A stretch of DNA of 64,000 nt, taken from the NCBI RefSeq assembly GCF_039532215.1, contig NZ_BAAARN010000004.1:346261-410260 (forward strand), written 5' to 3'. The notes under the pieces are model-generated. The model was not told the DNA's origin, ran no database searches, and worked only from the letters and a program-made list of their open reading frames with translations. This DNA is from Pedococcus aerophilus (GTDB lineage Bacteria; Actinomycetota; Actinomycetes; Actinomycetales; Dermatophilaceae). Of the stretch, positions 1 through 64,000 are shown one piece after another (position 1 is the first letter of the stretch; each line of letters begins with the position of its first letter). The translations under genes were made by a program, and so were the position numbers.

Positions 1-25
1 CAGCGACGTGACCGAGGCCACGTCC

Positions 26-1222
26 TCAGGGCGAGGGGGTGTAGCGCACCGCGGAGGGTCCCGGCCGGCTCAGCCGGCCGAGGGCGAGCGCGATGCGGAC
101 CGTATGTGCGTCGTGAGGGTCGGTGAGCTGGTAGCCGGTGAGGTCGGCGATCTTGCCGAGGCGGTAGCGCACCGTGTTGGGGTGGACGAACAGCAGCCGC
201 GCCGTGCCCTCGAGGCCGCCACCGGTCTCCAGGTAGGAGGCTGCCGTCTCGAGCAGGGCGCCCCCGCTGGCCGACAGCGGGTGCCAGATCCGGTCCAGGA
301 TCAGCGCCCTCGCCGGGGCGTCACCGATGAGCACCCGCTCGGCGAGCAGGTCGTCCGCCGCCACCGGCCGGGGCGCCTCGGGCCATGCCTGCGCGCAGGA
401 GTGGCCGGCCAGCGCGGCGCGGGCCGAGCGGCCGGCGGCGAACAGGTGCGGCACGGTCGGCCCCACCACCACCGGCCCCTCGCCGAACTGGTCGCCCACC
501 TCGCGCGCGGCCAGCATGGCGTCGTCGACGTTGCCGATGATGCAGACCAGTCGGCGACCCTGGACAGCCGCGAGGGTGTCGACGCCCACGCGCTCGGCCG
601 CCCGGCGCAGGCCGTCGACCACCCCGGCCGAGCTGCCGGGTGGGGTGCTGCCGGCGATGACGGCGACCCGCGTCGTCGAGCCCCAACCCAGCGCCGCGGC
701 CCGCGACTGCATCGAGTCGTCGGCCTCACCACGCAGGACGGCGTCGACGACCAGGCCCTCGAGCCGGGCGTCCCACGCGCCACGGGCCTCCGCCGCGTGG
801 GCGTAGACCTCGGCCGCAGCGAACGCGATCTCGCGCGAGTACCGCAGCACCGACTCGCGCAGCGCCTGCTCCTCGCCCGGCTCGGCCAGCGCGGTCGCGT
901 CCTGCTCGACGACGTCGACGACCGACCGGACGAGGTCGAGGGTCTGGCGCAGCGTGATCGACCGGGTGAGCTCGCGGGGGGCGGTGCCGAACACGTCGGC
1001 GGTCACCGGGATGTGGTCGCCGCCCTCGCGCAGCCACGCGATGAACGCTGCGATGCCGGCCTGGGCGACGAGCCCGACCCATGACCGGTCCTCCGCCGAC
1101 AGTGCGCGGTACCAGTCGTGCGCCGCCTCCATGCGTCGCGTCGCGCCGCTCGACAGCTCACCCGCCGCCCGCTCCACCCGTTGCAGGGTGGCGGGGGACG
1201 TCGTGACCGTCGCGGGCGCCAT
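26..1222 (-). CDS. PucR-family transcriptional regulator, FasR-like
   Basis: This 398-residue protein is a putative regulator of fatty-acid synthesis. The C-terminus carries the PucR-type helix-turn-helix, seen as ETGGGLEGTARLLFVHPNTV followed by RYRLGKI (about residues 335-360). The middle resembles the GGDEF-like domain of CdaR/PucR proteins, and the N-terminus (RRMEAAHDWYRALSAEDRSW) is typical of actinobacterial FasR/Rv2242 proteins. In those genomes the gene lies between aceE and fabD, and here aceE is 2.4 kb upstream on the same strand. fabD would be expected just beyond the left edge; that is inference. The ATG has no clear Shine-Dalgarno sequence. A TACAAAT box about 10 nt upstream suggests a very short leader. 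The upstream gap is shared with the divergent phosphodiesterase gene. Confidence 0.85.
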   Translation of the reverse strand: MAPATVTTSPATLQRVERAAGELSSGATRRMEAAHDWYRALSAEDRSWVGLVAQAGIAAFIAWLREGGDHIPVTADVFGTAPRELTRSITLRQTLDLVRSVVDVVEQDATALAEPGEEQALRESVLRYSREIAFAAAEVYAHAAEARGAWDARLEGLVVDAVLRGEADDSMQSRAAALGWGSTTRVAVIAGSTPPGSSAGVVDGLRRAAERVGVDTLAAVQGRRLVCIIGNVDDAMLAAREVGDQFGEGPVVVGPTVPHLFAAGRSARAALAGHSCAQAWPEAPRPVAADDLLAERVLIGDAPARALILDRIWHPLSASGGALLETAASYLETGGGLEGTARLLFVHPNTVRYRLGKIADLTGYQLTDPHDAHTVRIALALGRLSRPGPSAVRYTPSP

Positions 1223-1348
1223 ACGGGGAGTCTATTTGTATGACGCCCACAACCGCGGTGTGAGCGTCCCCAACGGTTCGGCGCACCTTCACCTGCCTGA
1301 CACCGCAGGGTCGCCCACGACGGCGGTGGAGTTCCTAGCGTCGCCCGC

Positions 1349-2527
1349 ATGACCAGAACCCTTCCCGCCCTGGCCGTCACCGGCGCCCTCGTCCTCGGGT
1401 CGACCGTCGCCCTCGCCGGGCCCTCCGTCGCCGCCCCGTCGAGCCGCGCGACCGCAGCCGCCACGGACCGCACCGACCGGACCGCCGCCACCGACCGGGT
1501 CCGCACGACCACCGGGCCGCTGGTCCTCGCCCACCGCGGGGCCTCCGGCTACCGCCCGGAGCACACCAGCGGTGCCTACGAGCTGGCCGTCGCACTCGGG
1601 GCCGACTACATCGAGCCCGACCTCGTGATGACCAGGGACGGGGTGCTCGTCGACCGGCACGAGCCGGAGATCTCCGGCACCACCGACGTCGCCGACCACC
1701 CGGAGTTCGCCTCCCGTCGCACGACCAAGGACCTCGACGGCGTCGCCACGACCGGCTGGTTCACCGAGGACTTCACGCTCGCCGAGCTGCGCACCCTGCG
1801 GGCCAAGGAGCGGCTGCCGCAGATCCGCCAGGAGTCGACGGTCTACGACGGCCGCTACACGGTGCCGACGTTCGAGGAGGTGCTGGTCCTTCGCGAGAAG
1901 CTCTCCAGGGAGTACGGCCGCCAGATCGGCATCATCCCGGAGATCAAGCACTCGACGTACTTCCATGACAAGGGGCTCAACCCGGAGGCTGCGCTGATGA
2001 AGCTCGTGCGCAAGCACCGGCTCAACACGCCCAAGGCGCCGCTGTGGGTGCAGAGCTTCGAGCTGACCAACCTCGTGACGCTCCGCACCACCTACGGCTA
2101 CCGCGCGAACGAGGTCTTCCTCGCCAGCGGGTCGGGTGCGCCGTACGACCTCGTCCGCAAGGGCGACAGGCGCACCTACGCCGACCTGCTCACGGCAGCG
2201 AGCCTGCGGAAGCTCTCGCGCACCATCGACGGCATCGGCCCCGACAAGAACCTCGTCATCGGGCGACGCGCCGACGGCAGCCTCGGCAGCCCGACCGGGC
2301 TCGTCGCCGCCGCGCACGCGGCCGGGCTCAAGGTGACCCCCTACACGTTCCGCGCGGAGAACACCTTCCTGCCGACCGACTACCGGGTCGGCACGGACCC
2401 CGCCGACTTCGGGCGGGCGGTCGAGGAGGTCGTGGAGTTCATGAAGGCCGGGGTCGACGGCGTCTTCTGCGACCAGCCCGACATCTGCGTCACGGCCCGC
2501 AAGGACTTCCTCGGCCAGGGCGACTGA
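1349..2527 (+). CDS. glpQ: secreted glycerophosphodiester phosphodiesterase
   Basis: This 392-residue exported enzyme should hydrolyse glycerophosphodiesters to glycerol 3-phosphate and an alcohol. A Sec signal peptide covers about residues 1-30 (hydrophobic core, cleavage near VAAPS). The GDPD domain then begins with the catalytic HRGASGYRPEHT motif (about residues 56-67), followed by YIEPDLVMTRDG with the acidic metal ligands and a second His in VDRHEPEI. The C-terminal VDGVFCDQPDI stretch is also typical. The length suits the extracellular GlpQ type. The gene is transcribed alone, divergently from the PucR regulator, and ends at a strong hairpin. Confidence 0.9.
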   Translation: MTRTLPALAVTGALVLGSTVALAGPSVAAPSSRATAAATDRTDRTAATDRVRTTTGPLVLAHRGASGYRPEHTSGAYELAVALGADYIEPDLVMTRDGVLVDRHEPEISGTTDVADHPEFASRRTTKDLDGVATTGWFTEDFTLAELRTLRAKERLPQIRQESTVYDGRYTVPTFEEVLVLREKLSREYGRQIGIIPEIKHSTYFHDKGLNPEAALMKLVRKHRLNTPKAPLWVQSFELTNLVTLRTTYGYRANEVFLASGSGAPYDLVRKGDRRTYADLLTAASLRKLSRTIDGIGPDKNLVIGRRADGSLGSPTGLVAAAHAAGLKVTPYTFRAENTFLPTDYRVGTDPADFGRAVEEVVEFMKAGVDGVFCDQPDICVTARKDFLGQGD

Positions 2528-2556
2528 CCGGCGCAGCCACCGCCGAAGTCCCCGCA

Positions 2557-2606
2557 CCACCCCGGCACCGTCACCGACCACCAACCCGGTCGCGGTGTCG
2601 GGGTGG
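2557..2606. terminator. bidirectional hairpin terminator between convergent genes
   Basis: The arms CCACCCCGGCACCG (2557-2570) and CGGTGTCGGGGTGG (2593-2606) pair over 14 bases with one G-U pair and a 22-nt loop. The hairpin lies between the stop codons of the phosphodiesterase and the convergent epimerase and has no T-tract, as is usual in actinobacteria. Confidence 0.6.
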
Positions 2607-2643
2607 CCTGCGTCAGGCGGACTTCAGCGCCCGACGCGACCGG

Positions 2644-3528
2644 TCAGACGTGGTCGCGCCAGGAGTGCTGCGGCTCGTACCCCAGCACCCGACGAGCCTT
2701 GTCGATCCCGAGCAGCGTCTCGTGCTCGCCGAGCTCCTTGCGGACCTCGACGCCCGGGAAGACCTCGGCCACGAGCTCGGCGCTCGAGCGGCTCATCACC
2801 GTGTCGGCGTTGGCGATGACGAACACCTCGACCCCCGGCTCGGTGCGCTCGAGCCCGAGGCGCACGGCCTGGGCACCGTCGCGGGCGTCGATGTAGCCCC
2901 AGAGGTTCCACTTGCGCACCGAGGCGTCGGCGTCGAAGGACGGGAACGCCGCGTAGTCCTCGACGTCCATGACGTTGGAGAAGCGCAGGCCGACCATCGT
3001 CAGCTCGGGGTCCCAGCGGCAGAAGTGCCCGGCCATCTCCTCCTCGAGCGCCTTGTTCAGGGAGTACGTCGACTCCGGGCGTGGGTGGTACTCCTCGTCG
3101 ACGGGGACGTACGGCGGGGGAGTGTCGAACGGCAGGCCGAGGACGGTCTCGCTCGAGGCCCAGACGATGCTGCGGACCTCGAGCGCGCGAGCGGCGGCGA
3201 ACACGTTGTAGGTCGCCGCCGAGTTGTTGGCGAAGGTCGCGGCGTTGGTCGTCAGGCCGGGCGCCGGGATCGCGGCGAGGTGGACGACCGCGTCGACCGG
3301 GGTCGTGTGCTCGTCGACCCCACCGGACAGCGCCTCGAAGACCTGGCCGTAGTCGGTGAGGTCGACCGCGACGAACGGCGTCTGCGGTGAGTCGGGGCGG
3401 GTGCGGTCGAGGGCGAGGACGTCGTAGCCGCTCTCGGCGAGGTGGGCGACGACGGTGCGGCCGAGCTTGCCCGACGAGCCGGTCACCGCGACGCGACGGC
3501 GGGGGGTCTGGGGGGATGCAGAGGTCAT
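2644..3528 (-). CDS. NAD-dependent epimerase/dehydratase family protein
   Basis: This 294-residue short-chain (extended SDR) protein has a Rossmann nucleotide-binding motif at the N-terminus (VAVTGSSGKLGRTVV, a TGxxGxxG pattern). The mid-protein VVHLAAIP segment and a catalytic SxxxYxxxK-type region (ESTYSLNKALEE) follow. The substrate is probably a nucleotide sugar or a uronic acid, but it cannot be fixed from sequence. The ATG at 3528 is preferred over an upstream in-frame ATG at 3615 because GAGAGGA lies just before it, and the longer form would read through the aceE terminator hairpin. It lies downstream of aceE on the same strand. Confidence 0.8.
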   Translation of the reverse strand: MTSASPQTPRRRVAVTGSSGKLGRTVVAHLAESGYDVLALDRTRPDSPQTPFVAVDLTDYGQVFEALSGGVDEHTTPVDAVVHLAAIPAPGLTTNAATFANNSAATYNVFAAARALEVRSIVWASSETVLGLPFDTPPPYVPVDEEYHPRPESTYSLNKALEEEMAGHFCRWDPELTMVGLRFSNVMDVEDYAAFPSFDADASVRKWNLWGYIDARDGAQAVRLGLERTEPGVEVFVIANADTVMSRSSAELVAEVFPGVEVRKELGEHETLLGIDKARRVLGYEPQHSWRDHV

Positions 3529-3549
3529 GCCCCCATCCTCTCCCACCGA

Positions 3550-3590
3550 CAGGTATGCCGCCCGCTCATGGTGAGCTGGCGGCATACCTG
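3550..3590. terminator. long hairpin terminator downstream of aceE
   Basis: The arms CAGGTATGCCGCC (3550-3562) and GGCGGCATACCTG (3578-3590) are perfect inverted repeats of 13 bases. The loop itself holds a 5-bp stem (GCTCA/TGAGC). The structure sits between the aceE stop and the epimerase start and belongs to a recurring class here whose arms contain GGTATGCCGC. Confidence 0.65.
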
Positions 3591-3638
3591 TTGTGCCACA
3601 AAGGGATCCGACCACCGTCGGATCATGGGGTCAGACGG

Positions 3639-6404
3639 TCAGCTCTCGCCGCCCGAGTTGCCCGAGGTGCCGGCGGTGACGTCGAGCAGGCGGTAGCGGG
3701 ACGCCGCCTCGCGCGCGACGTTGCCGTCGATCTCGTTCCTCGCGGCCAGCATCTGCAGCGCCCGCACCGCGACCGAGGGGCCGTCGATGTGGAAGTAGCG
3801 ACGCGCGGCCGGGCGGGTGTCGGAGAACCCGAACCCGTCGGCACCCAGTGACGCGAAGTCACCGGGCACCCACTGCTGGATCTGGTCCTGCACCTGGCGC
3901 ATGTAGTCGGACACGGCGACGACGGGGCCGCGGGTGTCCTGAAGGCGCTGGGTGACGTAGGGGACGCGACGCTCCTCGTCCGGGTGCAGGAACGCCTGCT
4001 CGTCGGCGGCGAGGCCGTCGCGACGCAGCTCGTTCCACGAGGTCACCGACCACACGTCGGCGACGACGCCCCAGTCGTTGCGCAGCAGCTCCTGGGCCTC
4101 GAGCGCCCACGGCACACCGACACCGGACGCGAGCAGCTGCACGCGCGGCGCCTCGTCGCCCAGGCCGTCGGTGATCCCCGGGGCGAAGAGGTACATGCCC
4201 TTGAGGATGCCCTCCTTGTCGACGTTCTCCGGCTCGGCCGGCTGGCTCATCGGCTCGTTGTAGACCGTCACGTAGTAGATGACGTTCTCCGGGTCGTCGC
4301 CGTACATGCGCCGCAGGCCGTCCTGCATGATGTGGCCGATCTCGAAGGCGAAGGCCGGGTCGTAGGACACGACCGCGGGGTTGGTCGCCGCGAGGATGTG
4401 GCTGTGGCCATCGGCGTGCTGCAGGCCCTCACCGGTCAGCGTGGTGCGACCGGCGGTGGCGCCGATGAGGAAGCCCCGCGTCATCTGGTCGGCAGCCGCC
4501 CAGATCGAGTCCGCGGTGCGCTGGAACCCGAACATCGAGTAGAAGACGTAGATCGGGATCATCGGCTCGCCGTGCGTGGCGTAGGACGTGCCGGCTGCCG
4601 TGAAGGCCGCCATCGACCCGGCCTCGTTGATGCCGAGGTGCAGGATCTGGCCGTCCTTGGCCTCCTTGTAGGCGAGCATGAGCTCGGCGTCCACGGAGGT
4701 GTAGTTCTGCCCGTGCGGGTTGTAGATCTTGATCGTCGGGAAGAACGAGTCCATGCCGAACGTGCGTGCCTCGTCGGGGATGATCGGCACGATCCGCTTG
4801 CCGAACTCCCTGTCGCGCATGAGCTCCTTGAGCAGTCGCACGAACGCCATCGTCGTGGCGACCTGCTGCTTGCCCGTGCCCTTCTTGACGACGTCGTAGG
4901 ACGAGTCGGCCGGGAGCTTGAGGGGCTCGTGCTGGACCCGACGGACCGGCAGCGAGCCGCCGAGCTTCTCACGACGCTCGCGCAGGTACTGGATGGTCGG
5001 GTCGTCCGCACCGGGGTGGAAGTACGGCGGGCGGTACGGGTCCTTCTCGAGCTGCTCGTCGCTGACCGGGATCTTCAGGCTGTCACGCAGGCCCTTGAGG
5101 TCGTCGAGGGTGAACTTCTTCATCTGGTGCGTGGCGTTGCGGCCGGCGAAGTGCGTGCCGAGGCCGTAGCCCTTGATCGTCTTCGCGAGGATGACGGTCG
5201 GCTGCCCGTTGTGGTTCATCGCGGCCTGGTAGGCGGCGAAGACCTTGCGGTAGTCGTGGCCACCGCGCTTGAGCTTCCACCAGATGTCCTCGTCGGACCA
5301 GTTCTTGACCATCTCGCGCGTGCGCGGGTCCTTGCCGAAGAAGTGCTCGCGGACGTACTTGCCGTCGTTGGCGCGGAAGGTCTGGTAGTCGCCGTCGCTC
5401 GTGGTGTTCATGATGTGCGCGAGGGCGCCGTCACGGTCTGCTGCCAGGAGCGGGTCCCAGCCACGGCCCCAGACGACCTTGATGACGTTCCAGCCCGCAC
5501 CGCGGAAGAACGACTCGAGCTCCTGGATGATTTTGCCGTTGCCGCGGACCGGGCCGTCGAGGCGCTGCAGGTTGCAGTTGATGACGAAGGTGAGGTTGTC
5601 GAGCTCCTCGCCGGCCGCCAGCTGCAGCAGACCGCGGGACTCCGGCTCGTCCATCTCGCCGTCACCGAGGAACGCCCAGACGTGCTGCTGGCTGGTGTCC
5701 TTGATGCCACGGTTGTGGATGTACTTGTTGAACTGCGCCTGGTAGATCGCGTTCATCGGGCCGATGCCCATGGACACGGTCGGGAACTGCCAGAAGTCCG
5801 GCATGAGGCGCGGGTGCGGGTAGGACGGCAGCGCCAGCGGCTTGCCGGCCACGACATGGCTGTGCTCCTGACGGAACCCGTCGAGCTGGTCCTCGGAGAG
5901 GCGACCCTCGAGGTAGGCGCGGGCGTACATGCCGGGGGAGGCGTGGCCCTGGAAGAAGACCTGGTCGCCGCCACCGGGGTGGTCGGCGCCACGCCAGAAG
6001 TGGTTGAAGCCCACCTCGTACAGCGTCGCGGCCGAGGCGTACGTGGAGATGTGGCCGCCGACACCGATGCCGGGAGCCTGCGCGCGGTGCACCATGACAC
6101 CGGCGTTCCAGCGCAGGTAGGCGCGGTAGCGGCGCTCGACCTCCTCGTCCCCGGGGAACCACGGCTCCGCCTCAGGGGTGATGGTGTTGATGTAGTCGGT
6201 CGCCGTCAGCGACGGCACCCCGACCTGCATCTCCCGAGCGCGCTCGAGCAGCTTGAGCATCACGTAGCGGGCCCGCTGGCGACCGCCCTCCTCGATGACT
6301 CCGTCGAGGGAGTCGAGCCACTCCTGCGTCTCATCCGGGTCGATGTCCGGGAGCTGGCTGGGGATGCCGTTGAGAATGGGTCCGGCTTCCTCGCGTGCGG
6401 CCAC
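3639..6404 (-). CDS. aceE: pyruvate dehydrogenase E1 component, homodimeric type
   Basis: This 921-residue enzyme decarboxylates pyruvate with thiamine diphosphate and passes the acetyl group to lipoyl-E2. The thiamine-diphosphate motif is visible as GDGEMDEPE through [17 protein letters not shown] (about residues 245-290). Other AceE landmarks are [31 protein letters not shown] and, in the transketolase half, [13 protein letters not shown]. The length is normal for the alpha-2 type used by actinobacteria. Translation starts at a GTG preceded by AAAGGA. It is monocistronic or runs weakly into the epimerase, with a strong hairpin after its stop. The upstream gap holds several palindromes that could bind a regulator. 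Confidence 0.97.
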
Positions 6405-6490
6405 GGTGGTGAGTCCTTTCTCGCGCCAGTCTTGGCGGTGGGGTCGCGGGGTTGCCAGCGACCAGCCCCCATCTTCCCCCCTCGGGAGGC

Positions 6491-6552
6491 CCGGGTCACA
6501 ACCCGGTCATGGCTACTGGCCAGTATCCGGAGCGTGGGCGCACATATATGTG
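6491..6552. promoter_or_regulatory. palindrome cluster upstream of aceE
   Basis: Three perfect inverted repeats lie 87-148 nt upstream of the aceE start: CCGGGT-CACA-ACCCGG (6491-6506), ACTGGCCAGT (6515-6524) and CACATATATGTG (6541-6552). The last is a 12-bp AT-rich palindrome in otherwise GC-rich DNA. They are plausible operator sites for aceE; no binding protein can be named from sequence. Confidence 0.35.
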
Positions 6553-6641
6553 GATCTCGGGACGTCTCGGGACACCATCTCGACGCCGATGGACGCCCGC
6601 TCACGCCGGGCGCACGCGCGGAGGTCGCCGGCGGGAGCGCG

Positions 6642-7481
6642 TCAGTCGAGGTCGAGGCGGTGGTCGCCGGAGTAGACCGTGAGCCTCGGCGCCCGGGCGA
6701 ACCCGACCAGCGTCAGCCCGGCCTCTCGAGCCAGCCCGACAGCCAGCGACGACGGCGCCGACACCGCCACCAGGGCCGGGATCCCGGCCATCACGGCCTT
6801 CTGCACGAGCTCGAAGCTGGCCCGGCCGCTGACGACGAGCACGTGGCCGGCCAGGGGGAGCCGGTCCTCGCGCCCGGCCCAGCCGATCACCTTGTCGACG
6901 GCGTTGTGCCGCCCGACGTCCTCCCGGACGACGAGTGCCTCACCCTCGGGCGTGAACAACCCGGCCGCGTGCAGGCCGCCGGTCTTGTCGAACACCTTCT
7001 GCTGCGTGCGCAGGACGTCGGGAAACCCGGCCACGACGGCAGGGGAGAGGCGCACGGGATCGGTGTCGACGGCATACGGCCGATGGGTGGTGATGGCCTC
7101 GATGCTCGTCTTGCCGCACACGCCGCACGCACTGGTCGTGTACTGGTTGCGCTCGCTGCGCGACAGGTCGACGGTCACGTCCGGCGCCAGGGTCACGTCG
7201 ACGACGTTGTAGGTGGGGGAGCCGAACTCGTCCTCGTCGAGGCAGTGCATCAGGCGTGCCACGTCGGTGGCGTGCCGCAGCACCCCCTCGGTGAGCAGGT
7301 AGCCGAGCGTGAGGTCGAAGTCGTCGCCCGGGGTGCGCATCGTGACCGAGATCGACGTCCCGTCGACCCGCATCTCCAGCGGCTCCTCCACGGCGACGGT
7401 GTCCGGTCGGGACCGCGAGACCACCCCGTCAGGGGTCACCTCGAGTCGGATCGCCGGAGTCCGCTGCGTCACCCTGCCCAT
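6642..7481 (-). CDS. fdhD: formate dehydrogenase accessory sulfurtransferase
   Basis: FdhD carries sulfur from a cysteine desulfurase to the molybdenum cofactor of formate dehydrogenases. The 279-residue protein has the family signature DDFDLTLGYLLTEG (about residues 53-66), the persulfide-carrying CGVCG motif with Cys119 and Cys122, and the GGLHAAGLF and VREDVGRHNAVDK segments. The ATG at 7481 is chosen because conserved sequence begins there, although the frame stays open far upstream. No good Shine-Dalgarno sequence is seen. It is divergent from an OFA-family carrier and about 4 kb from an FdhF/YdeP molybdoenzyme, its probable client. Confidence 0.92.
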   Translation of the reverse strand: MGRVTQRTPAIRLEVTPDGVVSRSRPDTVAVEEPLEMRVDGTSISVTMRTPGDDFDLTLGYLLTEGVLRHATDVARLMHCLDEDEFGSPTYNVVDVTLAPDVTVDLSRSERNQYTTSACGVCGKTSIEAITTHRPYAVDTDPVRLSPAVVAGFPDVLRTQQKVFDKTGGLHAAGLFTPEGEALVVREDVGRHNAVDKVIGWAGREDRLPLAGHVLVVSGRASFELVQKAVMAGIPALVAVSAPSSLAVGLAREAGLTLVGFARAPRLTVYSGDHRLDLD

Positions 7482-7649
7482 GGCGCCACGGTATGCGGCG
7501 CGCTCCGGGTCCGCTCGCCCGCCCCGGTGGTGGGGCCACCCGGATCCAGTTGGCGCGCGGTTGCTCTCGCGCAGGGGTAGCGTCTCGTGCGGCACCTGCC
7601 CCCCTTCGTCCTGCTGTGGGGGTTGTGCCACGTACAAGGAGGTATGTGC

Positions 7650-9050
7650 ATGTCGATCCTCGACCGCAGCCACTCGGTGGCCGGCCCCGGGTACAGCAAG
7701 TGGCTCATCCCGCCCGCGGCGCTCGCGGTGCACCTGTCGATCGGCCAGGTCTACGCGTTCAGCGTCTTCAAGACCTCGCTCGTCGACCACTTCGGCACGT
7801 CGCAGACACCGGTGGCGGCGATCTTCTCGATCGCCATCGTCATGCTCGGCCTGTCGGCTGCGGTGCTCGGCACCTGGGTCGAGCGCGAGGGTCCCCGCAA
7901 GGCCATGGTCGCCGCCGCCCTGTGCTGGGGCACCGGCTTCCTCGTCGGCTCGCTCGGCATCGCGACGAGCCAGCTCTGGCTGCTCTACCTCGGCTACGGC
8001 GTGATCGGCGGCATCGGCCTCGGCATCGGGTACATCTCCCCGGTCTCCACGCTGATGAAGTGGTTCCCGGACCGCCCCGGCCTCGCGACCGGCATGGCCA
8101 TCATGGGCTTCGGTGGTGGCGCGCTCATCGCGTCGCCGCTGTCCAACAAGCTGCTCGGCACCTTCGACGCCGGCTTCGACGGCAAGACCGGGTCGGTCGC
8201 CGACGGGCACGCGCTGACGATGACGTTCCTCGTCCTCGGTCTGTCCTACCTCGTCTTCATGCTGTTCGGCGCCTCGCTCATCCGGGTCCCCCCGGAGTCG
8301 ACCGACGCCGCCGGGAAGAAGGTGGCCGCCGGCCACCAGGCCGGTCGCGGTGGTGCCATGGTGCGCGCGTCGGAGGCCGTCAAGACCAAGCAGTTCTGGC
8401 TGCTGTGGGTCGTGCTGTTCTGCAACGTCACCGCCGGCATCGGCATCCTCGAGCAGGCGGCGCCGATGATCCAGGACTTCTTCCGCGAGGGTGACACCTC
8501 CACGGTGACCGCTGCAGCCGCGGGCGGGTTCGTCGGGGTGCTGTCGCTCGCGAACATGGCCGGCCGGTTCGTCTGGTCGAGCACCTCCGACATCATCGGC
8601 CGCAAGCCGATCTACATGATCTACCTCGGCGTCGGCATCGTGACCTACCTGCTGCTCGCGACTATCGGCCACACCTCGACCGGCTTGTTCGTCCTGCTGG
8701 CCGCGGTCATCCTGTCCTTCTACGGTGGCGGCTTCGCGACCATCCCGGCCTACCTCAAGGACCTGTTCGGGACGCTCGAGGTCGGGGCCATCCACGGTCG
8801 CCTGCTGACCGCCTGGTCGGCCGCTGGTGTCGCCGGACCCCTGATCGTCAACGGGTTCCTCGATGCCGCTGGCAAGCCCGGCACGTTGTCCAACGGCGAC
8901 TACCGCCCGGCCCTGTTCACCATGGTCGGCGTCCTGGTGGTCGGCTTCGTGGCCAACCTGCTGGTCACCGATGTCAGCCGGGACCACTTCGACGCCGGCG
9001 CCACCACCGGCGCCGACGCCCAGCGCGAGACCGAAGGAGCACGCCGATGA
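7650..9050 (+). CDS. OFA-family MFS transporter (oxalate/formate antiporter-like)
   Basis: This 466-residue integral membrane protein has about 12 hydrophobic segments. The N-terminal region (LIPPAALAVHLSIGQVYAFS) and the cytoplasmic LMKWFPDRPGLATG loop are characteristic of the OFA group of the major facilitator superfamily. It probably moves a small mono- or dicarboxylate such as formate or oxalate. Start choice: AAGGAGG at 7636-7642 lies 7 nt before the ATG at 7650, whereas an ATG at 7644 would be too close. The stop overlaps the start of a 53-residue partner peptide (ATGA). It is divergent from fdhD. Confidence 0.85.
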   Translation: MSILDRSHSVAGPGYSKWLIPPAALAVHLSIGQVYAFSVFKTSLVDHFGTSQTPVAAIFSIAIVMLGLSAAVLGTWVEREGPRKAMVAAALCWGTGFLVGSLGIATSQLWLLYLGYGVIGGIGLGIGYISPVSTLMKWFPDRPGLATGMAIMGFGGGALIASPLSNKLLGTFDAGFDGKTGSVADGHALTMTFLVLGLSYLVFMLFGASLIRVPPESTDAAGKKVAAGHQAGRGGAMVRASEAVKTKQFWLLWVVLFCNVTAGIGILEQAAPMIQDFFREGDTSTVTAAAAGGFVGVLSLANMAGRFVWSSTSDIIGRKPIYMIYLGVGIVTYLLLATIGHTSTGLFVLLAAVILSFYGGGFATIPAYLKDLFGTLEVGAIHGRLLTAWSAAGVAGPLIVNGFLDAAGKPGTLSNGDYRPALFTMVGVLVVGFVANLLVTDVSRDHFDAGATTGADAQRETEGARR

Positions 9051-9208
9051 GCGACACCCGCACCCGCGACGGCAAGGGGGCCACGGCTGCGGCCACCGCC
9101 ACCACGAGCCCGATCGTCGTCGCCGCGGCCTGGCTAGTGGTCGGCACGCCGCTCGCCTACGGCCTGTGGCAGACGATCCTCAAGGCCGCCAAGCTGTTCG
9201 GCGGATAG
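9047..9208 (+). CDS. MFS-transporter-associated small membrane peptide
   Basis: This 53-residue peptide begins MSDTRTRDGKGA and has one hydrophobic helix (about residues 22-42, SPIVVAAAWLVVGTPLAYG) followed by a short LWQTILKAAKLFGG tail. Its start overlaps the carrier's stop codon (ATGA), so it is translationally coupled. Short one-helix partner peptides of this kind commonly follow OFA-type carriers in actinobacteria, and an accessory subunit is the likely role. It is short enough to be missed by length-filtered gene calling. Confidence 0.75.
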   Translation: MSDTRTRDGKGATAAATATTSPIVVAAAWLVVGTPLAYGLWQTILKAAKLFGG

Positions 9209-9217
9209 GTTGGAGGC

Positions 9218-9811
9218 GTGAGCTCCACGCCCCCAGCCGTCCCACCAGCAGCACCGCCGGTGCCTCCGACCACCTCCGTGGCGGCGGCGCAGACGGACCC
9301 GGACCGAGGCAGCGCACCGCGCCACGCCTCGGTCCGGCTGTATGACGACGCCGGGCTGTCGTGGCAGCCGGTCTCCCAGCGTCTGGCCACCGTGCGCCGC
9401 GTGTCCCTGACCGTCCTGCTCGTGCCGGTGCTGCTCGTGCTCGTGCCGCTGGCCGTCCTCGCCTGGTCGTGGTTCTGGCTCGGCGCGACGCTGGCGGTGG
9501 GGCTCGGGCTCTGGGGGTGGTGGCTGGCGGGGCGCCAGGTCTCGGCGATCAGCTGGATCGAGGGGACCGAGGAGCTCGTCGTTCGACGCGGACGGCTGTT
9601 CCGGACCGTCGTCTCGGTGCCGTACGGCCGGTTGCAGTACGTCGACGTCCAGTCCGGCCCGCTCGAGCGTCGCTTCGACCTCGCGACCGTCGAGCTGCAC
9701 ACCGCGTCGCCGGAGAGCGGGGGCCAGATCCCGGGCCTGCCGACCGCGGAGGCCGAGCGGCTGCGCGAACGGCTCGCCGCCCGCGGGGAGTCTCAGCGGG
9801 CCGGCCTGTGA
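9218..9811 (+). CDS. PH domain-containing membrane protein (YdbS-like)
   Basis: This 197-residue protein has a disordered Pro/Ala-rich N-terminus (residues 1-30), two adjacent hydrophobic segments (about 62-100) and a C-terminal bacterial pleckstrin-homology (bPH2) domain. The domain is marked by EELVVRRGRLFRTVVSVPYG followed by RLQYVDVQSGPLERRFDLAT. It pairs with the following larger bPH2 protein through a GTGA overlap, the same order as the Bacillus ydbS-ydbT pair. Its function is unknown; a membrane-surface scaffold is inferred. The GTG start has GGAGG only 1 nt away, so the exact start is uncertain. Confidence 0.8.
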   Translation: MSSTPPAVPPAAPPVPPTTSVAAAQTDPDRGSAPRHASVRLYDDAGLSWQPVSQRLATVRRVSLTVLLVPVLLVLVPLAVLAWSWFWLGATLAVGLGLWGWWLAGRQVSAISWIEGTEELVVRRGRLFRTVVSVPYGRLQYVDVQSGPLERRFDLATVELHTASPESGGQIPGLPTAEAERLRERLAARGESQRAGL

Positions 9812-11238
9812 CCGAACCGCAGACCACTGCGGCGCAGCACCCGCAGGAGCCGGCGCAGGAGCAGGCGTGGTCGCACCTTCACCCGTTGTCGCCGCTGCTG
9901 CGCGGTGGTCTCGCGTTCGCCGGCGTCGTGGCCTATGTCGTGTCGCAACAGGTCGACTCCCTCTTCGGGGCGCAGCGGGACGACCCGACCCGTGGACACC
10001 TCGGGTGGGCCGCGCTCGCCGTGCTCGGGGTCCTCCTCGCCATCGTCGCCGGGGCCTGGCTGTCGTGGCGGTTCTCCCGCTACCGCGTCACCGGCACCCT
10101 GATCGAGCTGCGGACGGGCTTCGTGTTCCGGCAGCACCGACAGGTGCGCTTCGACCGGATCCAGGCCGTCGACGTCGGCCGGCCGCTGCTCGCCCGCCTC
10201 ACCGGGCTGTCCGAGGTCGTCGTCCAGTCGGCCGGTGGCAAGGACGCCCAGCTGAAGCTGTCCTTCCTCGCCGACTCCCAGGCGCAGCAGGTCCGTGAGC
10301 AGCTGCTGTCGCTGGCGAGCCGGGTCGACGGTGGCCGCCTGAGGGTCGACGACCCGGGCGGCGTGCTCGACGAGGCGCCCACCGCTGCTGCGGCTGAGCC
10401 GTCCCACGTGGGGCAACGCGTGGTCAAGGTGCCGAACGCCCGGGTGGTGCAGGCGATCCTCTTCAGCGGCCAGAGTCTCTCGTTGGTGCTGATGGCGCTG
10501 GCGCTGTTCGGGGCTGTCATCGCCTCCATCGGCGGGGCCGTCGCCGGACTGGGTCCCGCGGCGCTCGCGGTGGGGAGCACCGTGGTCAAGCGGTTGCTCC
10601 ACGAGGGCAACTTCGAGCTCCTGCACGGCGGTGACCGGCTGCGCATCCGGCACGGCCTGACCGACCTTCGCGCGACGACCGTTCCGCTGCACCGGATCCA
10701 GGCGGTCGAGGCGAGTCAGCCGTTGCCCTGGCGGCTCACCGGGTGGTGGCGGCTGCGGATGAACGTGGCCGGCGCTGCCCAGGGGGAGGATGCGACCGAG
10801 ACGGTGCTGCTTCCGGTCGGGACCGTCGAGGAAGCGATCGAGGTCCTCGTCCTGGTCCTGCCCGGCCTCCCGCGGGAGGTGGCGACCGCCGCGATGCTCG
10901 GGGACGGTCCCGGACACGGCTTCACGACCGCGACGACCCGGGCCAAGCGGCTCGACCCGGTCGGGTGGCGACGCCTGGGCTACACCGTGGCGCCCGAGGT
11001 GCTGGTGACCCGTCGCGGTCGCTGGTGGCGCGTGGCGCAGTTCGTGCCGCATGCCCGCGTGCAGTCCCTGCGGTTGTCCCAGGGGCCGCTCGAACGTTCG
11101 CGCGGGGTGGCCTCGGTGACGCTGGTGTCCACACCGGGGCCGGTCAGCCCCGTGGCATCCCACCTCGACCTGGCCGAGGCAGAACGACTCCTGGAGGAGC
11201 AGGTCGGGCGTTCGGGTCTCGCCCGGCGCCGGACCTGA
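9808..11238 (+). CDS. multi-PH-domain membrane protein (YdbT-like)
   Basis: This 476-residue membrane protein starts at a GTG that overlaps the previous stop codon. Paired hydrophobic segments occur near residues 30-90 and 220-265. Three bPH2-type units follow the pattern of the family: GFVFRQHRQVRFDRIQAVDV, then HGLTDLRATTVPLHRIQAVE, then RRGRWWRVAQFVPHARVQSL. This matches YdbT-like proteins, which always accompany a YdbS-like partner. The molecular function is unknown. The gene ends in a hairpin formed partly from its own stop region. Confidence 0.8.
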   Translation: MTEPQTTAAQHPQEPAQEQAWSHLHPLSPLLRGGLAFAGVVAYVVSQQVDSLFGAQRDDPTRGHLGWAALAVLGVLLAIVAGAWLSWRFSRYRVTGTLIELRTGFVFRQHRQVRFDRIQAVDVGRPLLARLTGLSEVVVQSAGGKDAQLKLSFLADSQAQQVREQLLSLASRVDGGRLRVDDPGGVLDEAPTAAAAEPSHVGQRVVKVPNARVVQAILFSGQSLSLVLMALALFGAVIASIGGAVAGLGPAALAVGSTVVKRLLHEGNFELLHGGDRLRIRHGLTDLRATTVPLHRIQAVEASQPLPWRLTGWWRLRMNVAGAAQGEDATETVLLPVGTVEEAIEVLVLVLPGLPREVATAAMLGDGPGHGFTTATTRAKRLDPVGWRRLGYTVAPEVLVTRRGRWWRVAQFVPHARVQSLRLSQGPLERSRGVASVTLVSTPGPVSPVASHLDLAEAERLLEEQVGRSGLARRRT

Positions 11239-11258
11239 TGCGTCGGACCTGACGCATC
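11237..11258. terminator. short hairpin at the end of the PH-domain operon
   Basis: The arms GATGCGTC (11237-11244) and GACGCATC (11251-11258) form a perfect 8-bp stem with a 6-nt loop. The left arm overlaps the stop codon of the upstream gene. The hairpin lies between convergent genes. Confidence 0.45.
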
Positions 11259-11300
11259 GCATGGGCAGCGGCGCGACGCGCCATACGGCTATGGGGTCGG

Positions 11301-13613
11301 TCAGCGGCGCTCGAGGCGGACGACGAGCGCCTTGGCCACCGGCGTGTTCGAGCGCAGCGCGACGTGGTCGGCGGCCATGAGCACGTTGGTCTCCGGGTAG
11401 TACGCGGCGGCGCACGACCGGGCCGTCGGGTAGGACACCAGCGTGAACCCCTCGGCGCGCCGCTCGGTGCCCTCGAACTCGCTGACCACGTCGACCACCT
11501 CGCCCTGGTGGAAGCCGAGGCGGTGCAGGTCCTCCGGGCTGACCAGGACCACGCGACGGTTGCCGCTGATGCCGCGGTAGCGGTCGGCGTGGCCGTAGAT
11601 CGTCGTGTTGAACTGGTCGTGGCTGCGGATCGTCTGGAGCAGGAGGCGGCCCTCGGGGAGCTCGAGCATCGGCACGTCACGGGCGAGGAACTCAGCCTTG
11701 CCGGACGGGGTGTCGAACTCGCGGCTGTCGCGCGGCTTGTGGGGGAGCAGGAAGCCACCGGGCTGGCGGACGCGGGCGTTGTAGTCCTCGAAGCTCGGCA
11801 CCACCCGGGAGATGTGGTCCCGCACGAGGTCGTTGTCCTCGCCGAGGGCGTGCCAGTCGACCGAGCCCACGTCCGGCACGAGGTGCTCGGCCAGGCCGGT
11901 CACGATGGCGACCTCCGAGCGGCACTGGTCCGACGGCGGGTCGAGCCGACCCTCGGAGAGGTGGACCTGACCCTGGGAGTCCTCGACGGTGACGCCCTGG
12001 TGGCCGCGCGGCGTCGCGTCCCGGTCCGTGCGACCCAGGCACGGCAGGATCAGCGCCTCGGTGCCGGTGACGGTGTGCGAGCGGTTGAGCTTGGTCGAGA
12101 CGTGCACGGTGAGGTCGCAGGCGCGCAGACCCTCGTGGACGACGGGGGTGTCGGGGGTGGCCATCGCGAAGTTGCCGCCCATGCCGAAGAAGACCCGGAC
12201 CGCCTTGTCGCGCAACCGCTGCACGGTCGCGACCGCGTCGACGCCGTGGTCGGTCGGGGGAGCGAATCCGAACTCGCCCTCGATGGCATCGAGGAAGGTC
12301 TGCGGCATCTGCTCCCAGATGCCCATGGTGCGGTCGCCCTGGACGTTGGAGTGCCCGCGCACCGGGCACGGGCCGGCGCCCGGCTTGCCGATGTTGCCCT
12401 GCAGCAGCAGGACGTTGACGACCTCCTGGATGGTGTTGACCGCGTGCACGTGCTGGGTCAGCCCCATGGCCCAGCAGACGACGGTGGCCCTCGACTCGAC
12501 GAACCGTTGCGCCAGCGCCTCGATCTCGGCGCGGTCGAGTCCCGTCGCGAGCTGCGTTGCGGTCCAGTCGATCTCGCGCACCGCCGCTGCATACTCCTCG
12601 TATCCAGCGGTGTGGGACTCGACGAAGGCGCGGTCGAGGACGGTGCCCGGGGCCGCGTCCTCGGCGGTGACGAGCAGGTGCCCCACCGCGCGGAACAGGG
12701 CGTGGTCGCCACCGAGCCGGATCTGGAGGTAGTCGTCGGCCAACGCGGTTCCGGGGCCGACCATGCCGCGGGGGGTCTGGGGGTTCTTGAAGCGGATCAG
12801 GCCGGCCTCGGGCAGCGGGTTGACGGCGACGATGACGGCGCCGTTCTTCTTGGCGTTCTCGAGGTGCGTGAGCATCCGCGGGGCGTTGGTGCCGGGGTTC
12901 TGCCCGGCGATGACGATGAGCTCGGCCTGCTCCATCGACTCCAGGGTGACCGCGCCCTTGCCGATGCCGATCTGTTCGCTCATCGCCGTGCCCGACGACT
13001 CGTGGCACATGTTGGAACAGTCGGGGAGGTTGTTGGTGCCGAAGGCGCGGACCATGAGCTGGTAGAGGAAGGCGGCCTCGTTGCTCGTGCGCCCGGACGT
13101 GTAGAAGACGGCATCGTCGGGTGTCGGCAGGGCCTTGAGGTGGCGCGCCATGATCTCGTTGGCGGCGCCCCACGTCACCGGGACGTAGTGCGTCCCGCCG
13201 GCGGGCAGGTACATCGGCTCGGTGAGACGACCCTGCTGCCCCAGCCACCACTCGCTCTGCTCGTGCAGGGCGGACACCGGGTGTCTGGCGAAGAAGTCCC
13301 GGTCGACGCGGCGCTTGGTGGCCTCCCACGCGACGGCCTTGGCGCCCGACTCGCAGAACTCCGCGACGTGGCGGTCGCCGGCCTCGGGGTCCGGCCAGGC
13401 GCAGGAGGGGCAGTCGAACCCCTGGTCCTGGTTGAGCCGGCCGAACACGCGAGCCGTGCGGGGCAGCCCCATCTGCTCGACGCCGTGCCGGAACGAGTTC
13501 GCCACGGCCGGCAGACCGGCCGCCCACTGCTTCGGCTCGTGCGCCTCGGCAGCCCCCGTGGGGTCCGCCGTCGCCAGGGGATCGCTGCTCGTGACGTCGG
13601 GGGAGGTGGCCAT
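11301..13613 (-). CDS. FdhF/YdeP family molybdopterin oxidoreductase
   Basis: This 770-residue protein belongs to the molybdopterin-binding formate dehydrogenase alpha-subunit-like family typified by E. coli YdeP. Family marks are GFDCPSCAWPDPEAGD with Cys68 and Cys71, SNMCHESSG with Cys203 near the molybdenum site, and GAGPCPVRGHSNVQGDRTMG. The molybdopterin dinucleotide-binding C-terminal domain covers about residues 640-770 (QFNTTIYGHADRYRGISGNR). It lacks the full N-terminal CxxCxxxC [4Fe-4S] motif of true formate dehydrogenases, as the family does. The substrate is unproven; with fdhD and an OFA carrier nearby, formate-type chemistry is likely. Confidence 0.88.
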   Translation of the reverse strand: MATSPDVTSSDPLATADPTGAAEAHEPKQWAAGLPAVANSFRHGVEQMGLPRTARVFGRLNQDQGFDCPSCAWPDPEAGDRHVAEFCESGAKAVAWEATKRRVDRDFFARHPVSALHEQSEWWLGQQGRLTEPMYLPAGGTHYVPVTWGAANEIMARHLKALPTPDDAVFYTSGRTSNEAAFLYQLMVRAFGTNNLPDCSNMCHESSGTAMSEQIGIGKGAVTLESMEQAELIVIAGQNPGTNAPRMLTHLENAKKNGAVIVAVNPLPEAGLIRFKNPQTPRGMVGPGTALADDYLQIRLGGDHALFRAVGHLLVTAEDAAPGTVLDRAFVESHTAGYEEYAAAVREIDWTATQLATGLDRAEIEALAQRFVESRATVVCWAMGLTQHVHAVNTIQEVVNVLLLQGNIGKPGAGPCPVRGHSNVQGDRTMGIWEQMPQTFLDAIEGEFGFAPPTDHGVDAVATVQRLRDKAVRVFFGMGGNFAMATPDTPVVHEGLRACDLTVHVSTKLNRSHTVTGTEALILPCLGRTDRDATPRGHQGVTVEDSQGQVHLSEGRLDPPSDQCRSEVAIVTGLAEHLVPDVGSVDWHALGEDNDLVRDHISRVVPSFEDYNARVRQPGGFLLPHKPRDSREFDTPSGKAEFLARDVPMLELPEGRLLLQTIRSHDQFNTTIYGHADRYRGISGNRRVVLVSPEDLHRLGFHQGEVVDVVSEFEGTERRAEGFTLVSYPTARSCAAAYYPETNVLMAADHVALRSNTPVAKALVVRLERR

Positions 13614-13785
13614 GGGCCGACCCTAACCCGCCCGCCCGGGGGCCGCGCCGTGGGCGGACAGGTCCACATCGCGGCTGATCTGCGACGATTCTGGTGAGTT
13701 TGGTTGCGCAATCGGCCCGGACAGAGTGGACTGTGCGCCACAGTTCCCGACCAGCAAGGTCGACGACGAGACACAGGAGAAGCAC

Positions 13786-14211
13786 GTGAGCACGTCCGCA
13801 CAGGCGGCGCCGCACGGTGGGGCCGACCGTCTGGGGTTCACCGCAGGTCAGGTGATCCAGGAATTCGGCTACGACTCGGACGTCGACGACGACCTCCGCT
13901 TCGCCATCGAGGACCTCACGGGCACCGAGCTCGAGGACGAGGACTACGGCGACGTCGCCGACTCCGTCCTGATTTGGTGGCGTGAGGACGACGGCGACCT
14001 CGTCGACGCCGTCGTCGATGCCCTGACCAACCTGGCTGACGGTGCCTTCATCGTCATCCTCACCCCCAAGGCGGGGCGCCCCGGCCACGTCCAGGCCAGC
14101 GACATCGAGGAGGCCGCCACGACCGGTGGGCTCCACACGTCCGGCACCGTCAACGCCTGCGAGGACTGGACCGCGACGAGGCTCGTCGCCCCCAAGTCAG
14201 CCCGTCGGTGA
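13786..14211 (+). CDS. DUF3052 family protein
   Basis: This 141-residue acidic protein has the conserved actinobacterial pattern DRLGFTAGQVIQEFGYDSDV followed by DDDLRFAIEDLTG, and ends with a DWTATRLVAPK segment. It is the counterpart of M. tuberculosis Rv2239c and, as there, sits directly before ahpE. The start is the GTG with AGGAGA 5 nt upstream; an earlier in-frame start has no ribosome-binding site. The function is unknown, although the context suggests an oxidative-stress link. Confidence 0.8.
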   Translation: MSTSAQAAPHGGADRLGFTAGQVIQEFGYDSDVDDDLRFAIEDLTGTELEDEDYGDVADSVLIWWREDDGDLVDAVVDALTNLADGAFIVILTPKAGRPGHVQASDIEEAATTGGLHTSGTVNACEDWTATRLVAPKSARR

Positions 14212-14233
14212 GTTCGCTGGCAGACTGCCAGCC

Positions 14234-14701
14234 ATGACCTCACCGCTCGCCGTCGGCGCCGCCGCCCCGGACTTCACCCTCAAGGACCAGAACGGCCAGG
14301 ACGTCACGCTGTCCTCGTTCCGCGGCGACAAGTGCGTCGTCGTCGTCTTCTACCCGTTCGCCTTCTCGGGCATCTGCACGGGCGAGCTCTGCGAGATCCG
14401 CGACAACCTCGGTGCGTTCGTCTCCGACGACGTCCAGGTGCTCGGCATCTCGACCGACCACATGTTCACCCAGCGCGCCTGGGCCGACAAGGAGGGGTAC
14501 TTCTTCCCCCTGCTGTCGGACTTCTGGCCGCACGGCGCGGTGGCGCAGTCCTTCGGCGTGCTCCACGAGGGGGCCGGGGCCGCCGTGCGTGGCACGTTCC
14601 TCATCGACCGCGAGGGCGTCGTCCGCTGGTCCCTGGTCAACGAGATCGGCCAGGCCCGCGACTTCACCGGGTACCACGAGGCGCTGCGCGAGCTCGTCTG
14701 A
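14234..14701 (+). CDS. ahpE: AhpE-type one-Cys peroxiredoxin
   Basis: This 155-residue thiol peroxidase reduces hydroperoxides. The thioredoxin fold begins with PDFTLKDQNGQDVTL, and the peroxidatic Cys48 lies in FYPFAFSGICTGELC. A second Cys at 53 could act as a resolving or mycothiol-interacting residue. The GTFLIDREGVVRW strand is typical. The length and the position after a DUF3052 gene match Rv2238c. The two genes are probably co-transcribed, and a perfect hairpin follows. Confidence 0.9.
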   Translation: MTSPLAVGAAAPDFTLKDQNGQDVTLSSFRGDKCVVVVFYPFAFSGICTGELCEIRDNLGAFVSDDVQVLGISTDHMFTQRAWADKEGYFFPLLSDFWPHGAVAQSFGVLHEGAGAAVRGTFLIDREGVVRWSLVNEIGQARDFTGYHEALRELV

Positions 14702-14766
14702 CGCGCGCGAGCCTCGTCCGACGCGCGAGCGGGGGAGGACCGCCTCCCGGCCGCCCACGGACAGAG

Positions 14767-14804
14767 CAGGGCCGGTATGCCGCGGGTGCGGCATACCGGC
14801 CCTG
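14767..14804. terminator. 17-bp perfect hairpin terminator
   Basis: The arms CAGGGCCGGTATGCCGC (14767-14783) and GCGGCATACCGGCCCTG (14788-14804) match perfectly around a GGGT loop. It separates ahpE from the convergent M6 protease gene and should serve both strands. Its arms contain the GGTATGCCGC core shared with other terminators in this window. Confidence 0.75.
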
Positions 14805-14820
14805 TGTCGTTCTGTGCCGG

Positions 14821-17643
14821 TTACTTCTTCGGCGGGGTCACCATGAGCCGCGCCATCTGGTTGTTCTGCATCGTCATCGCGACGGTGACGGTCGTGCCGA
14901 AGCCGACCTTCGAGTCCGCCGGGTTGCCGGTGCCGAGCCCGTCGCCGTACTGCGAGGGCAGGAGCTTGCCGTTCTTGTCCGTGATCCGGATCGTGTAGGG
15001 CTTGTTGCCCTTGGACGGGACCACGGTCGAGGCGTCAGCGTCGCGGTAGAAGTACGGGTTCTTCGCGTCCAGGTCGGGACGGTACTCCAGGCCCGGGTAC
15101 CACCCCTGGTTGTCCGTGAAGGTCCGCACCGCGGCCTGCTTCGGGTACGTGTTGCAGGCCTCCTTCGTGATGGCGTCGTCCGTCACGCACTCCTTGAACG
15201 GGTAGGTCCCGACGAGGTTGAACGCGGCGTTGGACGACTGCGGACGCGACGGCAGGTTCTTCAGCCTGGTCGGGTCCAGGGCTGCCGCGGCGCCGGTGCG
15301 GCGCAGCGGGTCGAAGTGGCTGTCGACGATGAGCAGGCCGCCCTTGGCGCCCTCGCTCGGCAGGGCCGAGAGGTTGTTGAGGACGTGGTTGGCGTTGCCG
15401 AAGGTGGTGTCGCGGTACCAGACCAGCGCACCCGGGGCGTTGTACTTGATCTTCTCGACCTTCCAGGCGCCTTCGGCCTGGTAGGTCGTGTCGTAGGCGT
15501 ACTGCAGGCCCTTGTCGAACCCGTCGAAGTTGCGCCACTCGACCAGGTAGTACTGCGCCTTGTTCTGGGTGCCCGTGTCGAGGATCCAGCCGGCACCCGA
15601 GGTGTCGACGAAGGTCCCGACCGTGGCCGTCCAGCCGTGGTTGGCCTCGGCGTCGTCGCTCCAGACGGTCGCTGCCCCGTTGGTCAGGGAGAGGTCGTCG
15701 ACGAACCAGCCGCGGTCCTCGAAGCCGGCGTCGGTGGCGTAGCGCAGGCGGACCGAGATGGTCTTGCCGGCGTAGGCGCTCACCTTGGCGTAGTGGTGCT
15801 CCCAACCGTCGGTCGCACCGGTGAGGCCGTACTTCTTGTTGCCGAACGTCTCGAGGTTGCCGTTCGGGTCGGCGTAGGTGTCCGAGGTCGAGACCTCTTC
15901 ACCGGCGGTGTTGTAGACCTTCTGCTCGGTCCAGGTCTTGCCACCGTCGGCCGAGACCTCGATGAAGCCGAAGTCCCAGTCCTCCTCGATGGAGTAGTTG
16001 TTCCACATCCAGAACTTCGCGTCGGTCGCACCGGCGGGCACGGTCACCGAGCGGGTCAGGGAGTTGTCCGCCCACGCCTGGTCGCCGCTCGAGAACCACA
16101 TCTTCGAACCGCTGTGCGGGGTGGCGAGGGTGATGACCTTGGTCGGCAGGTTGATCTTGATGCCGTCCTGGGTGCCGCGCGGGGTGCGCGAGGCCTGGCC
16201 GACGAGGACCGAGCGACGCGGGTCACCGGGGTTGACGACGAGCGGGTCGGCCCAGCCGAGCACCCACTTGTCCCAGATGCCCATGTGGGTCGGCATCGAC
16301 TGGAAGATCGGGCCCGAGTGCGAGCCGGAGCTCATCAGGTCCCAGAAGTCGACGTCGGAGTCGCCACCGCTGGCGGTGTCGTAGAGGTCCGGGAGGCCGA
16401 GGTCGTGGCCGTACTCGTGGGCGAAGACGCCGACGCCGGAGTCCTCGGGCTGCACGATGTAGTTGCTCAGCTTGAGCTTGGTCCCGGGGACCGGAGCGCC
16501 ACCGGCGACGGCCGAGGAGTGCGCCCAGATGGCGTAGGTGCCCTCGGCGCCACCGCCACCGGACTTGTCCTCACCGGCGTGGACGAGCACGACGTGGTCG
16601 ATGACACCGTCGGGCTCGTAGTAGTTGCCGTCACCGTCCAGGTCGCCCTGGTCCTCGATGTCGTAGTCGGCCCAGGGGAAGTTCGGCTGGGCCTTGGCGA
16701 GGGCTGCCACGGCGTCGATGGGCAGCTGGCCGGCGCCGAGCTTGTTGCTCGGGTGGCCCTGCATGTCCTGGATCGCGTCGTAGGTCCAGTTGCCCTTGTC
16801 GTCCTGGTAGCAGCGCGTGGCGCCGTAGTAGGCCTCCGAGTGGGGCACGGTGATCCACGGGGTGGCTGCACCGTCGACGGTGTAGGCGCCCTTGGACATC
16901 TCCTCGTACATGTTCTTCATCGTGTAGCCGGAGATGTCGAAGCCGGGCTTGCCGTCAGGACCCTTGAGGTCGGTGCGGACGCGCTGGGTGATGCCGGTCT
17001 TGGTGTAGAGCATCGTGTTGTAGTGCGCGGACGAGAAGTCCTTGACCCACATGGAGTTGTTGTCCAGCAGCGGTGCGGTCGCCGGGTTGGGGATCTTGTT
17101 GTGCTTCGGGCCGTTCTGGACGTTGCCCTTGACGCAGGTGTCGGACCCGAACTCGGACGGCACGTACGACGACCGGAAGTCGTCGTTGGCCTGGTCGTTG
17201 AACTCGACGAGGATCGTCAGCAGCTTCGCCTTCTGCATGGACGGCGCCTGCTTGTAGCGGCTCTTGATGTCGGCCGGGTTCTCGCCGGTGCGCAGGGACT
17301 GGGCCTCCACCTTGGCCAGTCCGCGGGCGGCGACGGGGTACCCCTTGGAGTTCTTGGCGTCGAACTTCTGCGCCTTCTCCAGGGCGGCGGCCTGGCGAGC
17401 CAGGACCTTCTTGTCCTTCGTGGCCCGGGTGTCGGTGCCGAAGGCACGCTCCACCTGGGGGGCCACGGTGTTGAGGTACGTGCTGCCCCCTGCGGCAGCA
17501 CTGGGGCTGGCCGGCGCGGGTGCGGGTGCTGCCGACGAGGTGCCCGCTGCGCCGACAGCCGCGAGGCTGGTGGCGACGAGCGCGAACGTCGGAACCACCG
17601 CGGCGGCCCGGAGTGCACGCCCCGTGATCCTGCGATGAGTCAT
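14821..17643 (-). CDS. secreted immune inhibitor A-type metalloprotease (peptidase M6)
   Basis: This 940-residue exported zinc protease has a signal peptide over about residues 1-39 (cleavage near TSSAAPAPA) and a propeptide-like region to about 140. The M6 catalytic domain bears HEYGHDLGLPDLYD at residues 409-422, where His409, His413 and Glu410 form the zinc/catalytic site. A calcium-binding-like DLDGDGNYYEPDG stretch precedes it (about 334-346). Beta-rich VCBS/MAM-like domains follow (about 540-720), including FGFIEVSADGGKTW and RGWFVDDLSLTNG. The start ATG has GGAGGA 6 nt upstream. A second M6 gene lies at the right edge of the window. It probably degrades extracellular proteins. Confidence 0.92.
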   Translation of the reverse strand: MTHRRITGRALRAAAVVPTFALVATSLAAVGAAGTSSAAPAPAPASPSAAAGGSTYLNTVAPQVERAFGTDTRATKDKKVLARQAAALEKAQKFDAKNSKGYPVAARGLAKVEAQSLRTGENPADIKSRYKQAPSMQKAKLLTILVEFNDQANDDFRSSYVPSEFGSDTCVKGNVQNGPKHNKIPNPATAPLLDNNSMWVKDFSSAHYNTMLYTKTGITQRVRTDLKGPDGKPGFDISGYTMKNMYEEMSKGAYTVDGAATPWITVPHSEAYYGATRCYQDDKGNWTYDAIQDMQGHPSNKLGAGQLPIDAVAALAKAQPNFPWADYDIEDQGDLDGDGNYYEPDGVIDHVVLVHAGEDKSGGGGAEGTYAIWAHSSAVAGGAPVPGTKLKLSNYIVQPEDSGVGVFAHEYGHDLGLPDLYDTASGGDSDVDFWDLMSSGSHSGPIFQSMPTHMGIWDKWVLGWADPLVVNPGDPRRSVLVGQASRTPRGTQDGIKINLPTKVITLATPHSGSKMWFSSGDQAWADNSLTRSVTVPAGATDAKFWMWNNYSIEEDWDFGFIEVSADGGKTWTEQKVYNTAGEEVSTSDTYADPNGNLETFGNKKYGLTGATDGWEHHYAKVSAYAGKTISVRLRYATDAGFEDRGWFVDDLSLTNGAATVWSDDAEANHGWTATVGTFVDTSGAGWILDTGTQNKAQYYLVEWRNFDGFDKGLQYAYDTTYQAEGAWKVEKIKYNAPGALVWYRDTTFGNANHVLNNLSALPSEGAKGGLLIVDSHFDPLRRTGAAAALDPTRLKNLPSRPQSSNAAFNLVGTYPFKECVTDDAITKEACNTYPKQAAVRTFTDNQGWYPGLEYRPDLDAKNPYFYRDADASTVVPSKGNKPYTIRITDKNGKLLPSQYGDGLGTGNPADSKVGFGTTVTVAMTMQNNQMARLMVTPPKK

Positions 17644-17660
17644 TTTTCCTCCATGTTCTG

Positions 17661-17682
17661 ACCCGGCCTGAGACGGCCGGGT
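17661..17682. other. leader hairpin upstream of the M6 protease gene
   Basis: ACCCGGCC (17661-17668) and GGCCGGGT (17675-17682) form a perfect 8-bp stem with a 6-nt loop, 18 nt upstream of the M6 start codon. It could be a leader structure controlling expression. A second small inverted repeat (CTCTC-TCGGC-GAGAG) lies just beyond it near 17692-17706. No riboswitch family was recognised. Confidence 0.3.
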
Positions 17683-17847
17683 GCAGGGACCTCTCTCGGC
17701 GAGAGATCACGATGGGGGGCATCTTGCACCCGCTGGAAGGGATTGGGAAGGAAAATCCGCACAACGCGCCGCCCCGGCGCAATATCCCCGGCACCCGGAC
17801 GCACCTGACACAATGGCGCCGCGTCGTCCGGCAGACCGGACCCGCAG

Positions 17848-17920
17848 GGGCCTGTAGCTCAGTTGGTAGAGCACCGCGTTTACACCGCGGGTGTCGTCGG
17901 TTCGAGCCCGGCCGGGCCCA
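17848..17920 (+). tRNA. tRNA-Val (anticodon UAC)
   Basis: The 73-nt sequence folds as a standard cloverleaf. The acceptor stem GGGCCTG pairs with CGGGCCC (one T-G pair), the D-arm is GCTC/GAGC, and the anticodon stem CCGCG/CGCGG encloses TTTACAC, giving anticodon TAC. A 5-nt variable loop and a T-arm with TTCGAGC follow. The discriminator is A and CCA is not encoded. It decodes GUA valine codons. Its 3' end is one nucleotide before the GTG start of the next gene. Confidence 0.95.
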
Positions 17921-17921
17921 C

Positions 17922-18773
17922 GTGCACCCCACCCTCGCCGACGTCGTCCGCGCCCTCGAGGGTTTCTACCCTCCGTCGACCGCCCAGTCCTGGGACCAGG
18001 TGGGCCTGGTGTCCGGTGACCTCGACCAGCCGGTCACACGCGTGCACTTCGCGGTCGACCCGACGCTGGCCGTCATCGACGAGGCGCGTTCCCTCGGAGC
18101 CGACCTGCTCGTGACCCATCACCCGCTCCTGCTTCGCGGGATCCACAGCGTCGCCACCTCGACCGCGAAGGGGGCCAGCGTCACGGCCCTGGTCGTCCAC
18201 GACATCGCGCTCTGGGTCGCGCACACCAACGCCGACGTCGCGGAGCCCGGTGTCAACGACGCCCTCGCCGCCGCGTGCGGGCTCACCGACGTCGCGCCGC
18301 TCGCCACCGTCGAGGGCCAGCCCCTCGGGCGGGTGGGGGAGCTCCCGGCGCCGATCAGCCTGGCCGAGTTCACGACCGCCCTGTATGCCGCCCTGCCGGC
18401 CTCCGCGGGCGGCATACGGGTCGCCGGGCCGCCCGACGCGAGGGTGCAGCGGGTGGCGGTCATGGGGGGAGCGGGCGACGACATGTTCGACCACGTGCGC
18501 GCCGCCGGAGCCGACGTCTTCGTCACCGCCGACCTGCGCCACCACCCGGTCCTCGAGGCGCGCGAGGAGGCCCGCGGCGGCACGCCGTACCTCGTCGACG
18601 CCGGGCACTGGGCGACCGAGTCGCTGTGGCTGGCCGGGGCGGCACAGCGGCTGGAGACCGCGCTTGCCGAGGCGCACCCGGCGGCCTCTAGAGTGGAGAC
18701 TCACATTTCCACACTGCGCACCGACCCGTGGACCTTCGTCGTCGGTGCCGAGCCGCCCGGAGGTACGTCCTGA
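17922..18773 (+). CDS. Nif3-like dinuclear metal-centre protein (DUF34)
   Basis: This 283-residue protein belongs to the Nif3/YqfO family, which forms toroidal hexamers with a dinuclear metal site. Marks are the N-terminal QSWDQVGLVSGD (residues 23-34), metal-ligand histidines in LLVTHHPLLLRG, and the C-terminal GGAGDDMFDHVRAAGADVFV, TADLRHHP and LVDAGHWATE. The start is the GTG one nucleotide after tRNA-Val, because the protein N-terminus (VHPTLADVVRALEGFYPP) matches the family from there. It is followed with overlap by a zinc-ribbon protein and RNase HI/CobC, the same order as Rv2230c-Rv2228c. Its biochemical role is unsettled. Confidence 0.88.
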   Translation: MHPTLADVVRALEGFYPPSTAQSWDQVGLVSGDLDQPVTRVHFAVDPTLAVIDEARSLGADLLVTHHPLLLRGIHSVATSTAKGASVTALVVHDIALWVAHTNADVAEPGVNDALAAACGLTDVAPLATVEGQPLGRVGELPAPISLAEFTTALYAALPASAGGIRVAGPPDARVQRVAVMGGAGDDMFDHVRAAGADVFVTADLRHHPVLEAREEARGGTPYLVDAGHWATESLWLAGAAQRLETALAEAHPAASRVETHISTLRTDPWTFVVGAEPPGGTS

Positions 18774-19510
18774 AAGCCGACCCGTCCCGTCAGTGGAGGC
18801 TCCTGGACCTGCAGGCGATCGACACCCGTCTCGACCAGATCGCCCACGCGACCAAGAACCTGCCGCAGCGAGCACAGCTCGCCGAGCTCGAGAAGCGCGC
18901 AGCTGCCCTCGACTCCGACCTCGTTCGGGCCCAGACCGCCCTCGGGGACGTGCAGCGTGAGGTCTCCAAGGCCGACACCGACGTCCAGCTCGTGCGCGAC
19001 CGCGCCGCCCGCAACCGGGCCCGGCTCGATGCCGGCACCGGCACCGCCAAGGACCTCCAGGCCCTCCAGCACGAGCTCGACTCGCTGAACCGTCGACAGG
19101 CCGAGCTCGAGGACGTCGAGATCGAGGTCATGGAGCGGGCCGAGGGGGTCGAGGCCGAGGTCACGCGGCTCGAGGCCGAGCGCGCTGCGCTCGCGACCGA
19201 GCTCGAGGCCGCCACCGCTGCCAAGGACGACGCGCTCAAGGACTTCGAGGCCGAGGCCGCCAAGGTCGCCGCGCCGCGTGCCGACACCGTGGCGGGGGTG
19301 GGTGCCGACCTCGTCGCGCTCTACGAGAAGATCCGCACGCAGACCGGGGGACTGGCTGCTGCTGCGCTGCGCCAGCGCCGTTGCGGTGGTTGCCAGCTCG
19401 AGCTCAACAACGTGGAGATGAACCGCATCAAGGCTGCTCCCGACGACGAGGTGCTGCGCTGCGAGGAGTGCCGCCGCATCCTCGTGCGCACGTCCGAGTC
19501 CGGCCTCTGA
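18770..19510 (+). CDS. coiled-coil C4 zinc-ribbon protein (Rv2229c-like)
   Basis: This 246-residue protein is mostly a long antiparallel coiled coil (about residues 10-175, rich in Glu, Ala and Leu). It ends in a C4 zinc ribbon, RRCGGCQLELNN through LRCEECRRIL (about 202-240), with two CxxC pairs. The family (DUF164/zf-RING_7) is conserved beside Nif3 genes; a nucleic-acid or secretion-related role has been suggested. The most probable start is CTG at 18770. GGAGG (18759-18763) is 6 nt away, the codon overlaps the Nif3 stop (CTGA), and KADPS is the usual family N-terminus. The alternative GTG at 18728 adds 14 Arg-rich residues. Confidence 0.82.
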   Translation: MKADPSRQWRLLDLQAIDTRLDQIAHATKNLPQRAQLAELEKRAAALDSDLVRAQTALGDVQREVSKADTDVQLVRDRAARNRARLDAGTGTAKDLQALQHELDSLNRRQAELEDVEIEVMERAEGVEAEVTRLEAERAALATELEAATAAKDDALKDFEAEAAKVAAPRADTVAGVGADLVALYEKIRTQTGGLAAAALRQRRCGGCQLELNNVEMNRIKAAPDDEVLRCEECRRILVRTSESGL

Positions 19511-19513
19511 CCG

Positions 19514-20665
19514 GTGGGTCGCCAGCTCGTCGTCGAGGCCGACGGCGGCTCCCGGGGCAACCCCGGGGTCGCCGGCTACGGCGCCCTCGTCCGTGACCGT
19601 GCCAGTGGGAAGGTGCTCTGGGAGGGCGCTGCCCCCCTGGGCAAGGAGTCCAACAACGTCGCTGAGTACTCAGGCCTCATCGCCGGGCTCCGGGCGGCCC
19701 AGCGCATCGACCCCGGCGCCGAGGTCGAGGCGAAGATGGACTCCAAGCTCGTCGTCGAGCAGATGTCGGGTCGCTGGAAGATCAAGCACGAGGACATGCG
19801 TCGGCTCGCCCTCGAGGCGCGCGAGCTCGCTGCCCTGATCAGCCGCGGCGGCGGCTCGGTCTCCTACACGTGGATCCCGCGGGAGAAGAACAAGGACGCC
19901 GACGCGCTGTCCAACGACGGCATGGACGGTCGCCACATCGACCGCATGCTCGAGGAGACGCCCGCGGTGGGTGTCGACGCGTCGGCCGACGAGCTCGTCG
20001 AGGAGATCATCGACCCGAACCCCGCCACGGCGGCGCTGCCCCCCGCGGCCGGACGGGGGACCCCGACCCGGCTCGTGCTGGTGCGCCACGGCGTCACCGA
20101 CTTCACCACCCACGCCCGCTTGGACGGACGAGGCGGATCAGATCCGTCGCTCAACGAGACAGGTCGTGAGCAGGCCCGCGCAGCCGGTGCCGCCGTCGCC
20201 CACCTGCTCGGCGGCAGCGCGGCGAGGGTCGTCACGTCGTCCCTCGCCAGGGCGGTGCAGACCGGGGCCGCCGTCGCTGCCACGATCGGCGTCGACGCCG
20301 AGCGCGACGAGGACTGGGACGAGCAGGACTTCGGCGACTGGGACGGCGTCAGCGTCCACGACCTGGCTCGCGACGAGCCCGCCGAGCTGGCGCTGATGCG
20401 CAACGACGCGGCATACGCCCGTCCCGGCGGGGAGACCCACCTCGAGCTGGCCGAGCGGGTCCTGGCCGCGTACGAGCGGGTGGTTGCCGCGGGGGGCACC
20501 ACGGTCGTGGTCTGCCACCGCAAGCCGATCATGGTCGTCCTCGCGCACGTCCTGGGCATCCCGCACGACAAGATCTGGCGGCTCGCCGCGGCACCGGGCT
20601 CGCTCACCGCGCTCGAGGTGTGGCCCGACGGCAACGTGTCGGTGGCGTTCACCAACCGCACCTAG
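19514..20665 (+). CDS. bifunctional RNase HI / histidine phosphatase (CobC-like)
   Basis: This 383-residue fusion matches M. tuberculosis Rv2228c. The N-terminal RNase HI domain (residues 1-140) shows the catalytic acids in VVEADGGSRGNPG (Asp10), NNVAEYSGL (Glu51) and MDSKLV (Asp76), with KNKDADALSN near the end. The C-terminal phosphoglycerate-mutase-like domain starts with LVLVRHGVTDFT (about residue 190) and includes VVVCHRKPI, the second catalytic His. The RNase half cleaves RNA in RNA-DNA hybrids; the phosphatase half is related to alpha-ribazole phosphatase. The GTG start lies 3 nt after the previous stop, so the three genes form an operon. Confidence 0.92.
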   Translation: MGRQLVVEADGGSRGNPGVAGYGALVRDRASGKVLWEGAAPLGKESNNVAEYSGLIAGLRAAQRIDPGAEVEAKMDSKLVVEQMSGRWKIKHEDMRRLALEARELAALISRGGGSVSYTWIPREKNKDADALSNDGMDGRHIDRMLEETPAVGVDASADELVEEIIDPNPATAALPPAAGRGTPTRLVLVRHGVTDFTTHARLDGRGGSDPSLNETGREQARAAGAAVAHLLGGSAARVVTSSLARAVQTGAAVAATIGVDAERDEDWDEQDFGDWDGVSVHDLARDEPAELALMRNDAAYARPGGETHLELAERVLAAYERVVAAGGTTVVVCHRKPIMVVLAHVLGIPHDKIWRLAAAPGSLTALEVWPDGNVSVAFTNRT

Positions 20666-20678
20666 GGGACGGTCCTTC

Positions 20679-20699
20679 CGCGACCACGATGTGGCCGCG
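20679..20699. terminator. weak hairpin after the RNase HI gene
   Basis: CGCGACCAC and GTGGCCGCG pair at 8 of 9 positions around a GAT loop. The hairpin lies between the RNase HI/CobC stop and the rhodanese start and may separate the two operons. Confidence 0.35.
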
Positions 20700-20738
20700 C
20701 AGTCTCGCCATGTGGCGCCCCGGCCTACCCTTGGGGGC

Positions 20739-21152
20739 ATGAGCTACGCCGGAGACGTCGCCCCCCACGATGCGTATGCCGCGTTGGCGGCCGACGAGGA
20801 CGCGGTCCTCGTCGACGTGCGCACCAGTGCCGAGTGGAACTACGTCGGGCTGCCCGACCTGACCGAGCTCGGCAAGAAGGTGATCTGCGTGGAGTGGCAA
20901 CGCTTCCCGGACGGTGCGGTGAACGGCGACTTCGTCGAGCAGCTGCGTGACGCCGGCCTGCCCGACGGCGCCCCGGTGTACTTCCTCTGCCGGTCGGGGG
21001 TGCGCTCTGTCGCAGCTGCTGAGGCCGCGACTGCTGCCGGGTTGGAGCCGTCGTACAACGTGACCGAGGGGTTCGAGGGTCCGCACGACGACCAGGGGCA
21101 CCGCGCAGTGTCCGGGTGGAAGAATTCGGGCCTGCCCTGGAGGCAGGGATGA
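20739..21152 (+). CDS. rhodanese-like sulfurtransferase
   Basis: This 137-residue single rhodanese domain has the N-terminal AVLVDVRTSAEWNYVG motif and the active-site loop CRSGVRS with Cys84 as the persulfide carrier. It overlaps metZ by ATGA. The same pair occurs in mycobacteria (Rv0390-metZ), so it probably supplies or handles sulfide for homocysteine synthesis; that role is inferred from context. Confidence 0.88.
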   Translation: MSYAGDVAPHDAYAALAADEDAVLVDVRTSAEWNYVGLPDLTELGKKVICVEWQRFPDGAVNGDFVEQLRDAGLPDGAPVYFLCRSGVRSVAAAEAATAAGLEPSYNVTEGFEGPHDDQGHRAVSGWKNSGLPWRQG

Positions 21153-22330
21153 GCGAGGGCGCAGCATTCCGGCCCGACACGGTAGCAGTGCGGGGAGGCC
21201 TGTCCCGCAGCAACTTCGACGAGACTTCCGAGGCGTTGTACCTCACCTCCGGCTTCGTCTACGAGAGCGCCGAGCAGGCCGAGGCAGCCTTCAAGGACGA
21301 GGTCGACCACTTCATCTACTCGCGGTACGGCAACCCGACGGTGTCGATGTTCGAGGAGCGGCTGCGCCAGCTCGAGGGTGCTGAGGCGTGCTTCGCGACG
21401 GCGTCCGGCATGTCGGCCGTGTTCGTCGCGTTGGCCGCTCTGCTCGGGCAGGGTGACCGGGTCGTGTCGTCGCGCGGGTTGTTCGGCTCGTGCTTCGTCA
21501 TCCTCGACGAGATCCTGCCGCGCTGGGGCGTCGAGACGGTGTTCGTCGACGGGCCCGACCTCGACCAGTGGCGCGAGGCGCTCTCGGTCCCGACCCAGGC
21601 CGTCTTCTTCGAGACCCCCAGCAACCCCATGCAGGAGCTCGTCGACATGCGGGCCGTGTCCGGCCTCGCGCACGCTGCCGGTGCCCAGGTCGTCGTCGAC
21701 AACGTCTTCGGCACACCGGTGTTCTCCCGCCCCCTGGAGCACGGCGCCGATGTCGTCGTCTACTCCGCCACGAAGCACATCGACGGACAGGGCCGCGCCC
21801 TCGGCGGGGCGGTGCTGGGCACCTCGGAGTTCGTCAACGGACCCGTGAAGAACCTCATGCGGCACACCGGTCCGGCGATGTCGCCGTTCAACGCCTGGGT
21901 GCTCGTCAAGGGACTCGAGACGCTGAGCCTGCGGGTCCGTCAGCAGGCGGCCAATGCGTTGGCCGTCGCGCAGGCGCTCGAGGCACATGCCTCGGTGACC
22001 AAGGTCGTCTACCCGTGGCTGCCGTCCCACCCGCAGCACGAGCTGGCCCGTCGGCAGATGCTGGGCGGAGGCACGGTGGTGACGTTCGAGCTCGACGGCG
22101 GCAAGGACGAGGCCTTCGCGCTGATGAACGCCCTGCGGGTCGTCGACATCAGCAACAACCTCGGCGACGCCAAGTCGATGGTCACCCACCCGGCGACGAC
22201 GACCCACCGTCGACTCGCTCCCGAGGCGCGGGCCGCGGTCGGCATCACGGACGGCACGGTGCGCATCTCGGTCGGCCTCGAGGACCCGCAGGACATCATC
22301 GAGGACCTGCTCCGAGGCTTGCCCGGCTGA
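21149..22330 (+). CDS. metZ: O-succinylhomoserine sulfhydrylase
   Basis: This 393-residue PLP enzyme of the Cys/Met metabolism family makes homocysteine from O-succinylhomoserine and sulfide. It shows the phosphate-binding FATASGMSAVF (residues 82-92), the Asp-containing VVVDNVFGTPVF, and the PLP Lys209 in YSATKHIDGQGRALGG. The substrate loop FIYSRYGNPT is the family norm. Its start overlaps the rhodanese stop. The length and context match MetZ better than cystathionine synthases. Confidence 0.92.
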   Translation: MSEGAAFRPDTVAVRGGLSRSNFDETSEALYLTSGFVYESAEQAEAAFKDEVDHFIYSRYGNPTVSMFEERLRQLEGAEACFATASGMSAVFVALAALLGQGDRVVSSRGLFGSCFVILDEILPRWGVETVFVDGPDLDQWREALSVPTQAVFFETPSNPMQELVDMRAVSGLAHAAGAQVVVDNVFGTPVFSRPLEHGADVVVYSATKHIDGQGRALGGAVLGTSEFVNGPVKNLMRHTGPAMSPFNAWVLVKGLETLSLRVRQQAANALAVAQALEAHASVTKVVYPWLPSHPQHELARRQMLGGGTVVTFELDGGKDEAFALMNALRVVDISNNLGDAKSMVTHPATTTHRRLAPEARAAVGITDGTVRISVGLEDPQDIIEDLLRGLPG

Positions 22331-22397
22331 CTCGGCCAGCACGCCTTTGCACGAGATGAGCACGGCAGCGAAATGCCGATGGCGGTAGCGTCCCTGC

Positions 22398-22772
22398 ATG
22401 GCGCAGGGGTGGAGGGTCCTCGAAGACGACCGGCTCCTCGACGGGAGCGCGGCGAGTGCGCTCCTTCAGACACGTGTCGACCAAGGCCTGCTGACGACGT
22501 ACCTCCAGAGCGACACCGGATGCCTGTTGACCTTCGTGTCCAACGGCGCCCGGGCGATGATCGTGCTGATGGAACGCGCGGGCGATCCGGGGCAGCATGC
22601 TGTCTCTCCCGGTGACGCGGGGTCGAGCGGCGGGTACGTCCTGGACAACGGGCAGGAGGACACCTACGACGATGCGGACACCGTGCCCTTGGCCGACGCC
22701 CTCGCAGACGTGCGCGCCATCGTCGACACCGGCCGACCGCCGAGGGAGATGCGCTGGGCCTTCGACCGCTGA
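22398..22772 (+). CDS. small orphan protein, possibly Imm1-like immunity protein
   Basis: This is a 124-residue soluble protein of unrecognised function. The C-terminal layout (SGGYVLDNGQEDTYDD, then DTVPLADALADVRAI and TGRPPREMRW) recalls the Imm1 family of polymorphic-toxin immunity proteins, where a hydrophobic VPLxxALxxVRxFxxTGxRP helix ends the protein. This is pattern memory, not a search. No toxin gene is adjacent. The next gene on the strand is another small orphan. Confidence 0.55.
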   Translation: MAQGWRVLEDDRLLDGSAASALLQTRVDQGLLTTYLQSDTGCLLTFVSNGARAMIVLMERAGDPGQHAVSPGDAGSSGGYVLDNGQEDTYDDADTVPLADALADVRAIVDTGRPPREMRWAFDR

Positions 22773-22826
22773 GGGCGGACTGCATCGCGGTCGCCCAGCC
22801 ATGGGTGGATCCTCTACCGTCGTGGC

Positions 22827-23129
22827 GTGGGCACGATTCCCGAGCGACACCGACCAGCCGTACGGGCCGCGCTGAAGTCGCTGGTCCAGGGCGACCGACC
22901 CGACTTGTTGGTGTGGGTTCGCGACTACGGTGCGTCGGGTGCCGACCTGACCACACAACCTGAGGCCATCTGGGACCACCCCCTGACGGACTTCCTGCAG
23001 CGTGAGGATGGCACGGCCTCGGTCGTGGTCCCGTTGTGGACGACCGAGGAGTCCCCGAGTGATCTCTGCGCCGAGGGCGAGATCACCGCGGGTGGAGCGG
23101 TGGAGCTGATTGACGTTCACGTGCTCTGA
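22827..23129 (+). CDS. small orphan protein with LWTTEE-SDL motif
   Basis: This 100-residue acidic protein starts at GTG. The C-terminal half reads ASVVVPLWTTEESPSDLCAE followed by GEITAGGAVELIDVHVL, a strand pattern found in small standalone proteins of unknown function near toxin or immunity genes. It has no signal peptide or membrane segment. The role is unknown, and its neighbours suggest membership of an orphan-immunity cluster. Confidence 0.5.
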   Translation: MGTIPERHRPAVRAALKSLVQGDRPDLLVWVRDYGASGADLTTQPEAIWDHPLTDFLQREDGTASVVVPLWTTEESPSDLCAEGEITAGGAVELIDVHVL

Positions 23130-23167
23130 GCGTCGCATGCGCTGCGGAGCATTCGCCCAGGACGGCG

Positions 23168-23668
23168 CTAATCCTGCCACCACGCGACGTCGGGGTTGAG
23201 GCGGCTCGCGACCCGGGAGAACGCCAGGTCGTCCATCTCCAGGTAGCCGTCCTCGTCGATGAAGTACACCTGCTCCGAGTATGCAGCGGCCGTGGTGTTG
23301 ACCATGTGTGAGATGGATGCGAACTCCACCGGTTGCTCTGACTCGTCGATCCGGAAGTGGATCACCTCTCCTCGACCCTCCGGCTCTGCGGACGGGACCA
23401 GCCCGCGTTCAGCGAGCAGGGCGCGGGTCTGCTCGGGTGGCAGACCGGGTCTCAGGAGTCCCACCGTCGTGGTGCGCTGGAGCTCGGTCATACCGGTACT
23501 CGTCGCCTCCAAGGCCTGGTCCAGAGGGAGCAGCATGATGGCAACGTACCCGCAGGTCAGGCGACCCAAGACATCATCAGCGGCAGATGCAGAAGTTGAC
23601 CGGCGACCCACAGTGACTTCATGTCCGTCCTGTCCGGACACCCAGTACACGGCGAGGCGAAGGGTCAT
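23168..23668 (-). CDS. hypothetical protein
   Basis: This 166-residue soluble protein has no recognised domain. The N-terminus MTLRLAVYWVSGQDG and the C-terminal EQVYFIDEDGYLEMDDLAFS are the most structured-looking parts. I start it at the ATG at 23668, 8 nt after the stop of the decayed membrane gene upstream; a GTG at 23698 is the alternative. It appears to be the last gene of a small minus-strand operon of orphan genes. Confidence 0.55.
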   Translation of the reverse strand: MTLRLAVYWVSGQDGHEVTVGRRSTSASAADDVLGRLTCGYVAIMLLPLDQALEATSTGMTELQRTTTVGLLRPGLPPEQTRALLAERGLVPSAEPEGRGEVIHFRIDESEQPVEFASISHMVNTTAAAYSEQVYFIDEDGYLEMDDLAFSRVASRLNPDVAWWQD

Positions 23669-23675
23669 GCCGACG

Positions 23676-23999
23676 TCAGGATCCGTCTCTGTCCTCACCC
23701 TCGTCGCGGAGCGGAGTAGAGGACCTGAGGCTTCGCGCCATGGCCCGGACCGAGCTCTGCCAGACGAGTGCGCACCACCAGGACACCAGCGCCACCGAGA
23801 GGATCAACGCCAGCCTGGCTGGGTCGGCGCGGTCGAGGTCCGACCGATCCCATACGGATCACACCAACGCGAATGGCAGCCCCACGAACAGGACCAACTG
23901 CGTCACGGACGCCACGCGCCAGAAGATGCGCCCACTGCGTGCCTCGTCCAGCTACTGGCCGTAGCGCACCACCGAGGCGCCCGTGCTCAACACCACCAT
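23676..23999 (-). pseudogene. decayed two-helix membrane protein gene with two in-frame stops
   Basis: One minus-strand frame from the ATG at 23999 to the TGA at 23676 (108 codons) reads as a membrane protein interrupted by TAG at 23954-23952 and TGA at 23861-23859. The fragments are MVVLSTGASVVRYGQ, then LDEARSGRIFWRVASVTQLV running into LFVGLPFALV, then DPARLALILSVALVSWWCAL with a basic tail. Third codon positions remain strongly G/C, as in real genes here. It fits exactly between its two operon neighbours (18 nt after the upstream stop, 7 nt before the downstream ATG). Sequencing error is a less likely explanation, because two separate stops are involved. Confidence 0.5.
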
Positions 24000-24017
24000 C
24001 CTGCGCCCGCGCCGTGC

Positions 24018-24371
24018 TCACAGGCTGCTGCCGATCTGATTCCAGCGGAACGGCGTACGCCAACCGTCGTCGCCGTCGCCGCTGTGCTCCTCCAGCCAGC
24101 CGGTGAAGGCGGCAGCAACACGCTCGCGTGACACCGTGCGTGTCTGCTCGTGAGTGTTCACCGAGCCTTGCCGTGTCTCGAGCTGGTAGGTCCCATCAGG
24201 ACGAAGCCAGACCTGGATGTAGACCTCTGCCTCGTCCATGCTCCCGAGAAGGGCCGTGCCGTCTCGGGGAAGCGACTCGAGCACTCCTAGCACGACGTCA
24301 GGTTTGGGGGCGCGCATCACGCGGCGACCTGGCGTGGTGAGCCGAAAGCGGTGCTGGGCGGCCCGGGACAT
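24018..24371 (-). CDS. small orphan protein, immunity-like
   Basis: This 117-residue protein has no assigned family. Its C-terminal half, EVYIQVWLRPDGTYQLETRQ followed by GSVNTHEQTRTVSRERVAAA and ending in WRTPFRWNQI, has the alternating strands and Trp-rich end typical of small immunity-type proteins. The start is uncertain: ATG at 24371 is chosen, with ATG at 24386 and 24317 as alternatives. It is first in the minus-strand cluster ahead of the decayed membrane gene. Confidence 0.5.
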   Translation of the reverse strand: MSRAAQHRFRLTTPGRRVMRAPKPDVVLGVLESLPRDGTALLGSMDEAEVYIQVWLRPDGTYQLETRQGSVNTHEQTRTVSRERVAAAFTGWLEEHSGDGDDGWRTPFRWNQIGSSL

Positions 24372-24537
24372 GGAGCCATCTTCCATCCGCCCGGCGGTCC
24401 CTGCACGATGGCCTGGTGGCGTGCGACGGTGGACAGGTGCAGACGCGGCATCCCTGCAGCCACGGACTCGTCGGGCGTCAGTCCCAACCGAGAAGCGCGT
24501 GGACCTCCTCGCTCCATCAGGGCTCCTGAGGCGTGGG

Positions 24538-25635
24538 TCAGGACAGCCCGGCCAGCGCGGCGACCGACAGGGCACCTGCAACCACTGCGCAGACAAGACC
24601 TTGGCCGGCCAGACGCCACAGGCTGACGGTGAGCCCTCGCGCGCGGCAGCGCTGCGCCCACAACAGCGTGGCCAGAGAGGCCCAGGGCGTCACGAGCGGT
24701 GCGACGTTGACGCCGATCAGCAGTGCCATCAGGCGTTGTGGTGCATCCGAGGTCACCGACTCGAGGGCGATGTAGGCCGGCAGGTTGTTGGCCACGTTGG
24801 CGGTGAGAGCCCCGCTGCCAGCCACCCGTGCGAGGTCCATCGGTGCCGTACCGGTGCCGGCCAGCGACTCGAGGACCGGCTGCAACCCGTGGCGCAGCGC
24901 GACGTCGATGACGACGAACAGCACCGCGACGCCCAGGGCCATCTGCCACGGGACCGACAGACGACGCAGTAGCGGGCGGTCACGCACAGCGACGGCGACC
25001 AGCAGGACCACGGCCGCCGCGGACGACACCCACGCAGGGGACAGGCCCAGAGCGAACAGCGGGCCCACCGCGAGGCACACCCCACCGGCGACTCGCAGCA
25101 TCACCGTGTCGTGCGGTTCGGGGGGAGCGTCGAGCTCGTAGCGCCCGCGGAGGTTCCTGCCGTTGAAGACCCACAGCACGACGAGGGTCCCCAGGATCGC
25201 TGCCACCGCAGGTGCGGCAGCGAGTCGGACGTACCCGGCGTGACCGACCCCGAGCTCCTCGAAGTGGTGCAGGGAAAGGAGATTCGACAGGTTGGAGACC
25301 GGCAGCAGCATGCTGGCGGTGTTGGCCAGCCACAGCGTCGTCATGGCGAACGGCAGTGGCGAGATCCCCAGCTGCGCTGCGATCGCGAGCCCTACCGGGG
25401 TGAGCAGAACAGCTGTCGTGTCCAGGCTCAGGAAGATCGTGCAGACGACAGCCAGCAGGACGAACAAGAACCACAGCAGCGCCACCCGATGCCGTCCGGC
25501 ACGAGCGGTCCAGTGCCCTGCGACGTCGAAAACACCTGCGGCGTCGGCGATCTCGGCGACGACGGTGATGGCGACGAAGAAGACGAGGACCGGGCCGACC
25601 CTCCCGACGAGGTCGGCCAGCTCTGCCCCGCTCAC
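24538..25635 (-). CDS. ArsB/NhaD/SLC13-type ion permease
   Basis: This 365-residue membrane protein has about 10 hydrophobic segments in two homologous halves. The repeats LSLDTTAVLLTPVGLAIAAQ and SGALTANVANNLPAYIALES, with PVSNLSNLL, are characteristic of the ion-transporter superfamily containing ArsB and the SLC13 carriers. The substrate is not defined by sequence; arsenite, sulfate or dicarboxylates are all possible. No ars genes are nearby. The GTG start lies 13 nt after the yaaA stop, so the two genes form an operon. Confidence 0.75.
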   Translation of the reverse strand: MSGAELADLVGRVGPVLVFFVAITVVAEIADAAGVFDVAGHWTARAGRHRVALLWFLFVLLAVVCTIFLSLDTTAVLLTPVGLAIAAQLGISPLPFAMTTLWLANTASMLLPVSNLSNLLSLHHFEELGVGHAGYVRLAAAPAVAAILGTLVVLWVFNGRNLRGRYELDAPPEPHDTVMLRVAGGVCLAVGPLFALGLSPAWVSSAAAVVLLVAVAVRDRPLLRRLSVPWQMALGVAVLFVVIDVALRHGLQPVLESLAGTGTAPMDLARVAGSGALTANVANNLPAYIALESVTSDAPQRLMALLIGVNVAPLVTPWASLATLLWAQRCRARGLTVSLWRLAGQGLVCAVVAGALSVAALAGLS

Positions 25636-25648
25636 GATCGGACTGACA

Positions 25649-26395
25649 TCAGCGGGCCGTCGCGTCGAGCACCCACGGGCGTCCCGGCTTGGCCGGTGGC
25701 GTCAGGGCGACCTCGAACGCGTCACCGAGGACGTCGAGCAGCTGGGGCACCTTGCGCACGTCGCGGCCGACCTCGCACAGGTGGCGGGTCACCAGACCGC
25801 GGGTGTGCTTGGCCATGTGGGTCGCGCCCGGGACGCGGACCTGCACCCAGCGGTCGGCGAGCTCGCCCTGCGGCGTCCACGCGGCGGCATACGTGCTCGA
25901 GCGGCAGTCGACCACGAGCCCGCGTCCGGCGGCGTGGGGGAGCACCTGGCTGAGCTCGGGCTTCCACGCACTGGCGAGCGGACCCACCCCGGGCAGGTTC
26001 ACGGCCATGGAGAGCCGGTATGGCGCGATGGCGTCGGTGGGTCGTACCGCGCCGTAGAGGGCGGAGACGACCACGACCCAGCGGTTGGCGCGGCGCCGAG
26101 CCGGCGTGTCCAGGGAGGCGTGGTCGAACGCGTCGTAGAGGACCCCCGAGTAGACGCGGGAGGCGGGGAGGGACGGCGCCGAGTCCAGCACGGTGTTGCG
26201 GGCGATCTCGGCGGTGAGGTTGGGGCTCACGCCGAGCACGTCCGCGGCCTCCGGATGGGCACTGACCTTGGCCACGGCATCGATCACCGCGCGCCGGGTC
26301 TCGGTCAGCTCGGGGAAGCTCAGGGTCTCGAGGGCGACCGCACGGCCACGGGACCGGCCCGTCTTCGACTCCGACGGGGGAAGCAGGATCAGCAC
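25649..26395 (-). CDS. yaaA: YaaA family peroxide stress protein
   Basis: This 248-residue protein begins MLILLPPSESKT, the hallmark of the YaaA/DUF328 family. It also has VYSGVLYDAFD, VVVVSALYGAVRPTDAI and YRLSMAVNL. In E. coli YaaA limits free iron during peroxide stress. It is divergent from the RNB ribonuclease gene across about 63 nt, which must hold both promoters. Confidence 0.92.
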   Translation of the reverse strand: MLILLPPSESKTGRSRGRAVALETLSFPELTETRRAVIDAVAKVSAHPEAADVLGVSPNLTAEIARNTVLDSAPSLPASRVYSGVLYDAFDHASLDTPARRRANRWVVVVSALYGAVRPTDAIAPYRLSMAVNLPGVGPLASAWKPELSQVLPHAAGRGLVVDCRSSTYAAAWTPQGELADRWVQVRVPGATHMAKHTRGLVTRHLCEVGRDVRKVPQLLDVLGDAFEVALTPPAKPGRPWVLDATAR

Positions 26396-26458
26396 GGGGC
26401 AAGCCTAGGTCCGTGCTCCAACAGGTGCCGCGCCGGTGTGCTGGCTAGGTTGGGCACC

Positions 26459-27907
26459 ATGCCGATGCGACGAATCCAGGTCGAGAAGCCGGTGGCCGAA
26501 GAGGCCGTCGCCCAGTCCGCCGAGCTGCAGGCGAGGTTCGACGCGGTGCGCGCCGAGAACGGCGTGCCGACCGCCTTTCCCCCTGAGGTCGAGGCAGAGG
26601 CGGAGCAGGTGGCGCAGTCCCCGGACCTCCCCTCGCGTGACGAGACCGCGATCGCCTTCCTCACCATCGACCCGCCCGGCTCCATGGACCTCGACCAGGC
26701 GCTGCACATCGAGCGCGACGGCCAGGGGTACCGCGTGCGGTACGCGATCGCGGACGTCCCAGCCTTCGTCCGTGCAGGAGGTGCCATCGACGCCGAGACC
26801 CGTCGTCGGGGCCAGACCATCTACGCCCCCGACCACCGCACGCCGCTGCACCCGCCGGTGGTCAGCGAGGGTGCGGCGAGCCTGCTTCCTGACCAGGTGC
26901 GCCCCGCGTTCGTCTGGGACCTGCGACTCGCTTCGGACGGCTCCACCACGTCGACGGAGCTGTACCGGGCCATGGTCCGCAGCACCGACCGCTTCGACTA
27001 CGACCAGGTGCAGAATGCGGTCGATGCCGGCGGTGCCGACGAGCGGCTCGAGCTGCTCGAGGAGGTCGGCACGCGACGCATCGAGCTCGAGCGCCGGCGC
27101 GGGGGAGCGAGCCTGCCCATGCCCGAGCAGGAGGTGACCGAGGACGAGAACGGTCACTACCGCCTGCACTTCCGTCCCCCTGTGGCTGCCGAGGACTGGA
27201 ACGCGCAGATCTCGCTCATGACCGGTATGGCGGCCGCCGACCTGATGCTCGGCGCGAAGGTCGGGATCCTGCGCACCATGCCGGCCCCGGACGCCGACGC
27301 GGTCAGCCGTTTCCGACGCGCGTCGCGCGCGCTCGGGGTGGAGTGGCGCAAGGACGTGCCGTACGGCGAGTTCCTGCGGACCCTCGACCGCACCGACCCC
27401 AAGCACCTCGCCCTGATCCACGAGGCGACCTCGTTGTTCCGCGGAGCCGGCTACACGCCGTTCGACGGCACGGTCCCGGACGACCCGCAGCACGCCGCGG
27501 TGGCCGCGAGCTACGCCCACGTCACCGCGCCGCTGCGCCGTCTGGTCGACCGGTTCGGCCTGGCCATCTGCGAGGCGATCAGCGCCGGCACCGAGGTGCC
27601 GCAGTGGGCGCGCGAGGCGTTGCCTTCGCTGCCCGAGGTGATGGCTGCCTCGGACAAGGTCGCCAGCGCGGTCGAGCGGGGGTGCGCCGACGCCGTCGAG
27701 GCGGCAGCCCTCGAGGACCGGGTCGGTGAGGTGTTCGACGCGATGGTCGTGGACCAGCGGGAGAAGGGGCGTGCCGTGGTTCAGCTCGACGAACCCGCGG
27801 TCCTCGCGAACGCCACGGGCGACCACGACCTCGGCACACGGGTGAAGGTGAAGCTCACCGAGGCGAGCATCAGCACGAGCACCGTGAGGTTCGAGATCGT
27901 CGACTGA
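26459..27907 (+). CDS. RNB-domain 3'-5' exoribonuclease (RNase II/R family)
   Basis: This 482-residue ribonuclease is shorter than E. coli RNase II/R. The RNB catalytic signature TIDPPGSMDLDQAL (residues 69-82) holds the Mg-binding Asp71, Asp77 and Asp79. Further marks are YAIADVPAFV, YAHVTAPLRRLVDRFGLAIC near residue 360 and a short C-terminal S1-like tail. It should degrade RNA processively from the 3' end. Conserved sequence begins at the ATG at 26459, so the long open frame upstream is not used. Its last 127 bases overlap a convergent gene. Confidence 0.9.
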   Translation: MPMRRIQVEKPVAEEAVAQSAELQARFDAVRAENGVPTAFPPEVEAEAEQVAQSPDLPSRDETAIAFLTIDPPGSMDLDQALHIERDGQGYRVRYAIADVPAFVRAGGAIDAETRRRGQTIYAPDHRTPLHPPVVSEGAASLLPDQVRPAFVWDLRLASDGSTTSTELYRAMVRSTDRFDYDQVQNAVDAGGADERLELLEEVGTRRIELERRRGGASLPMPEQEVTEDENGHYRLHFRPPVAAEDWNAQISLMTGMAAADLMLGAKVGILRTMPAPDADAVSRFRRASRALGVEWRKDVPYGEFLRTLDRTDPKHLALIHEATSLFRGAGYTPFDGTVPDDPQHAAVAASYAHVTAPLRRLVDRFGLAICEAISAGTEVPQWAREALPSLPEVMAASDKVASAVERGCADAVEAAALEDRVGEVFDAMVVDQREKGRAVVQLDEPAVLANATGDHDLGTRVKVKLTEASISTSTVRFEIVD

Positions 27908-29502
27908 CCCGGCCAGCTGGTCGGCCCGAACCACGCAGCCACGCTGCTGTCGCCGCCGGAGTCTGCCGAGGCACCCGGGGGCGGCCCGCACGGGTCGGGC
28001 GTGGGCACGGCGGACGTCGTGCTGCTGGTGCCCGTCGCAGTGGCGGTCGTGGGGCCGGTCGTCGTCGTGGGTGAGGTGGTGGCTGAGGTGGTCGTCGACG
28101 GCGTGGCCGGCGAGGTCGTCTGGGCCGTCGCTCCGGCCGTCGCTGCGGTGGTGGTCGCGGACGTTGGCGTGGCACTCGTCGAGCTGGTGGTCGTGGCCGA
28201 CGTGGTCGGGCACGCGGTGCTCGTCGACGTCGCGGACGGCGTGCTCGTGGTCGACGTCGTCGCGCCCGTGGTGGACGTCGGGGACGGGCGGGTCGTGGTG
28301 GTGGTCGTGGTGGTGGGGCCCGTCGTGGTGACCGGGCTCGAGGTCGTCGTCGTCGTCGGGGCTGGTCCCGAGGTCGTCGTTCCACTCGGGGACGTGGGGG
28401 AGGTGGTGCCCGACGTCGTGCTCGAGGACGTGGTGGTGGTCGCGGTGCTGGTCATCGTCGTCGGTGCGGGACTCGATGACGTCGGGCTGCTGGTCGTTCG
28501 CGTGGGCTCGGGCGAGCTCGACGGCTCGGCCGGCTTCGCGATGGCCCGCACCGGTGGACGCGATGGCGGACCCACCACGGGTCGCGGCGGAGCGGGGAGG
28601 GTGACGACCGACCGCGGGATGGTCCCGCCGGGGGACACGGTGCTCATGAGCCCCAGCACGTCGTCCAGGTAGACCTCGGAGTGGTTGTAGGACAGGATCG
28701 CCGACCGCAGCCCGGCCGGGGTCGACAGGTCCCGGCCACCGGCGCACAGGTAGGCGGCTGCCGAGAACGCCGCGTCCTCGACGTTCTGCGGGTCGCGGGT
28801 CCCGTCTGCGTTGCCGTCGCGGCCCCAGCGCTCCCAGGTCGACGGGATGAACTGCATCGGCCCGACGGCCCGGTCCCACGTGGCGTCCCCGTCGAGGCGT
28901 CCGCCGTCGGTGTCGGGGATCGCAGCGAAGCCCCGGCCGTCGAGCACCGGGCCGAGGACGGGCGGCACCACCCGGTGGCGGCTGTCCAGGCCGCGACCGG
29001 CGAGCGAACCGGACTCGACCTGGCCGATTGCCGCGAGCAGCTGGACGGGGAGGCGGCACGATCTCGGGGCCGATGAGACGGCTGCCCGGTAGGCGCTCCA
29101 CAGCACCTGCGGGACGCTGGTGCCTCCGGCTGCACGAGCGACCTGTTGCTCGGCGAACACGGGCTGGAGGGCCGCGGCCAGGGTCGCCAGTCGGGCGGGG
29201 CCGGCCACGGCCTGGTCCACCGTGACGACCTGTGCACTGCGGTCGCCCACCACCAGGTCGCGCGGCGTCACGTCCCAGTCCGGTGGCAGGACCCTGGTCT
29301 CGGCGTCGGCCATCGAGCCCTTCGGGTCACCGGCCGCGACCGGTGGGACGGTGGGACGACCCGCTACGGCGGAAGGGTGCTGCGTGCCCCCGCCGACCAG
29401 GAGGGCAGCCCCGAACGCCACCACTGCTGCAGCCGTCACGAGCGGGCGCGCAACGGGGATGCGAACCACGCGGGCCGCACCCTGAGCGTCTGGCTCGGCC
29501 AT
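27781..29502 (-). CDS. membrane-anchored lytic transglycosylase with mucin-like tail
   Basis: This 573-residue protein is an N-terminally anchored cell-wall hydrolase. A transmembrane segment covers about residues 19-38. The transglycosylase domain spans about 145-285: LPVQLLAAIGQVESGSLAGR gives the likely catalytic Glu163, and GPMQFIPSTWERWG with NVEDAAFSAAAYLC is typical of SLT/MltB-like enzymes. Residues about 326-520 are an almost unbroken Thr/Ser/Pro tract, probably a glycosylated wall-spanning stalk. The last 42 residues are encoded antisense to the RNB gene and include a hydrophobic stretch (LTVLVLMLASVSFTFT). The start ATG at 29502 has GGGAGGA upstream. Confidence 0.82.
   Translation of the reverse strand: MAEPDAQGAARVVRIPVARPLVTAAAVVAFGAALLVGGGTQHPSAVAGRPTVPPVAAGDPKGSMADAETRVLPPDWDVTPRDLVVGDRSAQVVTVDQAVAGPARLATLAAALQPVFAEQQVARAAGGTSVPQVLWSAYRAAVSSAPRSCRLPVQLLAAIGQVESGSLAGRGLDSRHRVVPPVLGPVLDGRGFAAIPDTDGGRLDGDATWDRAVGPMQFIPSTWERWGRDGNADGTRDPQNVEDAAFSAAAYLCAGGRDLSTPAGLRSAILSYNHSEVYLDDVLGLMSTVSPGGTIPRSVVTLPAPPRPVVGPPSRPPVRAIAKPAEPSSSPEPTRTTSSPTSSSPAPTTMTSTATTTTSSSTTSGTTSPTSPSGTTTSGPAPTTTTTSSPVTTTGPTTTTTTTTRPSPTSTTGATTSTTSTPSATSTSTACPTTSATTTSSTSATPTSATTTAATAGATAQTTSPATPSTTTSATTSPTTTTGPTTATATGTSSTTSAVPTPDPCGPPPGASADSGGDSSVAAWFGPTSWPGQSTISNLTVLVLMLASVSFTFTRVPRSWSPVAFARTAGSSS
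27910..28527. repeat. low-complexity Thr/Ser-coding tract
   Basis: On the plus strand this is a GTCGTCGTGGTG-like sequence of short imperfect repeats. On the minus strand it encodes about 200 residues of the transglycosylase tail, mostly runs of Thr, Ser, Ala and Pro. Repeat number is likely to vary between strains. Confidence 0.6.
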
Positions 29503-29703
29503 CAGTCCTCCCCACTGGCTTGGCCGTAGAACACCTTGCACCACGACTTCGTGATCCCCGGTGATGCCGATCGTAAGCCGCCGCGTTCGCCCTGGGGAGT
29601 CTGGACCCCGACGGATCTGGGCGCGGATGTGAGGGGTGTGACGTGATGGACCGATGTGGCCCCAGTGACTGCATCCAAGGGATGGGACGGTGGCATGACC
29701 GCC

Positions 29704-32700
29704 TCAGCAGGTGCTTCCGTCGACGAGCAGGATGGGACACGAGCCCGTCGACGGCGGGAGCACCCGTTGCAGGCCCCAGATCCCCACCGCGGTGAAGGGT
29801 CTGCGCAGGTCGCCGTAGAAGTAGTCGCCCGGCACCTCGGCCGTCCCGCCGGCGCCCCCGACCACCTCGAGGTCGAAGGTCTCCCACGGAGCCATGCCCT
29901 GGGCTGTCATCCACGGCGAGCGTCCCACGAGCGGGTCCTGGTCCCAGCGCAGGCCGCCCAGGCTGAACACGTGGTTGTTCTCGCTCCCGGGCGCCATCAG
30001 GACGTGGACCACCTCGGGATCGCCGGCGAAGGCGGTGAGGTAGGGCACCTTGCCGGGGTTCTTGAAGCTGGTCGGTCCGTCGCCGGCAGGTGCTGCGAGG
30101 TAGTTGATGGTGGAGCGTCCGATGTTCGCGTTGGTCGGGTAGGGCATGAAGTCCTGACCGATCTGCGTGTCGTCGTCGGCCATGGTCACCGTGAAGTCGC
30201 GGTAGTCCTGAGGCGAGCCTCCGGGGACGTGGACGAGCACCTGGGCGCCGAGGTCCGCGGCCGCACCGGTCACGGGGTCGCTGAACTCCGTGCTCAGGCC
30301 GGGCACCTTGGAGGCGGGGGCGACCACGACCAACCCGTACAGGCCGTTCTTGAGTCGTCCGTTGGAGGCGAGGTCGCTCACCACCGCCGATCCCACCCGG
30401 TGCTCCGGGACGAAGTAGACATAGGACCTGGTGGCGTTGGGGGCGGTGTTCTGGTCCGTGGAGAACCCGATGTTGACTCCGCCCGAGCCGGCCTCGCGGT
30501 CCAGCTTGCCGACGCTGAAACCGACGGGTGTCGTCAGCAGGTTGGTGAGCCGCACGGTGACGCACTCGCCTGCGACCACGTGCATCACGAGGGGGACGGG
30601 AACCTTGAGGCGCGCCTTGATCGAGGCGACGTCCTCATTGGGAACGTAGGCAGTACGGCCCCCGGAGACGTTGCCCGAGCGATCCATCGCACTCAGGTTG
30701 AACTGTCGGGTGGGGGCGCCGGCCGGGCACGGGTTGCCCGGGCCGGTCGTCGGCGGGGGAGCCGCCCCTGTCGGGGTGGGCTGGACGTAGTCCGTGTCCG
30801 GGGTGTTGCCCGGCAGCGGGCGCAGCGAGCCGATCCTGCCGGGCAGGACCCGTACCAGGCCCCAGGCGCCCTGCTGGGTGCGCAGCTCGGTGCCGTTGGC
30901 ATAGAGGTAGTCACCCGGTCTCAGCGCCAGGTCGGGGTCCTTGCCGCCGATGATCAGGCTGTCGCGCTCGCTGATGCCGGCGTGCACCGCGTCGAGGATC
31001 GTCGCCTTGGTCTCGCGCAGCTCCTGGGTCGTGCGGGCGCCGACGAAGTGCAGCGAGTCGGCAGTGGGGGAGACGCTGATGGAGCGGACGACGAGGGGGT
31101 CGCCGGGATACAACCGTGGCATGGGCGTCACGGGGTCGCCATACTTCCACGAGCTGAACTGGTTGGCCTTGTCGAGTCGGGAGGACAACGGATTGGCCTT
31201 GAGGTTGAGGGTGGACCAACCGGCGGCATCGTTGTCGTTGAGCGTCCACAGCACCAGCTCGCGGAAGCTGCCGTCGATGACTCCCGGGACCAGGGGGTCC
31301 GAGGTGTGGATGTCGACGATGGTGCCGGAATCGACCTCATCGCCCGTCACCGGGTCGTGGTAGGTGGAGCCGCGGGGCTCGACGACGAGCTGACCCACCA
31401 GGCCGTGTCCCCAGCCGTGGATGCCGTCGACGTGGTCGTGCCAGAAGACGTTGTCGAGATCCACGTCCGGGTACCAGCGGTACTGGATGAACTCGGTACC
31501 AGCAAACTCCGCCGCCTCGTGGTCGGCGCGTAGGGCTGTGGCCAGGGTCACGGTACCTGCTGCAACGTTGACGGATGCCACCTGGTGCACCTCGATCGAG
31601 TCGAGCCCTTCGCCGACGGCCAGCCAGGGGCGCGTCGGTTGGCCGTTGGCGTCGGTTCCGGCCAACTTGGCCACCGACGACAGGCTCAGCACGTTGTCGC
31701 CCGCTCGGGCGGTGGCGACGAGCCGGGTGTCGGTGACGGAGTAGGGGCGCACGCTGTGCTCGTAGGCGAAGCCGGCGGAGACGCCGTCCGAGCCCTGGAT
31801 GTCGAACTGCACGTGGTGGATGTGCATGGACGTCTTGGAGAACTTGTCGAACGCCGAGGCGTCGGGGATCTCGTTGGTCAGGGTGATGGCCACGCAGTCG
31901 CCTGCATTGGCGCGGATCGCGAGCGGGTCGGAGCGTGCCGGATCGGCCAACGTGGCTGCCTTGTCCTTGGCCAGGACGAAGAGCTTGCCGTCAGGGTCGT
32001 TCACCGTCGGGGTGCGGGGAATGCTCTTGCCGATGGCCACGACGTTGTAGTTGCGTCGCTCCCGGTTCTGGGGACACAGCCCGTCGTCCCGTCCGGCCCA
32101 TGGGTCGGCCGAGGAACCGGAGGCCTGGTTCGCGTTCGCGCCCAACCACGGGGTGCCGGAGTGTCCGTTCCCCGTGAACGGTGGTCGCTTCCCGATGTTG
32201 GTGCGCAACAACGGGTAGGCCGGTCTGCCGTTCACAGGGTTGAACAAGATCGCGGGGCGGCTCCCCACGACGCGTCCGACGTCGACCGCGAGGAGGTTCG
32301 GCTGTCCGGGGACGACCTGGACAGAGTCCGGGAACACCGTCGGATCGGCGGGTGCACCCAGGTACAGCGGGGAGTCGATCGTCCCGGCGATCTTCCAGTC
32401 CCACACGGTCGGGTCCTGTCCGCCCTTCGGTATGCCGGACGGCGGCAGCTGCGGACGCACCCAGTCGTCGAGGTTGTCCTTCGTCAGGGTCGTTCCGTTG
32501 TAGGTCCGGTCCAGCAGACCGGTCGAGTCGACAGCGACGGGCGGCGAAGGACGGTCTCCGATCGGCACGAGATCAGGCTGGAGGGTGTCGAAGACCCGCC
32601 ACAGGCCCCACATTCCCGAGGTGTAGTGCTTGGCGATGTGGCAGTGGAAGAGGAAGTCGCCGGCACTCTGCTGGACGCCGCCGGCGCCACCCTCGATCTC

Positions 32701-34422
32701 GAGGTTGTAGGACTCGCCCGGCCCGACCGACTGGGAGTCCAGGCGTTGCGACTGCGACCCGGTGGCGGGGTCCTTCTGCAGACCGGTCTCGGCGTAGCTC
32801 GTGGCGTCGTCGGCCACGGGATTGGCCCGCCACCGGTCGCCGCCACCGTGAAGGTGGAACACGTGGAACTTCTCGGCACCGACGTGCATGAGGCGGATCT
32901 TGGTGGGGTCGGCGAGGTAGCCGCGCATGATCGGCGTCGCCGGCTCCCCGAAGGTGTAGGAGCTGTAGGCGTGCGACTTCTCCTTGGGGAAGGCCAGCAG
33001 GCGGTTGCGGAACGGCTCGGAGCGGTAGTTGAGCGCGAAGGCACCGGGACGGTAGGAACCAGTGGTGTCGTCGACGAGGGGGATGTCGGTGCCGGTCCTG
33101 TCCTTCAGCAGCTCGTTGTCGTTGCCGATCTCATGGTGCAGCAGCGCTGCCTCACGGAACCCGCAGGTCGGCATCGTCGAGTAGCGATCGCATGCGACGT
33201 CGGTCCCGCCCGGCTTGATGATGGCCTCCCACCCCGAAAGGAGCGGCTTGCCCGGCGTGGTCGGGTCCCAGTACGTGGAGCCCTTCGGCTCGACGACGAG
33301 CGCGCCGAACAGGCCGTGGTTGACGGCGGCCCGGAATCCCGGCCCGGGGTGGACGTAGTGTCCTCCCTCTGCGCGAGCGTCGTCCGGGACGGCGAAGCGA
33401 TAGGTGCGGGTCGCACCCACCGGCACCGTGGCCGTCGGGTTCCTCCCGAGGGTGTTCCCGGACGAGGCCAGCGTGAACTCGAGCCCGTCGATGTGGAAGC
33501 CGTACGCGCCGGTCGCGGACTGGTTGGTGTAGCGGACCTGGACGCAGTCACCTTCGTTGGCACGGATCACGAGTGGCTGGATGGCGTCGCCGTGGAGACC
33601 GACCGACACCTTCTGCGAGAGCGCCTGGGCCCGGACGGCCGCGACCTGGCTGGTGAGCGCGTAGATCTTGCCCTTGGGGTCGTGGTCACCGAACCGGTTG
33701 AGGGGCGTGTCGACGTCCATCGCCGTGATGTCGAAGACCTTGTCGGCCGGGCCGCCGGCGAAGCAGCTCGCCGATCCGGGAGACGGCGACGCCACCGCGG
33801 GGACAGAACTGGCTGCAGCTGTGGCCGCCGCCACGGCGATGACCGACAGCCCGGCGATCACGCGGCGGCTGCCAGCTCCCTTGCGCAGCAGCACGATCGC
33901 GATGCGCGGGATGAGTGGACCGGCCACCACGAGGATCGCCAGCGGCAGGTAGACGACGAGCAGGGACGCCGTGTCTGCAAGCAGGGCGATCACCGGCAGG
34001 GCCTCGCTGCCGGTGTCGAAGAACGTGGAGCGGATGCCGTGGCCGGCAGCTCCGGCTGGGGCTGCGGTCATCGCGACCTGGAGGGTGGCCACCACGGCCG
34101 CCTCCCCGGACTGGGCGCCGCGGCGGTTGCGGGCGAGCACGGTCGGGACGGCCAGAAGGAGCAGGGGAAGGAGGAAACCGGTCACAGGGAGGCCGTCGAG
34201 GAGAACATCCAGGTGGGGCCGACCTGCTGGCACACCCGGCCCCTCTACCTGCTCGAGCCACCCCAGCCACAGCGCTCCGACCACGGCGAAGGAGCAGGCG
34301 ACCAGGACATCCCTGACGACACGCGGCACCAGGTCTGGGGCTCGACGTCCGGTCTGGGTCCCTGAGCGGGTCCGTGCGCGGGTCTGCCCGTCGAGCTGTG
34401 CTCGGGTGGCGGGGTGAGTCAT
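29704..34422 (-). CDS. giant membrane-anchored multicopper oxidase, MnxG-like
   Basis: This 1572-residue protein is a putative extracytoplasmic metal oxidase. Hydrophobic helices lie at about residues 36-56, 79-97, 141-180 and 187-210. A chain of about six cupredoxin-like domains follows. The copper ligands are complete but scattered: HVFHLHGG (His520, His523, His525) and FHCHIAKHYTSGM (His593, Cys594, His595, His599, Met604) give the type 1 site and half of the trinuclear site. MHIHHVQFD (His867, His869) and FWHDHVDG (His995, His997) give the rest. This size and spread are those of MnxG-type Mn(II) oxidases, far larger than laccases (about 500 residues). The start overlaps the stop of the upstream partner gene (ATGA). 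Other oxidised substrates (Fe, Cu, phenolics) are possible. Confidence 0.85.
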   Translation of the reverse strand: MTHPATRAQLDGQTRARTRSGTQTGRRAPDLVPRVVRDVLVACSFAVVGALWLGWLEQVEGPGVPAGRPHLDVLLDGLPVTGFLLPLLLLAVPTVLARNRRGAQSGEAAVVATLQVAMTAAPAGAAGHGIRSTFFDTGSEALPVIALLADTASLLVVYLPLAILVVAGPLIPRIAIVLLRKGAGSRRVIAGLSVIAVAAATAAASSVPAVASPSPGSASCFAGGPADKVFDITAMDVDTPLNRFGDHDPKGKIYALTSQVAAVRAQALSQKVSVGLHGDAIQPLVIRANEGDCVQVRYTNQSATGAYGFHIDGLEFTLASSGNTLGRNPTATVPVGATRTYRFAVPDDARAEGGHYVHPGPGFRAAVNHGLFGALVVEPKGSTYWDPTTPGKPLLSGWEAIIKPGGTDVACDRYSTMPTCGFREAALLHHEIGNDNELLKDRTGTDIPLVDDTTGSYRPGAFALNYRSEPFRNRLLAFPKEKSHAYSSYTFGEPATPIMRGYLADPTKIRLMHVGAEKFHVFHLHGGGDRWRANPVADDATSYAETGLQKDPATGSQSQRLDSQSVGPGESYNLEIEGGAGGVQQSAGDFLFHCHIAKHYTSGMWGLWRVFDTLQPDLVPIGDRPSPPVAVDSTGLLDRTYNGTTLTKDNLDDWVRPQLPPSGIPKGGQDPTVWDWKIAGTIDSPLYLGAPADPTVFPDSVQVVPGQPNLLAVDVGRVVGSRPAILFNPVNGRPAYPLLRTNIGKRPPFTGNGHSGTPWLGANANQASGSSADPWAGRDDGLCPQNRERRNYNVVAIGKSIPRTPTVNDPDGKLFVLAKDKAATLADPARSDPLAIRANAGDCVAITLTNEIPDASAFDKFSKTSMHIHHVQFDIQGSDGVSAGFAYEHSVRPYSVTDTRLVATARAGDNVLSLSSVAKLAGTDANGQPTRPWLAVGEGLDSIEVHQVASVNVAAGTVTLATALRADHEAAEFAGTEFIQYRWYPDVDLDNVFWHDHVDGIHGWGHGLVGQLVVEPRGSTYHDPVTGDEVDSGTIVDIHTSDPLVPGVIDGSFRELVLWTLNDNDAAGWSTLNLKANPLSSRLDKANQFSSWKYGDPVTPMPRLYPGDPLVVRSISVSPTADSLHFVGARTTQELRETKATILDAVHAGISERDSLIIGGKDPDLALRPGDYLYANGTELRTQQGAWGLVRVLPGRIGSLRPLPGNTPDTDYVQPTPTGAAPPPTTGPGNPCPAGAPTRQFNLSAMDRSGNVSGGRTAYVPNEDVASIKARLKVPVPLVMHVVAGECVTVRLTNLLTTPVGFSVGKLDREAGSGGVNIGFSTDQNTAPNATRSYVYFVPEHRVGSAVVSDLASNGRLKNGLYGLVVVAPASKVPGLSTEFSDPVTGAAADLGAQVLVHVPGGSPQDYRDFTVTMADDDTQIGQDFMPYPTNANIGRSTINYLAAPAGDGPTSFKNPGKVPYLTAFAGDPEVVHVLMAPGSENNHVFSLGGLRWDQDPLVGRSPWMTAQGMAPWETFDLEVVGGAGGTAEVPGDYFYGDLRRPFTAVGIWGLQRVLPPSTGSCPILLVDGSTC

Positions 34423-35006
34423 GGCGTGACCTGCCTCGTGACTGTGGTGCTGGGGAGCGGTATGGCGGTGGTGGAGGGTGGACCCGATGTTCCGTGGCCG
34501 TGCTCCGCCGCGGTGCCGGCGACGTCCACCCGCAGCAGCGGCACGGGGTCCTGGCCGGGAGCGGTGAGGCGCAGCTGGGCGCCGTTGCGCGGCACGACGT
34601 ACGAGAGCGCGCCCTCCAGGTGTCCACCACGACGCAACGTGCCCCGCTCCATCGACCCGGGGACCGGATCGATGGGCACGGTGCCCGCAAGGGCGCGCAG
34701 GACCGAGGTGTCGAAGCGGGAGTCCTTGTCGGCGCCCACGTCGAGGGTGACCCGGACGAGGGCCTGGTCGGTGGTGACGAGGCTGTTCACGCCGTGCGAC
34801 ATCCCGCCCAGGTCGGCGTCACTGAGTCCGCTCACCTGCTCGGCGTGCAGGACGCGGTACTGGATCCCGTTGACCTTCAACGTCATCGCGTCATCGGTAC
34901 CCCAGAGCACGGCTGCGGCGTGGCGGACGCCGATGGCGGTCGTCGACAGGACGAGCAGCGCCACCACGGCCACCCGCCACAACCCTGACGAAGTCACACG
35001 GGACAT
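34419..35006 (-). CDS. single-pass secreted partner of the multicopper oxidase
   Basis: This 195-residue protein of no recognised family has an N-terminal signal or anchor helix (about residues 11-34), a beta-type extracytoplasmic domain and a His-containing C-terminus (AAEHGHGTSG). Its stop overlaps the multicopper oxidase start, so the two are translationally coupled. By position it parallels the small MnxE/MnxF subunits that bind MnxG in Bacillus, but I see no sequence evidence of homology. The start at 35006 is chosen for the signal peptide; an upstream in-frame ATG at 35135 would run through the shared regulatory motif. No Shine-Dalgarno sequence is obvious. Confidence 0.7.
   Translation of the reverse strand: MSRVTSSGLWRVAVVALLVLSTTAIGVRHAAAVLWGTDDAMTLKVNGIQYRVLHAEQVSGLSDADLGGMSHGVNSLVTTDQALVRVTLDVGADKDSRFDTSVLRALAGTVPIDPVPGSMERGTLRRGGHLEGALSYVVPRNGAQLRLTAPGQDPVPLLRVDVAGTAAEHGHGTSGPPSTTAIPLPSTTVTRQVTP
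34429..34441 (-). promoter_or_regulatory. shared leader/RBS element of the multicopper oxidase gene
   Basis: On the minus strand the 13-mer TCACGAGGCAGGT ends 6 nt before the oxidase ATG and contains the GAGG ribosome-binding core. The same 13 bases precede the heme peroxidase start 7.7 kb away, also 5-6 nt before the ATG. Shared translational control or recent copying of a leader would explain this. Confidence 0.5.
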
Positions 35007-35024
35007 GGATCGATGGTCGCGCTG

Positions 35025-35046
35025 CGACCTTGGGCAAATCTTTGGG
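35025..35046 (-). promoter_or_regulatory. shared 22-bp element, copy 1 (multicopper oxidase operon)
   Basis: The plus strand reads CGACCTTGGG then CAAATCTTTGGG. It matches the element before the heme peroxidase gene at 20 of 22 positions. On the minus strand it contains near-repeats CCCAAAG and CCCAAGG offset by 12 bp. It lies 18 nt upstream of the partner-protein start and also inside the gap to the divergent copper gene copCD, so it may control both. Confidence 0.6.
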
Positions 35047-35098
35047 CTCGTCCTCCCGACGGAGTTGTTCGTCGGGAGCGCGCCGTTAGGCTCCGAGC

Positions 35099-36532
35099 GT
35101 GCCCTTCCGCCGCGGGCTCCGTGGTCGTGGCGCAACCGCCCTTGCGGTCGCGCTGTGCTGCTGCGCCCTGACCTGGTTCACCGCCACGGCTGCGCAGGCG
35201 CACGCCAGCCTGGTCCGCAGCTCGCCCGCGGCAGGGGCTGTGGTCCCCCGCGCCCCCGAAGCGGTGACGCTGACGTTCGGGGAACAGGTCCTGGCTGCCG
35301 ATGCCGGGGTGCGGGTCTACGACGACCGGTTCGCCGAGCTCGACGTGGGGCCGGCGGCCGCAGCACCGAGTGATCCCCTGACCATCGTCGTGGCCTTGCC
35401 GCGGGGGCTGGCGACCGGCACCTACACCGTGGCCTGGCGGGTCAGCTCCCGCGACACCCATCCGGTTGCTGGGTCCTTCCAGTTCTCCGTCGGCAGCACC
35501 AGCCGGGTCGTCGGAACGTTGCCTGAGACAGGGCGCAACGAAGCCGTGGGTACGTTCCTCGGGGTGCTGCGGTGGGTCGGCTTCGTCGGTGCCGCCCTGG
35601 GGCCCGGCGCCGTCGTGGCCGCCCTGCTGGTGTGGCCGGCCGGACTCGGCACCCGACCGCTGCGCAGGGTGGTCGGCGCAGGGCTCGCGCTGCTCGTCGT
35701 GAGCACGGCGGGAGGGATGTTGCTGCAGGGCGTCTACGCCAGCGGGCAGCCCCTGGCGTCCCTCTGGCGGGCGCCCGAGACCCTCGACAGCCACTCGGAG
35801 CGGTTCGACCGGGTGTATGCCGTCCGGAGCTACCTGCTCGTCGCAGCCACGGTCGGGGTGGTCGCCCTGCTCGGGCTTCCCGCCGAGGCGCGCGACCGGT
35901 GGCGGCGGGCGTGGGTGGTCGTGGCAGCGGTGGCCGCACTGGCGCTGCTGGCGACGTGGCCCCTCGTCGGGCACTCGGCCGTGCCGCCGGGGGCTCAGGT
36001 GGCGGTCGTCGTCAACCTGGTCCACCTCGCGGCCATGGTGCTCTGGCTCGGTGGCCTGGCCGTGGTCCTCGTCGGTGTGGCCGTCGACCGGGACGTGGTG
36101 GTCGCCGATGGGCTGCGCCGGTTCTCCCTGGTGGCGCTCGGGAGCGTCACCGTCCTCGTGGCGTCGGGTGTGGTGCTTGCCTGGCGCGAGGTCGGCACCG
36201 TGGGCGCGCTCGGCGGCACGACCTTCGGACGGGTCCTGCTGGCCAAGACGGCAGCCGTGGTGGTGCTGCTGGGCGTGGCGGACCTCGCCCGCCGGTGGGT
36301 AGCGCGAAACGCGACCGGTGATGAGGTGGAACCCGTTGGCACGACTCATGATCGTGGCTTCTCACGCTTTCGCACCGGGCTGGTGGGAGAGGTCGCGCTG
36401 GCCGCGGTGATCCTCGGCCTCACCGCGGCACTGGTCTCCGTGGTGCCCGGCCGCCAGGCGCCCGAGGGGGCGCCCGGGTCGTCCGCCCCGGCAGGCACGT
36501 CGGTCGGGCCCGTCACGCCCACCGGTCGCTGA
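35099..36532 (+). CDS. CopC-CopD fusion copper protein
   Basis: This 477-residue protein joins a periplasmic-type CopC copper-binding domain to a CopD membrane domain. A signal peptide (residues 1-34) precedes HASLVRSSPAAGAVV, whose first His is a Cu ligand after cleavage. SSRDTHPVAGSFQF supplies the second copper-binding His. About eight membrane helices follow (residues 150-450), including LVGHSAVPPG and LVHLAAMVLWLGGLAVVLVG. It probably imports or delivers copper for the neighbouring multicopper oxidase. It is divergent from the oxidase operon and starts at a GTG. Confidence 0.88.
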   Translation: MPFRRGLRGRGATALAVALCCCALTWFTATAAQAHASLVRSSPAAGAVVPRAPEAVTLTFGEQVLAADAGVRVYDDRFAELDVGPAAAAPSDPLTIVVALPRGLATGTYTVAWRVSSRDTHPVAGSFQFSVGSTSRVVGTLPETGRNEAVGTFLGVLRWVGFVGAALGPGAVVAALLVWPAGLGTRPLRRVVGAGLALLVVSTAGGMLLQGVYASGQPLASLWRAPETLDSHSERFDRVYAVRSYLLVAATVGVVALLGLPAEARDRWRRAWVVVAAVAALALLATWPLVGHSAVPPGAQVAVVVNLVHLAAMVLWLGGLAVVLVGVAVDRDVVVADGLRRFSLVALGSVTVLVASGVVLAWREVGTVGALGGTTFGRVLLAKTAAVVVLLGVADLARRWVARNATGDEVEPVGTTHDRGFSRFRTGLVGEVALAAVILGLTAALVSVVPGRQAPEGAPGSSAPAGTSVGPVTPTGR

Positions 36533-36682
36533 CCACACCGGTCGGTAGGGGACGGTGCCGTTGGGCCACGCGGCATACCGAACTGATCACCAGTCGCGAC
36601 GTCGAGCGTGGCCGGTGCGGCCGCGGCGCGTCGGCGGCGCGGCACACCTCGGCCATCCCACAGGCTGGTGCAGCGCGCACGT

Positions 36683-36722
36683 GCAGCTGCCCGGCACCTC
36701 GTCCAAGGTGCCGGGCAGCTGC
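36683..36722. terminator. 17-bp perfect hairpin terminator of copCD
   Basis: The arms GCAGCTGCCCGGCACCT (36683-36699) and AGGTGCCGGGCAGCTGC (36706-36722) are perfect inverted repeats around a 6-nt loop. The symmetry lets it work for both convergent units. Confidence 0.75.
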
Positions 36723-36734
36723 GGGTGGGGCGGT

Positions 36735-36766
36735 GCCCCGGACTGTGTGAGGGGGTGGTCCGGGGC
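36735..36766. terminator. secondary hairpin
   Basis: GCCCCGGAC (36735-36743) and GTCCGGGGC (36758-36766) form a 9-bp perfect stem with a 14-nt loop, just beyond the main terminator. Confidence 0.45.
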
Positions 36767-36814
36767 CCGCGGTCGTGGGGGTCGTGCTCCGGACGGTGCC
36801 GGACGGTGCCGGTA

Positions 36815-36837
36815 CCGGGGGATCCCTCGTCCCCCGG
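36815..36837. terminator. hairpin terminator of the heme peroxidase gene
   Basis: CCGGGGGA (36815-36822) and TCCCCCGG (36830-36837) form an 8-bp perfect stem with a 7-nt loop, 17 nt past the peroxidase stop codon on the minus strand. Confidence 0.6.
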
Positions 36838-36853
36838 ACCGACGGCCGTCAGC

Positions 36854-39800
36854 TCATCGAGCCACCACCGTGTTGGACTTGGCCGAGGCGGGGCTGTCAC
36901 CCAGGGCGTTGATGGCGACCACCTCGAACTGGTAGTTGCCCGCCGTCAGGGCGATGGTGCGCGGCGTCACCGTGCCGTTGAAGGTCGTCTGGCTGAAGAA
37001 CGACGTGCTGCCATCGGCCGCGACTCGGTAGGCCAGGACCCGGTAGTTCGTGATGATCGAACCACCGTTGCTGGCCGGAGCCGTCCAGACGGCTTGGGCG
37101 TTGATCGCGCCGCCGGTGGCACCCGAGAGGGCGGTGCCGATGGTCGGAGCGCCGGGCACGGTGGCCGGGGTCACCGTGTTGGAGGCCGTGGACAGCGCAC
37201 TCGTGCCGTTGGCGTTCACCGCCTGGACTCGGAAGTTGTACGCCGTGCCGTTGGTGAGTCCGGTGATGACCGTGGAGGGCGTGCTGCCACTGATCGGTTC
37301 CGTCCTGACCACCGTGGTCCCGGTCCGGACGGTGACGATCCAGCCTGTGACGGGTGAGCCGCCATCGCTGCCAGGCGTCCAGCTCACGCTGGCCGTGGTG
37401 TTGCCCCTGACTGCGACCACGCCCGTCGGTGCGCTCGGGATGCCCACGGGGGTGACCGCGTTGGACGCGGCCGAGAGCGGACCTGACCCGAAGAGGTTGT
37501 TGGCACGCACCTGGAAGGTGTAGCTGCGTCCCGTGACGAGTCCGGTGACCGTGCGGCTGGTGGCCGTACGAGCAATCCCGGTGACGGTCTGGGTGATGGC
37601 TCCGCCAGAGCTGACGACGATGTCGTAGCTCGTGATCGGCGAGGTCCCGGCCGGCAGGACCGGAGCGGTCCAGGTCACGGTCGCCGAACCCGTGATGCTG
37701 GCGCTGGGCGTCGTCGTGGCGGCGACGTTGGTCGGCGCCGGCGGCGGGGTGAGCAGCAGCACCTGGTCGGTGAACTGCACCCGCTCGATGCCCCGGAGGG
37801 TGTCGACACCGTCGGAGACCTTCTGCGTTGCCCGGTTGACGGCCCCGGTCTGGGTGACCGTGAAGCTGCCGTTGGCGTTGCGGACGATTGTGAAGGAGGA
37901 ACGCGGGGCCAAGAACACCGCCGTGTCGACACCGGTATCACCCGCGGGTGCACCCACGATCTCGCGCACCGCCACCAGCTGGCCCGGGTCGAGCGTCCCG
38001 TCGAAGATCGCCTGCTGCAGCGTCTTGGGGTTGCCCGCCTGGTAGGTGCCCTCCATCAGGGTGGCGGAGCCGATCTCGGCGCCGGTCCCGTCCGGGTTGG
38101 TGCGGACGCTGATCCGCACCTGGAGGGAGCGGTCACCGTCGATGATGTCGTTGGCGCCACGTCCCGTGATCGTGTCGCTCCCGCCACCGCCGAGCAGGAT
38201 GTTGCCGTCGCCCCAGATGGGTCCGGAGAGCGGGCAGGTGCCCGCGGCCGACGCCGCGACGACCGGTGCGAGGTCGCCGGTGAGCGGTTGCGGCACGATG
38301 GCTGCGAGCCCACTGATGCGGTTGACGCCCGCCTGATCTAGGACGTTGCAGCCGGCGAACCCGGCACCACCGAGGACTGCCGGCACGTCGTCGGTGCCAC
38401 GGATGACGTCGTCCCGGCTCGAGCCCGAGTCGGCCTCGACCTCCTGCCAGCGGTCGCGGTTGACGACCACCTGGATCGGCAGCGGCCCGAGGTTGTTGTT
38501 GATCGCCATGTCGTCGTCCGCGGCGACGGTGTTGTACTGGTGGATCGCCCAGTCGAAGCCAGCGGCTCCGGCGTTGCGGTCGACGAACGAGTTCTGGCTC
38601 ATGATGTCGTCGCCGCCCTCGGCGTCGTAGTCGTTCTCACCGACCTGGCCGACGAAGACGTCGTGACCGGGACTGGTCTCGGCAGGGTCGTCGAAGAACG
38701 GAGCGGCGTGGTCGCCGATGAGCAGGTCCTGGCCCGCGCCGCCCTGGAGCCAGTCGTCGCCACCGTCGCCGAAGGCCGTGTCGGTGCCCGCGCCCGCGAT
38801 GACGAAGTCGTCATCCGGCCCGGCGAACTCCTCGTTGTCGTTGGCACCGCCGTTGAGGAAGTCCTTGCCGTCTCCGCCCATCATGATGTCGATGCCGTTG
38901 CCGGCGTCCATGGCGTCGTTGCCGGGACCGCCCTTGAGGACGTCCGCCCCACCGGTGTCGGTGATGCGGTCGGATCCGTCGCCGCCGATGGTGACGTCGT
39001 CACCGGAGTTGCCGTCCAGCCAGTCGTCACCGTCGTTGCCCAGGATGGTGTCGTTGTCGATGCCACCCTTGACCCGGTTGGACGTGGTGTCGCCGTTGTA
39101 GACGGACTGCCCGTTGATGCCGGCCGGGTCGATCGAGTTGACGAGCTTGTAGGTGATCTGGCCGTTGGCCGATCGGGTGAGCAGTGCGGTCTCGTCACAG
39201 TCCGTGGTCGGGTCGTCGGCGACGGTGGCGCCGAACTGCGTGAACCCGGCTGCGGTGTTGGCGAGGTTGCCCATCTGGAACTTGCAGTCCGCCGTGGCGA
39301 ACGCGTCCTGCTTGAGCGTGTGCGTGTTGTCGGTGTTGCGCATGACCATCTCAGCGAAGCTGTTGCTCTCCAACTGGGTGCGCAGGTTCATGCCGGGGGT
39401 CCGGGCCAGGTAGTAGAACCGGTCCCCGTTCTGCAGGTTGGTCAGCGACGTCTCGAACACGTAGTTGAACGTCTTGCCGAGAAGGCCTCCGTTGATGTCG
39501 GTGGCCTCGGCGAGGCCACCCACCCAGAGGTCGACCTTGTTCAGCCCGGTCTCCTGGTTGGCCCAGTCGCCGCTGCCGTTGATGAAGTCCATCTCGTCCT
39601 GGGTCGGGCTGATGCCCAGGCCCGGGTCGATGATCTTCTGGGCGGCTGCGCGCTTGTCGACGTAGGTCGTGGCATTGACGATCGTCGGGTACGTCCCATA
39701 GGCGGCCACGAAGTTCACGAGGGACTCCGGGTGCTTCAGGTTGTTGCCGAAGTCGGCCCAGCTCGTGTAGGGCGCGAGCTGTCCGTCGTTGGTCACCGCG

Positions 39801-42112
39801 TTGATCTTGCGACGCAGGTCGTTGAGGGATGGAATGCCCTCGGAACGGGCCCGGGTCATGTTCAGGGTCGGGAGGTCGAGCGGCAACCCCAGCAGGTTGT
39901 TGCGCAGGGTCTCCGTGACGAACTCGTCGATCTCCTGCCCGACCTGGTCGGACATGCCCATCATGATGCCGCCAGCGGCCGCCTCAGAGCTGATGGTGTT
40001 GTGGTTCTGGTCCCGGTTGAACTCCGGGGGGTTGAGGAACCCGTCGAGCAGCTTGATGTCGTAGTGCTGCGGTGGCGAGGTCGAGCCGGCGGGGACCGGC
40101 GCGGTGCGGTCTATGGTCTCGGCCAGCATGGAGTGGCCGAAGCGGTAGACAGCGTGGGCGAACTCAGCGGGGATCGTCGGGTTCACGTCGCTGTGGTAGA
40201 CGTGGAACGGGTCGATCGCCGGCTGCACCTTGCGGGCGAACTCCTCGAACACCAGGTGCTGGTACTCCATCTCGGTGACGAAGCGTGCCGCCTGGAAGAG
40301 GCGCTGCCCGTAGTTCCACCCGGCCGGGCCGCTCGTGCGCCGCCACTGGTCGAGGACGGACTGCGGCACCTTCGTGGTCAGGGTGGTGTTGATGTCCCCC
40401 ACGAGCCGGTCGTGCTCGGAGTGGAAGATCTGGTGCACGGCCGACAGCGCGATGTTCTCGTTGACTCGCCCGTCTCCCGCGGTGAAGTGGGAGTCGAGCA
40501 GCTCGTCGTCGTAGGTGTTGGGGGCCTGCCCGTCGAGCTGGGTCCCTGCCGTGGCGTCGCTGTCGGGGTCCTTGCAGCCCGCCGGGCTGTTGGTCCCGGG
40601 GACGTCGCAAGGGCCGACCGAACCCGGATCGGCGTCGTGGGCGATGTCGGTGAGGAACGGCGTGTGGAAGTGCAGCACGTTGGCCGGGGGGGCGACGGGA
40701 GCAGCCAGGTCACCTTCGACGGTTCCTGTCGCGGTGACCCACATCGGGAGGCCTCGGTCCGGACCGGGCTTGAAGTTTCCGTAGGGGTCCGTCGCAATCA
40801 TCGGGATGTCCGCGACATCAGTGTCGCGGAGCCGCAGGCCCAGAACACGAGCCGCTTGGTCCTTGGTGGTCGCCCAGGTGGACATGCCGCCCTTGCGCAG
40901 ATCGTCGGTGGCCAGCCCGTTGGCGATGCTGGGACCGCCGAGCAGGCGACCTGTGTCCTTCGGGTGGTTGGCGGCGTCGAGCTCGTACTCGCGCAGGAAC
41001 GCCTGATGGGAGCCGTGCGAGGTGTATGTCTGGCTCTGGTCCACGAGCGGGGTGTCGGTGTTGTCCGCATCCTGCACGTCGTCGGCGGTGCCGAGGACCC
41101 CGTCGTCGCCTACCTGGTTCTGACCGCGGGTGAGGACCATGAACCGAAGATTCGGGTCGAGGTCGTCGGAGGTGCCGAGAACGCCGTCCTTGCCCAGGAC
41201 GAGCGGGTCGTCGTCGTGCAGCGGCACGAAGACGGTGCCACCGCCCTTGACGGTCTGGTCGACGCCGTGGTCGAAGAACTGGCCGAAGATGGTGAAGAGG
41301 CCGTTGGAGGGCGGGGACAGCCCTACGTCGGTCGTGATGTTCGGGATGGACAGGGTCTCGCCGGACGGCGTGCACCCGTCGGGGTTGCCGTTCGGGTCCG
41401 TTGCGCTGGGGTCTCCCCCCGGTCCGCAGGGCACCACGCCCTTGTTTCCCTGGCTTCGCACCGGGTTGCCGGCGGCCGCCACGGCGGCCGGGTTCTTCGC
41501 CGTCTGGTCGACGATGAGGTTGCTGATCGTCCGCGGCTGGCTGTCGAAGACCATGTTGCCGAGGGTCTTGGACTGGTAGGTCGTGGGGGACCCGGCTCCG
41601 GGGAAGGGCGCCGGCACGTTCTCCGCGTTCTTGAAGTCCGCGGTGGCCATGCGCTCGAACGGCACGTCGGCGGCGGCGAACTTCTCGCGGCCGGGAACCA
41701 GGTTGTTGCACTCGCCGCCCACGGTGCGCAGGCCGTAGGACGTGAGCACGTCCGGCACCTGCTCGGTGTCCGGGATGCCGTCGCCGACCTGGTTGAGCAG
41801 CCCCTTGCAGGGCTCGGCAGGGGTCGCCGTCGCGGCGTGGCGCTCGGCGATGTTGATCTGCTTCAGGATGAACGAGAGGTCACCCGTGGTGATGGTGAAA
41901 CCTGCTCCGACCGGCGCGACGGCGGCACTGGCTGCCATCGACGGCTGGAGCAGCAGTGCGGCGACGACGGCACCGACGGACCCGATAACCGTCATACGGG
42001 CTGGTCGTCGTAGGGTCCTGCTGCGTCGGCGGCCACTCGGGCCGGAGCGACCTGCCCCGGAGACCTGGAGCTCGCGAGCTACACGCTCGAACCGTGCGTG
42101 GGAAAGGGCCAT
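36854..42112 (-). CDS. giant secreted animal-type heme peroxidase with RTX and FN3 repeats, MopA-like
   Basis: This 1752-residue exported peroxidase has a long Arg-rich n-region followed by a signal helix (about residues 40-65). The animal-type heme peroxidase domain covers about 265-930. FGQFFDHGVD gives the distal His282, DGRVNEN the catalytic Arg549, AVHQIFHSEHDRLV the following helix, and YRFGHSM the proximal His660. RTX calcium-binding nonapeptides fill about 1015-1135 (GNDGDDWLDGNSGDD and similar) with a second patch near 1305-1326. Three fibronectin type III domains (about 1458-1750) end the protein. A heme peroxidase plus RTX repeats is the layout of MopA, the Mn(II)-oxidising peroxidase of Aurantimonas and Roseobacter. 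It lies 81 nt downstream of a histidine kinase gene. Confidence 0.9.
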   Translation of the reverse strand: MALSHARFERVARELQVSGAGRSGPSGRRRSRTLRRPARMTVIGSVGAVVAALLLQPSMAASAAVAPVGAGFTITTGDLSFILKQINIAERHAATATPAEPCKGLLNQVGDGIPDTEQVPDVLTSYGLRTVGGECNNLVPGREKFAAADVPFERMATADFKNAENVPAPFPGAGSPTTYQSKTLGNMVFDSQPRTISNLIVDQTAKNPAAVAAAGNPVRSQGNKGVVPCGPGGDPSATDPNGNPDGCTPSGETLSIPNITTDVGLSPPSNGLFTIFGQFFDHGVDQTVKGGGTVFVPLHDDDPLVLGKDGVLGTSDDLDPNLRFMVLTRGQNQVGDDGVLGTADDVQDADNTDTPLVDQSQTYTSHGSHQAFLREYELDAANHPKDTGRLLGGPSIANGLATDDLRKGGMSTWATTKDQAARVLGLRLRDTDVADIPMIATDPYGNFKPGPDRGLPMWVTATGTVEGDLAAPVAPPANVLHFHTPFLTDIAHDADPGSVGPCDVPGTNSPAGCKDPDSDATAGTQLDGQAPNTYDDELLDSHFTAGDGRVNENIALSAVHQIFHSEHDRLVGDINTTLTTKVPQSVLDQWRRTSGPAGWNYGQRLFQAARFVTEMEYQHLVFEEFARKVQPAIDPFHVYHSDVNPTIPAEFAHAVYRFGHSMLAETIDRTAPVPAGSTSPPQHYDIKLLDGFLNPPEFNRDQNHNTISSEAAAGGIMMGMSDQVGQEIDEFVTETLRNNLLGLPLDLPTLNMTRARSEGIPSLNDLRRKINAVTNDGQLAPYTSWADFGNNLKHPESLVNFVAAYGTYPTIVNATTYVDKRAAAQKIIDPGLGISPTQDEMDFINGSGDWANQETGLNKVDLWVGGLAEATDINGGLLGKTFNYVFETSLTNLQNGDRFYYLARTPGMNLRTQLESNSFAEMVMRNTDNTHTLKQDAFATADCKFQMGNLANTAAGFTQFGATVADDPTTDCDETALLTRSANGQITYKLVNSIDPAGINGQSVYNGDTTSNRVKGGIDNDTILGNDGDDWLDGNSGDDVTIGGDGSDRITDTGGADVLKGGPGNDAMDAGNGIDIMMGGDGKDFLNGGANDNEEFAGPDDDFVIAGAGTDTAFGDGGDDWLQGGAGQDLLIGDHAAPFFDDPAETSPGHDVFVGQVGENDYDAEGGDDIMSQNSFVDRNAGAAGFDWAIHQYNTVAADDDMAINNNLGPLPIQVVVNRDRWQEVEADSGSSRDDVIRGTDDVPAVLGGAGFAGCNVLDQAGVNRISGLAAIVPQPLTGDLAPVVAASAAGTCPLSGPIWGDGNILLGGGGSDTITGRGANDIIDGDRSLQVRISVRTNPDGTGAEIGSATLMEGTYQAGNPKTLQQAIFDGTLDPGQLVAVREIVGAPAGDTGVDTAVFLAPRSSFTIVRNANGSFTVTQTGAVNRATQKVSDGVDTLRGIERVQFTDQVLLLTPPPAPTNVAATTTPSASITGSATVTWTAPVLPAGTSPITSYDIVVSSGGAITQTVTGIARTATSRTVTGLVTGRSYTFQVRANNLFGSGPLSAASNAVTPVGIPSAPTGVVAVRGNTTASVSWTPGSDGGSPVTGWIVTVRTGTTVVRTEPISGSTPSTVITGLTNGTAYNFRVQAVNANGTSALSTASNTVTPATVPGAPTIGTALSGATGGAINAQAVWTAPASNGGSIITNYRVLAYRVAADGSTSFFSQTTFNGTVTPRTIALTAGNYQFEVVAINALGDSPASAKSNTVVAR

Positions 42113-42117
42113 GACAC

Positions 42118-42130
42118 ACCTGCCTCGTGA
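42118..42130 (-). promoter_or_regulatory. shared leader/RBS element of the heme peroxidase gene
   Basis: The minus-strand TCACGAGGCAGGT ends 5 nt before the peroxidase ATG. It is identical to the element before the multicopper oxidase gene and contains the GAGG core. Confidence 0.5.
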
Positions 42131-42157
42131 GGGAATGACAGGCCCACGGTGAAGGCA

Positions 42158-42179
42158 CGACCTTGGGAAAATCTTTCGG
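42158..42179 (-). promoter_or_regulatory. shared 22-bp element, copy 2 (heme peroxidase)
   Basis: The plus strand reads CGACCTTGGG then AAAATCTTTCGG and differs from copy 1 at two positions. It lies 45 nt upstream of the peroxidase start, between that gene and the histidine kinase stop. Its presence argues for a separate peroxidase promoter under the same control as the multicopper oxidase operon. Confidence 0.6.
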
Positions 42180-42193
42180 GCGCGCGGCTCGGC

Positions 42194-43537
42194 TCAGCGG
42201 GGGAGTATGGCGCGCACCGTGGTGCCGTGCGGTCGGCGCGGTATGACGTCCACGGTGCCCCCCGCTTCGGAGATCGTCTCGCGCACGATGTCGAGGCCCA
42301 CGTGTCCGGCGGTCCGGTGTGGACCACCAGGGTCGGTGCCGCGGCCGTTGTCCGAGACCCGCAGCTCGACCGAGTCGGAAGTGATGACGAGATCGACGTC
42401 CACCGTGCTCGCCTCGGCGTGCTTGGAGACGTTGACCATCGCCTCCCTGGTGACGCGGTGAACCAGTCCCGCAGTCACCGGGTCGACGCCGGGGTCGGGG
42501 TCGAGCTCGAGGTTGACGCGCAGTCCCTGCTGCACGAGAACGGCGGCTAGCTCGCGGATGGAGGCGTCGAGCCCGCCGTCGTGGGTCGTGACGGGGAAGA
42601 GGTTGGCGACGATGTCGCGCAGCAGCTGGACGTCCCGGCGCAGGATCTGAGCCGTCCGTTCCACGGTGTGGGCCACATCCCGGTCGATGGTCTGCTGACC
42701 GGTCCGGCTCGTCGCGGTGCGACCGGACCTGCCGACCGACTCGAGCGTGACAGCGACACCCGAGAGGTCCTGGATGACGTCGTCGTGCAGGTCCTGGGCC
42801 AGTCGATGTCGTTCGAGCTCGACGGCCTTGACCGTCTGTGCGAGCATCCGCAACCGTGACCGGCGGATGCTGGTGACCCGTCGGGCGAGGCCGATGGCCA
42901 GCGGCAACTGGGACAGGGCGAGGGTGCCCAGGGCGAGCATCCCGACGGGGACCATCTGGGAGACCAGCTGGTTGCGTTCGCGCTCGACCCTGACGAGGGG
43001 GAAGTACATCTCGTAGACGACGTCGATGCCGTTCGTCGAGACGGGCAGCGTGTAGACCTCGACCAGCCCGCCGCTGGCTCGTTCGAAGACGTTCTCGGGC
43101 TCATCGAGGTCGGAGATGGCCGAGACGGGAGGGGCGCCGGGGACGAGTCCGGCCAGGTCGGGGTTGGACGGGTATCGTCGCCCGATGAGGGAGTGCTCGT
43201 CGGAGTAGATGATGGTGCCGTCGCGGGTCCAGATCTTGACGCGTGCAAGGGAGCCGTCACTCATCCGGCCCGTCAGTCGCCGGTCCATGGCAGCGATGGC
43301 GTCGGGATCGGCGGCGAGCAGGCCCGCGGTCACCGCGGGAGCCAGTAGTCGGCGGGCGATGCTCGCGCCGTCCTCGGCGGCACTCTGCAGCGCGTGGTGC
43401 TCGGCGATCCGGCTCAGGGCGACGAAGGTCGGCACGGATACGACGACCAGCGCCACGGCGCCGTAGAGGAGATAGCGCAGGACGGCGTGCCGGACCTCTG
43501 CGGTCTCGGACCCGGAACGCCAACGGGTCACCATCAT
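42194..43537 (-). CDS. NarL-type sensor histidine kinase
   Basis: This 447-residue membrane kinase has transmembrane helices at about residues 21-41 and 193-218 flanking a 150-residue extracytoplasmic sensor region (WTRDGTIIYSDEHSLIGRRY resembles single-Cache sensors). The HisKA_3 dimerisation helix holds phospho-acceptor His251 in RLAQDLHDDVIQDLSG, and the HATPase domain shows REAMVNVSKHAEA and SDNGRGTDPGG. Its start overlaps the response-regulator stop (ATGA). The heme peroxidase gene follows. The ligand is unknown. Confidence 0.9.
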   Translation of the reverse strand: MMVTRWRSGSETAEVRHAVLRYLLYGAVALVVVSVPTFVALSRIAEHHALQSAAEDGASIARRLLAPAVTAGLLAADPDAIAAMDRRLTGRMSDGSLARVKIWTRDGTIIYSDEHSLIGRRYPSNPDLAGLVPGAPPVSAISDLDEPENVFERASGGLVEVYTLPVSTNGIDVVYEMYFPLVRVERERNQLVSQMVPVGMLALGTLALSQLPLAIGLARRVTSIRRSRLRMLAQTVKAVELERHRLAQDLHDDVIQDLSGVAVTLESVGRSGRTATSRTGQQTIDRDVAHTVERTAQILRRDVQLLRDIVANLFPVTTHDGGLDASIRELAAVLVQQGLRVNLELDPDPGVDPVTAGLVHRVTREAMVNVSKHAEASTVDVDLVITSDSVELRVSDNGRGTDPGGPHRTAGHVGLDIVRETISEAGGTVDVIPRRPHGTTVRAILPR

Positions 43538-44214
43538 CGATGGGCGTCGCGCGACAGCCGATCTGGTCGACCGATGGTCACCAGCCCGAGACGGGCGGCA
43601 ATCACCACGGCCTCCAGCTGGCTGTGGGCATTGAGCTTGATGAGGATCGACTGCACGTAGCTGCGGCAGGTGCTCAGGGAGATGTCGAGCTCCTTGGCTA
43701 TGTGCTGGACGTCCTCGCCGTCGGCCAGCAGGGCGAGGACGTCGAGCTGTCGATCGCTCAGGCGAACGGCCGGCTCACGTGGAGCAGCCGCGTCGGCGAT
43801 GAGGTGGATCATCAGGTCTGGGTCCACCGCCACGTGCCCCGGTCGCGCGGTCCGGACAGCAGCGAGCATGGCGGCCAACGTCCCGTCCTTGGCGAGGAAG
43901 CCGCAGGCGCCTGCGACCAGCGCGTCGCCCGCGAACTCGGGCTTGGCGTGGGCGGTGAGGACGATGACCCGTGCGAACGGGTCCATCGCCATGATCTGGC
44001 GTGTCGCGTCGAACCCCGTGGCGTCGGGAAGCTGGACGTCCATGAGCACGAGCTCGGGTCGCAGGTCGCGGAACATCGCGACCCCGGCCGCCGCCGTGGT
44101 CGCGTGACCGACGCTCTCGAGGTCGGGCTCACGGTCCAGGGCGCCGGCCAGCAGCTCCGCGAAGGTGGTGTGGTCGTCCACGACCAGCACCCGAGTCGTC
44201 GGGTTGCGGACCAT
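43534..44214 (-). CDS. NarL/FixJ-type response regulator
   Basis: This 226-residue regulator has a receiver domain with acidic residues Asp13 and Asp14, phospho-acceptor Asp59 in ELVLMDVQLPD and Lys109 in GFLAKDG. The LuxR-type helix-turn-helix lies at about residues 150-212 (LSDRQLDVLALLADGEDVQH, then IAKELDISLSTCRSYVQSIL). It is coupled to the downstream kinase gene and is the probable direct partner of that kinase. Confidence 0.9.
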   Translation of the reverse strand: MVRNPTTRVLVVDDHTTFAELLAGALDREPDLESVGHATTAAAGVAMFRDLRPELVLMDVQLPDATGFDATRQIMAMDPFARVIVLTAHAKPEFAGDALVAGACGFLAKDGTLAAMLAAVRTARPGHVAVDPDLMIHLIADAAAPREPAVRLSDRQLDVLALLADGEDVQHIAKELDISLSTCRSYVQSILIKLNAHSQLEAVVIAARLGLVTIGRPDRLSRDAHR

Positions 44215-44298
44215 GCAGCGCTCACCCCCTCGTCGTGCGGTGCGGGTCGGCGGGGATGGGACGGCATCTGTGCATCCCGAGCGCCCGCCCCCCGATTG

Positions 44299-45321
44299 TC
44301 AGGCCGTTCGCGCTGCCGCGGCTCCACCATTAGGCGTGCCGCTCCCCATCATGAGCAGGCTGGTCAGCGCCCGTCGCGCCTCGTCGACGGGCACAGGCGA
44401 GCTCGGGAGTGAGGCGGTGGTCCGGGTACCGGGGCTCGTACGGTCGCTCGGTCCCGTGGCGCCGTGCAGGCTGACCACGGCGTCGAGGAGCCGGCTGAGC
44501 TCACTGTTGGCCTCGTTGGCCCCCCGCAGCATCCGGACGTACGTGTCCTGCAGCACTCGTCCGGGGGAGCAGCCGAGCTCGCGGGAGAAGACACGCCGGC
44601 AGTCGTTGTAGGCGCGCAGGCCCTCGGCGTGCAGACCGAGTCGTTCCAGGCTGGACAGGTAGGCGATCCAGGCGGCCTCGTCCAGGCAGTCGCGGCGCAC
44701 GGCGAGAAGGGACCAGTGCCGGGCCAGGGAAGGAGCGATGTTCATGATCTTGACCGCCCCTTGGACCAGCTGGTTGCGCAGGAGGCCCGAGTGCAGTCTC
44801 CGAAGGTCCACGAGCCACTCGAGGTCGCCCTCCTCGGGAAGCAGCTCCGCGTCACCGAGGGCGAGCGCCTCGGCCAGCAGGGGCAGCGAGTCGTCGGGCG
44901 GAGTGCGGGGATCGGTCGCCAGCCGGACGAGGCGGCGGTACCGGTCGAGGTCGAGGTCGATGCGTGCCATGTCGACCGTGTAGCTCCCCGACACCGTGCA
45001 GATGATGTCCTCACTGCCGACAGCGGCGGCGTGCAGGTGCTTGCGCAGGACGCAGGCGTACGTCTCGAGGTTGGCCTTCGAGCCGTGCCCCCCTTCGCCC
45101 GGCCAGAGCATCGACACCAGCTTCTCCTTGGACACCGGCGACCCACCATGGGCGAGCAGGGCCTCCAGGATCAGGCGCGGCTTGGTGCCCCCCAACTGAC
45201 GCGGCCCCAGCCTCACGCCGCCCACCGTCAGGCGGAAGCCGCCCAGGAAGGACACCTCCATGGTCGGAGCTGCCAGGCCTGCCCGGGATCCGAGCGCAGT
45301 GATGGTCTCGTGTGTCGTCAT
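44299..45321 (-). CDS. SARP-type (BTAD) transcriptional regulator
   Basis: This 340-residue regulator has a winged-helix OmpR-like DNA-binding domain (about residues 20-115: VSFLGGFRLTVGGVRLGP, LGGTKPRLILEALLAHGG, VSKEKLVSMLWPG) followed by a bacterial transcriptional activation domain (about 120-270, ending RAYNDCRRVFSRELGCSPGR). SARPs activate transcription from direct-repeat operators and are known chiefly from antibiotic clusters. The start at 45321 is preceded by GAGGAGG. It is upstream of, and on the same strand as, the two-component system and the heme peroxidase. Confidence 0.87.
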   Translation of the reverse strand: MTTHETITALGSRAGLAAPTMEVSFLGGFRLTVGGVRLGPRQLGGTKPRLILEALLAHGGSPVSKEKLVSMLWPGEGGHGSKANLETYACVLRKHLHAAAVGSEDIICTVSGSYTVDMARIDLDLDRYRRLVRLATDPRTPPDDSLPLLAEALALGDAELLPEEGDLEWLVDLRRLHSGLLRNQLVQGAVKIMNIAPSLARHWSLLAVRRDCLDEAAWIAYLSSLERLGLHAEGLRAYNDCRRVFSRELGCSPGRVLQDTYVRMLRGANEANSELSRLLDAVVSLHGATGPSDRTSPGTRTTASLPSSPVPVDEARRALTSLLMMGSGTPNGGAAAARTA

Positions 45322-45463
45322 GGTCCCCTCCTCACCACGTCGAGGCTGCTTCATCCGAAGCCTGCGCGCACGGTGCATTTCAATCAGGGGACGACCCTCA
45401 ATCCAGTGTGGCCCGAAGTGACCACGACCCATGGTCAGCCCTGACTAGTCACCGCAGGACGAC

Positions 45464-45501
45464 GCAGGTATGCCGCCTGGCCGGCTCGGCGCCATACCTG
45501 C
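45464..45501. terminator. hairpin with GGTATGCCGC arms upstream of rnpB
   Basis: GCAGGTATGCCGCC (45464-45477) pairs with GGCGCCATACCTGC (45488-45501) with one mismatch and a 10-nt loop. It lies between the divergent SARP gene and RNase P RNA, abutting the rnpB promoter region (TATCCT at 45504-45509 is a possible -10). It may be the end of an unseen upstream transcript or a promoter-proximal operator. Confidence 0.4.
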
Positions 45502-45516
45502 CCTATCCTTGGCGAC

Positions 45517-45916
45517 GGATGAGTCGGCCAGACGGTCGCGTCGGTGGGCAACCACCGCCGAGGAACGTCCGGGCTCCACAGGGCACGGTGGTGGTTAACA
45601 GCCACCCGGGGTGACCCGCGGGACAGTGCCACAGAGAACAGACCGCCACGGTGGACCACGCAGCCCCGGTTGCGCAGGCACCGCGGTAAGGGTGAAACGG
45701 TGGTGTAAGAGACCACCAGCGGGCCAGGTGACTGGTCCGGCTAGGTAAACCCCACCCGGAGCAAGCTCAGACAGTGTGCGTCCGAGGGCTGCCCGCCCGA
45801 GCACACGGGTAGAGCGCTGGAGGCAGTCGGCAACGGCTGTCGTAGATGGATGACCGTCACCACGGCCGGGGCAACCGGGCCGTGGGACAGAACCCGGCGT
45901 ATCGGCCGACTCATCC
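45517..45916 (+). ncRNA. rnpB: RNase P RNA, bacterial class A
   Basis: This is the catalytic RNA that matures tRNA 5' ends. The conserved landmarks occur in order: P1 5' strand GGATGAGTCGGCC (45517), GAGGAACGTCCGGGCTCCAC, GGTAAGGGTGAAACGGTGG, the GTAAGAGACCACCAGC stretch, CTAGGTAAACCCCACCCGG, GCAAG, GGGTAGA, GATGGATGACCGTCAC, GGGACAGAACCCGGCGTAT, and the complementary P1 3' strand GGCCGACTCATCC ending near 45916. The length of about 400 nt fits actinobacteria. The ends are set from P1 and could be off by a few bases. Confidence 0.93.
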
Positions 45917-46001
45917 CCCGTTCCACCCCCATCGCGCAGCGCAGGAGAAGTTCGCCGCGCGTCTGGGGAGAGTAGGACGGCGGCGGAAAGTGCTAACGGA
46001 G

Positions 46002-46018
46002 GCTCGGCGCCGCCGAGC
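46002..46018. terminator. short palindromic hairpin after rnpB
   Basis: GCTCGGC and GCCGAGC form a 7-bp stem with a GCC loop. It lies 86 nt after rnpB and 15 nt past the stop of the convergent 49-residue gene, so it may end either unit. Confidence 0.45.
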
Positions 46019-46032
46019 GATGAAGCTGCTGA

Positions 46033-46182
46033 TCAGATCCCGTTGGGGAGGGTCTTCGCCTTGGCGCGAAGCTGCGCGCGCATCTTCTGCGCACGTTCGA
46101 GGGTCTGGATCCGACTCTTGGTCGTGCGGTGGCCTTTGTCACCCTGAACGACGGACCTGCCCTGCTCGGCTGTGGTGCTCAT
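46033..46182 (-). CDS. small basic protein, 49 residues
   Basis: The peptide begins MSTTAEQGRSVVQGDKG and is strongly basic, with a helical RIQTLERAQKMRAQLRAKAK segment. Its start overlaps the stop of the upstream small membrane gene (ATGA), which supports real translation. No family is recognised. A nucleic-acid or membrane-associated role is possible, and the neighbouring RNase P RNA is not evidence of a link. Confidence 0.5.
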   Translation of the reverse strand: MSTTAEQGRSVVQGDKGHRTTKSRIQTLERAQKMRAQLRAKAKTLPNGI

Positions 46183-46520
46183 GTGGTCTCCACCTCTTCC
46201 CTCGCGATCACCTGGGCCACCAGCAGATCCAGCATCATGGTCTGCTGGGCTGTCTCGGCGACCTCTTCCAACGATGCTACGCCGTCCAGCAGGTCCTCGT
46301 CGGCAATCTTCTCGCGGTTGTCCCAGAGGTGTGTGTACGCCTGCCACCAACGTTCTCGGGCGTCAGCCTCGACGGCTGCTGACTGGTCGTAGCCGATCCG
46401 AGCCCGGATGCCGCGAAAGGCGAGGAGAGCCGCACCGAAGGCAGCCAGCCCGCCGAAGCCGGACGATGTGAGGAAGGCTCCGATCGCCAACCGCGCGGGC
46501 TCCCACCAACTCCAGTCCAC
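46179..46520 (-). CDS. small single-helix membrane protein
   Basis: This 113-residue protein begins MDWSWWEPARLAIGA at a GTG with GGAGG upstream; an alternative TTG start at 46532 adds 4 residues. One hydrophobic helix (about residues 10-35) is followed by a soluble helical tail (ARERWWQAYTHLWDNREKIA, DEDLLDGVASLEEVAETAQQ). The layout resembles small phage- or plasmid-associated proteins of unknown function. It is coupled to the 49-residue gene. Confidence 0.55.
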   Translation of the reverse strand: MDWSWWEPARLAIGAFLTSSGFGGLAAFGAALLAFRGIRARIGYDQSAAVEADARERWWQAYTHLWDNREKIADEDLLDGVASLEEVAETAQQTMMLDLLVAQVIAREEVETT

Positions 46521-46627
46521 GCACCCCTCCAAGTTCCGCGTGTGGTGCCAGAATTCATAACCACTGCTGGTGACAGGCGATGTGCGACTCGTGAGAGGTC
46601 CGGGGTCCTCCGGACACGAACGCGAGA

Positions 46628-46656
46628 GCGCCCCACCCTCGACGAGGGTGGGGCGC
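46628..46656. terminator. 14-bp palindromic terminator
   Basis: GCGCCCCACCCTCG (46628-46641) and CGAGGGTGGGGCGC (46643-46656) are perfect inverted repeats about one central base, so the real stem is about 11 bp with a 7-nt loop. It lies just past the stop of the Tat-exported protein gene. Confidence 0.7.
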
Positions 46657-46673
46657 TTCGGTGTGGTGACGGA

Positions 46674-47867
46674 TCAGGCGAGGGTGGCCGTCTCGTCGGC
46701 GATGAGCGTGCCGGCGGAGCGGACGACCTTGGGCTTGCCGGCCCAGGTGCCACCCATGCCCATGAGGCGCGACACGTATGCGGCGCCGCCGGTGACGTGG
46801 ACGACCGGGACGGACTCGGACGTGGCGCTGGCGCGACAGGTCCAGGTGTTGGTGAGCAGGACGGTGCCGGCCTTGACCATGATGAGCGCGGTGTCGGTCT
46901 GGTCGGTGAAGTCCGACGGGCGGGCCATGCCGAAGTTGAGCTTGGTGTTGGTGAAGGAGACGCCGCCGCCCTTGACGACGATGAGCGCACCCATCGCCGG
47001 GTCGTTGGCGTTCTGGCCCTCGACGACGCAGTCGCTGAAGTCCAGCCCACCCTGCTGGGAGGCCGGGCCCTCGACGAGGATGGCGCGGGAGCCGCCGCGG
47101 GCGGTCAGGTAGAGGTGGCGCACGGACGTCTTCGACAGGTTGCTGAAGCGCATGAGGTACTTGCCGCCGTTCGCGCCGGGCCAGCCGTAGTTCATGTCTC
47201 CGGCGACCCAGAGGAAGTTGTCCGAACCGCGCAGGGAGAACTGCGTGTCCTGGACGGCGACGCAGGTCCACGAGCCCTTGGTGGTGACCAGCGTCATCGA
47301 GAACGGGTCGGCCGGGGTGCCCAGGACGTGCTTGAAGCCGTAGAACGACAGGGTGTCGAAGGTCGCGGCGTAGCAGGTGCCGGCCGAGTAGGGGTGGTGA
47401 TAGAACTGCGTGACGGCGTTGCTCGACTTGAAGGTGATGCCGGCGATCATGACGTTGTACGTCGTGGAGGTGCCGACGAGCCAGGAGTTGCCGGCGTTGC
47501 CGCAGTTGAGGGTGACGGTGCACTGCGGGAGGCACCCGCCCATGCCGGCGATCTCGGGGTTCTGCCAGCCGACGTTCGGGCCGAGGATCCGCAGGCCGGA
47601 GAACGTGGTCCGCGTCTGGGTGAAGGTGTGGGCACGGCCCGCGAGGCGGATCGCACGGCGCGGCGAGGACACCTTGGCGACAGCCAGGGCCTGGGTGAGC
47701 TTCTCGTCATCGGTGCCGGTGAACGAGTCGAGCAGGATGTCGTCCAGGGCGGGCGCCGCGCTGGCGGGCGTCGCGCCGGTGACGGCTGCTCCGGTGGCGA
47801 CGACGGCTGCGACACCGAGGGACTTGAGGACGGTGCGGCGGGCTGAGGTGCTGGTCTCAACAGACAT
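46674..47867 (-). CDS. Tat-exported beta-helix-like protein
   Basis: This 397-residue protein has a twin-arginine signal (SARRTVLKSLGVAAVV, Arg10-Arg11, cleavage near ASAAPA). The rest has an irregular strand-turn repeat pattern (VMIAGITFKSSNAV, TSVRHLYLTARGGSRAILVE, GLDFSDCVVEG) like right-handed parallel beta-helix proteins such as pectate-lyase or phage tail-spike folds. No catalytic residues are recognised. It could be a surface polysaccharide-binding or -cleaving protein. GGAGAT precedes the ATG. Confidence 0.7.
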   Translation of the reverse strand: MSVETSTSARRTVLKSLGVAAVVATGAAVTGATPASAAPALDDILLDSFTGTDDEKLTQALAVAKVSSPRRAIRLAGRAHTFTQTRTTFSGLRILGPNVGWQNPEIAGMGGCLPQCTVTLNCGNAGNSWLVGTSTTYNVMIAGITFKSSNAVTQFYHHPYSAGTCYAATFDTLSFYGFKHVLGTPADPFSMTLVTTKGSWTCVAVQDTQFSLRGSDNFLWVAGDMNYGWPGANGGKYLMRFSNLSKTSVRHLYLTARGGSRAILVEGPASQQGGLDFSDCVVEGQNANDPAMGALIVVKGGGVSFTNTKLNFGMARPSDFTDQTDTALIMVKAGTVLLTNTWTCRASATSESVPVVHVTGGAAYVSRLMGMGGTWAGKPKVVRSAGTLIADETATLA

Positions 47868-48161
47868 GGGGGGATCTCCGTTGCTTCATGGTGGTCGTGG
47901 TGAGCAGGGGGGTCACCGCGACTCGCGGATCGGGGGCTCCGCGACAGGACCAATCGTGGGGACTGCGCCGTTTCGCCCACGCCGACTTGGCCAACCCTTG
48001 AAGGTCCTCTCGTCCTTTCGTCCAGCCGCTTCTCCACCAACTGGTGTGCGGAAGTCGTCACACGAACGAGGCGTGGGTCGTGCAGCGGTGCTGACGTGCC
48101 AGTCCGCTCCGTGCGATCGCACTAGACACCGTTTCAGGGCAGAAGCGAGTCGTGAACGACA
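47868..48161. other. 294-bp divergent intergenic region
   Basis: No gene is supported here. A 7-bp perfect hairpin (TCGCGGA/TCCGCGA, 47923-47944) lies in the presumed leader of the Tat protein gene. The remainder should hold the promoters of that gene and of the divergent hydrolase. Confidence 0.5.
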
Positions 48162-49109
48162 TTGAGGCCCAAGCCGATCCGGACGCTGCACCGAATGGTG
48201 GTCGTGGGAATCCGAGCCGACCTGACCGCCTGGAGCCTTGGCCTCGGTGCATCGCGCACCGTGCGGTACGGCGACGCCCTGCAGTTCGAGGGCGGTGACC
48301 TCGCGCCTACTGCACGGGTCCGCGTGCCCACGAGGAGAGGCCCGGTGCCCTGCGACGTCTACCGACCGCACGGCACGCCGACCGGGGTCCTCGTGCACCT
48401 GCACGGAGGAGCGTTTGTCATGCGTCACCCCGCGATGGACGACTTCTGGGCGAGGTACATGGCGGCTCGTGCAGGAGTGGTGGTCGTCAACGTCGACTAC
48501 GACGTTGCCCCTCGACACCGCTACCCGGTTGCCCAGGAGCAGGCTCACGATGTGCTGGTCTGGGCTGCGGCACAGGGGGATTCGCTCAGCACCGGCGGCA
48601 GGCGAGTCGCCGTCAGCGGTCTGAGCGCCGGCGGGAACCTCGCGGCAGCGGCCTGCCTCATGGCCCGCGACGAGCGTTCGGTGCAGCCGGCCCTGCAGGT
48701 CCTCGGCGTCCCGTCGCTCGACGTCGCGGAGCCCGTCGACAGCAAGGTCGCGCGAGCACCGGGGAGCATGATCGGGCGCCAGGTGCTCGAGCTCGTCCGC
48801 GCCACCTACTTCCGTGACGCCTCGCGCCGGGAGGAGGGCTACGCCTCGCCATTGCTGGCACCGCGGCTCGACAAGTTGCCGCCGGCCTACGTCGTGACGG
48901 CTCAGCGCGACGTGCTGCGCGCAGAGGGCGATGCGTATGCAGCCCGCCTCGCGGACTCCGGGGTCGCCGTCGACCACGAGGTCGTCCCCGGCGCGGACCA
49001 CTACTTCCTCGACGGTGACCCCGAGCGCGCCAGGGCGCTGCTGGAACGGATAGCAGTCCGACTCCGTGACGCGTTGGACGACACCGGTTCGCGCCACGAC
49101 AGGAGCTGA
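48162..49109 (+). CDS. alpha/beta hydrolase, hormone-sensitive-lipase type
   Basis: This 315-residue putative esterase has the oxyanion-hole motif VHLHGGAFVM (about residues 77-86), the nucleophile elbow GLSAGG (about 154-159) and a late Asp/His pair in VVTAQRDVLRAEGD and GADHYFLDGD. This is the hormone-sensitive-lipase family layout. The substrate is unknown. The start is uncertain: TTG at 48162 is listed, and ATG at 48195 is equally plausible; neither has a clear ribosome-binding site. Confidence 0.8.
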   Translation: MRPKPIRTLHRMVVVGIRADLTAWSLGLGASRTVRYGDALQFEGGDLAPTARVRVPTRRGPVPCDVYRPHGTPTGVLVHLHGGAFVMRHPAMDDFWARYMAARAGVVVVNVDYDVAPRHRYPVAQEQAHDVLVWAAAQGDSLSTGGRRVAVSGLSAGGNLAAAACLMARDERSVQPALQVLGVPSLDVAEPVDSKVARAPGSMIGRQVLELVRATYFRDASRREEGYASPLLAPRLDKLPPAYVVTAQRDVLRAEGDAYAARLADSGVAVDHEVVPGADHYFLDGDPERARALLERIAVRLRDALDDTGSRHDRS

Positions 49110-49154
49110 CCGGTCCACGTGGCCCGGTGCGGACGAGCGGCCTACGGTGGAGCC

Positions 49155-49811
49155 ATGCGGATCACCCACCTCGGCCACGCCTGCCTCCTCGTCGAGATCG
49201 GTGGGGCGCGTCTCCTGATCGACCCGGGCACGTTCTCGCCCGAGGCTCAGCACCAGCGCGACCTCGACGCGGTCCTCGTGACCCACCAGCACCCCGACCA
49301 CCTCGACGTCGACCGGCTCCCGGCGCTGCTCGAGGCGAATCCGCGCGCCCAGCTCGTGACCGACCCCGAGACCGCCGCGCAGCTCGGCGGCAAGGGCATC
49401 GACGCCGAGGCCCTGCGGGCCGGCGACGAGGTCGAGGTCGGAACCGTCACGGTCAGCGGGGTCGGGGAGATGCACGCGTTGATCCACGACGACATCCCCC
49501 GGATCCACAACACCGGGATGCGCCTCACCGCGGAGGGGGAGCCCAGCTTCTTCCACCCGGGAGACGCGGTCGACGCCGACCCGGGTGAGATCGACGTCCT
49601 GGCCTTCCCCCTCAGCGCCCCGTGGGCGCGCAGCCGTGACATGACCGGGTTCCTGCGCAGGATCGCTGCCCCCCACGCCATACCGGTCCACGACGCCCTG
49701 CTCAGCGAGGTGGGCCGAACCCTCTACCTCACGCAGGCGGGGAACCTCGGCTCGAAGGGCACCGAGATCCACGACCTGTCCGGCGGCCGCAGCCGCGAGT
49801 TCACGCGCTGA
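49155..49811 (+). CDS. MBL-fold metal-dependent hydrolase
   Basis: This 218-residue single-domain metallo-beta-lactamase-fold protein of the UlaG-like/YycJ-like type starts MRITHLGHACLLVE. The metal-binding THQHPDHLD motif (about residues 44-52) and later ligands in FHPGDAVDAD and IPVHDALL follow. It is probably a cytoplasmic hydrolase of unknown substrate. The ATG at 49155, preceded by GGTGGAG, matches the family N-terminus. Confidence 0.82.
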   Translation: MRITHLGHACLLVEIGGARLLIDPGTFSPEAQHQRDLDAVLVTHQHPDHLDVDRLPALLEANPRAQLVTDPETAAQLGGKGIDAEALRAGDEVEVGTVTVSGVGEMHALIHDDIPRIHNTGMRLTAEGEPSFFHPGDAVDADPGEIDVLAFPLSAPWARSRDMTGFLRRIAAPHAIPVHDALLSEVGRTLYLTQAGNLGSKGTEIHDLSGGRSREFTR

Positions 49812-49843
49812 CCGGTTCCGCGGATCGGCACCGATTTGGCGGT

Positions 49844-49862
49844 TAGGTAAGCCTCACCTACC
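49844..49862. promoter_or_regulatory. IdeR/DtxR-type iron box
   Basis: The 19-mer TTAGGTAAGCCTCACCTAC matches the DtxR/IdeR consensus TTAGGTTAGGCTAACCTAA at 15 of 19 positions, with both half-sites intact. It ends 8 nt before the Cys-rich peptide start, where a bound repressor would block transcription. It predicts iron-dependent repression of the following genes. Confidence 0.7.
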
Positions 49863-49870
49863 CTCGACCT

Positions 49871-50083
49871 GTGCCCAAGAACTCCTCCAAGGCCAAGGCG
49901 ACGACCACGGCCAAGGCGAAGAAGAAGTGCTGCAAGGACAAGCCGCGCTGCAAGCAGTGCCCGGTCGTCCTGATGCGCTTGGCCAAGATGGGCTACGCGG
50001 AGCAGGACGAGCAGAAGCCCCGCAGGTACACCGTTCAGACCGACGTCCCCAAGAAGGCCATGCTCGTCGCGCGTCAGCGCTAG
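49871..50083 (+). CDS. small Lys/Cys-rich protein, probably iron-regulated
   Basis: This 70-residue basic protein starts at GTG with a Lys/Ala/Thr-rich N-terminus. A conserved-looking KKKCCKDKPRCKQCPVVL core follows, with Cys20, Cys21, Cys27 and Cys30, then RLAKMGYAEQ. The four cysteines could bind a metal. Similar short proteins are widespread in actinobacteria, but their function is not known to me. An iron box overlaps its promoter, and the ABC transporter ATPase starts 10 nt after its stop, so it heads that operon. Confidence 0.7.
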   Translation: MPKNSSKAKATTTAKAKKKCCKDKPRCKQCPVVLMRLAKMGYAEQDEQKPRRYTVQTDVPKKAMLVARQR

Positions 50084-50093
50084 CGTCGAGGGC

Positions 50094-50864
50094 ATGTCGG
50101 ACGAGCAGATCGCCCTGGGCCTGCGCGGCCTGACCAAGCGCTTCGGCGAGATGGTCGCCGTCGACCACCTCGACCTGGACGTGCCCCGCGGGTCCTTCTT
50201 CGGTCTCGTGGGCCCCAACGGCGCTGGGAAGACCACCACCTTGTCGATGGCCACCGGGCTGCTGCGCCCGGACGCCGGCACCGCGCACGTCCTGGGCGCC
50301 GACGTCTGGACCGACCCGATCGCCGCCAAGGCCCGGATCGGGGTGCTCCCCGACGGGCTCCGCCTGTTCGACCGGCTGACCGGGCGTCAGCTGGTCACCT
50401 ACGCCGGGCTGCTGCGCGGCATGGACCGCGCCCTCGTCGCCGAGCGGACCGAGGAGCTCATGGTCGCCCTCGGGCTCACCGACGCCGGCGACAAGCTCGT
50501 CATCGACTACTCGGCCGGGATGACCAAGAAGATCACCTTGGCCTGCGCCCTGATCCATGCCCCGCGCCTGCTCGTCCTCGACGAGCCGTTCGAGGCGGTC
50601 GACCCCGTCTCCGCCCGGACGATCCGCGGGATCCTCGAGGACTTCGCGGCCAACGGCGGCACGGTCGTCCTGTCCAGCCACGTCATGGACCTCGTCGAGC
50701 GGATCTGCACCCACGTCGCGATCATCGCCAGCGGGCAGGTCCGGGCGATCGGGACGGTCGACGACGTCCGCGCGGGCATGAGCCTGGACGACCGGTTCCT
50801 CGACCTCGTCGGTGGTCGCACGGACGTGGAGGGGCTCGCGTGGTTGCGCACCTCCTCCGACTGA
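50094..50864 (+). CDS. ABC transporter ATP-binding protein
   Basis: This 256-residue ATPase has Walker A GPNGAGKTT (about residues 42-50), an atypical signature YSAGMTKKI in place of LSGGQ, Walker B LLVLDEPFEAVD and the H-loop SSHVMD. It overlaps the permease gene by 25 nt. The pair forms an exporter-like ABC system of unknown substrate. The iron box upstream of the operon suggests control by iron. Confidence 0.9.
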   Translation: MSDEQIALGLRGLTKRFGEMVAVDHLDLDVPRGSFFGLVGPNGAGKTTTLSMATGLLRPDAGTAHVLGADVWTDPIAAKARIGVLPDGLRLFDRLTGRQLVTYAGLLRGMDRALVAERTEELMVALGLTDAGDKLVIDYSAGMTKKITLACALIHAPRLLVLDEPFEAVDPVSARTIRGILEDFAANGGTVVLSSHVMDLVERICTHVAIIASGQVRAIGTVDDVRAGMSLDDRFLDLVGGRTDVEGLAWLRTSSD

Positions 50865-52414
50865 AGCTCGACCTCGTCCGGAACGGGTTCCGGCGCAGTC
50901 CGGCGGCCATCGTCGGCATGGTGCTCGGACTGCTCTACGGCGGCGCCATCGTCCTGGCAGCGCTGCTCCTGCTCGTGACCCTCCGACTCGAGGGCGACGC
51001 CGAGCTCACCAGGACCATGCTGACCGTCGGCGGGGCGGGGCTCATCGCTGGGTGGGCGCTGCTGCCGCTGGTGCTCTTCGGCATCGACCCGACCCTGGAC
51101 CCGACACGCTTCGCGACGTTCGCCGTGCGGGAACGCACCCTGGCGGTCGGGCTGCTGCTCAGCGCCCTGATCGGGCTCCCCGGAATCGGCACGGTCCTCG
51201 TCGTCCTCGGCACCGTCTTCGCCTCGTCCCGCTCCGTGGTGGCGACGGTCGTGGCCCTCGTCGGAGGAGCCCTGGGGCTGGCCACCTGCCTCATCATCAG
51301 CAGGGTGGTGTCCGGAGCCGCCGCAGCCGTCCTGTCCTCACGCCGGGGCCGGGACGTCGCCGGGGTGGGGGGCCTGCTGTTCCTGCTCGCGGTGGGTCCG
51401 TCCCTCGGCTTCGTCAACGACGGGGGGCTCACGCGCGATCGCCTCGTCGCCCTCGCGGACGTCCTCGCCTGGACGCCGCTGGGGTGGGCGTGGGCCGCCT
51501 CGGGCGACGTCATGGTCGGCCACTGGGGCGCTGCCGGCATCCGGCTCCTTCTCGCCGCCATCCTCGCCCTCGTGCTGTTCGTCGCGTGGGAGCGGCTGCT
51601 CGTCTCGGTCCTGCGCAACCCGCGGGGCACGGCCAGCGACGGTGGCGGAGCGCGGCGCGGGCTCGGGCTGTTCGCGACCTTCCCGGGCACCCCGCTGGGA
51701 GCCGTCGCCGCGCGCGCCGGCACCTACTGGGTGCGTGACCCCCGGTTCAACGTCCCGGCGATCATGACCATCCTGCTCCCGGCCGGACTGCTCTTTCCCG
51801 GGCTCTCCGGCAACGGGTCCGACGTGGTGCTCGCCGTCATGCCGCTGGTCTCGGCCTACCTCATCGGCTGGGGGCAGCACAACGACGTCGGCTACGACTC
51901 GACGGCCTTCTGGCTGCACGTCGCCTCAGGGGTCGACGGGGTCGCTGACCGCGTGGGCCGGCTGTTCCCGTCGGGCCTGCTGGCCCTGGTGTGCGTCCCC
52001 GGGTACGCCCTGCTCGGCCCCCTCGTGGGCGGCTCCTGGGCGCTGTTCCCCGCAGCGCTGGGGGCGGGCGTCGCCGTCGTGCTCAACGGGTTCGCGGTGG
52101 CCTCGATCACCAGCGCGGTCAAGCAGTATGCCGTGCCGTCGCCGGGCGAGAGCCCGTTCAGCAGCCGACCGGGCTCGGTCGGGGTGACCTTCGCCGTGCA
52201 GACCGTGTGCGGTGGTGCGGTGATGGCGCTGTCCCTGCCCGAGCTGGTGCTCTTCGGCGTCGCGCTGCTCGGGTACTCCTGGGCGGCGTGGACGGTGCTC
52301 GTGCTGGGGCCGGTGCTGGGTGTGGTCGGCTTCGTCGTCGCCGTGCGGATCGGCGCGGGCCTGTTCGCCCGCCGACAGGCCGACCTGCTGCAGGACCTCG
52401 TCTCGATGCGCTGA
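50840..52414 (+). CDS. ABC transporter permease
   Basis: This 524-residue membrane protein has about 12 hydrophobic segments in two halves (residues 20-230 and 310-515), matching actinobacterial ABC-2-like permeases paired with a single ATPase. The start is a GTG with GGAGGGG 7 nt upstream, inside the ATPase gene. The substrate is unknown. The next gene begins one nucleotide after the stop. Confidence 0.82.
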   Translation: MVAHLLRLKLDLVRNGFRRSPAAIVGMVLGLLYGGAIVLAALLLLVTLRLEGDAELTRTMLTVGGAGLIAGWALLPLVLFGIDPTLDPTRFATFAVRERTLAVGLLLSALIGLPGIGTVLVVLGTVFASSRSVVATVVALVGGALGLATCLIISRVVSGAAAAVLSSRRGRDVAGVGGLLFLLAVGPSLGFVNDGGLTRDRLVALADVLAWTPLGWAWAASGDVMVGHWGAAGIRLLLAAILALVLFVAWERLLVSVLRNPRGTASDGGGARRGLGLFATFPGTPLGAVAARAGTYWVRDPRFNVPAIMTILLPAGLLFPGLSGNGSDVVLAVMPLVSAYLIGWGQHNDVGYDSTAFWLHVASGVDGVADRVGRLFPSGLLALVCVPGYALLGPLVGGSWALFPAALGAGVAVVLNGFAVASITSAVKQYAVPSPGESPFSSRPGSVGVTFAVQTVCGGAVMALSLPELVLFGVALLGYSWAAWTVLVLGPVLGVVGFVVAVRIGAGLFARRQADLLQDLVSMR

Positions 52415-52415
52415 C

Positions 52416-53284
52416 ATGGCTCGGCGCACACGTCTCGGCCGGGCCGGACTCCTCGGTGTCCTCGCCCTCGTCGTCGCCACCGGCTGCTCGTCACCCGCGG
52501 CTCCCACCCGAGGGCGGTTCCGGTTCCCGCTGGAACCACCGCGCAGCCGTCCGTGGTGCGGCTGCCGCCGGAGACCGGGGCGTTCGACTACCAGCTGGAC
52601 GAGGCCTACCCGCCCGGCCCCGGGGTCTCTGTCGTCGTGCGCGACCGGTCCTCGCGCCCGCCGGCCGGCACGTACGGCGTCTGCTACGTCAATGCCTTCC
52701 AGACCCAGCCGGAGGATCGCGCGACCTGGTTGCGCGAGCGGCCCTTCCTCGTCCTGCGGGATGCCGCCGGCGCGTCCGTCGAGGACCCGGACTGGCCCGG
52801 CGAGATGCTGCTCGACCTCGGCGACCGGGACCGGCGCACCGGTGCTGCCGCAGTCGTGGTCGGTGAGCTGGATCGCTGTGTGCGCAACGGTTTCCGGGCC
52901 GTCGAGCTCGACAACCTCGACTCGTGGACCCGTTCGGGGGGCCGGATCACGAAGGCCGATGCGACGGCATACGCGGGCCTGCTGGTGGGAGCCGCGCACA
53001 CGCGGGGCCTGGCGGTCGCGCAGAAGAACGCCGCGGAGCTGCTCGGCACCCCGGGGCTGCCCGCGTTCGACTTCGCGGTGACCGAGGACTGCGGTGCCTT
53101 CGACGAGTGCGAACCCTTCACCCGGGTGTATGGCGCCCGCGTGCTGGACGTGGAGTACACCGACGCCGGGTTCGACGTCGCCTGCGCCACCGGCCCACCG
53201 CTGCGCGTGGTGCGACGCGACCTGGAGCTCGCCGCCCCCGGAGCTCCCGGACACGTGCTGCGCCAGTGCCCCGGGCGCTCCTGA
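52416..53284 (+). pseudogene. GH114-like lipoprotein interrupted by a frameshift
   Basis: A lipoprotein signal starts at ATG 52416, one nucleotide after the permease stop, and reads LGVLALVVATGCSSPAAPT with a lipobox Cys at residue 24. The GH114/endo-alpha-1,4-polygalactosaminidase-like domain (TGAFDYQLDEAYPP, RAVELDNLDSWTRSGGRIT, VAQKNAAELL, FDFAVTEDCGAFDECEPF) is in a different frame (-1). That frame continues plausibly upstream of 52553 as PRAVPVPAGTTAQPS. A single-base loss near 52490-52515 would explain the break. Alternatives are sequencing error, a programmed shift, or translation only from GTG 52553 as a cytosolic 243-residue protein. Confidence 0.65.
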
Positions 53285-53350
53285 GGTTCGGTCGCTCCCG
53301 AGGGACGGGCCCTGAAGGACGGGCCCTGAGCAGCGGGCCGGGTTGCCGAC

Positions 53351-54133
53351 CTACTTCTGGCGGCGGTCGTGCTCCTCCTGCGCGAGGTGGGCCGCGCCGA
53401 TGATGCCGGCCTTGTTCTGGAGCGTCGCAGCGACGATCGGCGTCTTGAGCTTCAGCAGCGGCAGGAACTGCTCGGCGTCCTTGGAGACCCCGCCACCGAC
53501 GACGAACAGGTCGGGCCAGAGCAGCGCCTCGACGTGGCTGTAGTAGCGCTGGAGCCGCTCGGCCCACTCGGGGTAGCTGAGGCCCTCCTTGTCCTTGATC
53601 GACGACGCGGCCCGGGACTCGGCGTCGAACCCGTCGATCTCGAGGTGGCCGAGCTCGGAGTTGGGGATGAGCTTGCCGTCGAAGATCAGGGCCGAACCGA
53701 TCCCCGTGCCCAGGGTCGTCATGACCACGAGGCCCTTCTGGCCCTTGGCTGCGCCGTAGTGCAGCTCTGCGACCCCGGCGGCATCCGCGTCATTGACCAG
53801 GACGATGTCGTGGCCGAGCTTCTTCTCGAGCATCGGCTCGGCGTCGAAGTCCAGCCAGGACTTGTCGATGTTGGCGGCCGATCGCACGACCCCGTGGGTG
53901 ACGACACCGGGGATGGTGACGCCGATGGGGGAGTCGCCGCGGACGTCCTCGAAGTGGTCGACGATCTGGTCGATGACGGCCGCGACGGCCTCGGGGGTCG
54001 AGGCGGCGGGCGTGTCGATCCGAAGCCGCTTCGAGGCGAAGGCCCCGGCAGCGAGGTCCACGGGGGCGCCCTTGATGCCGCTGCCCCCGACGTCGATCCC
54101 GAGGGGGAGTCCCTGCTTGGCGTTCTTGGACAT
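53351..54133 (-). CDS. ppgK: polyphosphate glucokinase
   Basis: This 260-residue ROK-family kinase phosphorylates glucose using polyphosphate or ATP. Marks are the phosphate-binding LGIDVGGSGIKGAPVDL (about residues 11-27), VNDADAAGVAEL and TLGTGIGSALIFDGKLIPN with SELGHLEIDG. The last two are typical of PpgK, which lacks the Cys-rich zinc motif of other ROK kinases. The enzyme is characteristic of actinobacteria. The ATG is at 54133. Confidence 0.93.
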   Translation of the reverse strand: MSKNAKQGLPLGIDVGGSGIKGAPVDLAAGAFASKRLRIDTPAASTPEAVAAVIDQIVDHFEDVRGDSPIGVTIPGVVTHGVVRSAANIDKSWLDFDAEPMLEKKLGHDIVLVNDADAAGVAELHYGAAKGQKGLVVMTTLGTGIGSALIFDGKLIPNSELGHLEIDGFDAESRAASSIKDKEGLSYPEWAERLQRYYSHVEALLWPDLFVVGGGVSKDAEQFLPLLKLKTPIVAATLQNKAGIIGAAHLAQEEHDRRQK

Positions 54134-54179
54134 GGTGTGCCGCCTCCTTGCGGTCGCCGTGCGCTGGGGTTGGCCAGTG

Positions 54180-55043
54180 CTACGGCAGGGTCAGGATCTC
54201 GTTGCCGCTGTCGGTGATGAGGATGGTGTGCTCGAACTGCGCCGACCGGCGGCGGTCCTTGGTGACCACGGTCCAGCCGTCGTCCCACATGTCCCACTCA
54301 GGGGTGCCGAGGTTGAGCATCGGCTCGATGGTGAAGGTCATGCCCGGCTCGATGGTCGTCGCGTACGACGGCGCCGCGTCGTAGTGCGGGATGATCAGGC
54401 CGCCGTGGAACGACGTCCCGATCCCGTGGCCGGTGAAGTCACGGACGACGCCGTACCCGAATCGTCTCGCGTAGCTCTGGATGACCCGGCCGATGATGTT
54501 GATCTCGCGACCGGGCACGGCGGCCTTGATGCCGCGCATCATCGCCTCGTGGGTGCGCTCGACGAGCAGGCGGGACTCCTCGTCGACGTCGCCGCACAGG
54601 TAGGTGGCGTCGGTGTCGCCGTGCACGCCGCCGATGAACGCGGTGATGTCGATGTTGACGATGTCGCCGTCCTCGAGGGGACGGCTGTCCGGGATGCCGT
54701 GGCAGACGACCTCGTTGACCGAGGTGCACAACGACTTCGGGAAGCCCTTGTAGCCCAGCGTCGAGGGGTAGGCGCCGTGATCCATGAGGAACTCGTGCCC
54801 GACGCGGTCGACCTCGTCGGTCGTCACCCCGGGGGCGATGACGGCGGCCGCTGCGGCCATGGCCTGCGCGGCGATCCGACCGGCGACCCGCATCTTCTCG
54901 ATGGTCTCGGCGTCCTTGACGTCGCCGCCCTCCTCACGCTTCGGGGCGGGCTTGTCGACGTACTCCGGCCGCTCGATCGTCGCAGGGACGGGCCGACGCG
55001 GCGACACCTCGCCCGGGGCCACGCTTGCGTAGGTCAACGGCAT
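54180..55043 (-). CDS. map: methionine aminopeptidase, type I
   Basis: This 287-residue enzyme removes N-terminal methionine. The metal ligands are visible in [19 protein letters not shown] (two Asp), [12 protein letters not shown] (His), FTIEPML (Glu) and [11 protein letters not shown] (Glu). A 40-residue N-terminal extension ([20 protein letters not shown]) is the actinobacterial MapB-type linker. The start at 55043 fits this extension; an ATG at 55067 adds 8 residues. It is transcribed after nothing obvious and is divergent from a 62-residue gene. Confidence 0.93.
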
Positions 55044-55093
55044 ACGGTGGAGTCTAGAGAGGTCCACAGATCCGTCGAGTTGGAGGCACCCCC

Positions 55094-55282
55094 ATGGCTT
55101 ACTGGTTCAACGTCGATACCCACCAGGTCGAGAGCGACGACGACAAGAGCCAGGGCGCCCAGCTCATGGGCCCCTACGACTCGCAGGAGGCTGCCGCGTC
55201 GGCCCTCGAGAGCGCGAAGAAGAACACCGAGGACTGGGACGCCGAGGACAGGGCCTGGAACGAGGGCACCGCCGACTCCTAG
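55094..55282 (+). CDS. small SPOR-like acidic protein
   Basis: This 62-residue acidic protein begins [20 protein letters not shown] and has [16 protein letters not shown], resembling half of a SPOR domain. It ends in [15 protein letters not shown]. Similar short proteins sit beside map in other actinobacteria, in my recollection. GGAGG precedes the ATG. Its stop codon lies in a 13-bp tandem repeat. Confidence 0.7.
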
Positions 55283-55323
55283 TCCTCGTGGCTAGTCCTC
55301 GTGGCTAGTCCTCGTGGCTAGTC
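55279..55323. repeat. 13-bp tandem repeat, three and a half copies
   Basis: CTAGTCCTCGTGG is repeated head to tail at 55279, 55292 and 55305, followed by a partial copy to 55323. It spans the stop codons of the two convergent genes, each unit containing a stop (TAG) on the plus strand and on the minus strand. The unit count probably varies. Confidence 0.9.
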
Positions 55324-55944
55324 GTTGAGCCGGTGGACGGAGACGGCGTACCCGCCGCCGTCCACCCACGGCGTCTTCTCCCACGTGGCGTAGCGGCGCA
55401 GGAACGACAGTCCGGCGACCTCGCACGCCCGGTCGTAGTCGACCAGGGGTGTGACGGGGCACCCGTCCGGGAGGTGGGCGGCATCGAGCCCGAAACCCGC
55501 CACGAGGAAACCGCCAGGCTGCAGGTGGGCCGCGATCCGCTGGACGGCTGCGAGCAGGGTGCCCGGCGCCAGCAGGGGCACGACGTTGCCCGCGAGGACC
55601 GCGAGCTCGAACGCCTGCGACCGCAGCTGCATCCGACTGAGGTCCTGGCGCACCCACGTCGTGGCCGGGTCGCGCTGCTCGGCAACGTCCACCATCTCGG
55701 CGTCGGCGTCCACACCGACGCAGGGGTACCCCAGGGCGGTCAGCTGGGTGGCCACCCGGCCGGTGCCGCACCCTGCGTCGAGCACCCGCACCGGCGGCGC
55801 GACGAGGGAGGCGACGAACGACGCCTCGCCGTGGATGTCGACACCGCTGGCGGCGAGGTCGTCGAAGCGCTGCTGGTAGGCGGAGGCTGCACCCGGGCCG
55901 CCGGACACCTCGGACCACCGCGTACGGGGCTCCATCTCGGTCAT
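55318..55944 (-). CDS. class I SAM-dependent methyltransferase
   Basis: This 208-residue protein has SAM motif I as VLDAGCGTGRVATQL (about residues 53-67), the acidic motif II residue in VGVDADAEMV and motif IV near FELAVLAGNVVPLL. The substrate is unknown. The start ATG at 55944 has AGAGGGA upstream; an upstream start at 55992 is less supported. Its stop lies in the 13-bp tandem repeat. Confidence 0.83.
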   Translation of the reverse strand: MTEMEPRTRWSEVSGGPGAASAYQQRFDDLAASGVDIHGEASFVASLVAPPVRVLDAGCGTGRVATQLTALGYPCVGVDADAEMVDVAEQRDPATTWVRQDLSRMQLRSQAFELAVLAGNVVPLLAPGTLLAAVQRIAAHLQPGGFLVAGFGLDAAHLPDGCPVTPLVDYDRACEVAGLSFLRRYATWEKTPWVDGGGYAVSVHRLND

Positions 55945-56032
55945 CGTCGTCCCTCTCGTCCGCTGCCGGTCCGCTGGAGTGCGTTCAGCCACCCCCAGCG
56001 TAGATTCGCTTGGGGCGCAGGGGAACCGGCGA

Positions 56033-57040
56033 TCAGCCGAGTTCGCGCAGACCGGGCAGCACCCGGTCGGCGAAGGTCGTGAGGAAACGGGACTGGTCCG
56101 CGCCCGGTCCGTGGAACACGAGGTGGTTGAACCCGAGGTCGACGTAGGGCTTCACCTTGGCGACGACCTCCTCCGGGTCGTCGGTGACGATCCAGCGCGA
56201 GGCGACCTGCTCGTCCGGGAGCTCGTCGCCGAGGCGCTCCATCTCCATCGGGTCGGTGGTGCCGTGCTTCTGCTCGGCGGTGAGGGACAACGCGGCCCAG
56301 AAACGGCAGTTCGCCACGGCCTGCTCGCGGTCCGGGTCCCAGGAGAGCTTCACCTCGATCATCCGGTCGAGGTCGTCGCGGGTGCGCCCGGACTTTGCGA
56401 GGCCCTCGTCGACGGCCGGGAGTAGCTTGTCGCGGTAGAGCTCCTCGCCCTTGCCCGAGGTGCAGATGAAGCCGTCACCGGAGCGACCGGCGTACCGTGC
56501 GACCAGGGGACCGCCTGCGGCGACGTAGACCGGCACGGGCTGGTCCGGCTTGTCGTAGATCGTCGCGTCCGTGGTCCGGTAGTACTCGCCCTCGAAGGTG
56601 ACCCGGTCCTCGGTCCAGAGCCTGCGCATGAGCGTGACCGCCTCGCGCAGCCGCGCGAACCGCTCCTTGAACTCGGGCCACTCGTCGACGGACCCGACGA
56701 CGACCTCGTTGAGGGCCTCACCGGTCCCGATCCCGAGCATGAGGCGCCCCGGCTGCAACGAGGCGAGGGTGCCGAACGCCTGCGCCACGACGGCCGGGTT
56801 GTAGCGGAAGGTCGGCGTCATCACGGACGTGCCGAGCTGGACGCGCTCCGTGCGCTCCCCGACGGCGGCGAGCCAGGCCAGCGAGAAGGGGGCGTGGCCC
56901 CCGTGGTGGCGCCACGGCTGGAAGTGGTCGGAGACCATCACGCTGTCGAGGCCGACCTGCTCGGCCTGGACGGCGAAGTCCAGCAGGTCGCGGGGGGAGA
57001 ACTGTTCGGCGGAGGCCTTGTAGCCGATGCGCAGCGTCAT
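56033..57040 (-). CDS. fgd: F420-dependent oxidoreductase, FGD-like
   Basis: This 335-residue luciferase-like TIM-barrel protein matches F420-dependent glucose-6-phosphate dehydrogenase: [20 protein letters not shown] (about residues 33-52), [17 protein letters not shown] and [23 protein letters not shown] reduces cofactor F420 with glucose 6-phosphate, consistent with ppgK nearby making that substrate. The length is the family norm. It could instead be a related F420 enzyme with another substrate. Confidence 0.85.
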
Positions 57041-57091
57041 GACCCCACCGTATGCCGCGGGCGACCCCGGTGCTCGTGGCAGGCTCGGACG

Positions 57092-58393
57092 ATGACCCCT
57101 TCACCGCCGGCCCTCACCGACCTCGAGCGCCGGGTCCTCGCGGCGATCGACGAGGACACCCTGCTCGCCGACCTCGCGGCCCTCGTCGCGACTGCACCCG
57201 TCGGCGGCACCACCGGGGAGGTCGCCGTGCAGCGCTGGTGTGCCGAGCGCCTGCGCGGGCTCGGCCTGGACGTGCACGAGTGGGACGTCGACCTGTCGTC
57301 GGAGCAGCAGCGACCTGACTTCCCCGGGATGGAGGTCGAGCGCGAGCGGCTGGTCGCGGTGGTTGGCACGTGGGGCGAGAGCCATGACCGCCGGCAGCCT
57401 GCGCTGGTGCTCTGCGGGCACACCGACGTCGTGCCGGTCGAGGACCGGGCCCGTTGGCGCACCGACCCGTTCGCCCTGCACCTCGCGCAGGGCACCGCCA
57501 CGGGTCGGGGCGTGTGCGACATGCTCGGCGGCGTCGCGGCGGTCCTGGCCGCGGTGCGCGCGGTGACGGCCGCCGGTGCCCACGCGACCCGTCCGATGGC
57601 GGTGCACCTGGTCAGTGGCGAGGAGGACGGCGGGGTGGGCGCGTTCGCGACCCTGCGCGCCGGCCACCGTGGCGACGCATGCGTCATCGCCGAGCCCACT
57701 GGTGGCGCGGTCATCCCTGCCAACGCGGGCTCGTTGACGTTCCGGGTCGAGGTCGAGGGCCGGGCGGCGCACGGCTCGACCCGCACCCTGGGCGAGAGCG
57801 CACTGGACCACCTCGGCGTCGTCCAGGAGTGCCTGCGCGACCTGGAGTCCCGCCGCAACGCCGAGGCGCCGGATGCGTTCCGCCACCTCGACCTGGTGGC
57901 ACCGATCTCGATCGGGGTCGTGCGGTCGGGGACTTGGGCCAGCACCGTCCCCGACCTCCTCGTGGCGGAGGGGAGGTATGGCGTCCTGCCGGGCGAGGGA
58001 CTGGACGACGCCCGGCGGGTGTTCGAGCAGGCCGTCTCCGGGCTCGCCGGTCGTGACCGCTGGCTGGCCGAGCACCCGGTCCGGGTCAGCTGGCCCGGTG
58101 GGGCCTTCGCACCGGGGGCGCTGCCCGACGGCGACGCGCTGCTCGCGGAGACCGTGGGGGCGGTGACGGGAGCCGGCTCCCCGGCGCCCCGGGTCGAAGG
58201 GGCCCCCTACGGGTCGGACCTGCGCCACTACGCCGCCCACGGCGTGCCGACCCTGCAGTACGGGCCGGGGGAGCTGCGCCAGGCCCACGCCGTCGACGAG
58301 TCGGTCCCCGTGGCCGAGCTGGTCAGCTGTGCCCGCTCCTACGCCCTGCTCGTCCTGCGACGGTGCGTGGCACCGCCGCAGGACGAGACCTGA
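57092..58393 (+). CDS. M20 family metallopeptidase (ArgE/DapE-like)
   Basis: This 433-residue zinc hydrolase has metal ligands in [12 protein letters not shown] and the following catalytic region [14 protein letters not shown], then Glu in [13 protein letters not shown] and Asp/Glu in [12 protein letters not shown] dimerisation/lid domain lies in the middle ([20 protein letters not shown]) and a late His in [13 protein letters not shown]. This is the ArgE/DapE/acetylornithine deacetylase family; the exact amide substrate is unknown. It is divergent from fgd across about 50 nt, and its stop is 5 nt from a convergent gene. Confidence 0.85.
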
Positions 58394-58397
58394 GGAG

Positions 58398-59459
58398 CTA
58401 GAAGACGATCCCGCGCGCGGCGAACCGGTCCTTGACGAGGGCGGCGGCAGCCGCTCCGTCCTTGGCCAGTGCCTCCTGATAGGTGGCCTTGGCAGCCGCC
58501 GAGAAGCTCGTCCCCGCGGCATACGAGAACTGGCTGTTGATGAGCGTGCGGTCCCAGGCGGCCGTGGTCTTGCCGAGGGCGACGTAGCCCTTGCGGATCT
58601 CCCACAGGGCCTGGCTCCAGATCTGGCCGTCGTAGTGGACCTCGCCCTTCTTGTCGGCGACCGTCAGGTTGAGGTCGAAGCGCCGGATGCAGTGCGGCGC
58701 AGCGGTGTACGAGGTCGCGTCCCAGTCCATCGGGCAGGCCTCCTCGGCCTTGACGGGCCAGCCGTACTGCTTCGCCGCAGCCAGGCCCACCGAGACGGCC
58801 AGGTAGTCGCCGAAGGACTCGCCGATCGAGCCGGCCTCCTCGCTGGTGCCGTACCCGGGGACCTGCGAGGCGTGCACGGCGTGGCCGTACTCGTGCACGA
58901 TGACCTCGGCGTCCTCCGCGTCGTCCACGCCTCCCTTGCCGAGGCGGATCCGGTACGGCTTGTCGGTCTGGTACGAGTTGTCGCCGCCGTACTGGTCGAT
59001 CTTCACGGCGAACGACTGCTTGACGATCCCCGGCAGGGTCGACCCGAACCCGAGCCCCTGGAGGTACTCCTGCGCCTGGTTGACCCAGAAGTAGGCCATC
59101 ACCTGCTCGAACTGGTCCTGGTGGCGGGTGTAGCGGAAGGTGTTGGCCGTGCTGTACGCCGGCGTCCCCGTCGCGGACTGGACGGTGACCCACGCGCCGC
59201 GCAGGTAGCCCGAGCCGTCGAGGTTGCGCAGGGGAACCGTGGCGTAGGCGGAGGCCGGCACCGCGGCGTCCGCGTCCTTCTGGTCGGTGAGGCCCTGGTC
59301 GCCCGTGGACTGCACGGGGTTGACCATGAAGACCGAGCCGGTGCCGGTGGCGCTGTTGCTACCGGCCTTGGTGGCCTGGGCGGGGGCTGCGGCGAGGCAC
59401 AGGGCGAGCGCGGTCGCGCCGACCGCGGCCAGGGATGCGGTGCGTCGGGTGTGGGTCAC
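58398..59459 (-). CDS. secreted gluzincin-type metalloprotease (M36-like)
   Basis: This 353-residue exported protease has a signal peptide (residues 1-29, APAQA cleavage). The zinc motif HEYGHAVH starts at His189, with His193 as the second ligand and Glu190 catalytic. The third ligand is probably Glu214 in SIGESFGDYLAV. This HExxH plus E-(18-24)-GESFxD pattern is that of the fungalysin/thermolysin-like clan. It is probably the third secreted protease in this window after the two M6 enzymes. It is convergent with the M20 gene. Confidence 0.8.
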   Translation of the reverse strand: MTHTRRTASLAAVGATALALCLAAAPAQATKAGSNSATGTGSVFMVNPVQSTGDQGLTDQKDADAAVPASAYATVPLRNLDGSGYLRGAWVTVQSATGTPAYSTANTFRYTRHQDQFEQVMAYFWVNQAQEYLQGLGFGSTLPGIVKQSFAVKIDQYGGDNSYQTDKPYRIRLGKGGVDDAEDAEVIVHEYGHAVHASQVPGYGTSEEAGSIGESFGDYLAVSVGLAAAKQYGWPVKAEEACPMDWDATSYTAAPHCIRRFDLNLTVADKKGEVHYDGQIWSQALWEIRKGYVALGKTTAAWDRTLINSQFSYAAGTSFSAAAKATYQEALAKDGAAAAALVKDRFAARGIVF

Positions 59460-59602
59460 GAAGGTCCTCCGATGACGACGAGGGGGGTCGGCCCGGTGCG
59501 GGATGGCCCGGGTCCTCGGGGGACGTTAGCCCCGCCGACCGGCCCATGGGCTCCTACCGATGGGCGAGTTCTGCACCGGCACAACGCGACCGGCCACGCG
59601 CC

Positions 59603-60481
59603 CTACTCCGCGAAGGAGTGCTCGCCCGCCGGGAACGCGCCGGAGGCGACGTCCGCGGCATACGCGGCGGCGGCCCGGCCGAGCTCACCACGGAGGTCGG
59701 CGTACTTCTTGACGAACCGCGGGGCCTTGCCCCCACGCAGCCCGGCCATGTCCTGCCACACGAGGACCTGGGCGTCGCACTCCGGCCCGGCGCCGATGCC
59801 GATCGTCGGGATCGACAGCACCTCGGTCACCCGCGCGGCCAGCGGCGCCGGCACCATCTCCATGACGACGGCGAAGCAGCCGGCCTCCTGGAGCGCCAGG
59901 GCGTCCTCGACGAGCCGGTCGGCGGTGTCGCCGCGGCCCTGGACCTTGTAGCCGCCGAGGACGTGCTCGCTCTGCGGGGTGAACCCGATGTGCCCCATGA
60001 CGGGGATGCCGGCGCGGACGAGCAGCTCGACCTCGGGCACCATCGGCGCACCACCCTCGAGCTTCACCGCGTGGGCCATGCCCTCCTTCATGAACCGCGT
60101 CGCCGTGGCCAGCGCCTGTTGCGGGCTGGCCTGGTACGAGCCGAAGGGCAGGTCGGCGACGACCATCGCGCGCCGGGCCGCCGAGGTCACCGCACGCACG
60201 AGCGGCACGAGGTGGTCGACGGTGACGGGAACGGTGGTCTCGAACCCGTAGACGTTGTTGCCGGCCGAGTCACCGACGAGCAGCACGGGGATCCCGGCCT
60301 CGTCGAAGATCTCCGCGGAGTACATGTCGTAGGCCGTGAGCATGGCCCACTTCTCGCCGCGCTCCTTCATGGCCTGCAGGTGCGGGATGCGCACCCGTCG
60401 CTGCGGTGCTGCCTGCACACCGGTGCCGTAGGGAGCGGTGACCTCGGGGGAGGACGTGGGGGAGGTGGGATGCTCACTCAT
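59603..60481 (-). CDS. panB: 3-methyl-2-oxobutanoate hydroxymethyltransferase
   Basis: This 292-residue enzyme makes ketopantoate from alpha-ketoisovalerate and methylene-tetrahydrofolate in pantothenate synthesis. Marks are [39 protein letters not shown] with the Mg-binding Asp, [43 protein letters not shown] and the C-terminal [18 protein letters not shown] 30-residue Ser/Thr/Pro-rich N-terminus is extra. It lies 39 nt after nadE on the same strand. Confidence 0.95.
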
Positions 60482-60520
60482 GCCCGCATCCTATGCAGCG
60501 GCCGTGCCGGGAGCCGGGCG

Positions 60521-62602
<2,082 letters not shown>

Positions 62603-62891
62603 GGCGTGAGTCTAGGGACGCGGGGTGGTCCGGGTCGGTCGACCGTCGCTGTACCGCGGAAGAGTGCCGGGCGGCGCCGGGCTGGGCTTCGGGCAGGGCC
62701 CCGGCCGTGCCGTAGGCGTCGGCGACGCCACCACAGGCGTTAACTTCGCGTCAATCAGGCGAATGGGTGAATTTCTTTACCGTTCCCAGACCAAATCGGA
62801 CAATCCACCTGACCCGTTCCCGTGTTTGGGTCGCAGGTGCGCGGTCCGGACCCAGGTTCGCGCGACGCAATGCCAACTTGGAGGATCTTCA
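62603..62891. promoter_or_regulatory. 289-bp divergent region between nadE and an M6 protease gene
   Basis: No gene is supported here. A relatively AT-rich patch (about 62745-62810) is the likely promoter zone for the M6 protease. GGTCCGGACC (62843-62852) is a perfect 10-bp palindrome in its leader, and GGAGG (62880-62884) is its ribosome-binding site. Confidence 0.45.
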
Positions 62892-64000
62892 GTGAAGAGA
62901 CGTTATGTGAGCGTCCTCTCGGGCACGGCCGTGGCTGCGGTCGCCCTGAGTCTTGCTTCTGCCCCCGCCCAGGCGAAACCCGCCCCGGTCGTGGCACAGG
63001 AGCCCAACTACACGAACCGCCCGCACGACCTGCCCAACCCGCTCGGCGACGCCCAGCGCGACCTGCGCGAGGAGGCCGTCAAGAAGCTCATCAAGGGCGA
63101 GGCGACGACCGAGACCCGCGGCGGCGAGCGCGTCATCAAGGTCAAGGGCAGCACGAACGCCGCGGCCCGCGGCACCAAGGCCGCCAAGGACAAGTACGTG
63201 TCCTGGCCCGTGAACCGCGAGGAGGACATCTTCACCGTCCTCGCCGACTTCGGCAGCAAGACCAAGACCACCACGGGCGGCACGGCCGGTCCGGTGCACA
63301 ACCAGATCCCGGCGCCGGACCGCAAGTGGGACGGCAGCTCGACGGACGACAACTCCACCTACTGGACCAAGGACTTCAACCGCCAGCACTACCTGGACAT
63401 GATGTTCGGCGAGGGTGAGTCGTTCAAGGACTTCTACACCAAGCTGTCCAACGGTCGCTTCCTCGCCAAGGGTGACGTCTCGAACTGGGTCTCGGTGCCC
63501 TACAACGAGGCCGCCTACGGCAGCAACAAGCAGAGCGACGCCGCCGGCTACTGGCCGTTCATCGCCGACACCGCCACCGCTTGGTACAACGACCAGAAGG
63601 CCCAGGGCAAGACGGACGCCGAGATCAAGACGTACCTGGCGCAGTTCGACAAGATCGACCGCTACGACTTCGACGGCGACGGCAACTTCAACGAGCCCGA
63701 CGGCTACATCGACCACTTCCAGGCGATCCACGCCGGTGAGGGCGAGGAAGCCGGTGGCGGCGCCCAGGGCGAGGACGCCATCTGGTCGCACCGCTGGTAC
63801 GCCTACTCCAACAACCAGGGCAAGACCGGCCCGGCCGGCAACCTGCTCGGCGGTGTGCCGCTCGGCAACTCCGGCATGTGGATCGGTGACTACACCACCG
63901 AGCCCGAGAACGGTGGCCTCGGGGTGTTCGCCCACGAGTTCGGCCACGACCTCGGTCTGCCGGACCTCTACGACACCGCGGGTGGCGACAACGGCACCGG
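62892..64000 (+). CDS. secreted immune inhibitor A-type metalloprotease (M6), cut by window edge
   Basis: The first 369 residues of a second M6 protease are visible, and the gene runs off the right end. It starts at a GTG with GGAGG 7 nt upstream. A signal peptide (VKRRYVSVLSGTAVAAVALS, cleavage near APAQAKP) precedes a propeptide region and the catalytic domain. A YDFDGDGNFNEPDGYIDH calcium-type loop (about residues 258-275) comes before HEFGHDLGLPDLYD (residues 348-361). It parallels the first M6 gene of this window closely around the zinc motif. Domains beyond the catalytic part lie outside the window. Confidence 0.9.
   Translation, partial: MKRRYVSVLSGTAVAAVALSLASAPAQAKPAPVVAQEPNYTNRPHDLPNPLGDAQRDLREEAVKKLIKGEATTETRGGERVIKVKGSTNAAARGTKAAKDKYVSWPVNREEDIFTVLADFGSKTKTTTGGTAGPVHNQIPAPDRKWDGSSTDDNSTYWTKDFNRQHYLDMMFGEGESFKDFYTKLSNGRFLAKGDVSNWVSVPYNEAAYGSNKQSDAAGYWPFIADTATAWYNDQKAQGKTDAEIKTYLAQFDKIDRYDFDGDGNFNEPDGYIDHFQAIHAGEGEEAGGGAQGEDAIWSHRWYAYSNNQGKTGPAGNLLGGVPLGNSGMWIGDYTTEPENGGLGVFAHEFGHDLGLPDLYDTAGGDNGT

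Follow-up and report, generated by a model that had tools for sequence, protein, structure and literature searches.

What brings a giant multicopper oxidase (MCO), an animal-type heme peroxidase, a copper protein and a set of regulators together in one actinobacterial block, and what do the two oxidases act on? Actinomycetota are known to include manganese oxidisers (PMC6396730), and the regulation and purpose of Mn biomineralisation are described as unknown, partly because one organism often has several Mn oxidases (PMC11930936). An original prediction had read the block as a candidate metal-oxidation island, with Mn(II) as the inferred substrate, and analysis of the window (the whole 64-kb stretch of DNA) and its relatives partly supports that reading. 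We consider it reasonably probable that an MnxG-like MCO and a MopA-like RTX peroxidase, predicted to be jointly activated by the SARP of the block, carry out what is likely extracellular Mn(II) oxidation; Mn(II) is, judging from sequence, the best inference for the substrate of both. A literature search, covering mostly titles and abstract openings, returned no description of such an actinobacterial locus. What is new here is that the same predicted promoter element stands before both oxidase genes.

The block and its two oxidases

All genes named in the original prediction were found at 29704–45432. On the minus strand, these are a SARP-type regulator (Trans_reg_C and BTAD; 44299–45432), which is the candidate binder of both promoter boxes, a response regulator with a receiver domain and a GerE/LuxR-type HTH (43534–44214), a sensor histidine kinase (HisKA_3, HATPase_c; 42194–43537) and the RTX-bearing heme peroxidase (1752 aa; 36854–42112). 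They are followed by a CopC–CopD fusion of predicted function in copper uptake (35099–36532, plus strand, exact start uncertain) and, again on the minus strand, by a 195-aa partner protein (34419–35006), the MCO (1572 aa; 29704–34422) and, directly downstream, a lytic transglycosylase-like protein (SLT_2, Thr-rich tail; 27781–29502). Thus, the genes are as named, and some details required correction: CopC–CopD lies on the plus strand, divergent from partner–MCO and convergent with the peroxidase; position 45321, given as the edge of the block, is an internal ATG of the SARP gene; and the boundary moves outwards, as the transglycosylase also belongs to the block. In Phycicoccus Root101, Nocardioides pocheonensis and Nocardioidaceae BIN47, a homologue of the transglycosylase likewise comes after the MCO; those of N. 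pocheonensis and BIN47 also have the promoter box.

The MCO contains Cu-oxidase_3 and Cu-oxidase_2 domains behind a hydrophobic N-terminus. A profile of six MCO sequences matches the Bacillus MnxG chain 9bxa_A at 355 bits (E 5.6e-105), with the next chain at 43 bits. Four of the six matched stretches are colinear (chain residues 3–899), the other two being cross-matches between repeated domains, and the C-terminal third alone matches no chain but MnxG at E<=0.01, in an alignment that extends to chain residue 1213. The copper motifs (H520/H523/H525, H593-C594-H595/H599/M604, H867/H869 and H995/H997) follow the MnxG order HxxHxH, HCHxxxH, HxH, HxH, the second motif of MnxG itself being HCHLYPA, and all ligands are invariant in alignments of 6 and 16 rows. 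Other giant MCO types, carried by G052, G195b, G125, G030, G016, G070, G130, G148 and G160, were set aside, since their motif set differs. With the NCBIfam MnxG equivalog NF041487, a model of 1894 positions that is longer than Bacillus MnxG, the MCO scores 122.6 bits, far below the cut-off of 3100, and its predicted structure is of poor quality (mean pLDDT 59.5). In sequence terms, the label "MnxG-like" appears well chosen, and the closest solved relative seems to be a Mn oxidase, MnxG, rather than an unrelated oxidase.

The partner protein has an N-terminal helix, likely a signal anchor, a DUF4352-like beta-sandwich and a His-containing tail, and its reading frame and the start of the MCO share 4 nt. 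Among solved chains (PDB) nothing matches it below E 0.1 (best E 0.14), in a library where the presence of MnxE/F is unconfirmed. By its sequence the partner would not be MnxE/F, although it may be functionally equivalent to them. In the Bacillus Mnx complex (mnxEFG; 9bxa) the subunits MnxE and MnxF are two proteins of ~12 kDa, whereas the block has one Ig-like, DUF4352-like protein of 195 aa. The complex shares with the block a giant cupredoxin-repeat MCO, with regions and copper motifs in the same order, and in a Priestia relative, too, a small protein with an overlapping start lies just upstream and CopC nearby. By contrast, identity is low (28% over aligned pieces with the Priestia relative), the MCO of the block has the extra hydrophobic N-terminus, and only in the block does it come together with a peroxidase and a SARP.

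In the peroxidase, an N-terminal animal heme peroxidase domain (An_peroxidase) and C-terminal RTX repeats form a MopA-type architecture. The PERCAL motif G-x-D-G-x-x-[GN]-[TN]-x-D-D occurs twice in it (P0005) and was also seen in 18 of the 36 distinct homologues that could be read. An N-terminal animal-type peroxidase, C-terminal calcium-binding repeats and PERCAL are also reported for MopA of Erythrobacter SD-21, Aurantimonas and P. putida GB-1 (PMC6247904, PMC3396595); unlike MopA, with which it was compared by architecture, the block's enzyme has C-terminal fibronectin III repeats and a giant MCO next door. No type I secretion genes were found in the block. Thus, "MopA-like" appears justified at the level of domain layout and motifs.

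How much this likeness says about Mn(II) depends on MopA itself. MopA-hp reportedly oxidises Mn(II); neither H2O2 nor H2O2 scavengers change this much, and the effects of superoxide dismutase vary (PMC6247904). In line with the H2O2 independence reported for Erythrobacter MopA, the block's peroxidase has Ser at the position of the mammalian catalytic Arg, the consequence of which we infer. Against the Mn reading count the NAD+ requirement of MopA-hp (PMC6247904), which is odd for an extracellular enzyme, the stimulation of the Aurantimonas enzyme by H2O2 (PMC6247904) and the lack of MopA activity in wild-type P. putida GB-1 (PMC11930936). That inactivity would also suit a somewhat unlikely alternative, in which the MCO is the Mn oxidase and the peroxidase does not oxidise Mn but eliminates or generates reactive oxygen species in its vicinity. 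This overlaps the last step of the mechanism set out below and agrees with the superoxide model of Roseobacter AzwK-3b, where a peroxidase removes H2O2 and so prevents Mn(III) reduction (PMC6247904). Nevertheless, the Mn(II) oxidation by MopA-hp and its indifference to H2O2 speak against it, and the loss of the catalytic Arg would argue against efficient use of H2O2.

Phenols are oxidised by both MCOs and animal-type peroxidases. The co-regulated pair might serve to oxidise phenolics or humic matter, as a laccase-plus-peroxidase system in which Mn is at most a mediator. The strain names of three or more carriers point to roots or soil (Root85, Root101 and Gsoil 818), and in Phycicoccus Root101 a bilirubin-oxidase-like MCO also has the promoter box. 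We regard this as unlikely, however, as the closest solved relative of the MCO is a Mn oxidase, the peroxidase lacks the mammalian-type Arg, and an independent MCO–peroxidase–kinase cluster occurs in a hydrothermal-plume alphaproteobacterium.

Pairing of the oxidases and their shared predicted promoter box

Of 19 named MCO loci, 7 have the peroxidase next to the MCO, and so does the window. Adjacency is not readable at seven of the 19, which have less than 6.3 kb upstream (L095, L097, L101, L104, L105, L107 and L111), and at five others, with 7.4 kb or more of upstream sequence, the MCO has no peroxidase beside it (L102, L103, L106, L109 and L110). In a family sample of 186 genomes, the peroxidase is adjacent in all six with an MCO orthologue, while a strong match anywhere was found in 21 of the 180 without one (Fisher 5.6e-6). 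It is commoner than the MCO, being matched in 23 of these 180, and in a phylum sample it occurs at >=53% identity in 5 of 396 genomes. Among MCO-carrying genomes, 17 of 18 match the peroxidase, 16 of them clearly, and the two also co-occur when they lie apart. As the window's genome has only one An_peroxidase gene, and this type adjoins 7 of 19 MCO loci, the pairing is more than chance. Conserved pairing across Actinomycetota, which the original prediction proposed to look for, is thus present, and chance neighbourhood was rejected on adjacency, co-occurrence in carriers and a promoter box specific to the pair. The full cluster is present in Terrabacter Root85; in G148, 1.3 kb separates a giant MCO frame of another type from the end of a divergent peroxidase frame, and no box was found there.

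The common element is an AAGRT direct repeat of 11-bp period followed by a -10 at a fixed distance. On the minus strand, the predicted partner–MCO box (35013–35042) reads AAGATTT-GCCC-AAGGTCG (35042–35025), 6 bp and the -10 GACCAT (35018–35013), with the ATG 6 bp later; the predicted peroxidase box (42146–42175) reads AAGATTT-TCCC-AAGGTCG (42175–42158), 6 bp and the -10 CACCGT (42151–42146). The repeat occurs twice in the 64 kb, both times at an oxidase gene (expected 0.0 from 20 Markov sequences), and the composite box has exactly two perfect matches in the 4.02-Mb genome, at these same genes. The repeat has four further matches in the genome, none of them with the -10, and two composite matches with one mismatch look incidental. 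Within the window, no box was found before the SARP, response regulator, CopC–CopD or transglycosylase genes.

In the carrier genomes, scanned with the second repeat widened to AAGRY, the composite box has 30 matches in 13 of 19 genomes (reversed control, 0), nine of them without a convincing gene. At p<=0.01, a matrix built from MCO promoters alone recognised 15 of 37 peroxidase promoters (0.37 expected; 450 bp per promoter), and nine of these 15 genes are not beside a giant MCO. The null windows came from the same loci with true sites included, so the p-values are conservative; the 37 exclude second gene copies (L131, L133, L137–L140 and L142) and fragments (L143, L147 and L150). The remaining 22 did not reach this threshold: five have p 0.015–0.05, the box of L116 is just outside the scanned 450 bp, and for the others, Terrabacter and Terracoccus (L093 and L100) among them, the matrix found no box. 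The -10 is at an identical distance in 13 of 13 MCO sites and 19 of 21 peroxidase sites. No box was found in five of five members tested of a deeper MCO clade (starts approximate), nor in the other giant types scanned (G195b, G148 and G160); at three-domain MCO starts, boxes are seen in L121, L124 and L114 (p 0.012–0.014, the null including true sites), and none in L112, L115 and G195b. In relatives, besides the bilirubin-oxidase-like MCO of Root101, a secreted PKD protein is preceded by the box. Given the conserved pairing and the same box before both oxidase genes, the block is very likely, as far as sequence can tell, a co-regulated oxidase system.

According to the published SARP rule, repeats are 11 bp apart and the 3′ repeat is 8 bp from the -10 (PMC10936776), and the box follows this rule if the heptamer phase is read NNAAGRT. 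In Streptomyces SARP promoters (such as that of AfsR at afsS), too, direct repeats with an 11-bp period extend over the -35, at fixed -10 spacing (PMC10936776, PMC10972967), whereas the targets here would be predicted metal oxidases, not antibiotic genes, and the core is AAGRT. It is quite unlikely, given this spacing, that the box is bound by the LuxR-type response regulator or another factor instead, even though homologues of the response regulator and kinase are found with the cluster with much the same regularity as those of the SARP. Among the loci surveyed, regulator homologues occur near MCO-only, peroxidase-only and joint loci, and outside Phycicoccus the kinase and response regulator are only ~29–49% identical. 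The original prediction of dedicated regulators thus appears to stand, except for their kind: MnxS/MnxR of P. putida reportedly differ from a HisKA_3 kinase with a LuxR-type regulator and a SARP.

Copper homeostasis, with the MCO as a Cu(I) oxidase served by CopC–CopD and the peroxidase as an unrelated neighbour, would account for the CopC–CopD gene inside the block and a weak match to the copper-resistance MCO model TIGR01480 (19.5 bits), but it is very improbable and was rejected because the box is shared by peroxidase and MCO, in this genome at these two only, and the two co-occur even when not adjacent.

A possible mechanism and its relation to known systems

For Mn(II) oxidation by the pair, the following course may be proposed. 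The kinase would respond to some signal, which may be Mn(II) or the redox state, and pass it on to the response regulator; the SARP would then bind the repeats over the -35 of both promoters and recruit RNA polymerase. The MCO would probably be transcribed without a leader, since only 6 bp separate the -10 from the partner's ATG. CopC–CopD would supply copper, and the anchored Ig-like partner, which has the operon position of MnxE/MnxF in Bacillus, may aid MCO assembly. In the MCO, whose copper ligands are observed and whose anchoring to the membrane and substrate are presumed, electrons from Mn(II) would enter at the type 1 copper and reduce O2 at the trinuclear centre. Finally, the secreted calcium-binding peroxidase may also oxidise Mn(II), or control reactive oxygen made underway.

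Terrabacter isolate MOB-326 is reported to show good Mn(II) oxidation (PMC6396730), a phenotype of that isolate, the cluster having been seen in Root85. More tentatively, and at somewhat below even chances, one box could define a SARP-controlled actinobacterial Mn regulon of giant MCO, peroxidase, secreted PKD protein, wall-opening transglycosylase and, in some strains, bilirubin-oxidase-like MCO, with the two giant enzymes forming a relay at the cell surface that turns Mn(II) into Mn(III) and then into Mn(IV) oxide. A box common to two oxidase classes, with a candidate regulator adjoining, makes the regulation of Mn biomineralisation directly testable: loss of one SARP is predicted to silence both oxidases. 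The box could also serve as a DNA-level marker for new candidate Mn-oxidation genes across Actinomycetota.

The Mn oxidase genes of P. putida GB-1 (MnxG, McoA and MopA) are reportedly unlinked, whereas in the block two oxidase classes stand together under one SARP-type box. Both have several oxidase classes per organism, and in GB-1 the mnxG and mcoA promoters need Mn and two-component control by MnxS1/S2–MnxR has been proposed (PMC11930936). A plasmid cluster of Limimaricola variabilis (regulator–kinase–SCO–MCO–RTX peroxidase) resembles the block in having an MCO beside an RTX peroxidase with a kinase and a regulator; it differs in its 765-aa MCO of another type, in SCO instead of CopC–CopD, in type I secretion and, in the stretch seen, in having no SARP. 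Plasmid-borne peroxidase homologues (n=32) are mostly alphaproteobacterial and 37–47% identical, and a Bosea relative has an Nramp metal transporter nearby, with two genes between.

Organisation and conservation of the cluster

In the window (G000:C4:346261-410260, in a genome of 4.02 Mb), the minus strand encodes, in order of transcription, a SARP (44299..45432), a response regulator, a kinase, an RTX heme peroxidase (36854..42112), a 195-aa partner protein (34419..35006), a giant multicopper oxidase (MCO; 29704..34422, 1572 aa) and a transglycosylase, with CopC-CopD encoded on the plus strand between the peroxidase and the partner. The response regulator and kinase genes overlap by 4 nt, as do those of the partner and the MCO. 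The Pfam domains are Cu-oxidase in the MCO, CopC and CopD in the copper protein, and An_peroxidase, HemolysinCabind and fn3 in the peroxidase; the regulators carry HisKA_3, Response_reg with GerE, and BTAD. Past the peroxidase stop, between the convergent peroxidase and CopC-CopD genes, the minus strand has a strong hairpin (36790-36860, z -3.0), which a pattern scan did not call as a terminator and which is possibly one without a T-run. Beyond the transglycosylase, genes for a YaaA-like peroxide stress protein and an ArsB/CitMHS transporter (24538-26395), kept in Phycicoccus Root101, are probably ordinary flank. For an exported-looking 397-aa protein (46674-47867), neither Pfam nor NCBIfam gives a match at E<=0.01.

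Among 186 genomes of the family, the MCO was matched in 13, with full orthologues in six, and the peroxidase in 29, namely these six plus 21 strong and two weak others. The whole cluster is present in all six genomes with an MCO orthologue (Fisher 5.6e-6, kinship ignored) and is carried by two of the 11 genomes of the window's genus. A scan of named genomes found 19 MCO loci in 18 genomes, from Terrabacter, Terracoccus, Intrasporangium, an Intrasporangiaceae, Phycicoccus and Nocardioides to MAGs as distant as Thermoleophilia and Acidimicrobiaceae. The peroxidase adjoins the MCO in seven of these loci and is absent from that position in five despite at least 7.4 kb of upstream sequence; another seven are too short upstream to tell. 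Somewhere in the genome, it is matched in 17 of the 18 carriers, clearly in 16; of the other two carriers, one has only a 72-residue fragment match and one has no match. In a sample of 396 genomes of the phylum, some match was found in 22 for each enzyme, but a long MCO match at 43% or more in only three and a peroxidase at 53% or more in five, with both in two genomes (Fisher 3.8e-4, kinship ignored).

Relatives of the kinase, regulator and SARP all lie close to the MCO in 13 of the 19 named loci and close to the peroxidase in three of 19 peroxidase stretches (L112, L116 and L124), both as raw counts; a fourth stretch, L121, has a SARP and a regulator. Genes of these three kinds are common in actinobacteria. 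In stretch L117 (genome G198), a 59% identical peroxidase adjoins homologues of the window's flanking metallo-beta-lactamase-fold (58%) and ABC (74%) genes.

The predicted shared promoter box

Upstream of the partner-MCO pair the sequence reads AAGATTTGCCCAAGGTCG-N6-GACCAT, and upstream of the peroxidase, AAGATTTTCCCAAGGTCG-N6-CACCGT. In the window, the repeat AAGRT-N6-AAGRT is found at two places, the two predicted oxidase promoters (20 Markov sequences give an expectation of 0.0); the whole genome has six copies (reversed control, 0). When the -10 is added, exactly two perfect matches are found in 4.02 Mb, these same promoters, and allowing one mismatch adds two (reversed control, one). Scored with a 30-bp matrix to which the window's own MCO site contributes, the two oxidase sites reach 36.5 and 30.4, and the next place in the window 9.4.

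A separate matrix, built from 11 sites in MCO promoters alone, locates the box upstream of 15 of 37 peroxidase genes (p<=0.01, where 0.37 would be expected), six beside a giant MCO and nine elsewhere; in the Frankiales MAG RYN_151, it precedes both the MCO (L103) and an unlinked peroxidase (L132). Of the other 22 promoters, five reach p 0.015-0.05, one carries a box slightly beyond the region scanned, and the remainder show none with this matrix. The -10 stands at a constant distance in all 13 MCO promoters and in 19 of 21 peroxidase sites, which were picked by repeat score and include related promoters that are not independent; it is absent at that distance from the four other genomic repeats. 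The MCO transcript is likely leaderless, because the ATG stands 6 bp (10 of 13) or 7 bp (3 of 13) past the -10. Co-regulation of the two oxidases is the firmest conclusion of the analysis. The geometry of the predicted box fits the SARP promoter rule (PMC10936776, PMC10972967). Binding by a factor other than the SARP would concern a single step and is compatible with the main reading.

The enzymes and their substrate

Against solved chains, a profile of the MCO and five orthologues (66-86% identity) matched Bacillus MnxG (9bxa_A) at 355 bits, the next chain reaching 43. Four of the six matched stretches are colinear over chain 3-899, and two are cross-matches among repeated domains; for the C-terminal third by itself, MnxG was the sole match at E<=0.01, extending to chain 1213. 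The motifs HVFHLH (520-525), HCHIAKH (593-599), MHIHH (866-870) and WHDH (994-997) show no variation across an alignment of 16 rows. The NCBIfam cut-off for an MnxG equivalog was not reached (122.6 vs 3100 bits). A hydrophobic N-terminus, read from the sequence, suggests that the MCO is anchored in the membrane.

The partner family comprises 13 alignable sequences. Its AlphaFold model, an N-terminal helix plus a beta-sandwich (mean pLDDT 77), loosely matches the ycdA and yjhA lipoproteins by Foldseek (best E 1.9e-4; the top two rows have TM-scores of 0.27-0.46). DUF4352 is weakly matched by three of the 13 (best E 0.012) and by a Streptomyces equivalent (E 0.00059), and likeness to MnxE/F could not be demonstrated in a search against solved chains. 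In Priestia, two small ORFs lie downstream of CopC with two other ORFs intervening, the second small ORF overlapping the MCO. The order in Streptomyces NBC_00335 is a 221-aa protein, the MCO, CopC, one more gene and then a SARP.

The peroxidase has the layout of MopA, and its two PERCAL motifs fit the published consensus (PMC3396595). FVREHNR of solved lactoperoxidase 8s6c corresponds to FHSEHDR in the window, and Ser or Ala occupies the Arg position in every one of the 43 of 48 loci where the motif is legible (36 after removing seven second copies of the same gene). Two of three alphaproteobacterial plasmid homologues are legible here, and both agree. Absence of this Arg is expected to weaken H2O2 cleavage. 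It would fit the indifference to H2O2 of Erythrobacter MopA-hp, although the Aurantimonas enzyme is stimulated by H2O2 (both PMC6247904). A peroxidase that handles reactive oxygen only would likewise alter one step and agree with the main reading.

The substrate is the weakest conclusion. Mn(II) is the best guess, because Terrabacter isolate MOB-326 shows good Mn(II) oxidation (PMC6396730) and the MCO has a MopA-like neighbour; Terrabacter is a carrier genus, known from genomes other than that of MOB-326. Phenolics are possible. Each component is already known by itself, be it the two enzyme classes, SARP boxes or the genomes of Mn oxidisers, and a search largely outside subscription journals found no published conserved locus with MnxG-like and MopA-like enzymes under one box.

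Proposed wider regulon and related loci

If the second repeat is relaxed to AAGRY, the composite box has 30 matches in 13 of 19 carrier genomes, the window's included, and none in the reversed control. Thirteen lie at the giant MCO or the peroxidase. Four precede the gene of a secreted-looking PKD protein (in Intrasporangium, Terracoccus, Terrabacter and a Pseudonocardiales MAG), two precede transglycosylase genes of Nocardioidaceae, one a kinase gene and one the gene of a bilirubin-oxidase/CotA-like MCO in Phycicoccus Root101 (L235:5451-7058; best PDB matches bilirubin oxidase, E 1e-106); nine have no gene assignment. In the genome of the window, no perfect box exists beyond the two at the oxidases. 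The PKD protein, of 711-718 aa in three full reads (L232:8451-10586, L233:3244-5379, L236:2887-5043), has an N-terminal part without Pfam match, followed by PKD domains. In L061, a 40% homologue lies next to two MCOs, one giant and one three-domain.

Of the 19 peroxidase stretches, five hold a three-domain MCO (58-59% identical to that of Root101 in two, 28-30% in three) and none a giant MCO. A plasmid of Limimaricola variabilis, a hydrothermal vent plume isolate, carries a response regulator, kinase, SCO, MCO and RTX peroxidase (L201:194-13882), with type I secretion genes also in the row; here the peroxidase is paired with an MCO of a different type. On a Bosea plasmid (L203:1-8682), an Nramp-family divalent metal transporter, a response regulator, an ATP-binding (kinase-like) protein and an RTX peroxidase stand together. 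In stretches L058/L059 (L058:7054-12744), where no SARP-type box was found at the locus, roughly 1.3 kb separates a divergent RTX peroxidase frame from the frame of a giant MCO of another type (2510 aa), with CopC-CopD farther along.
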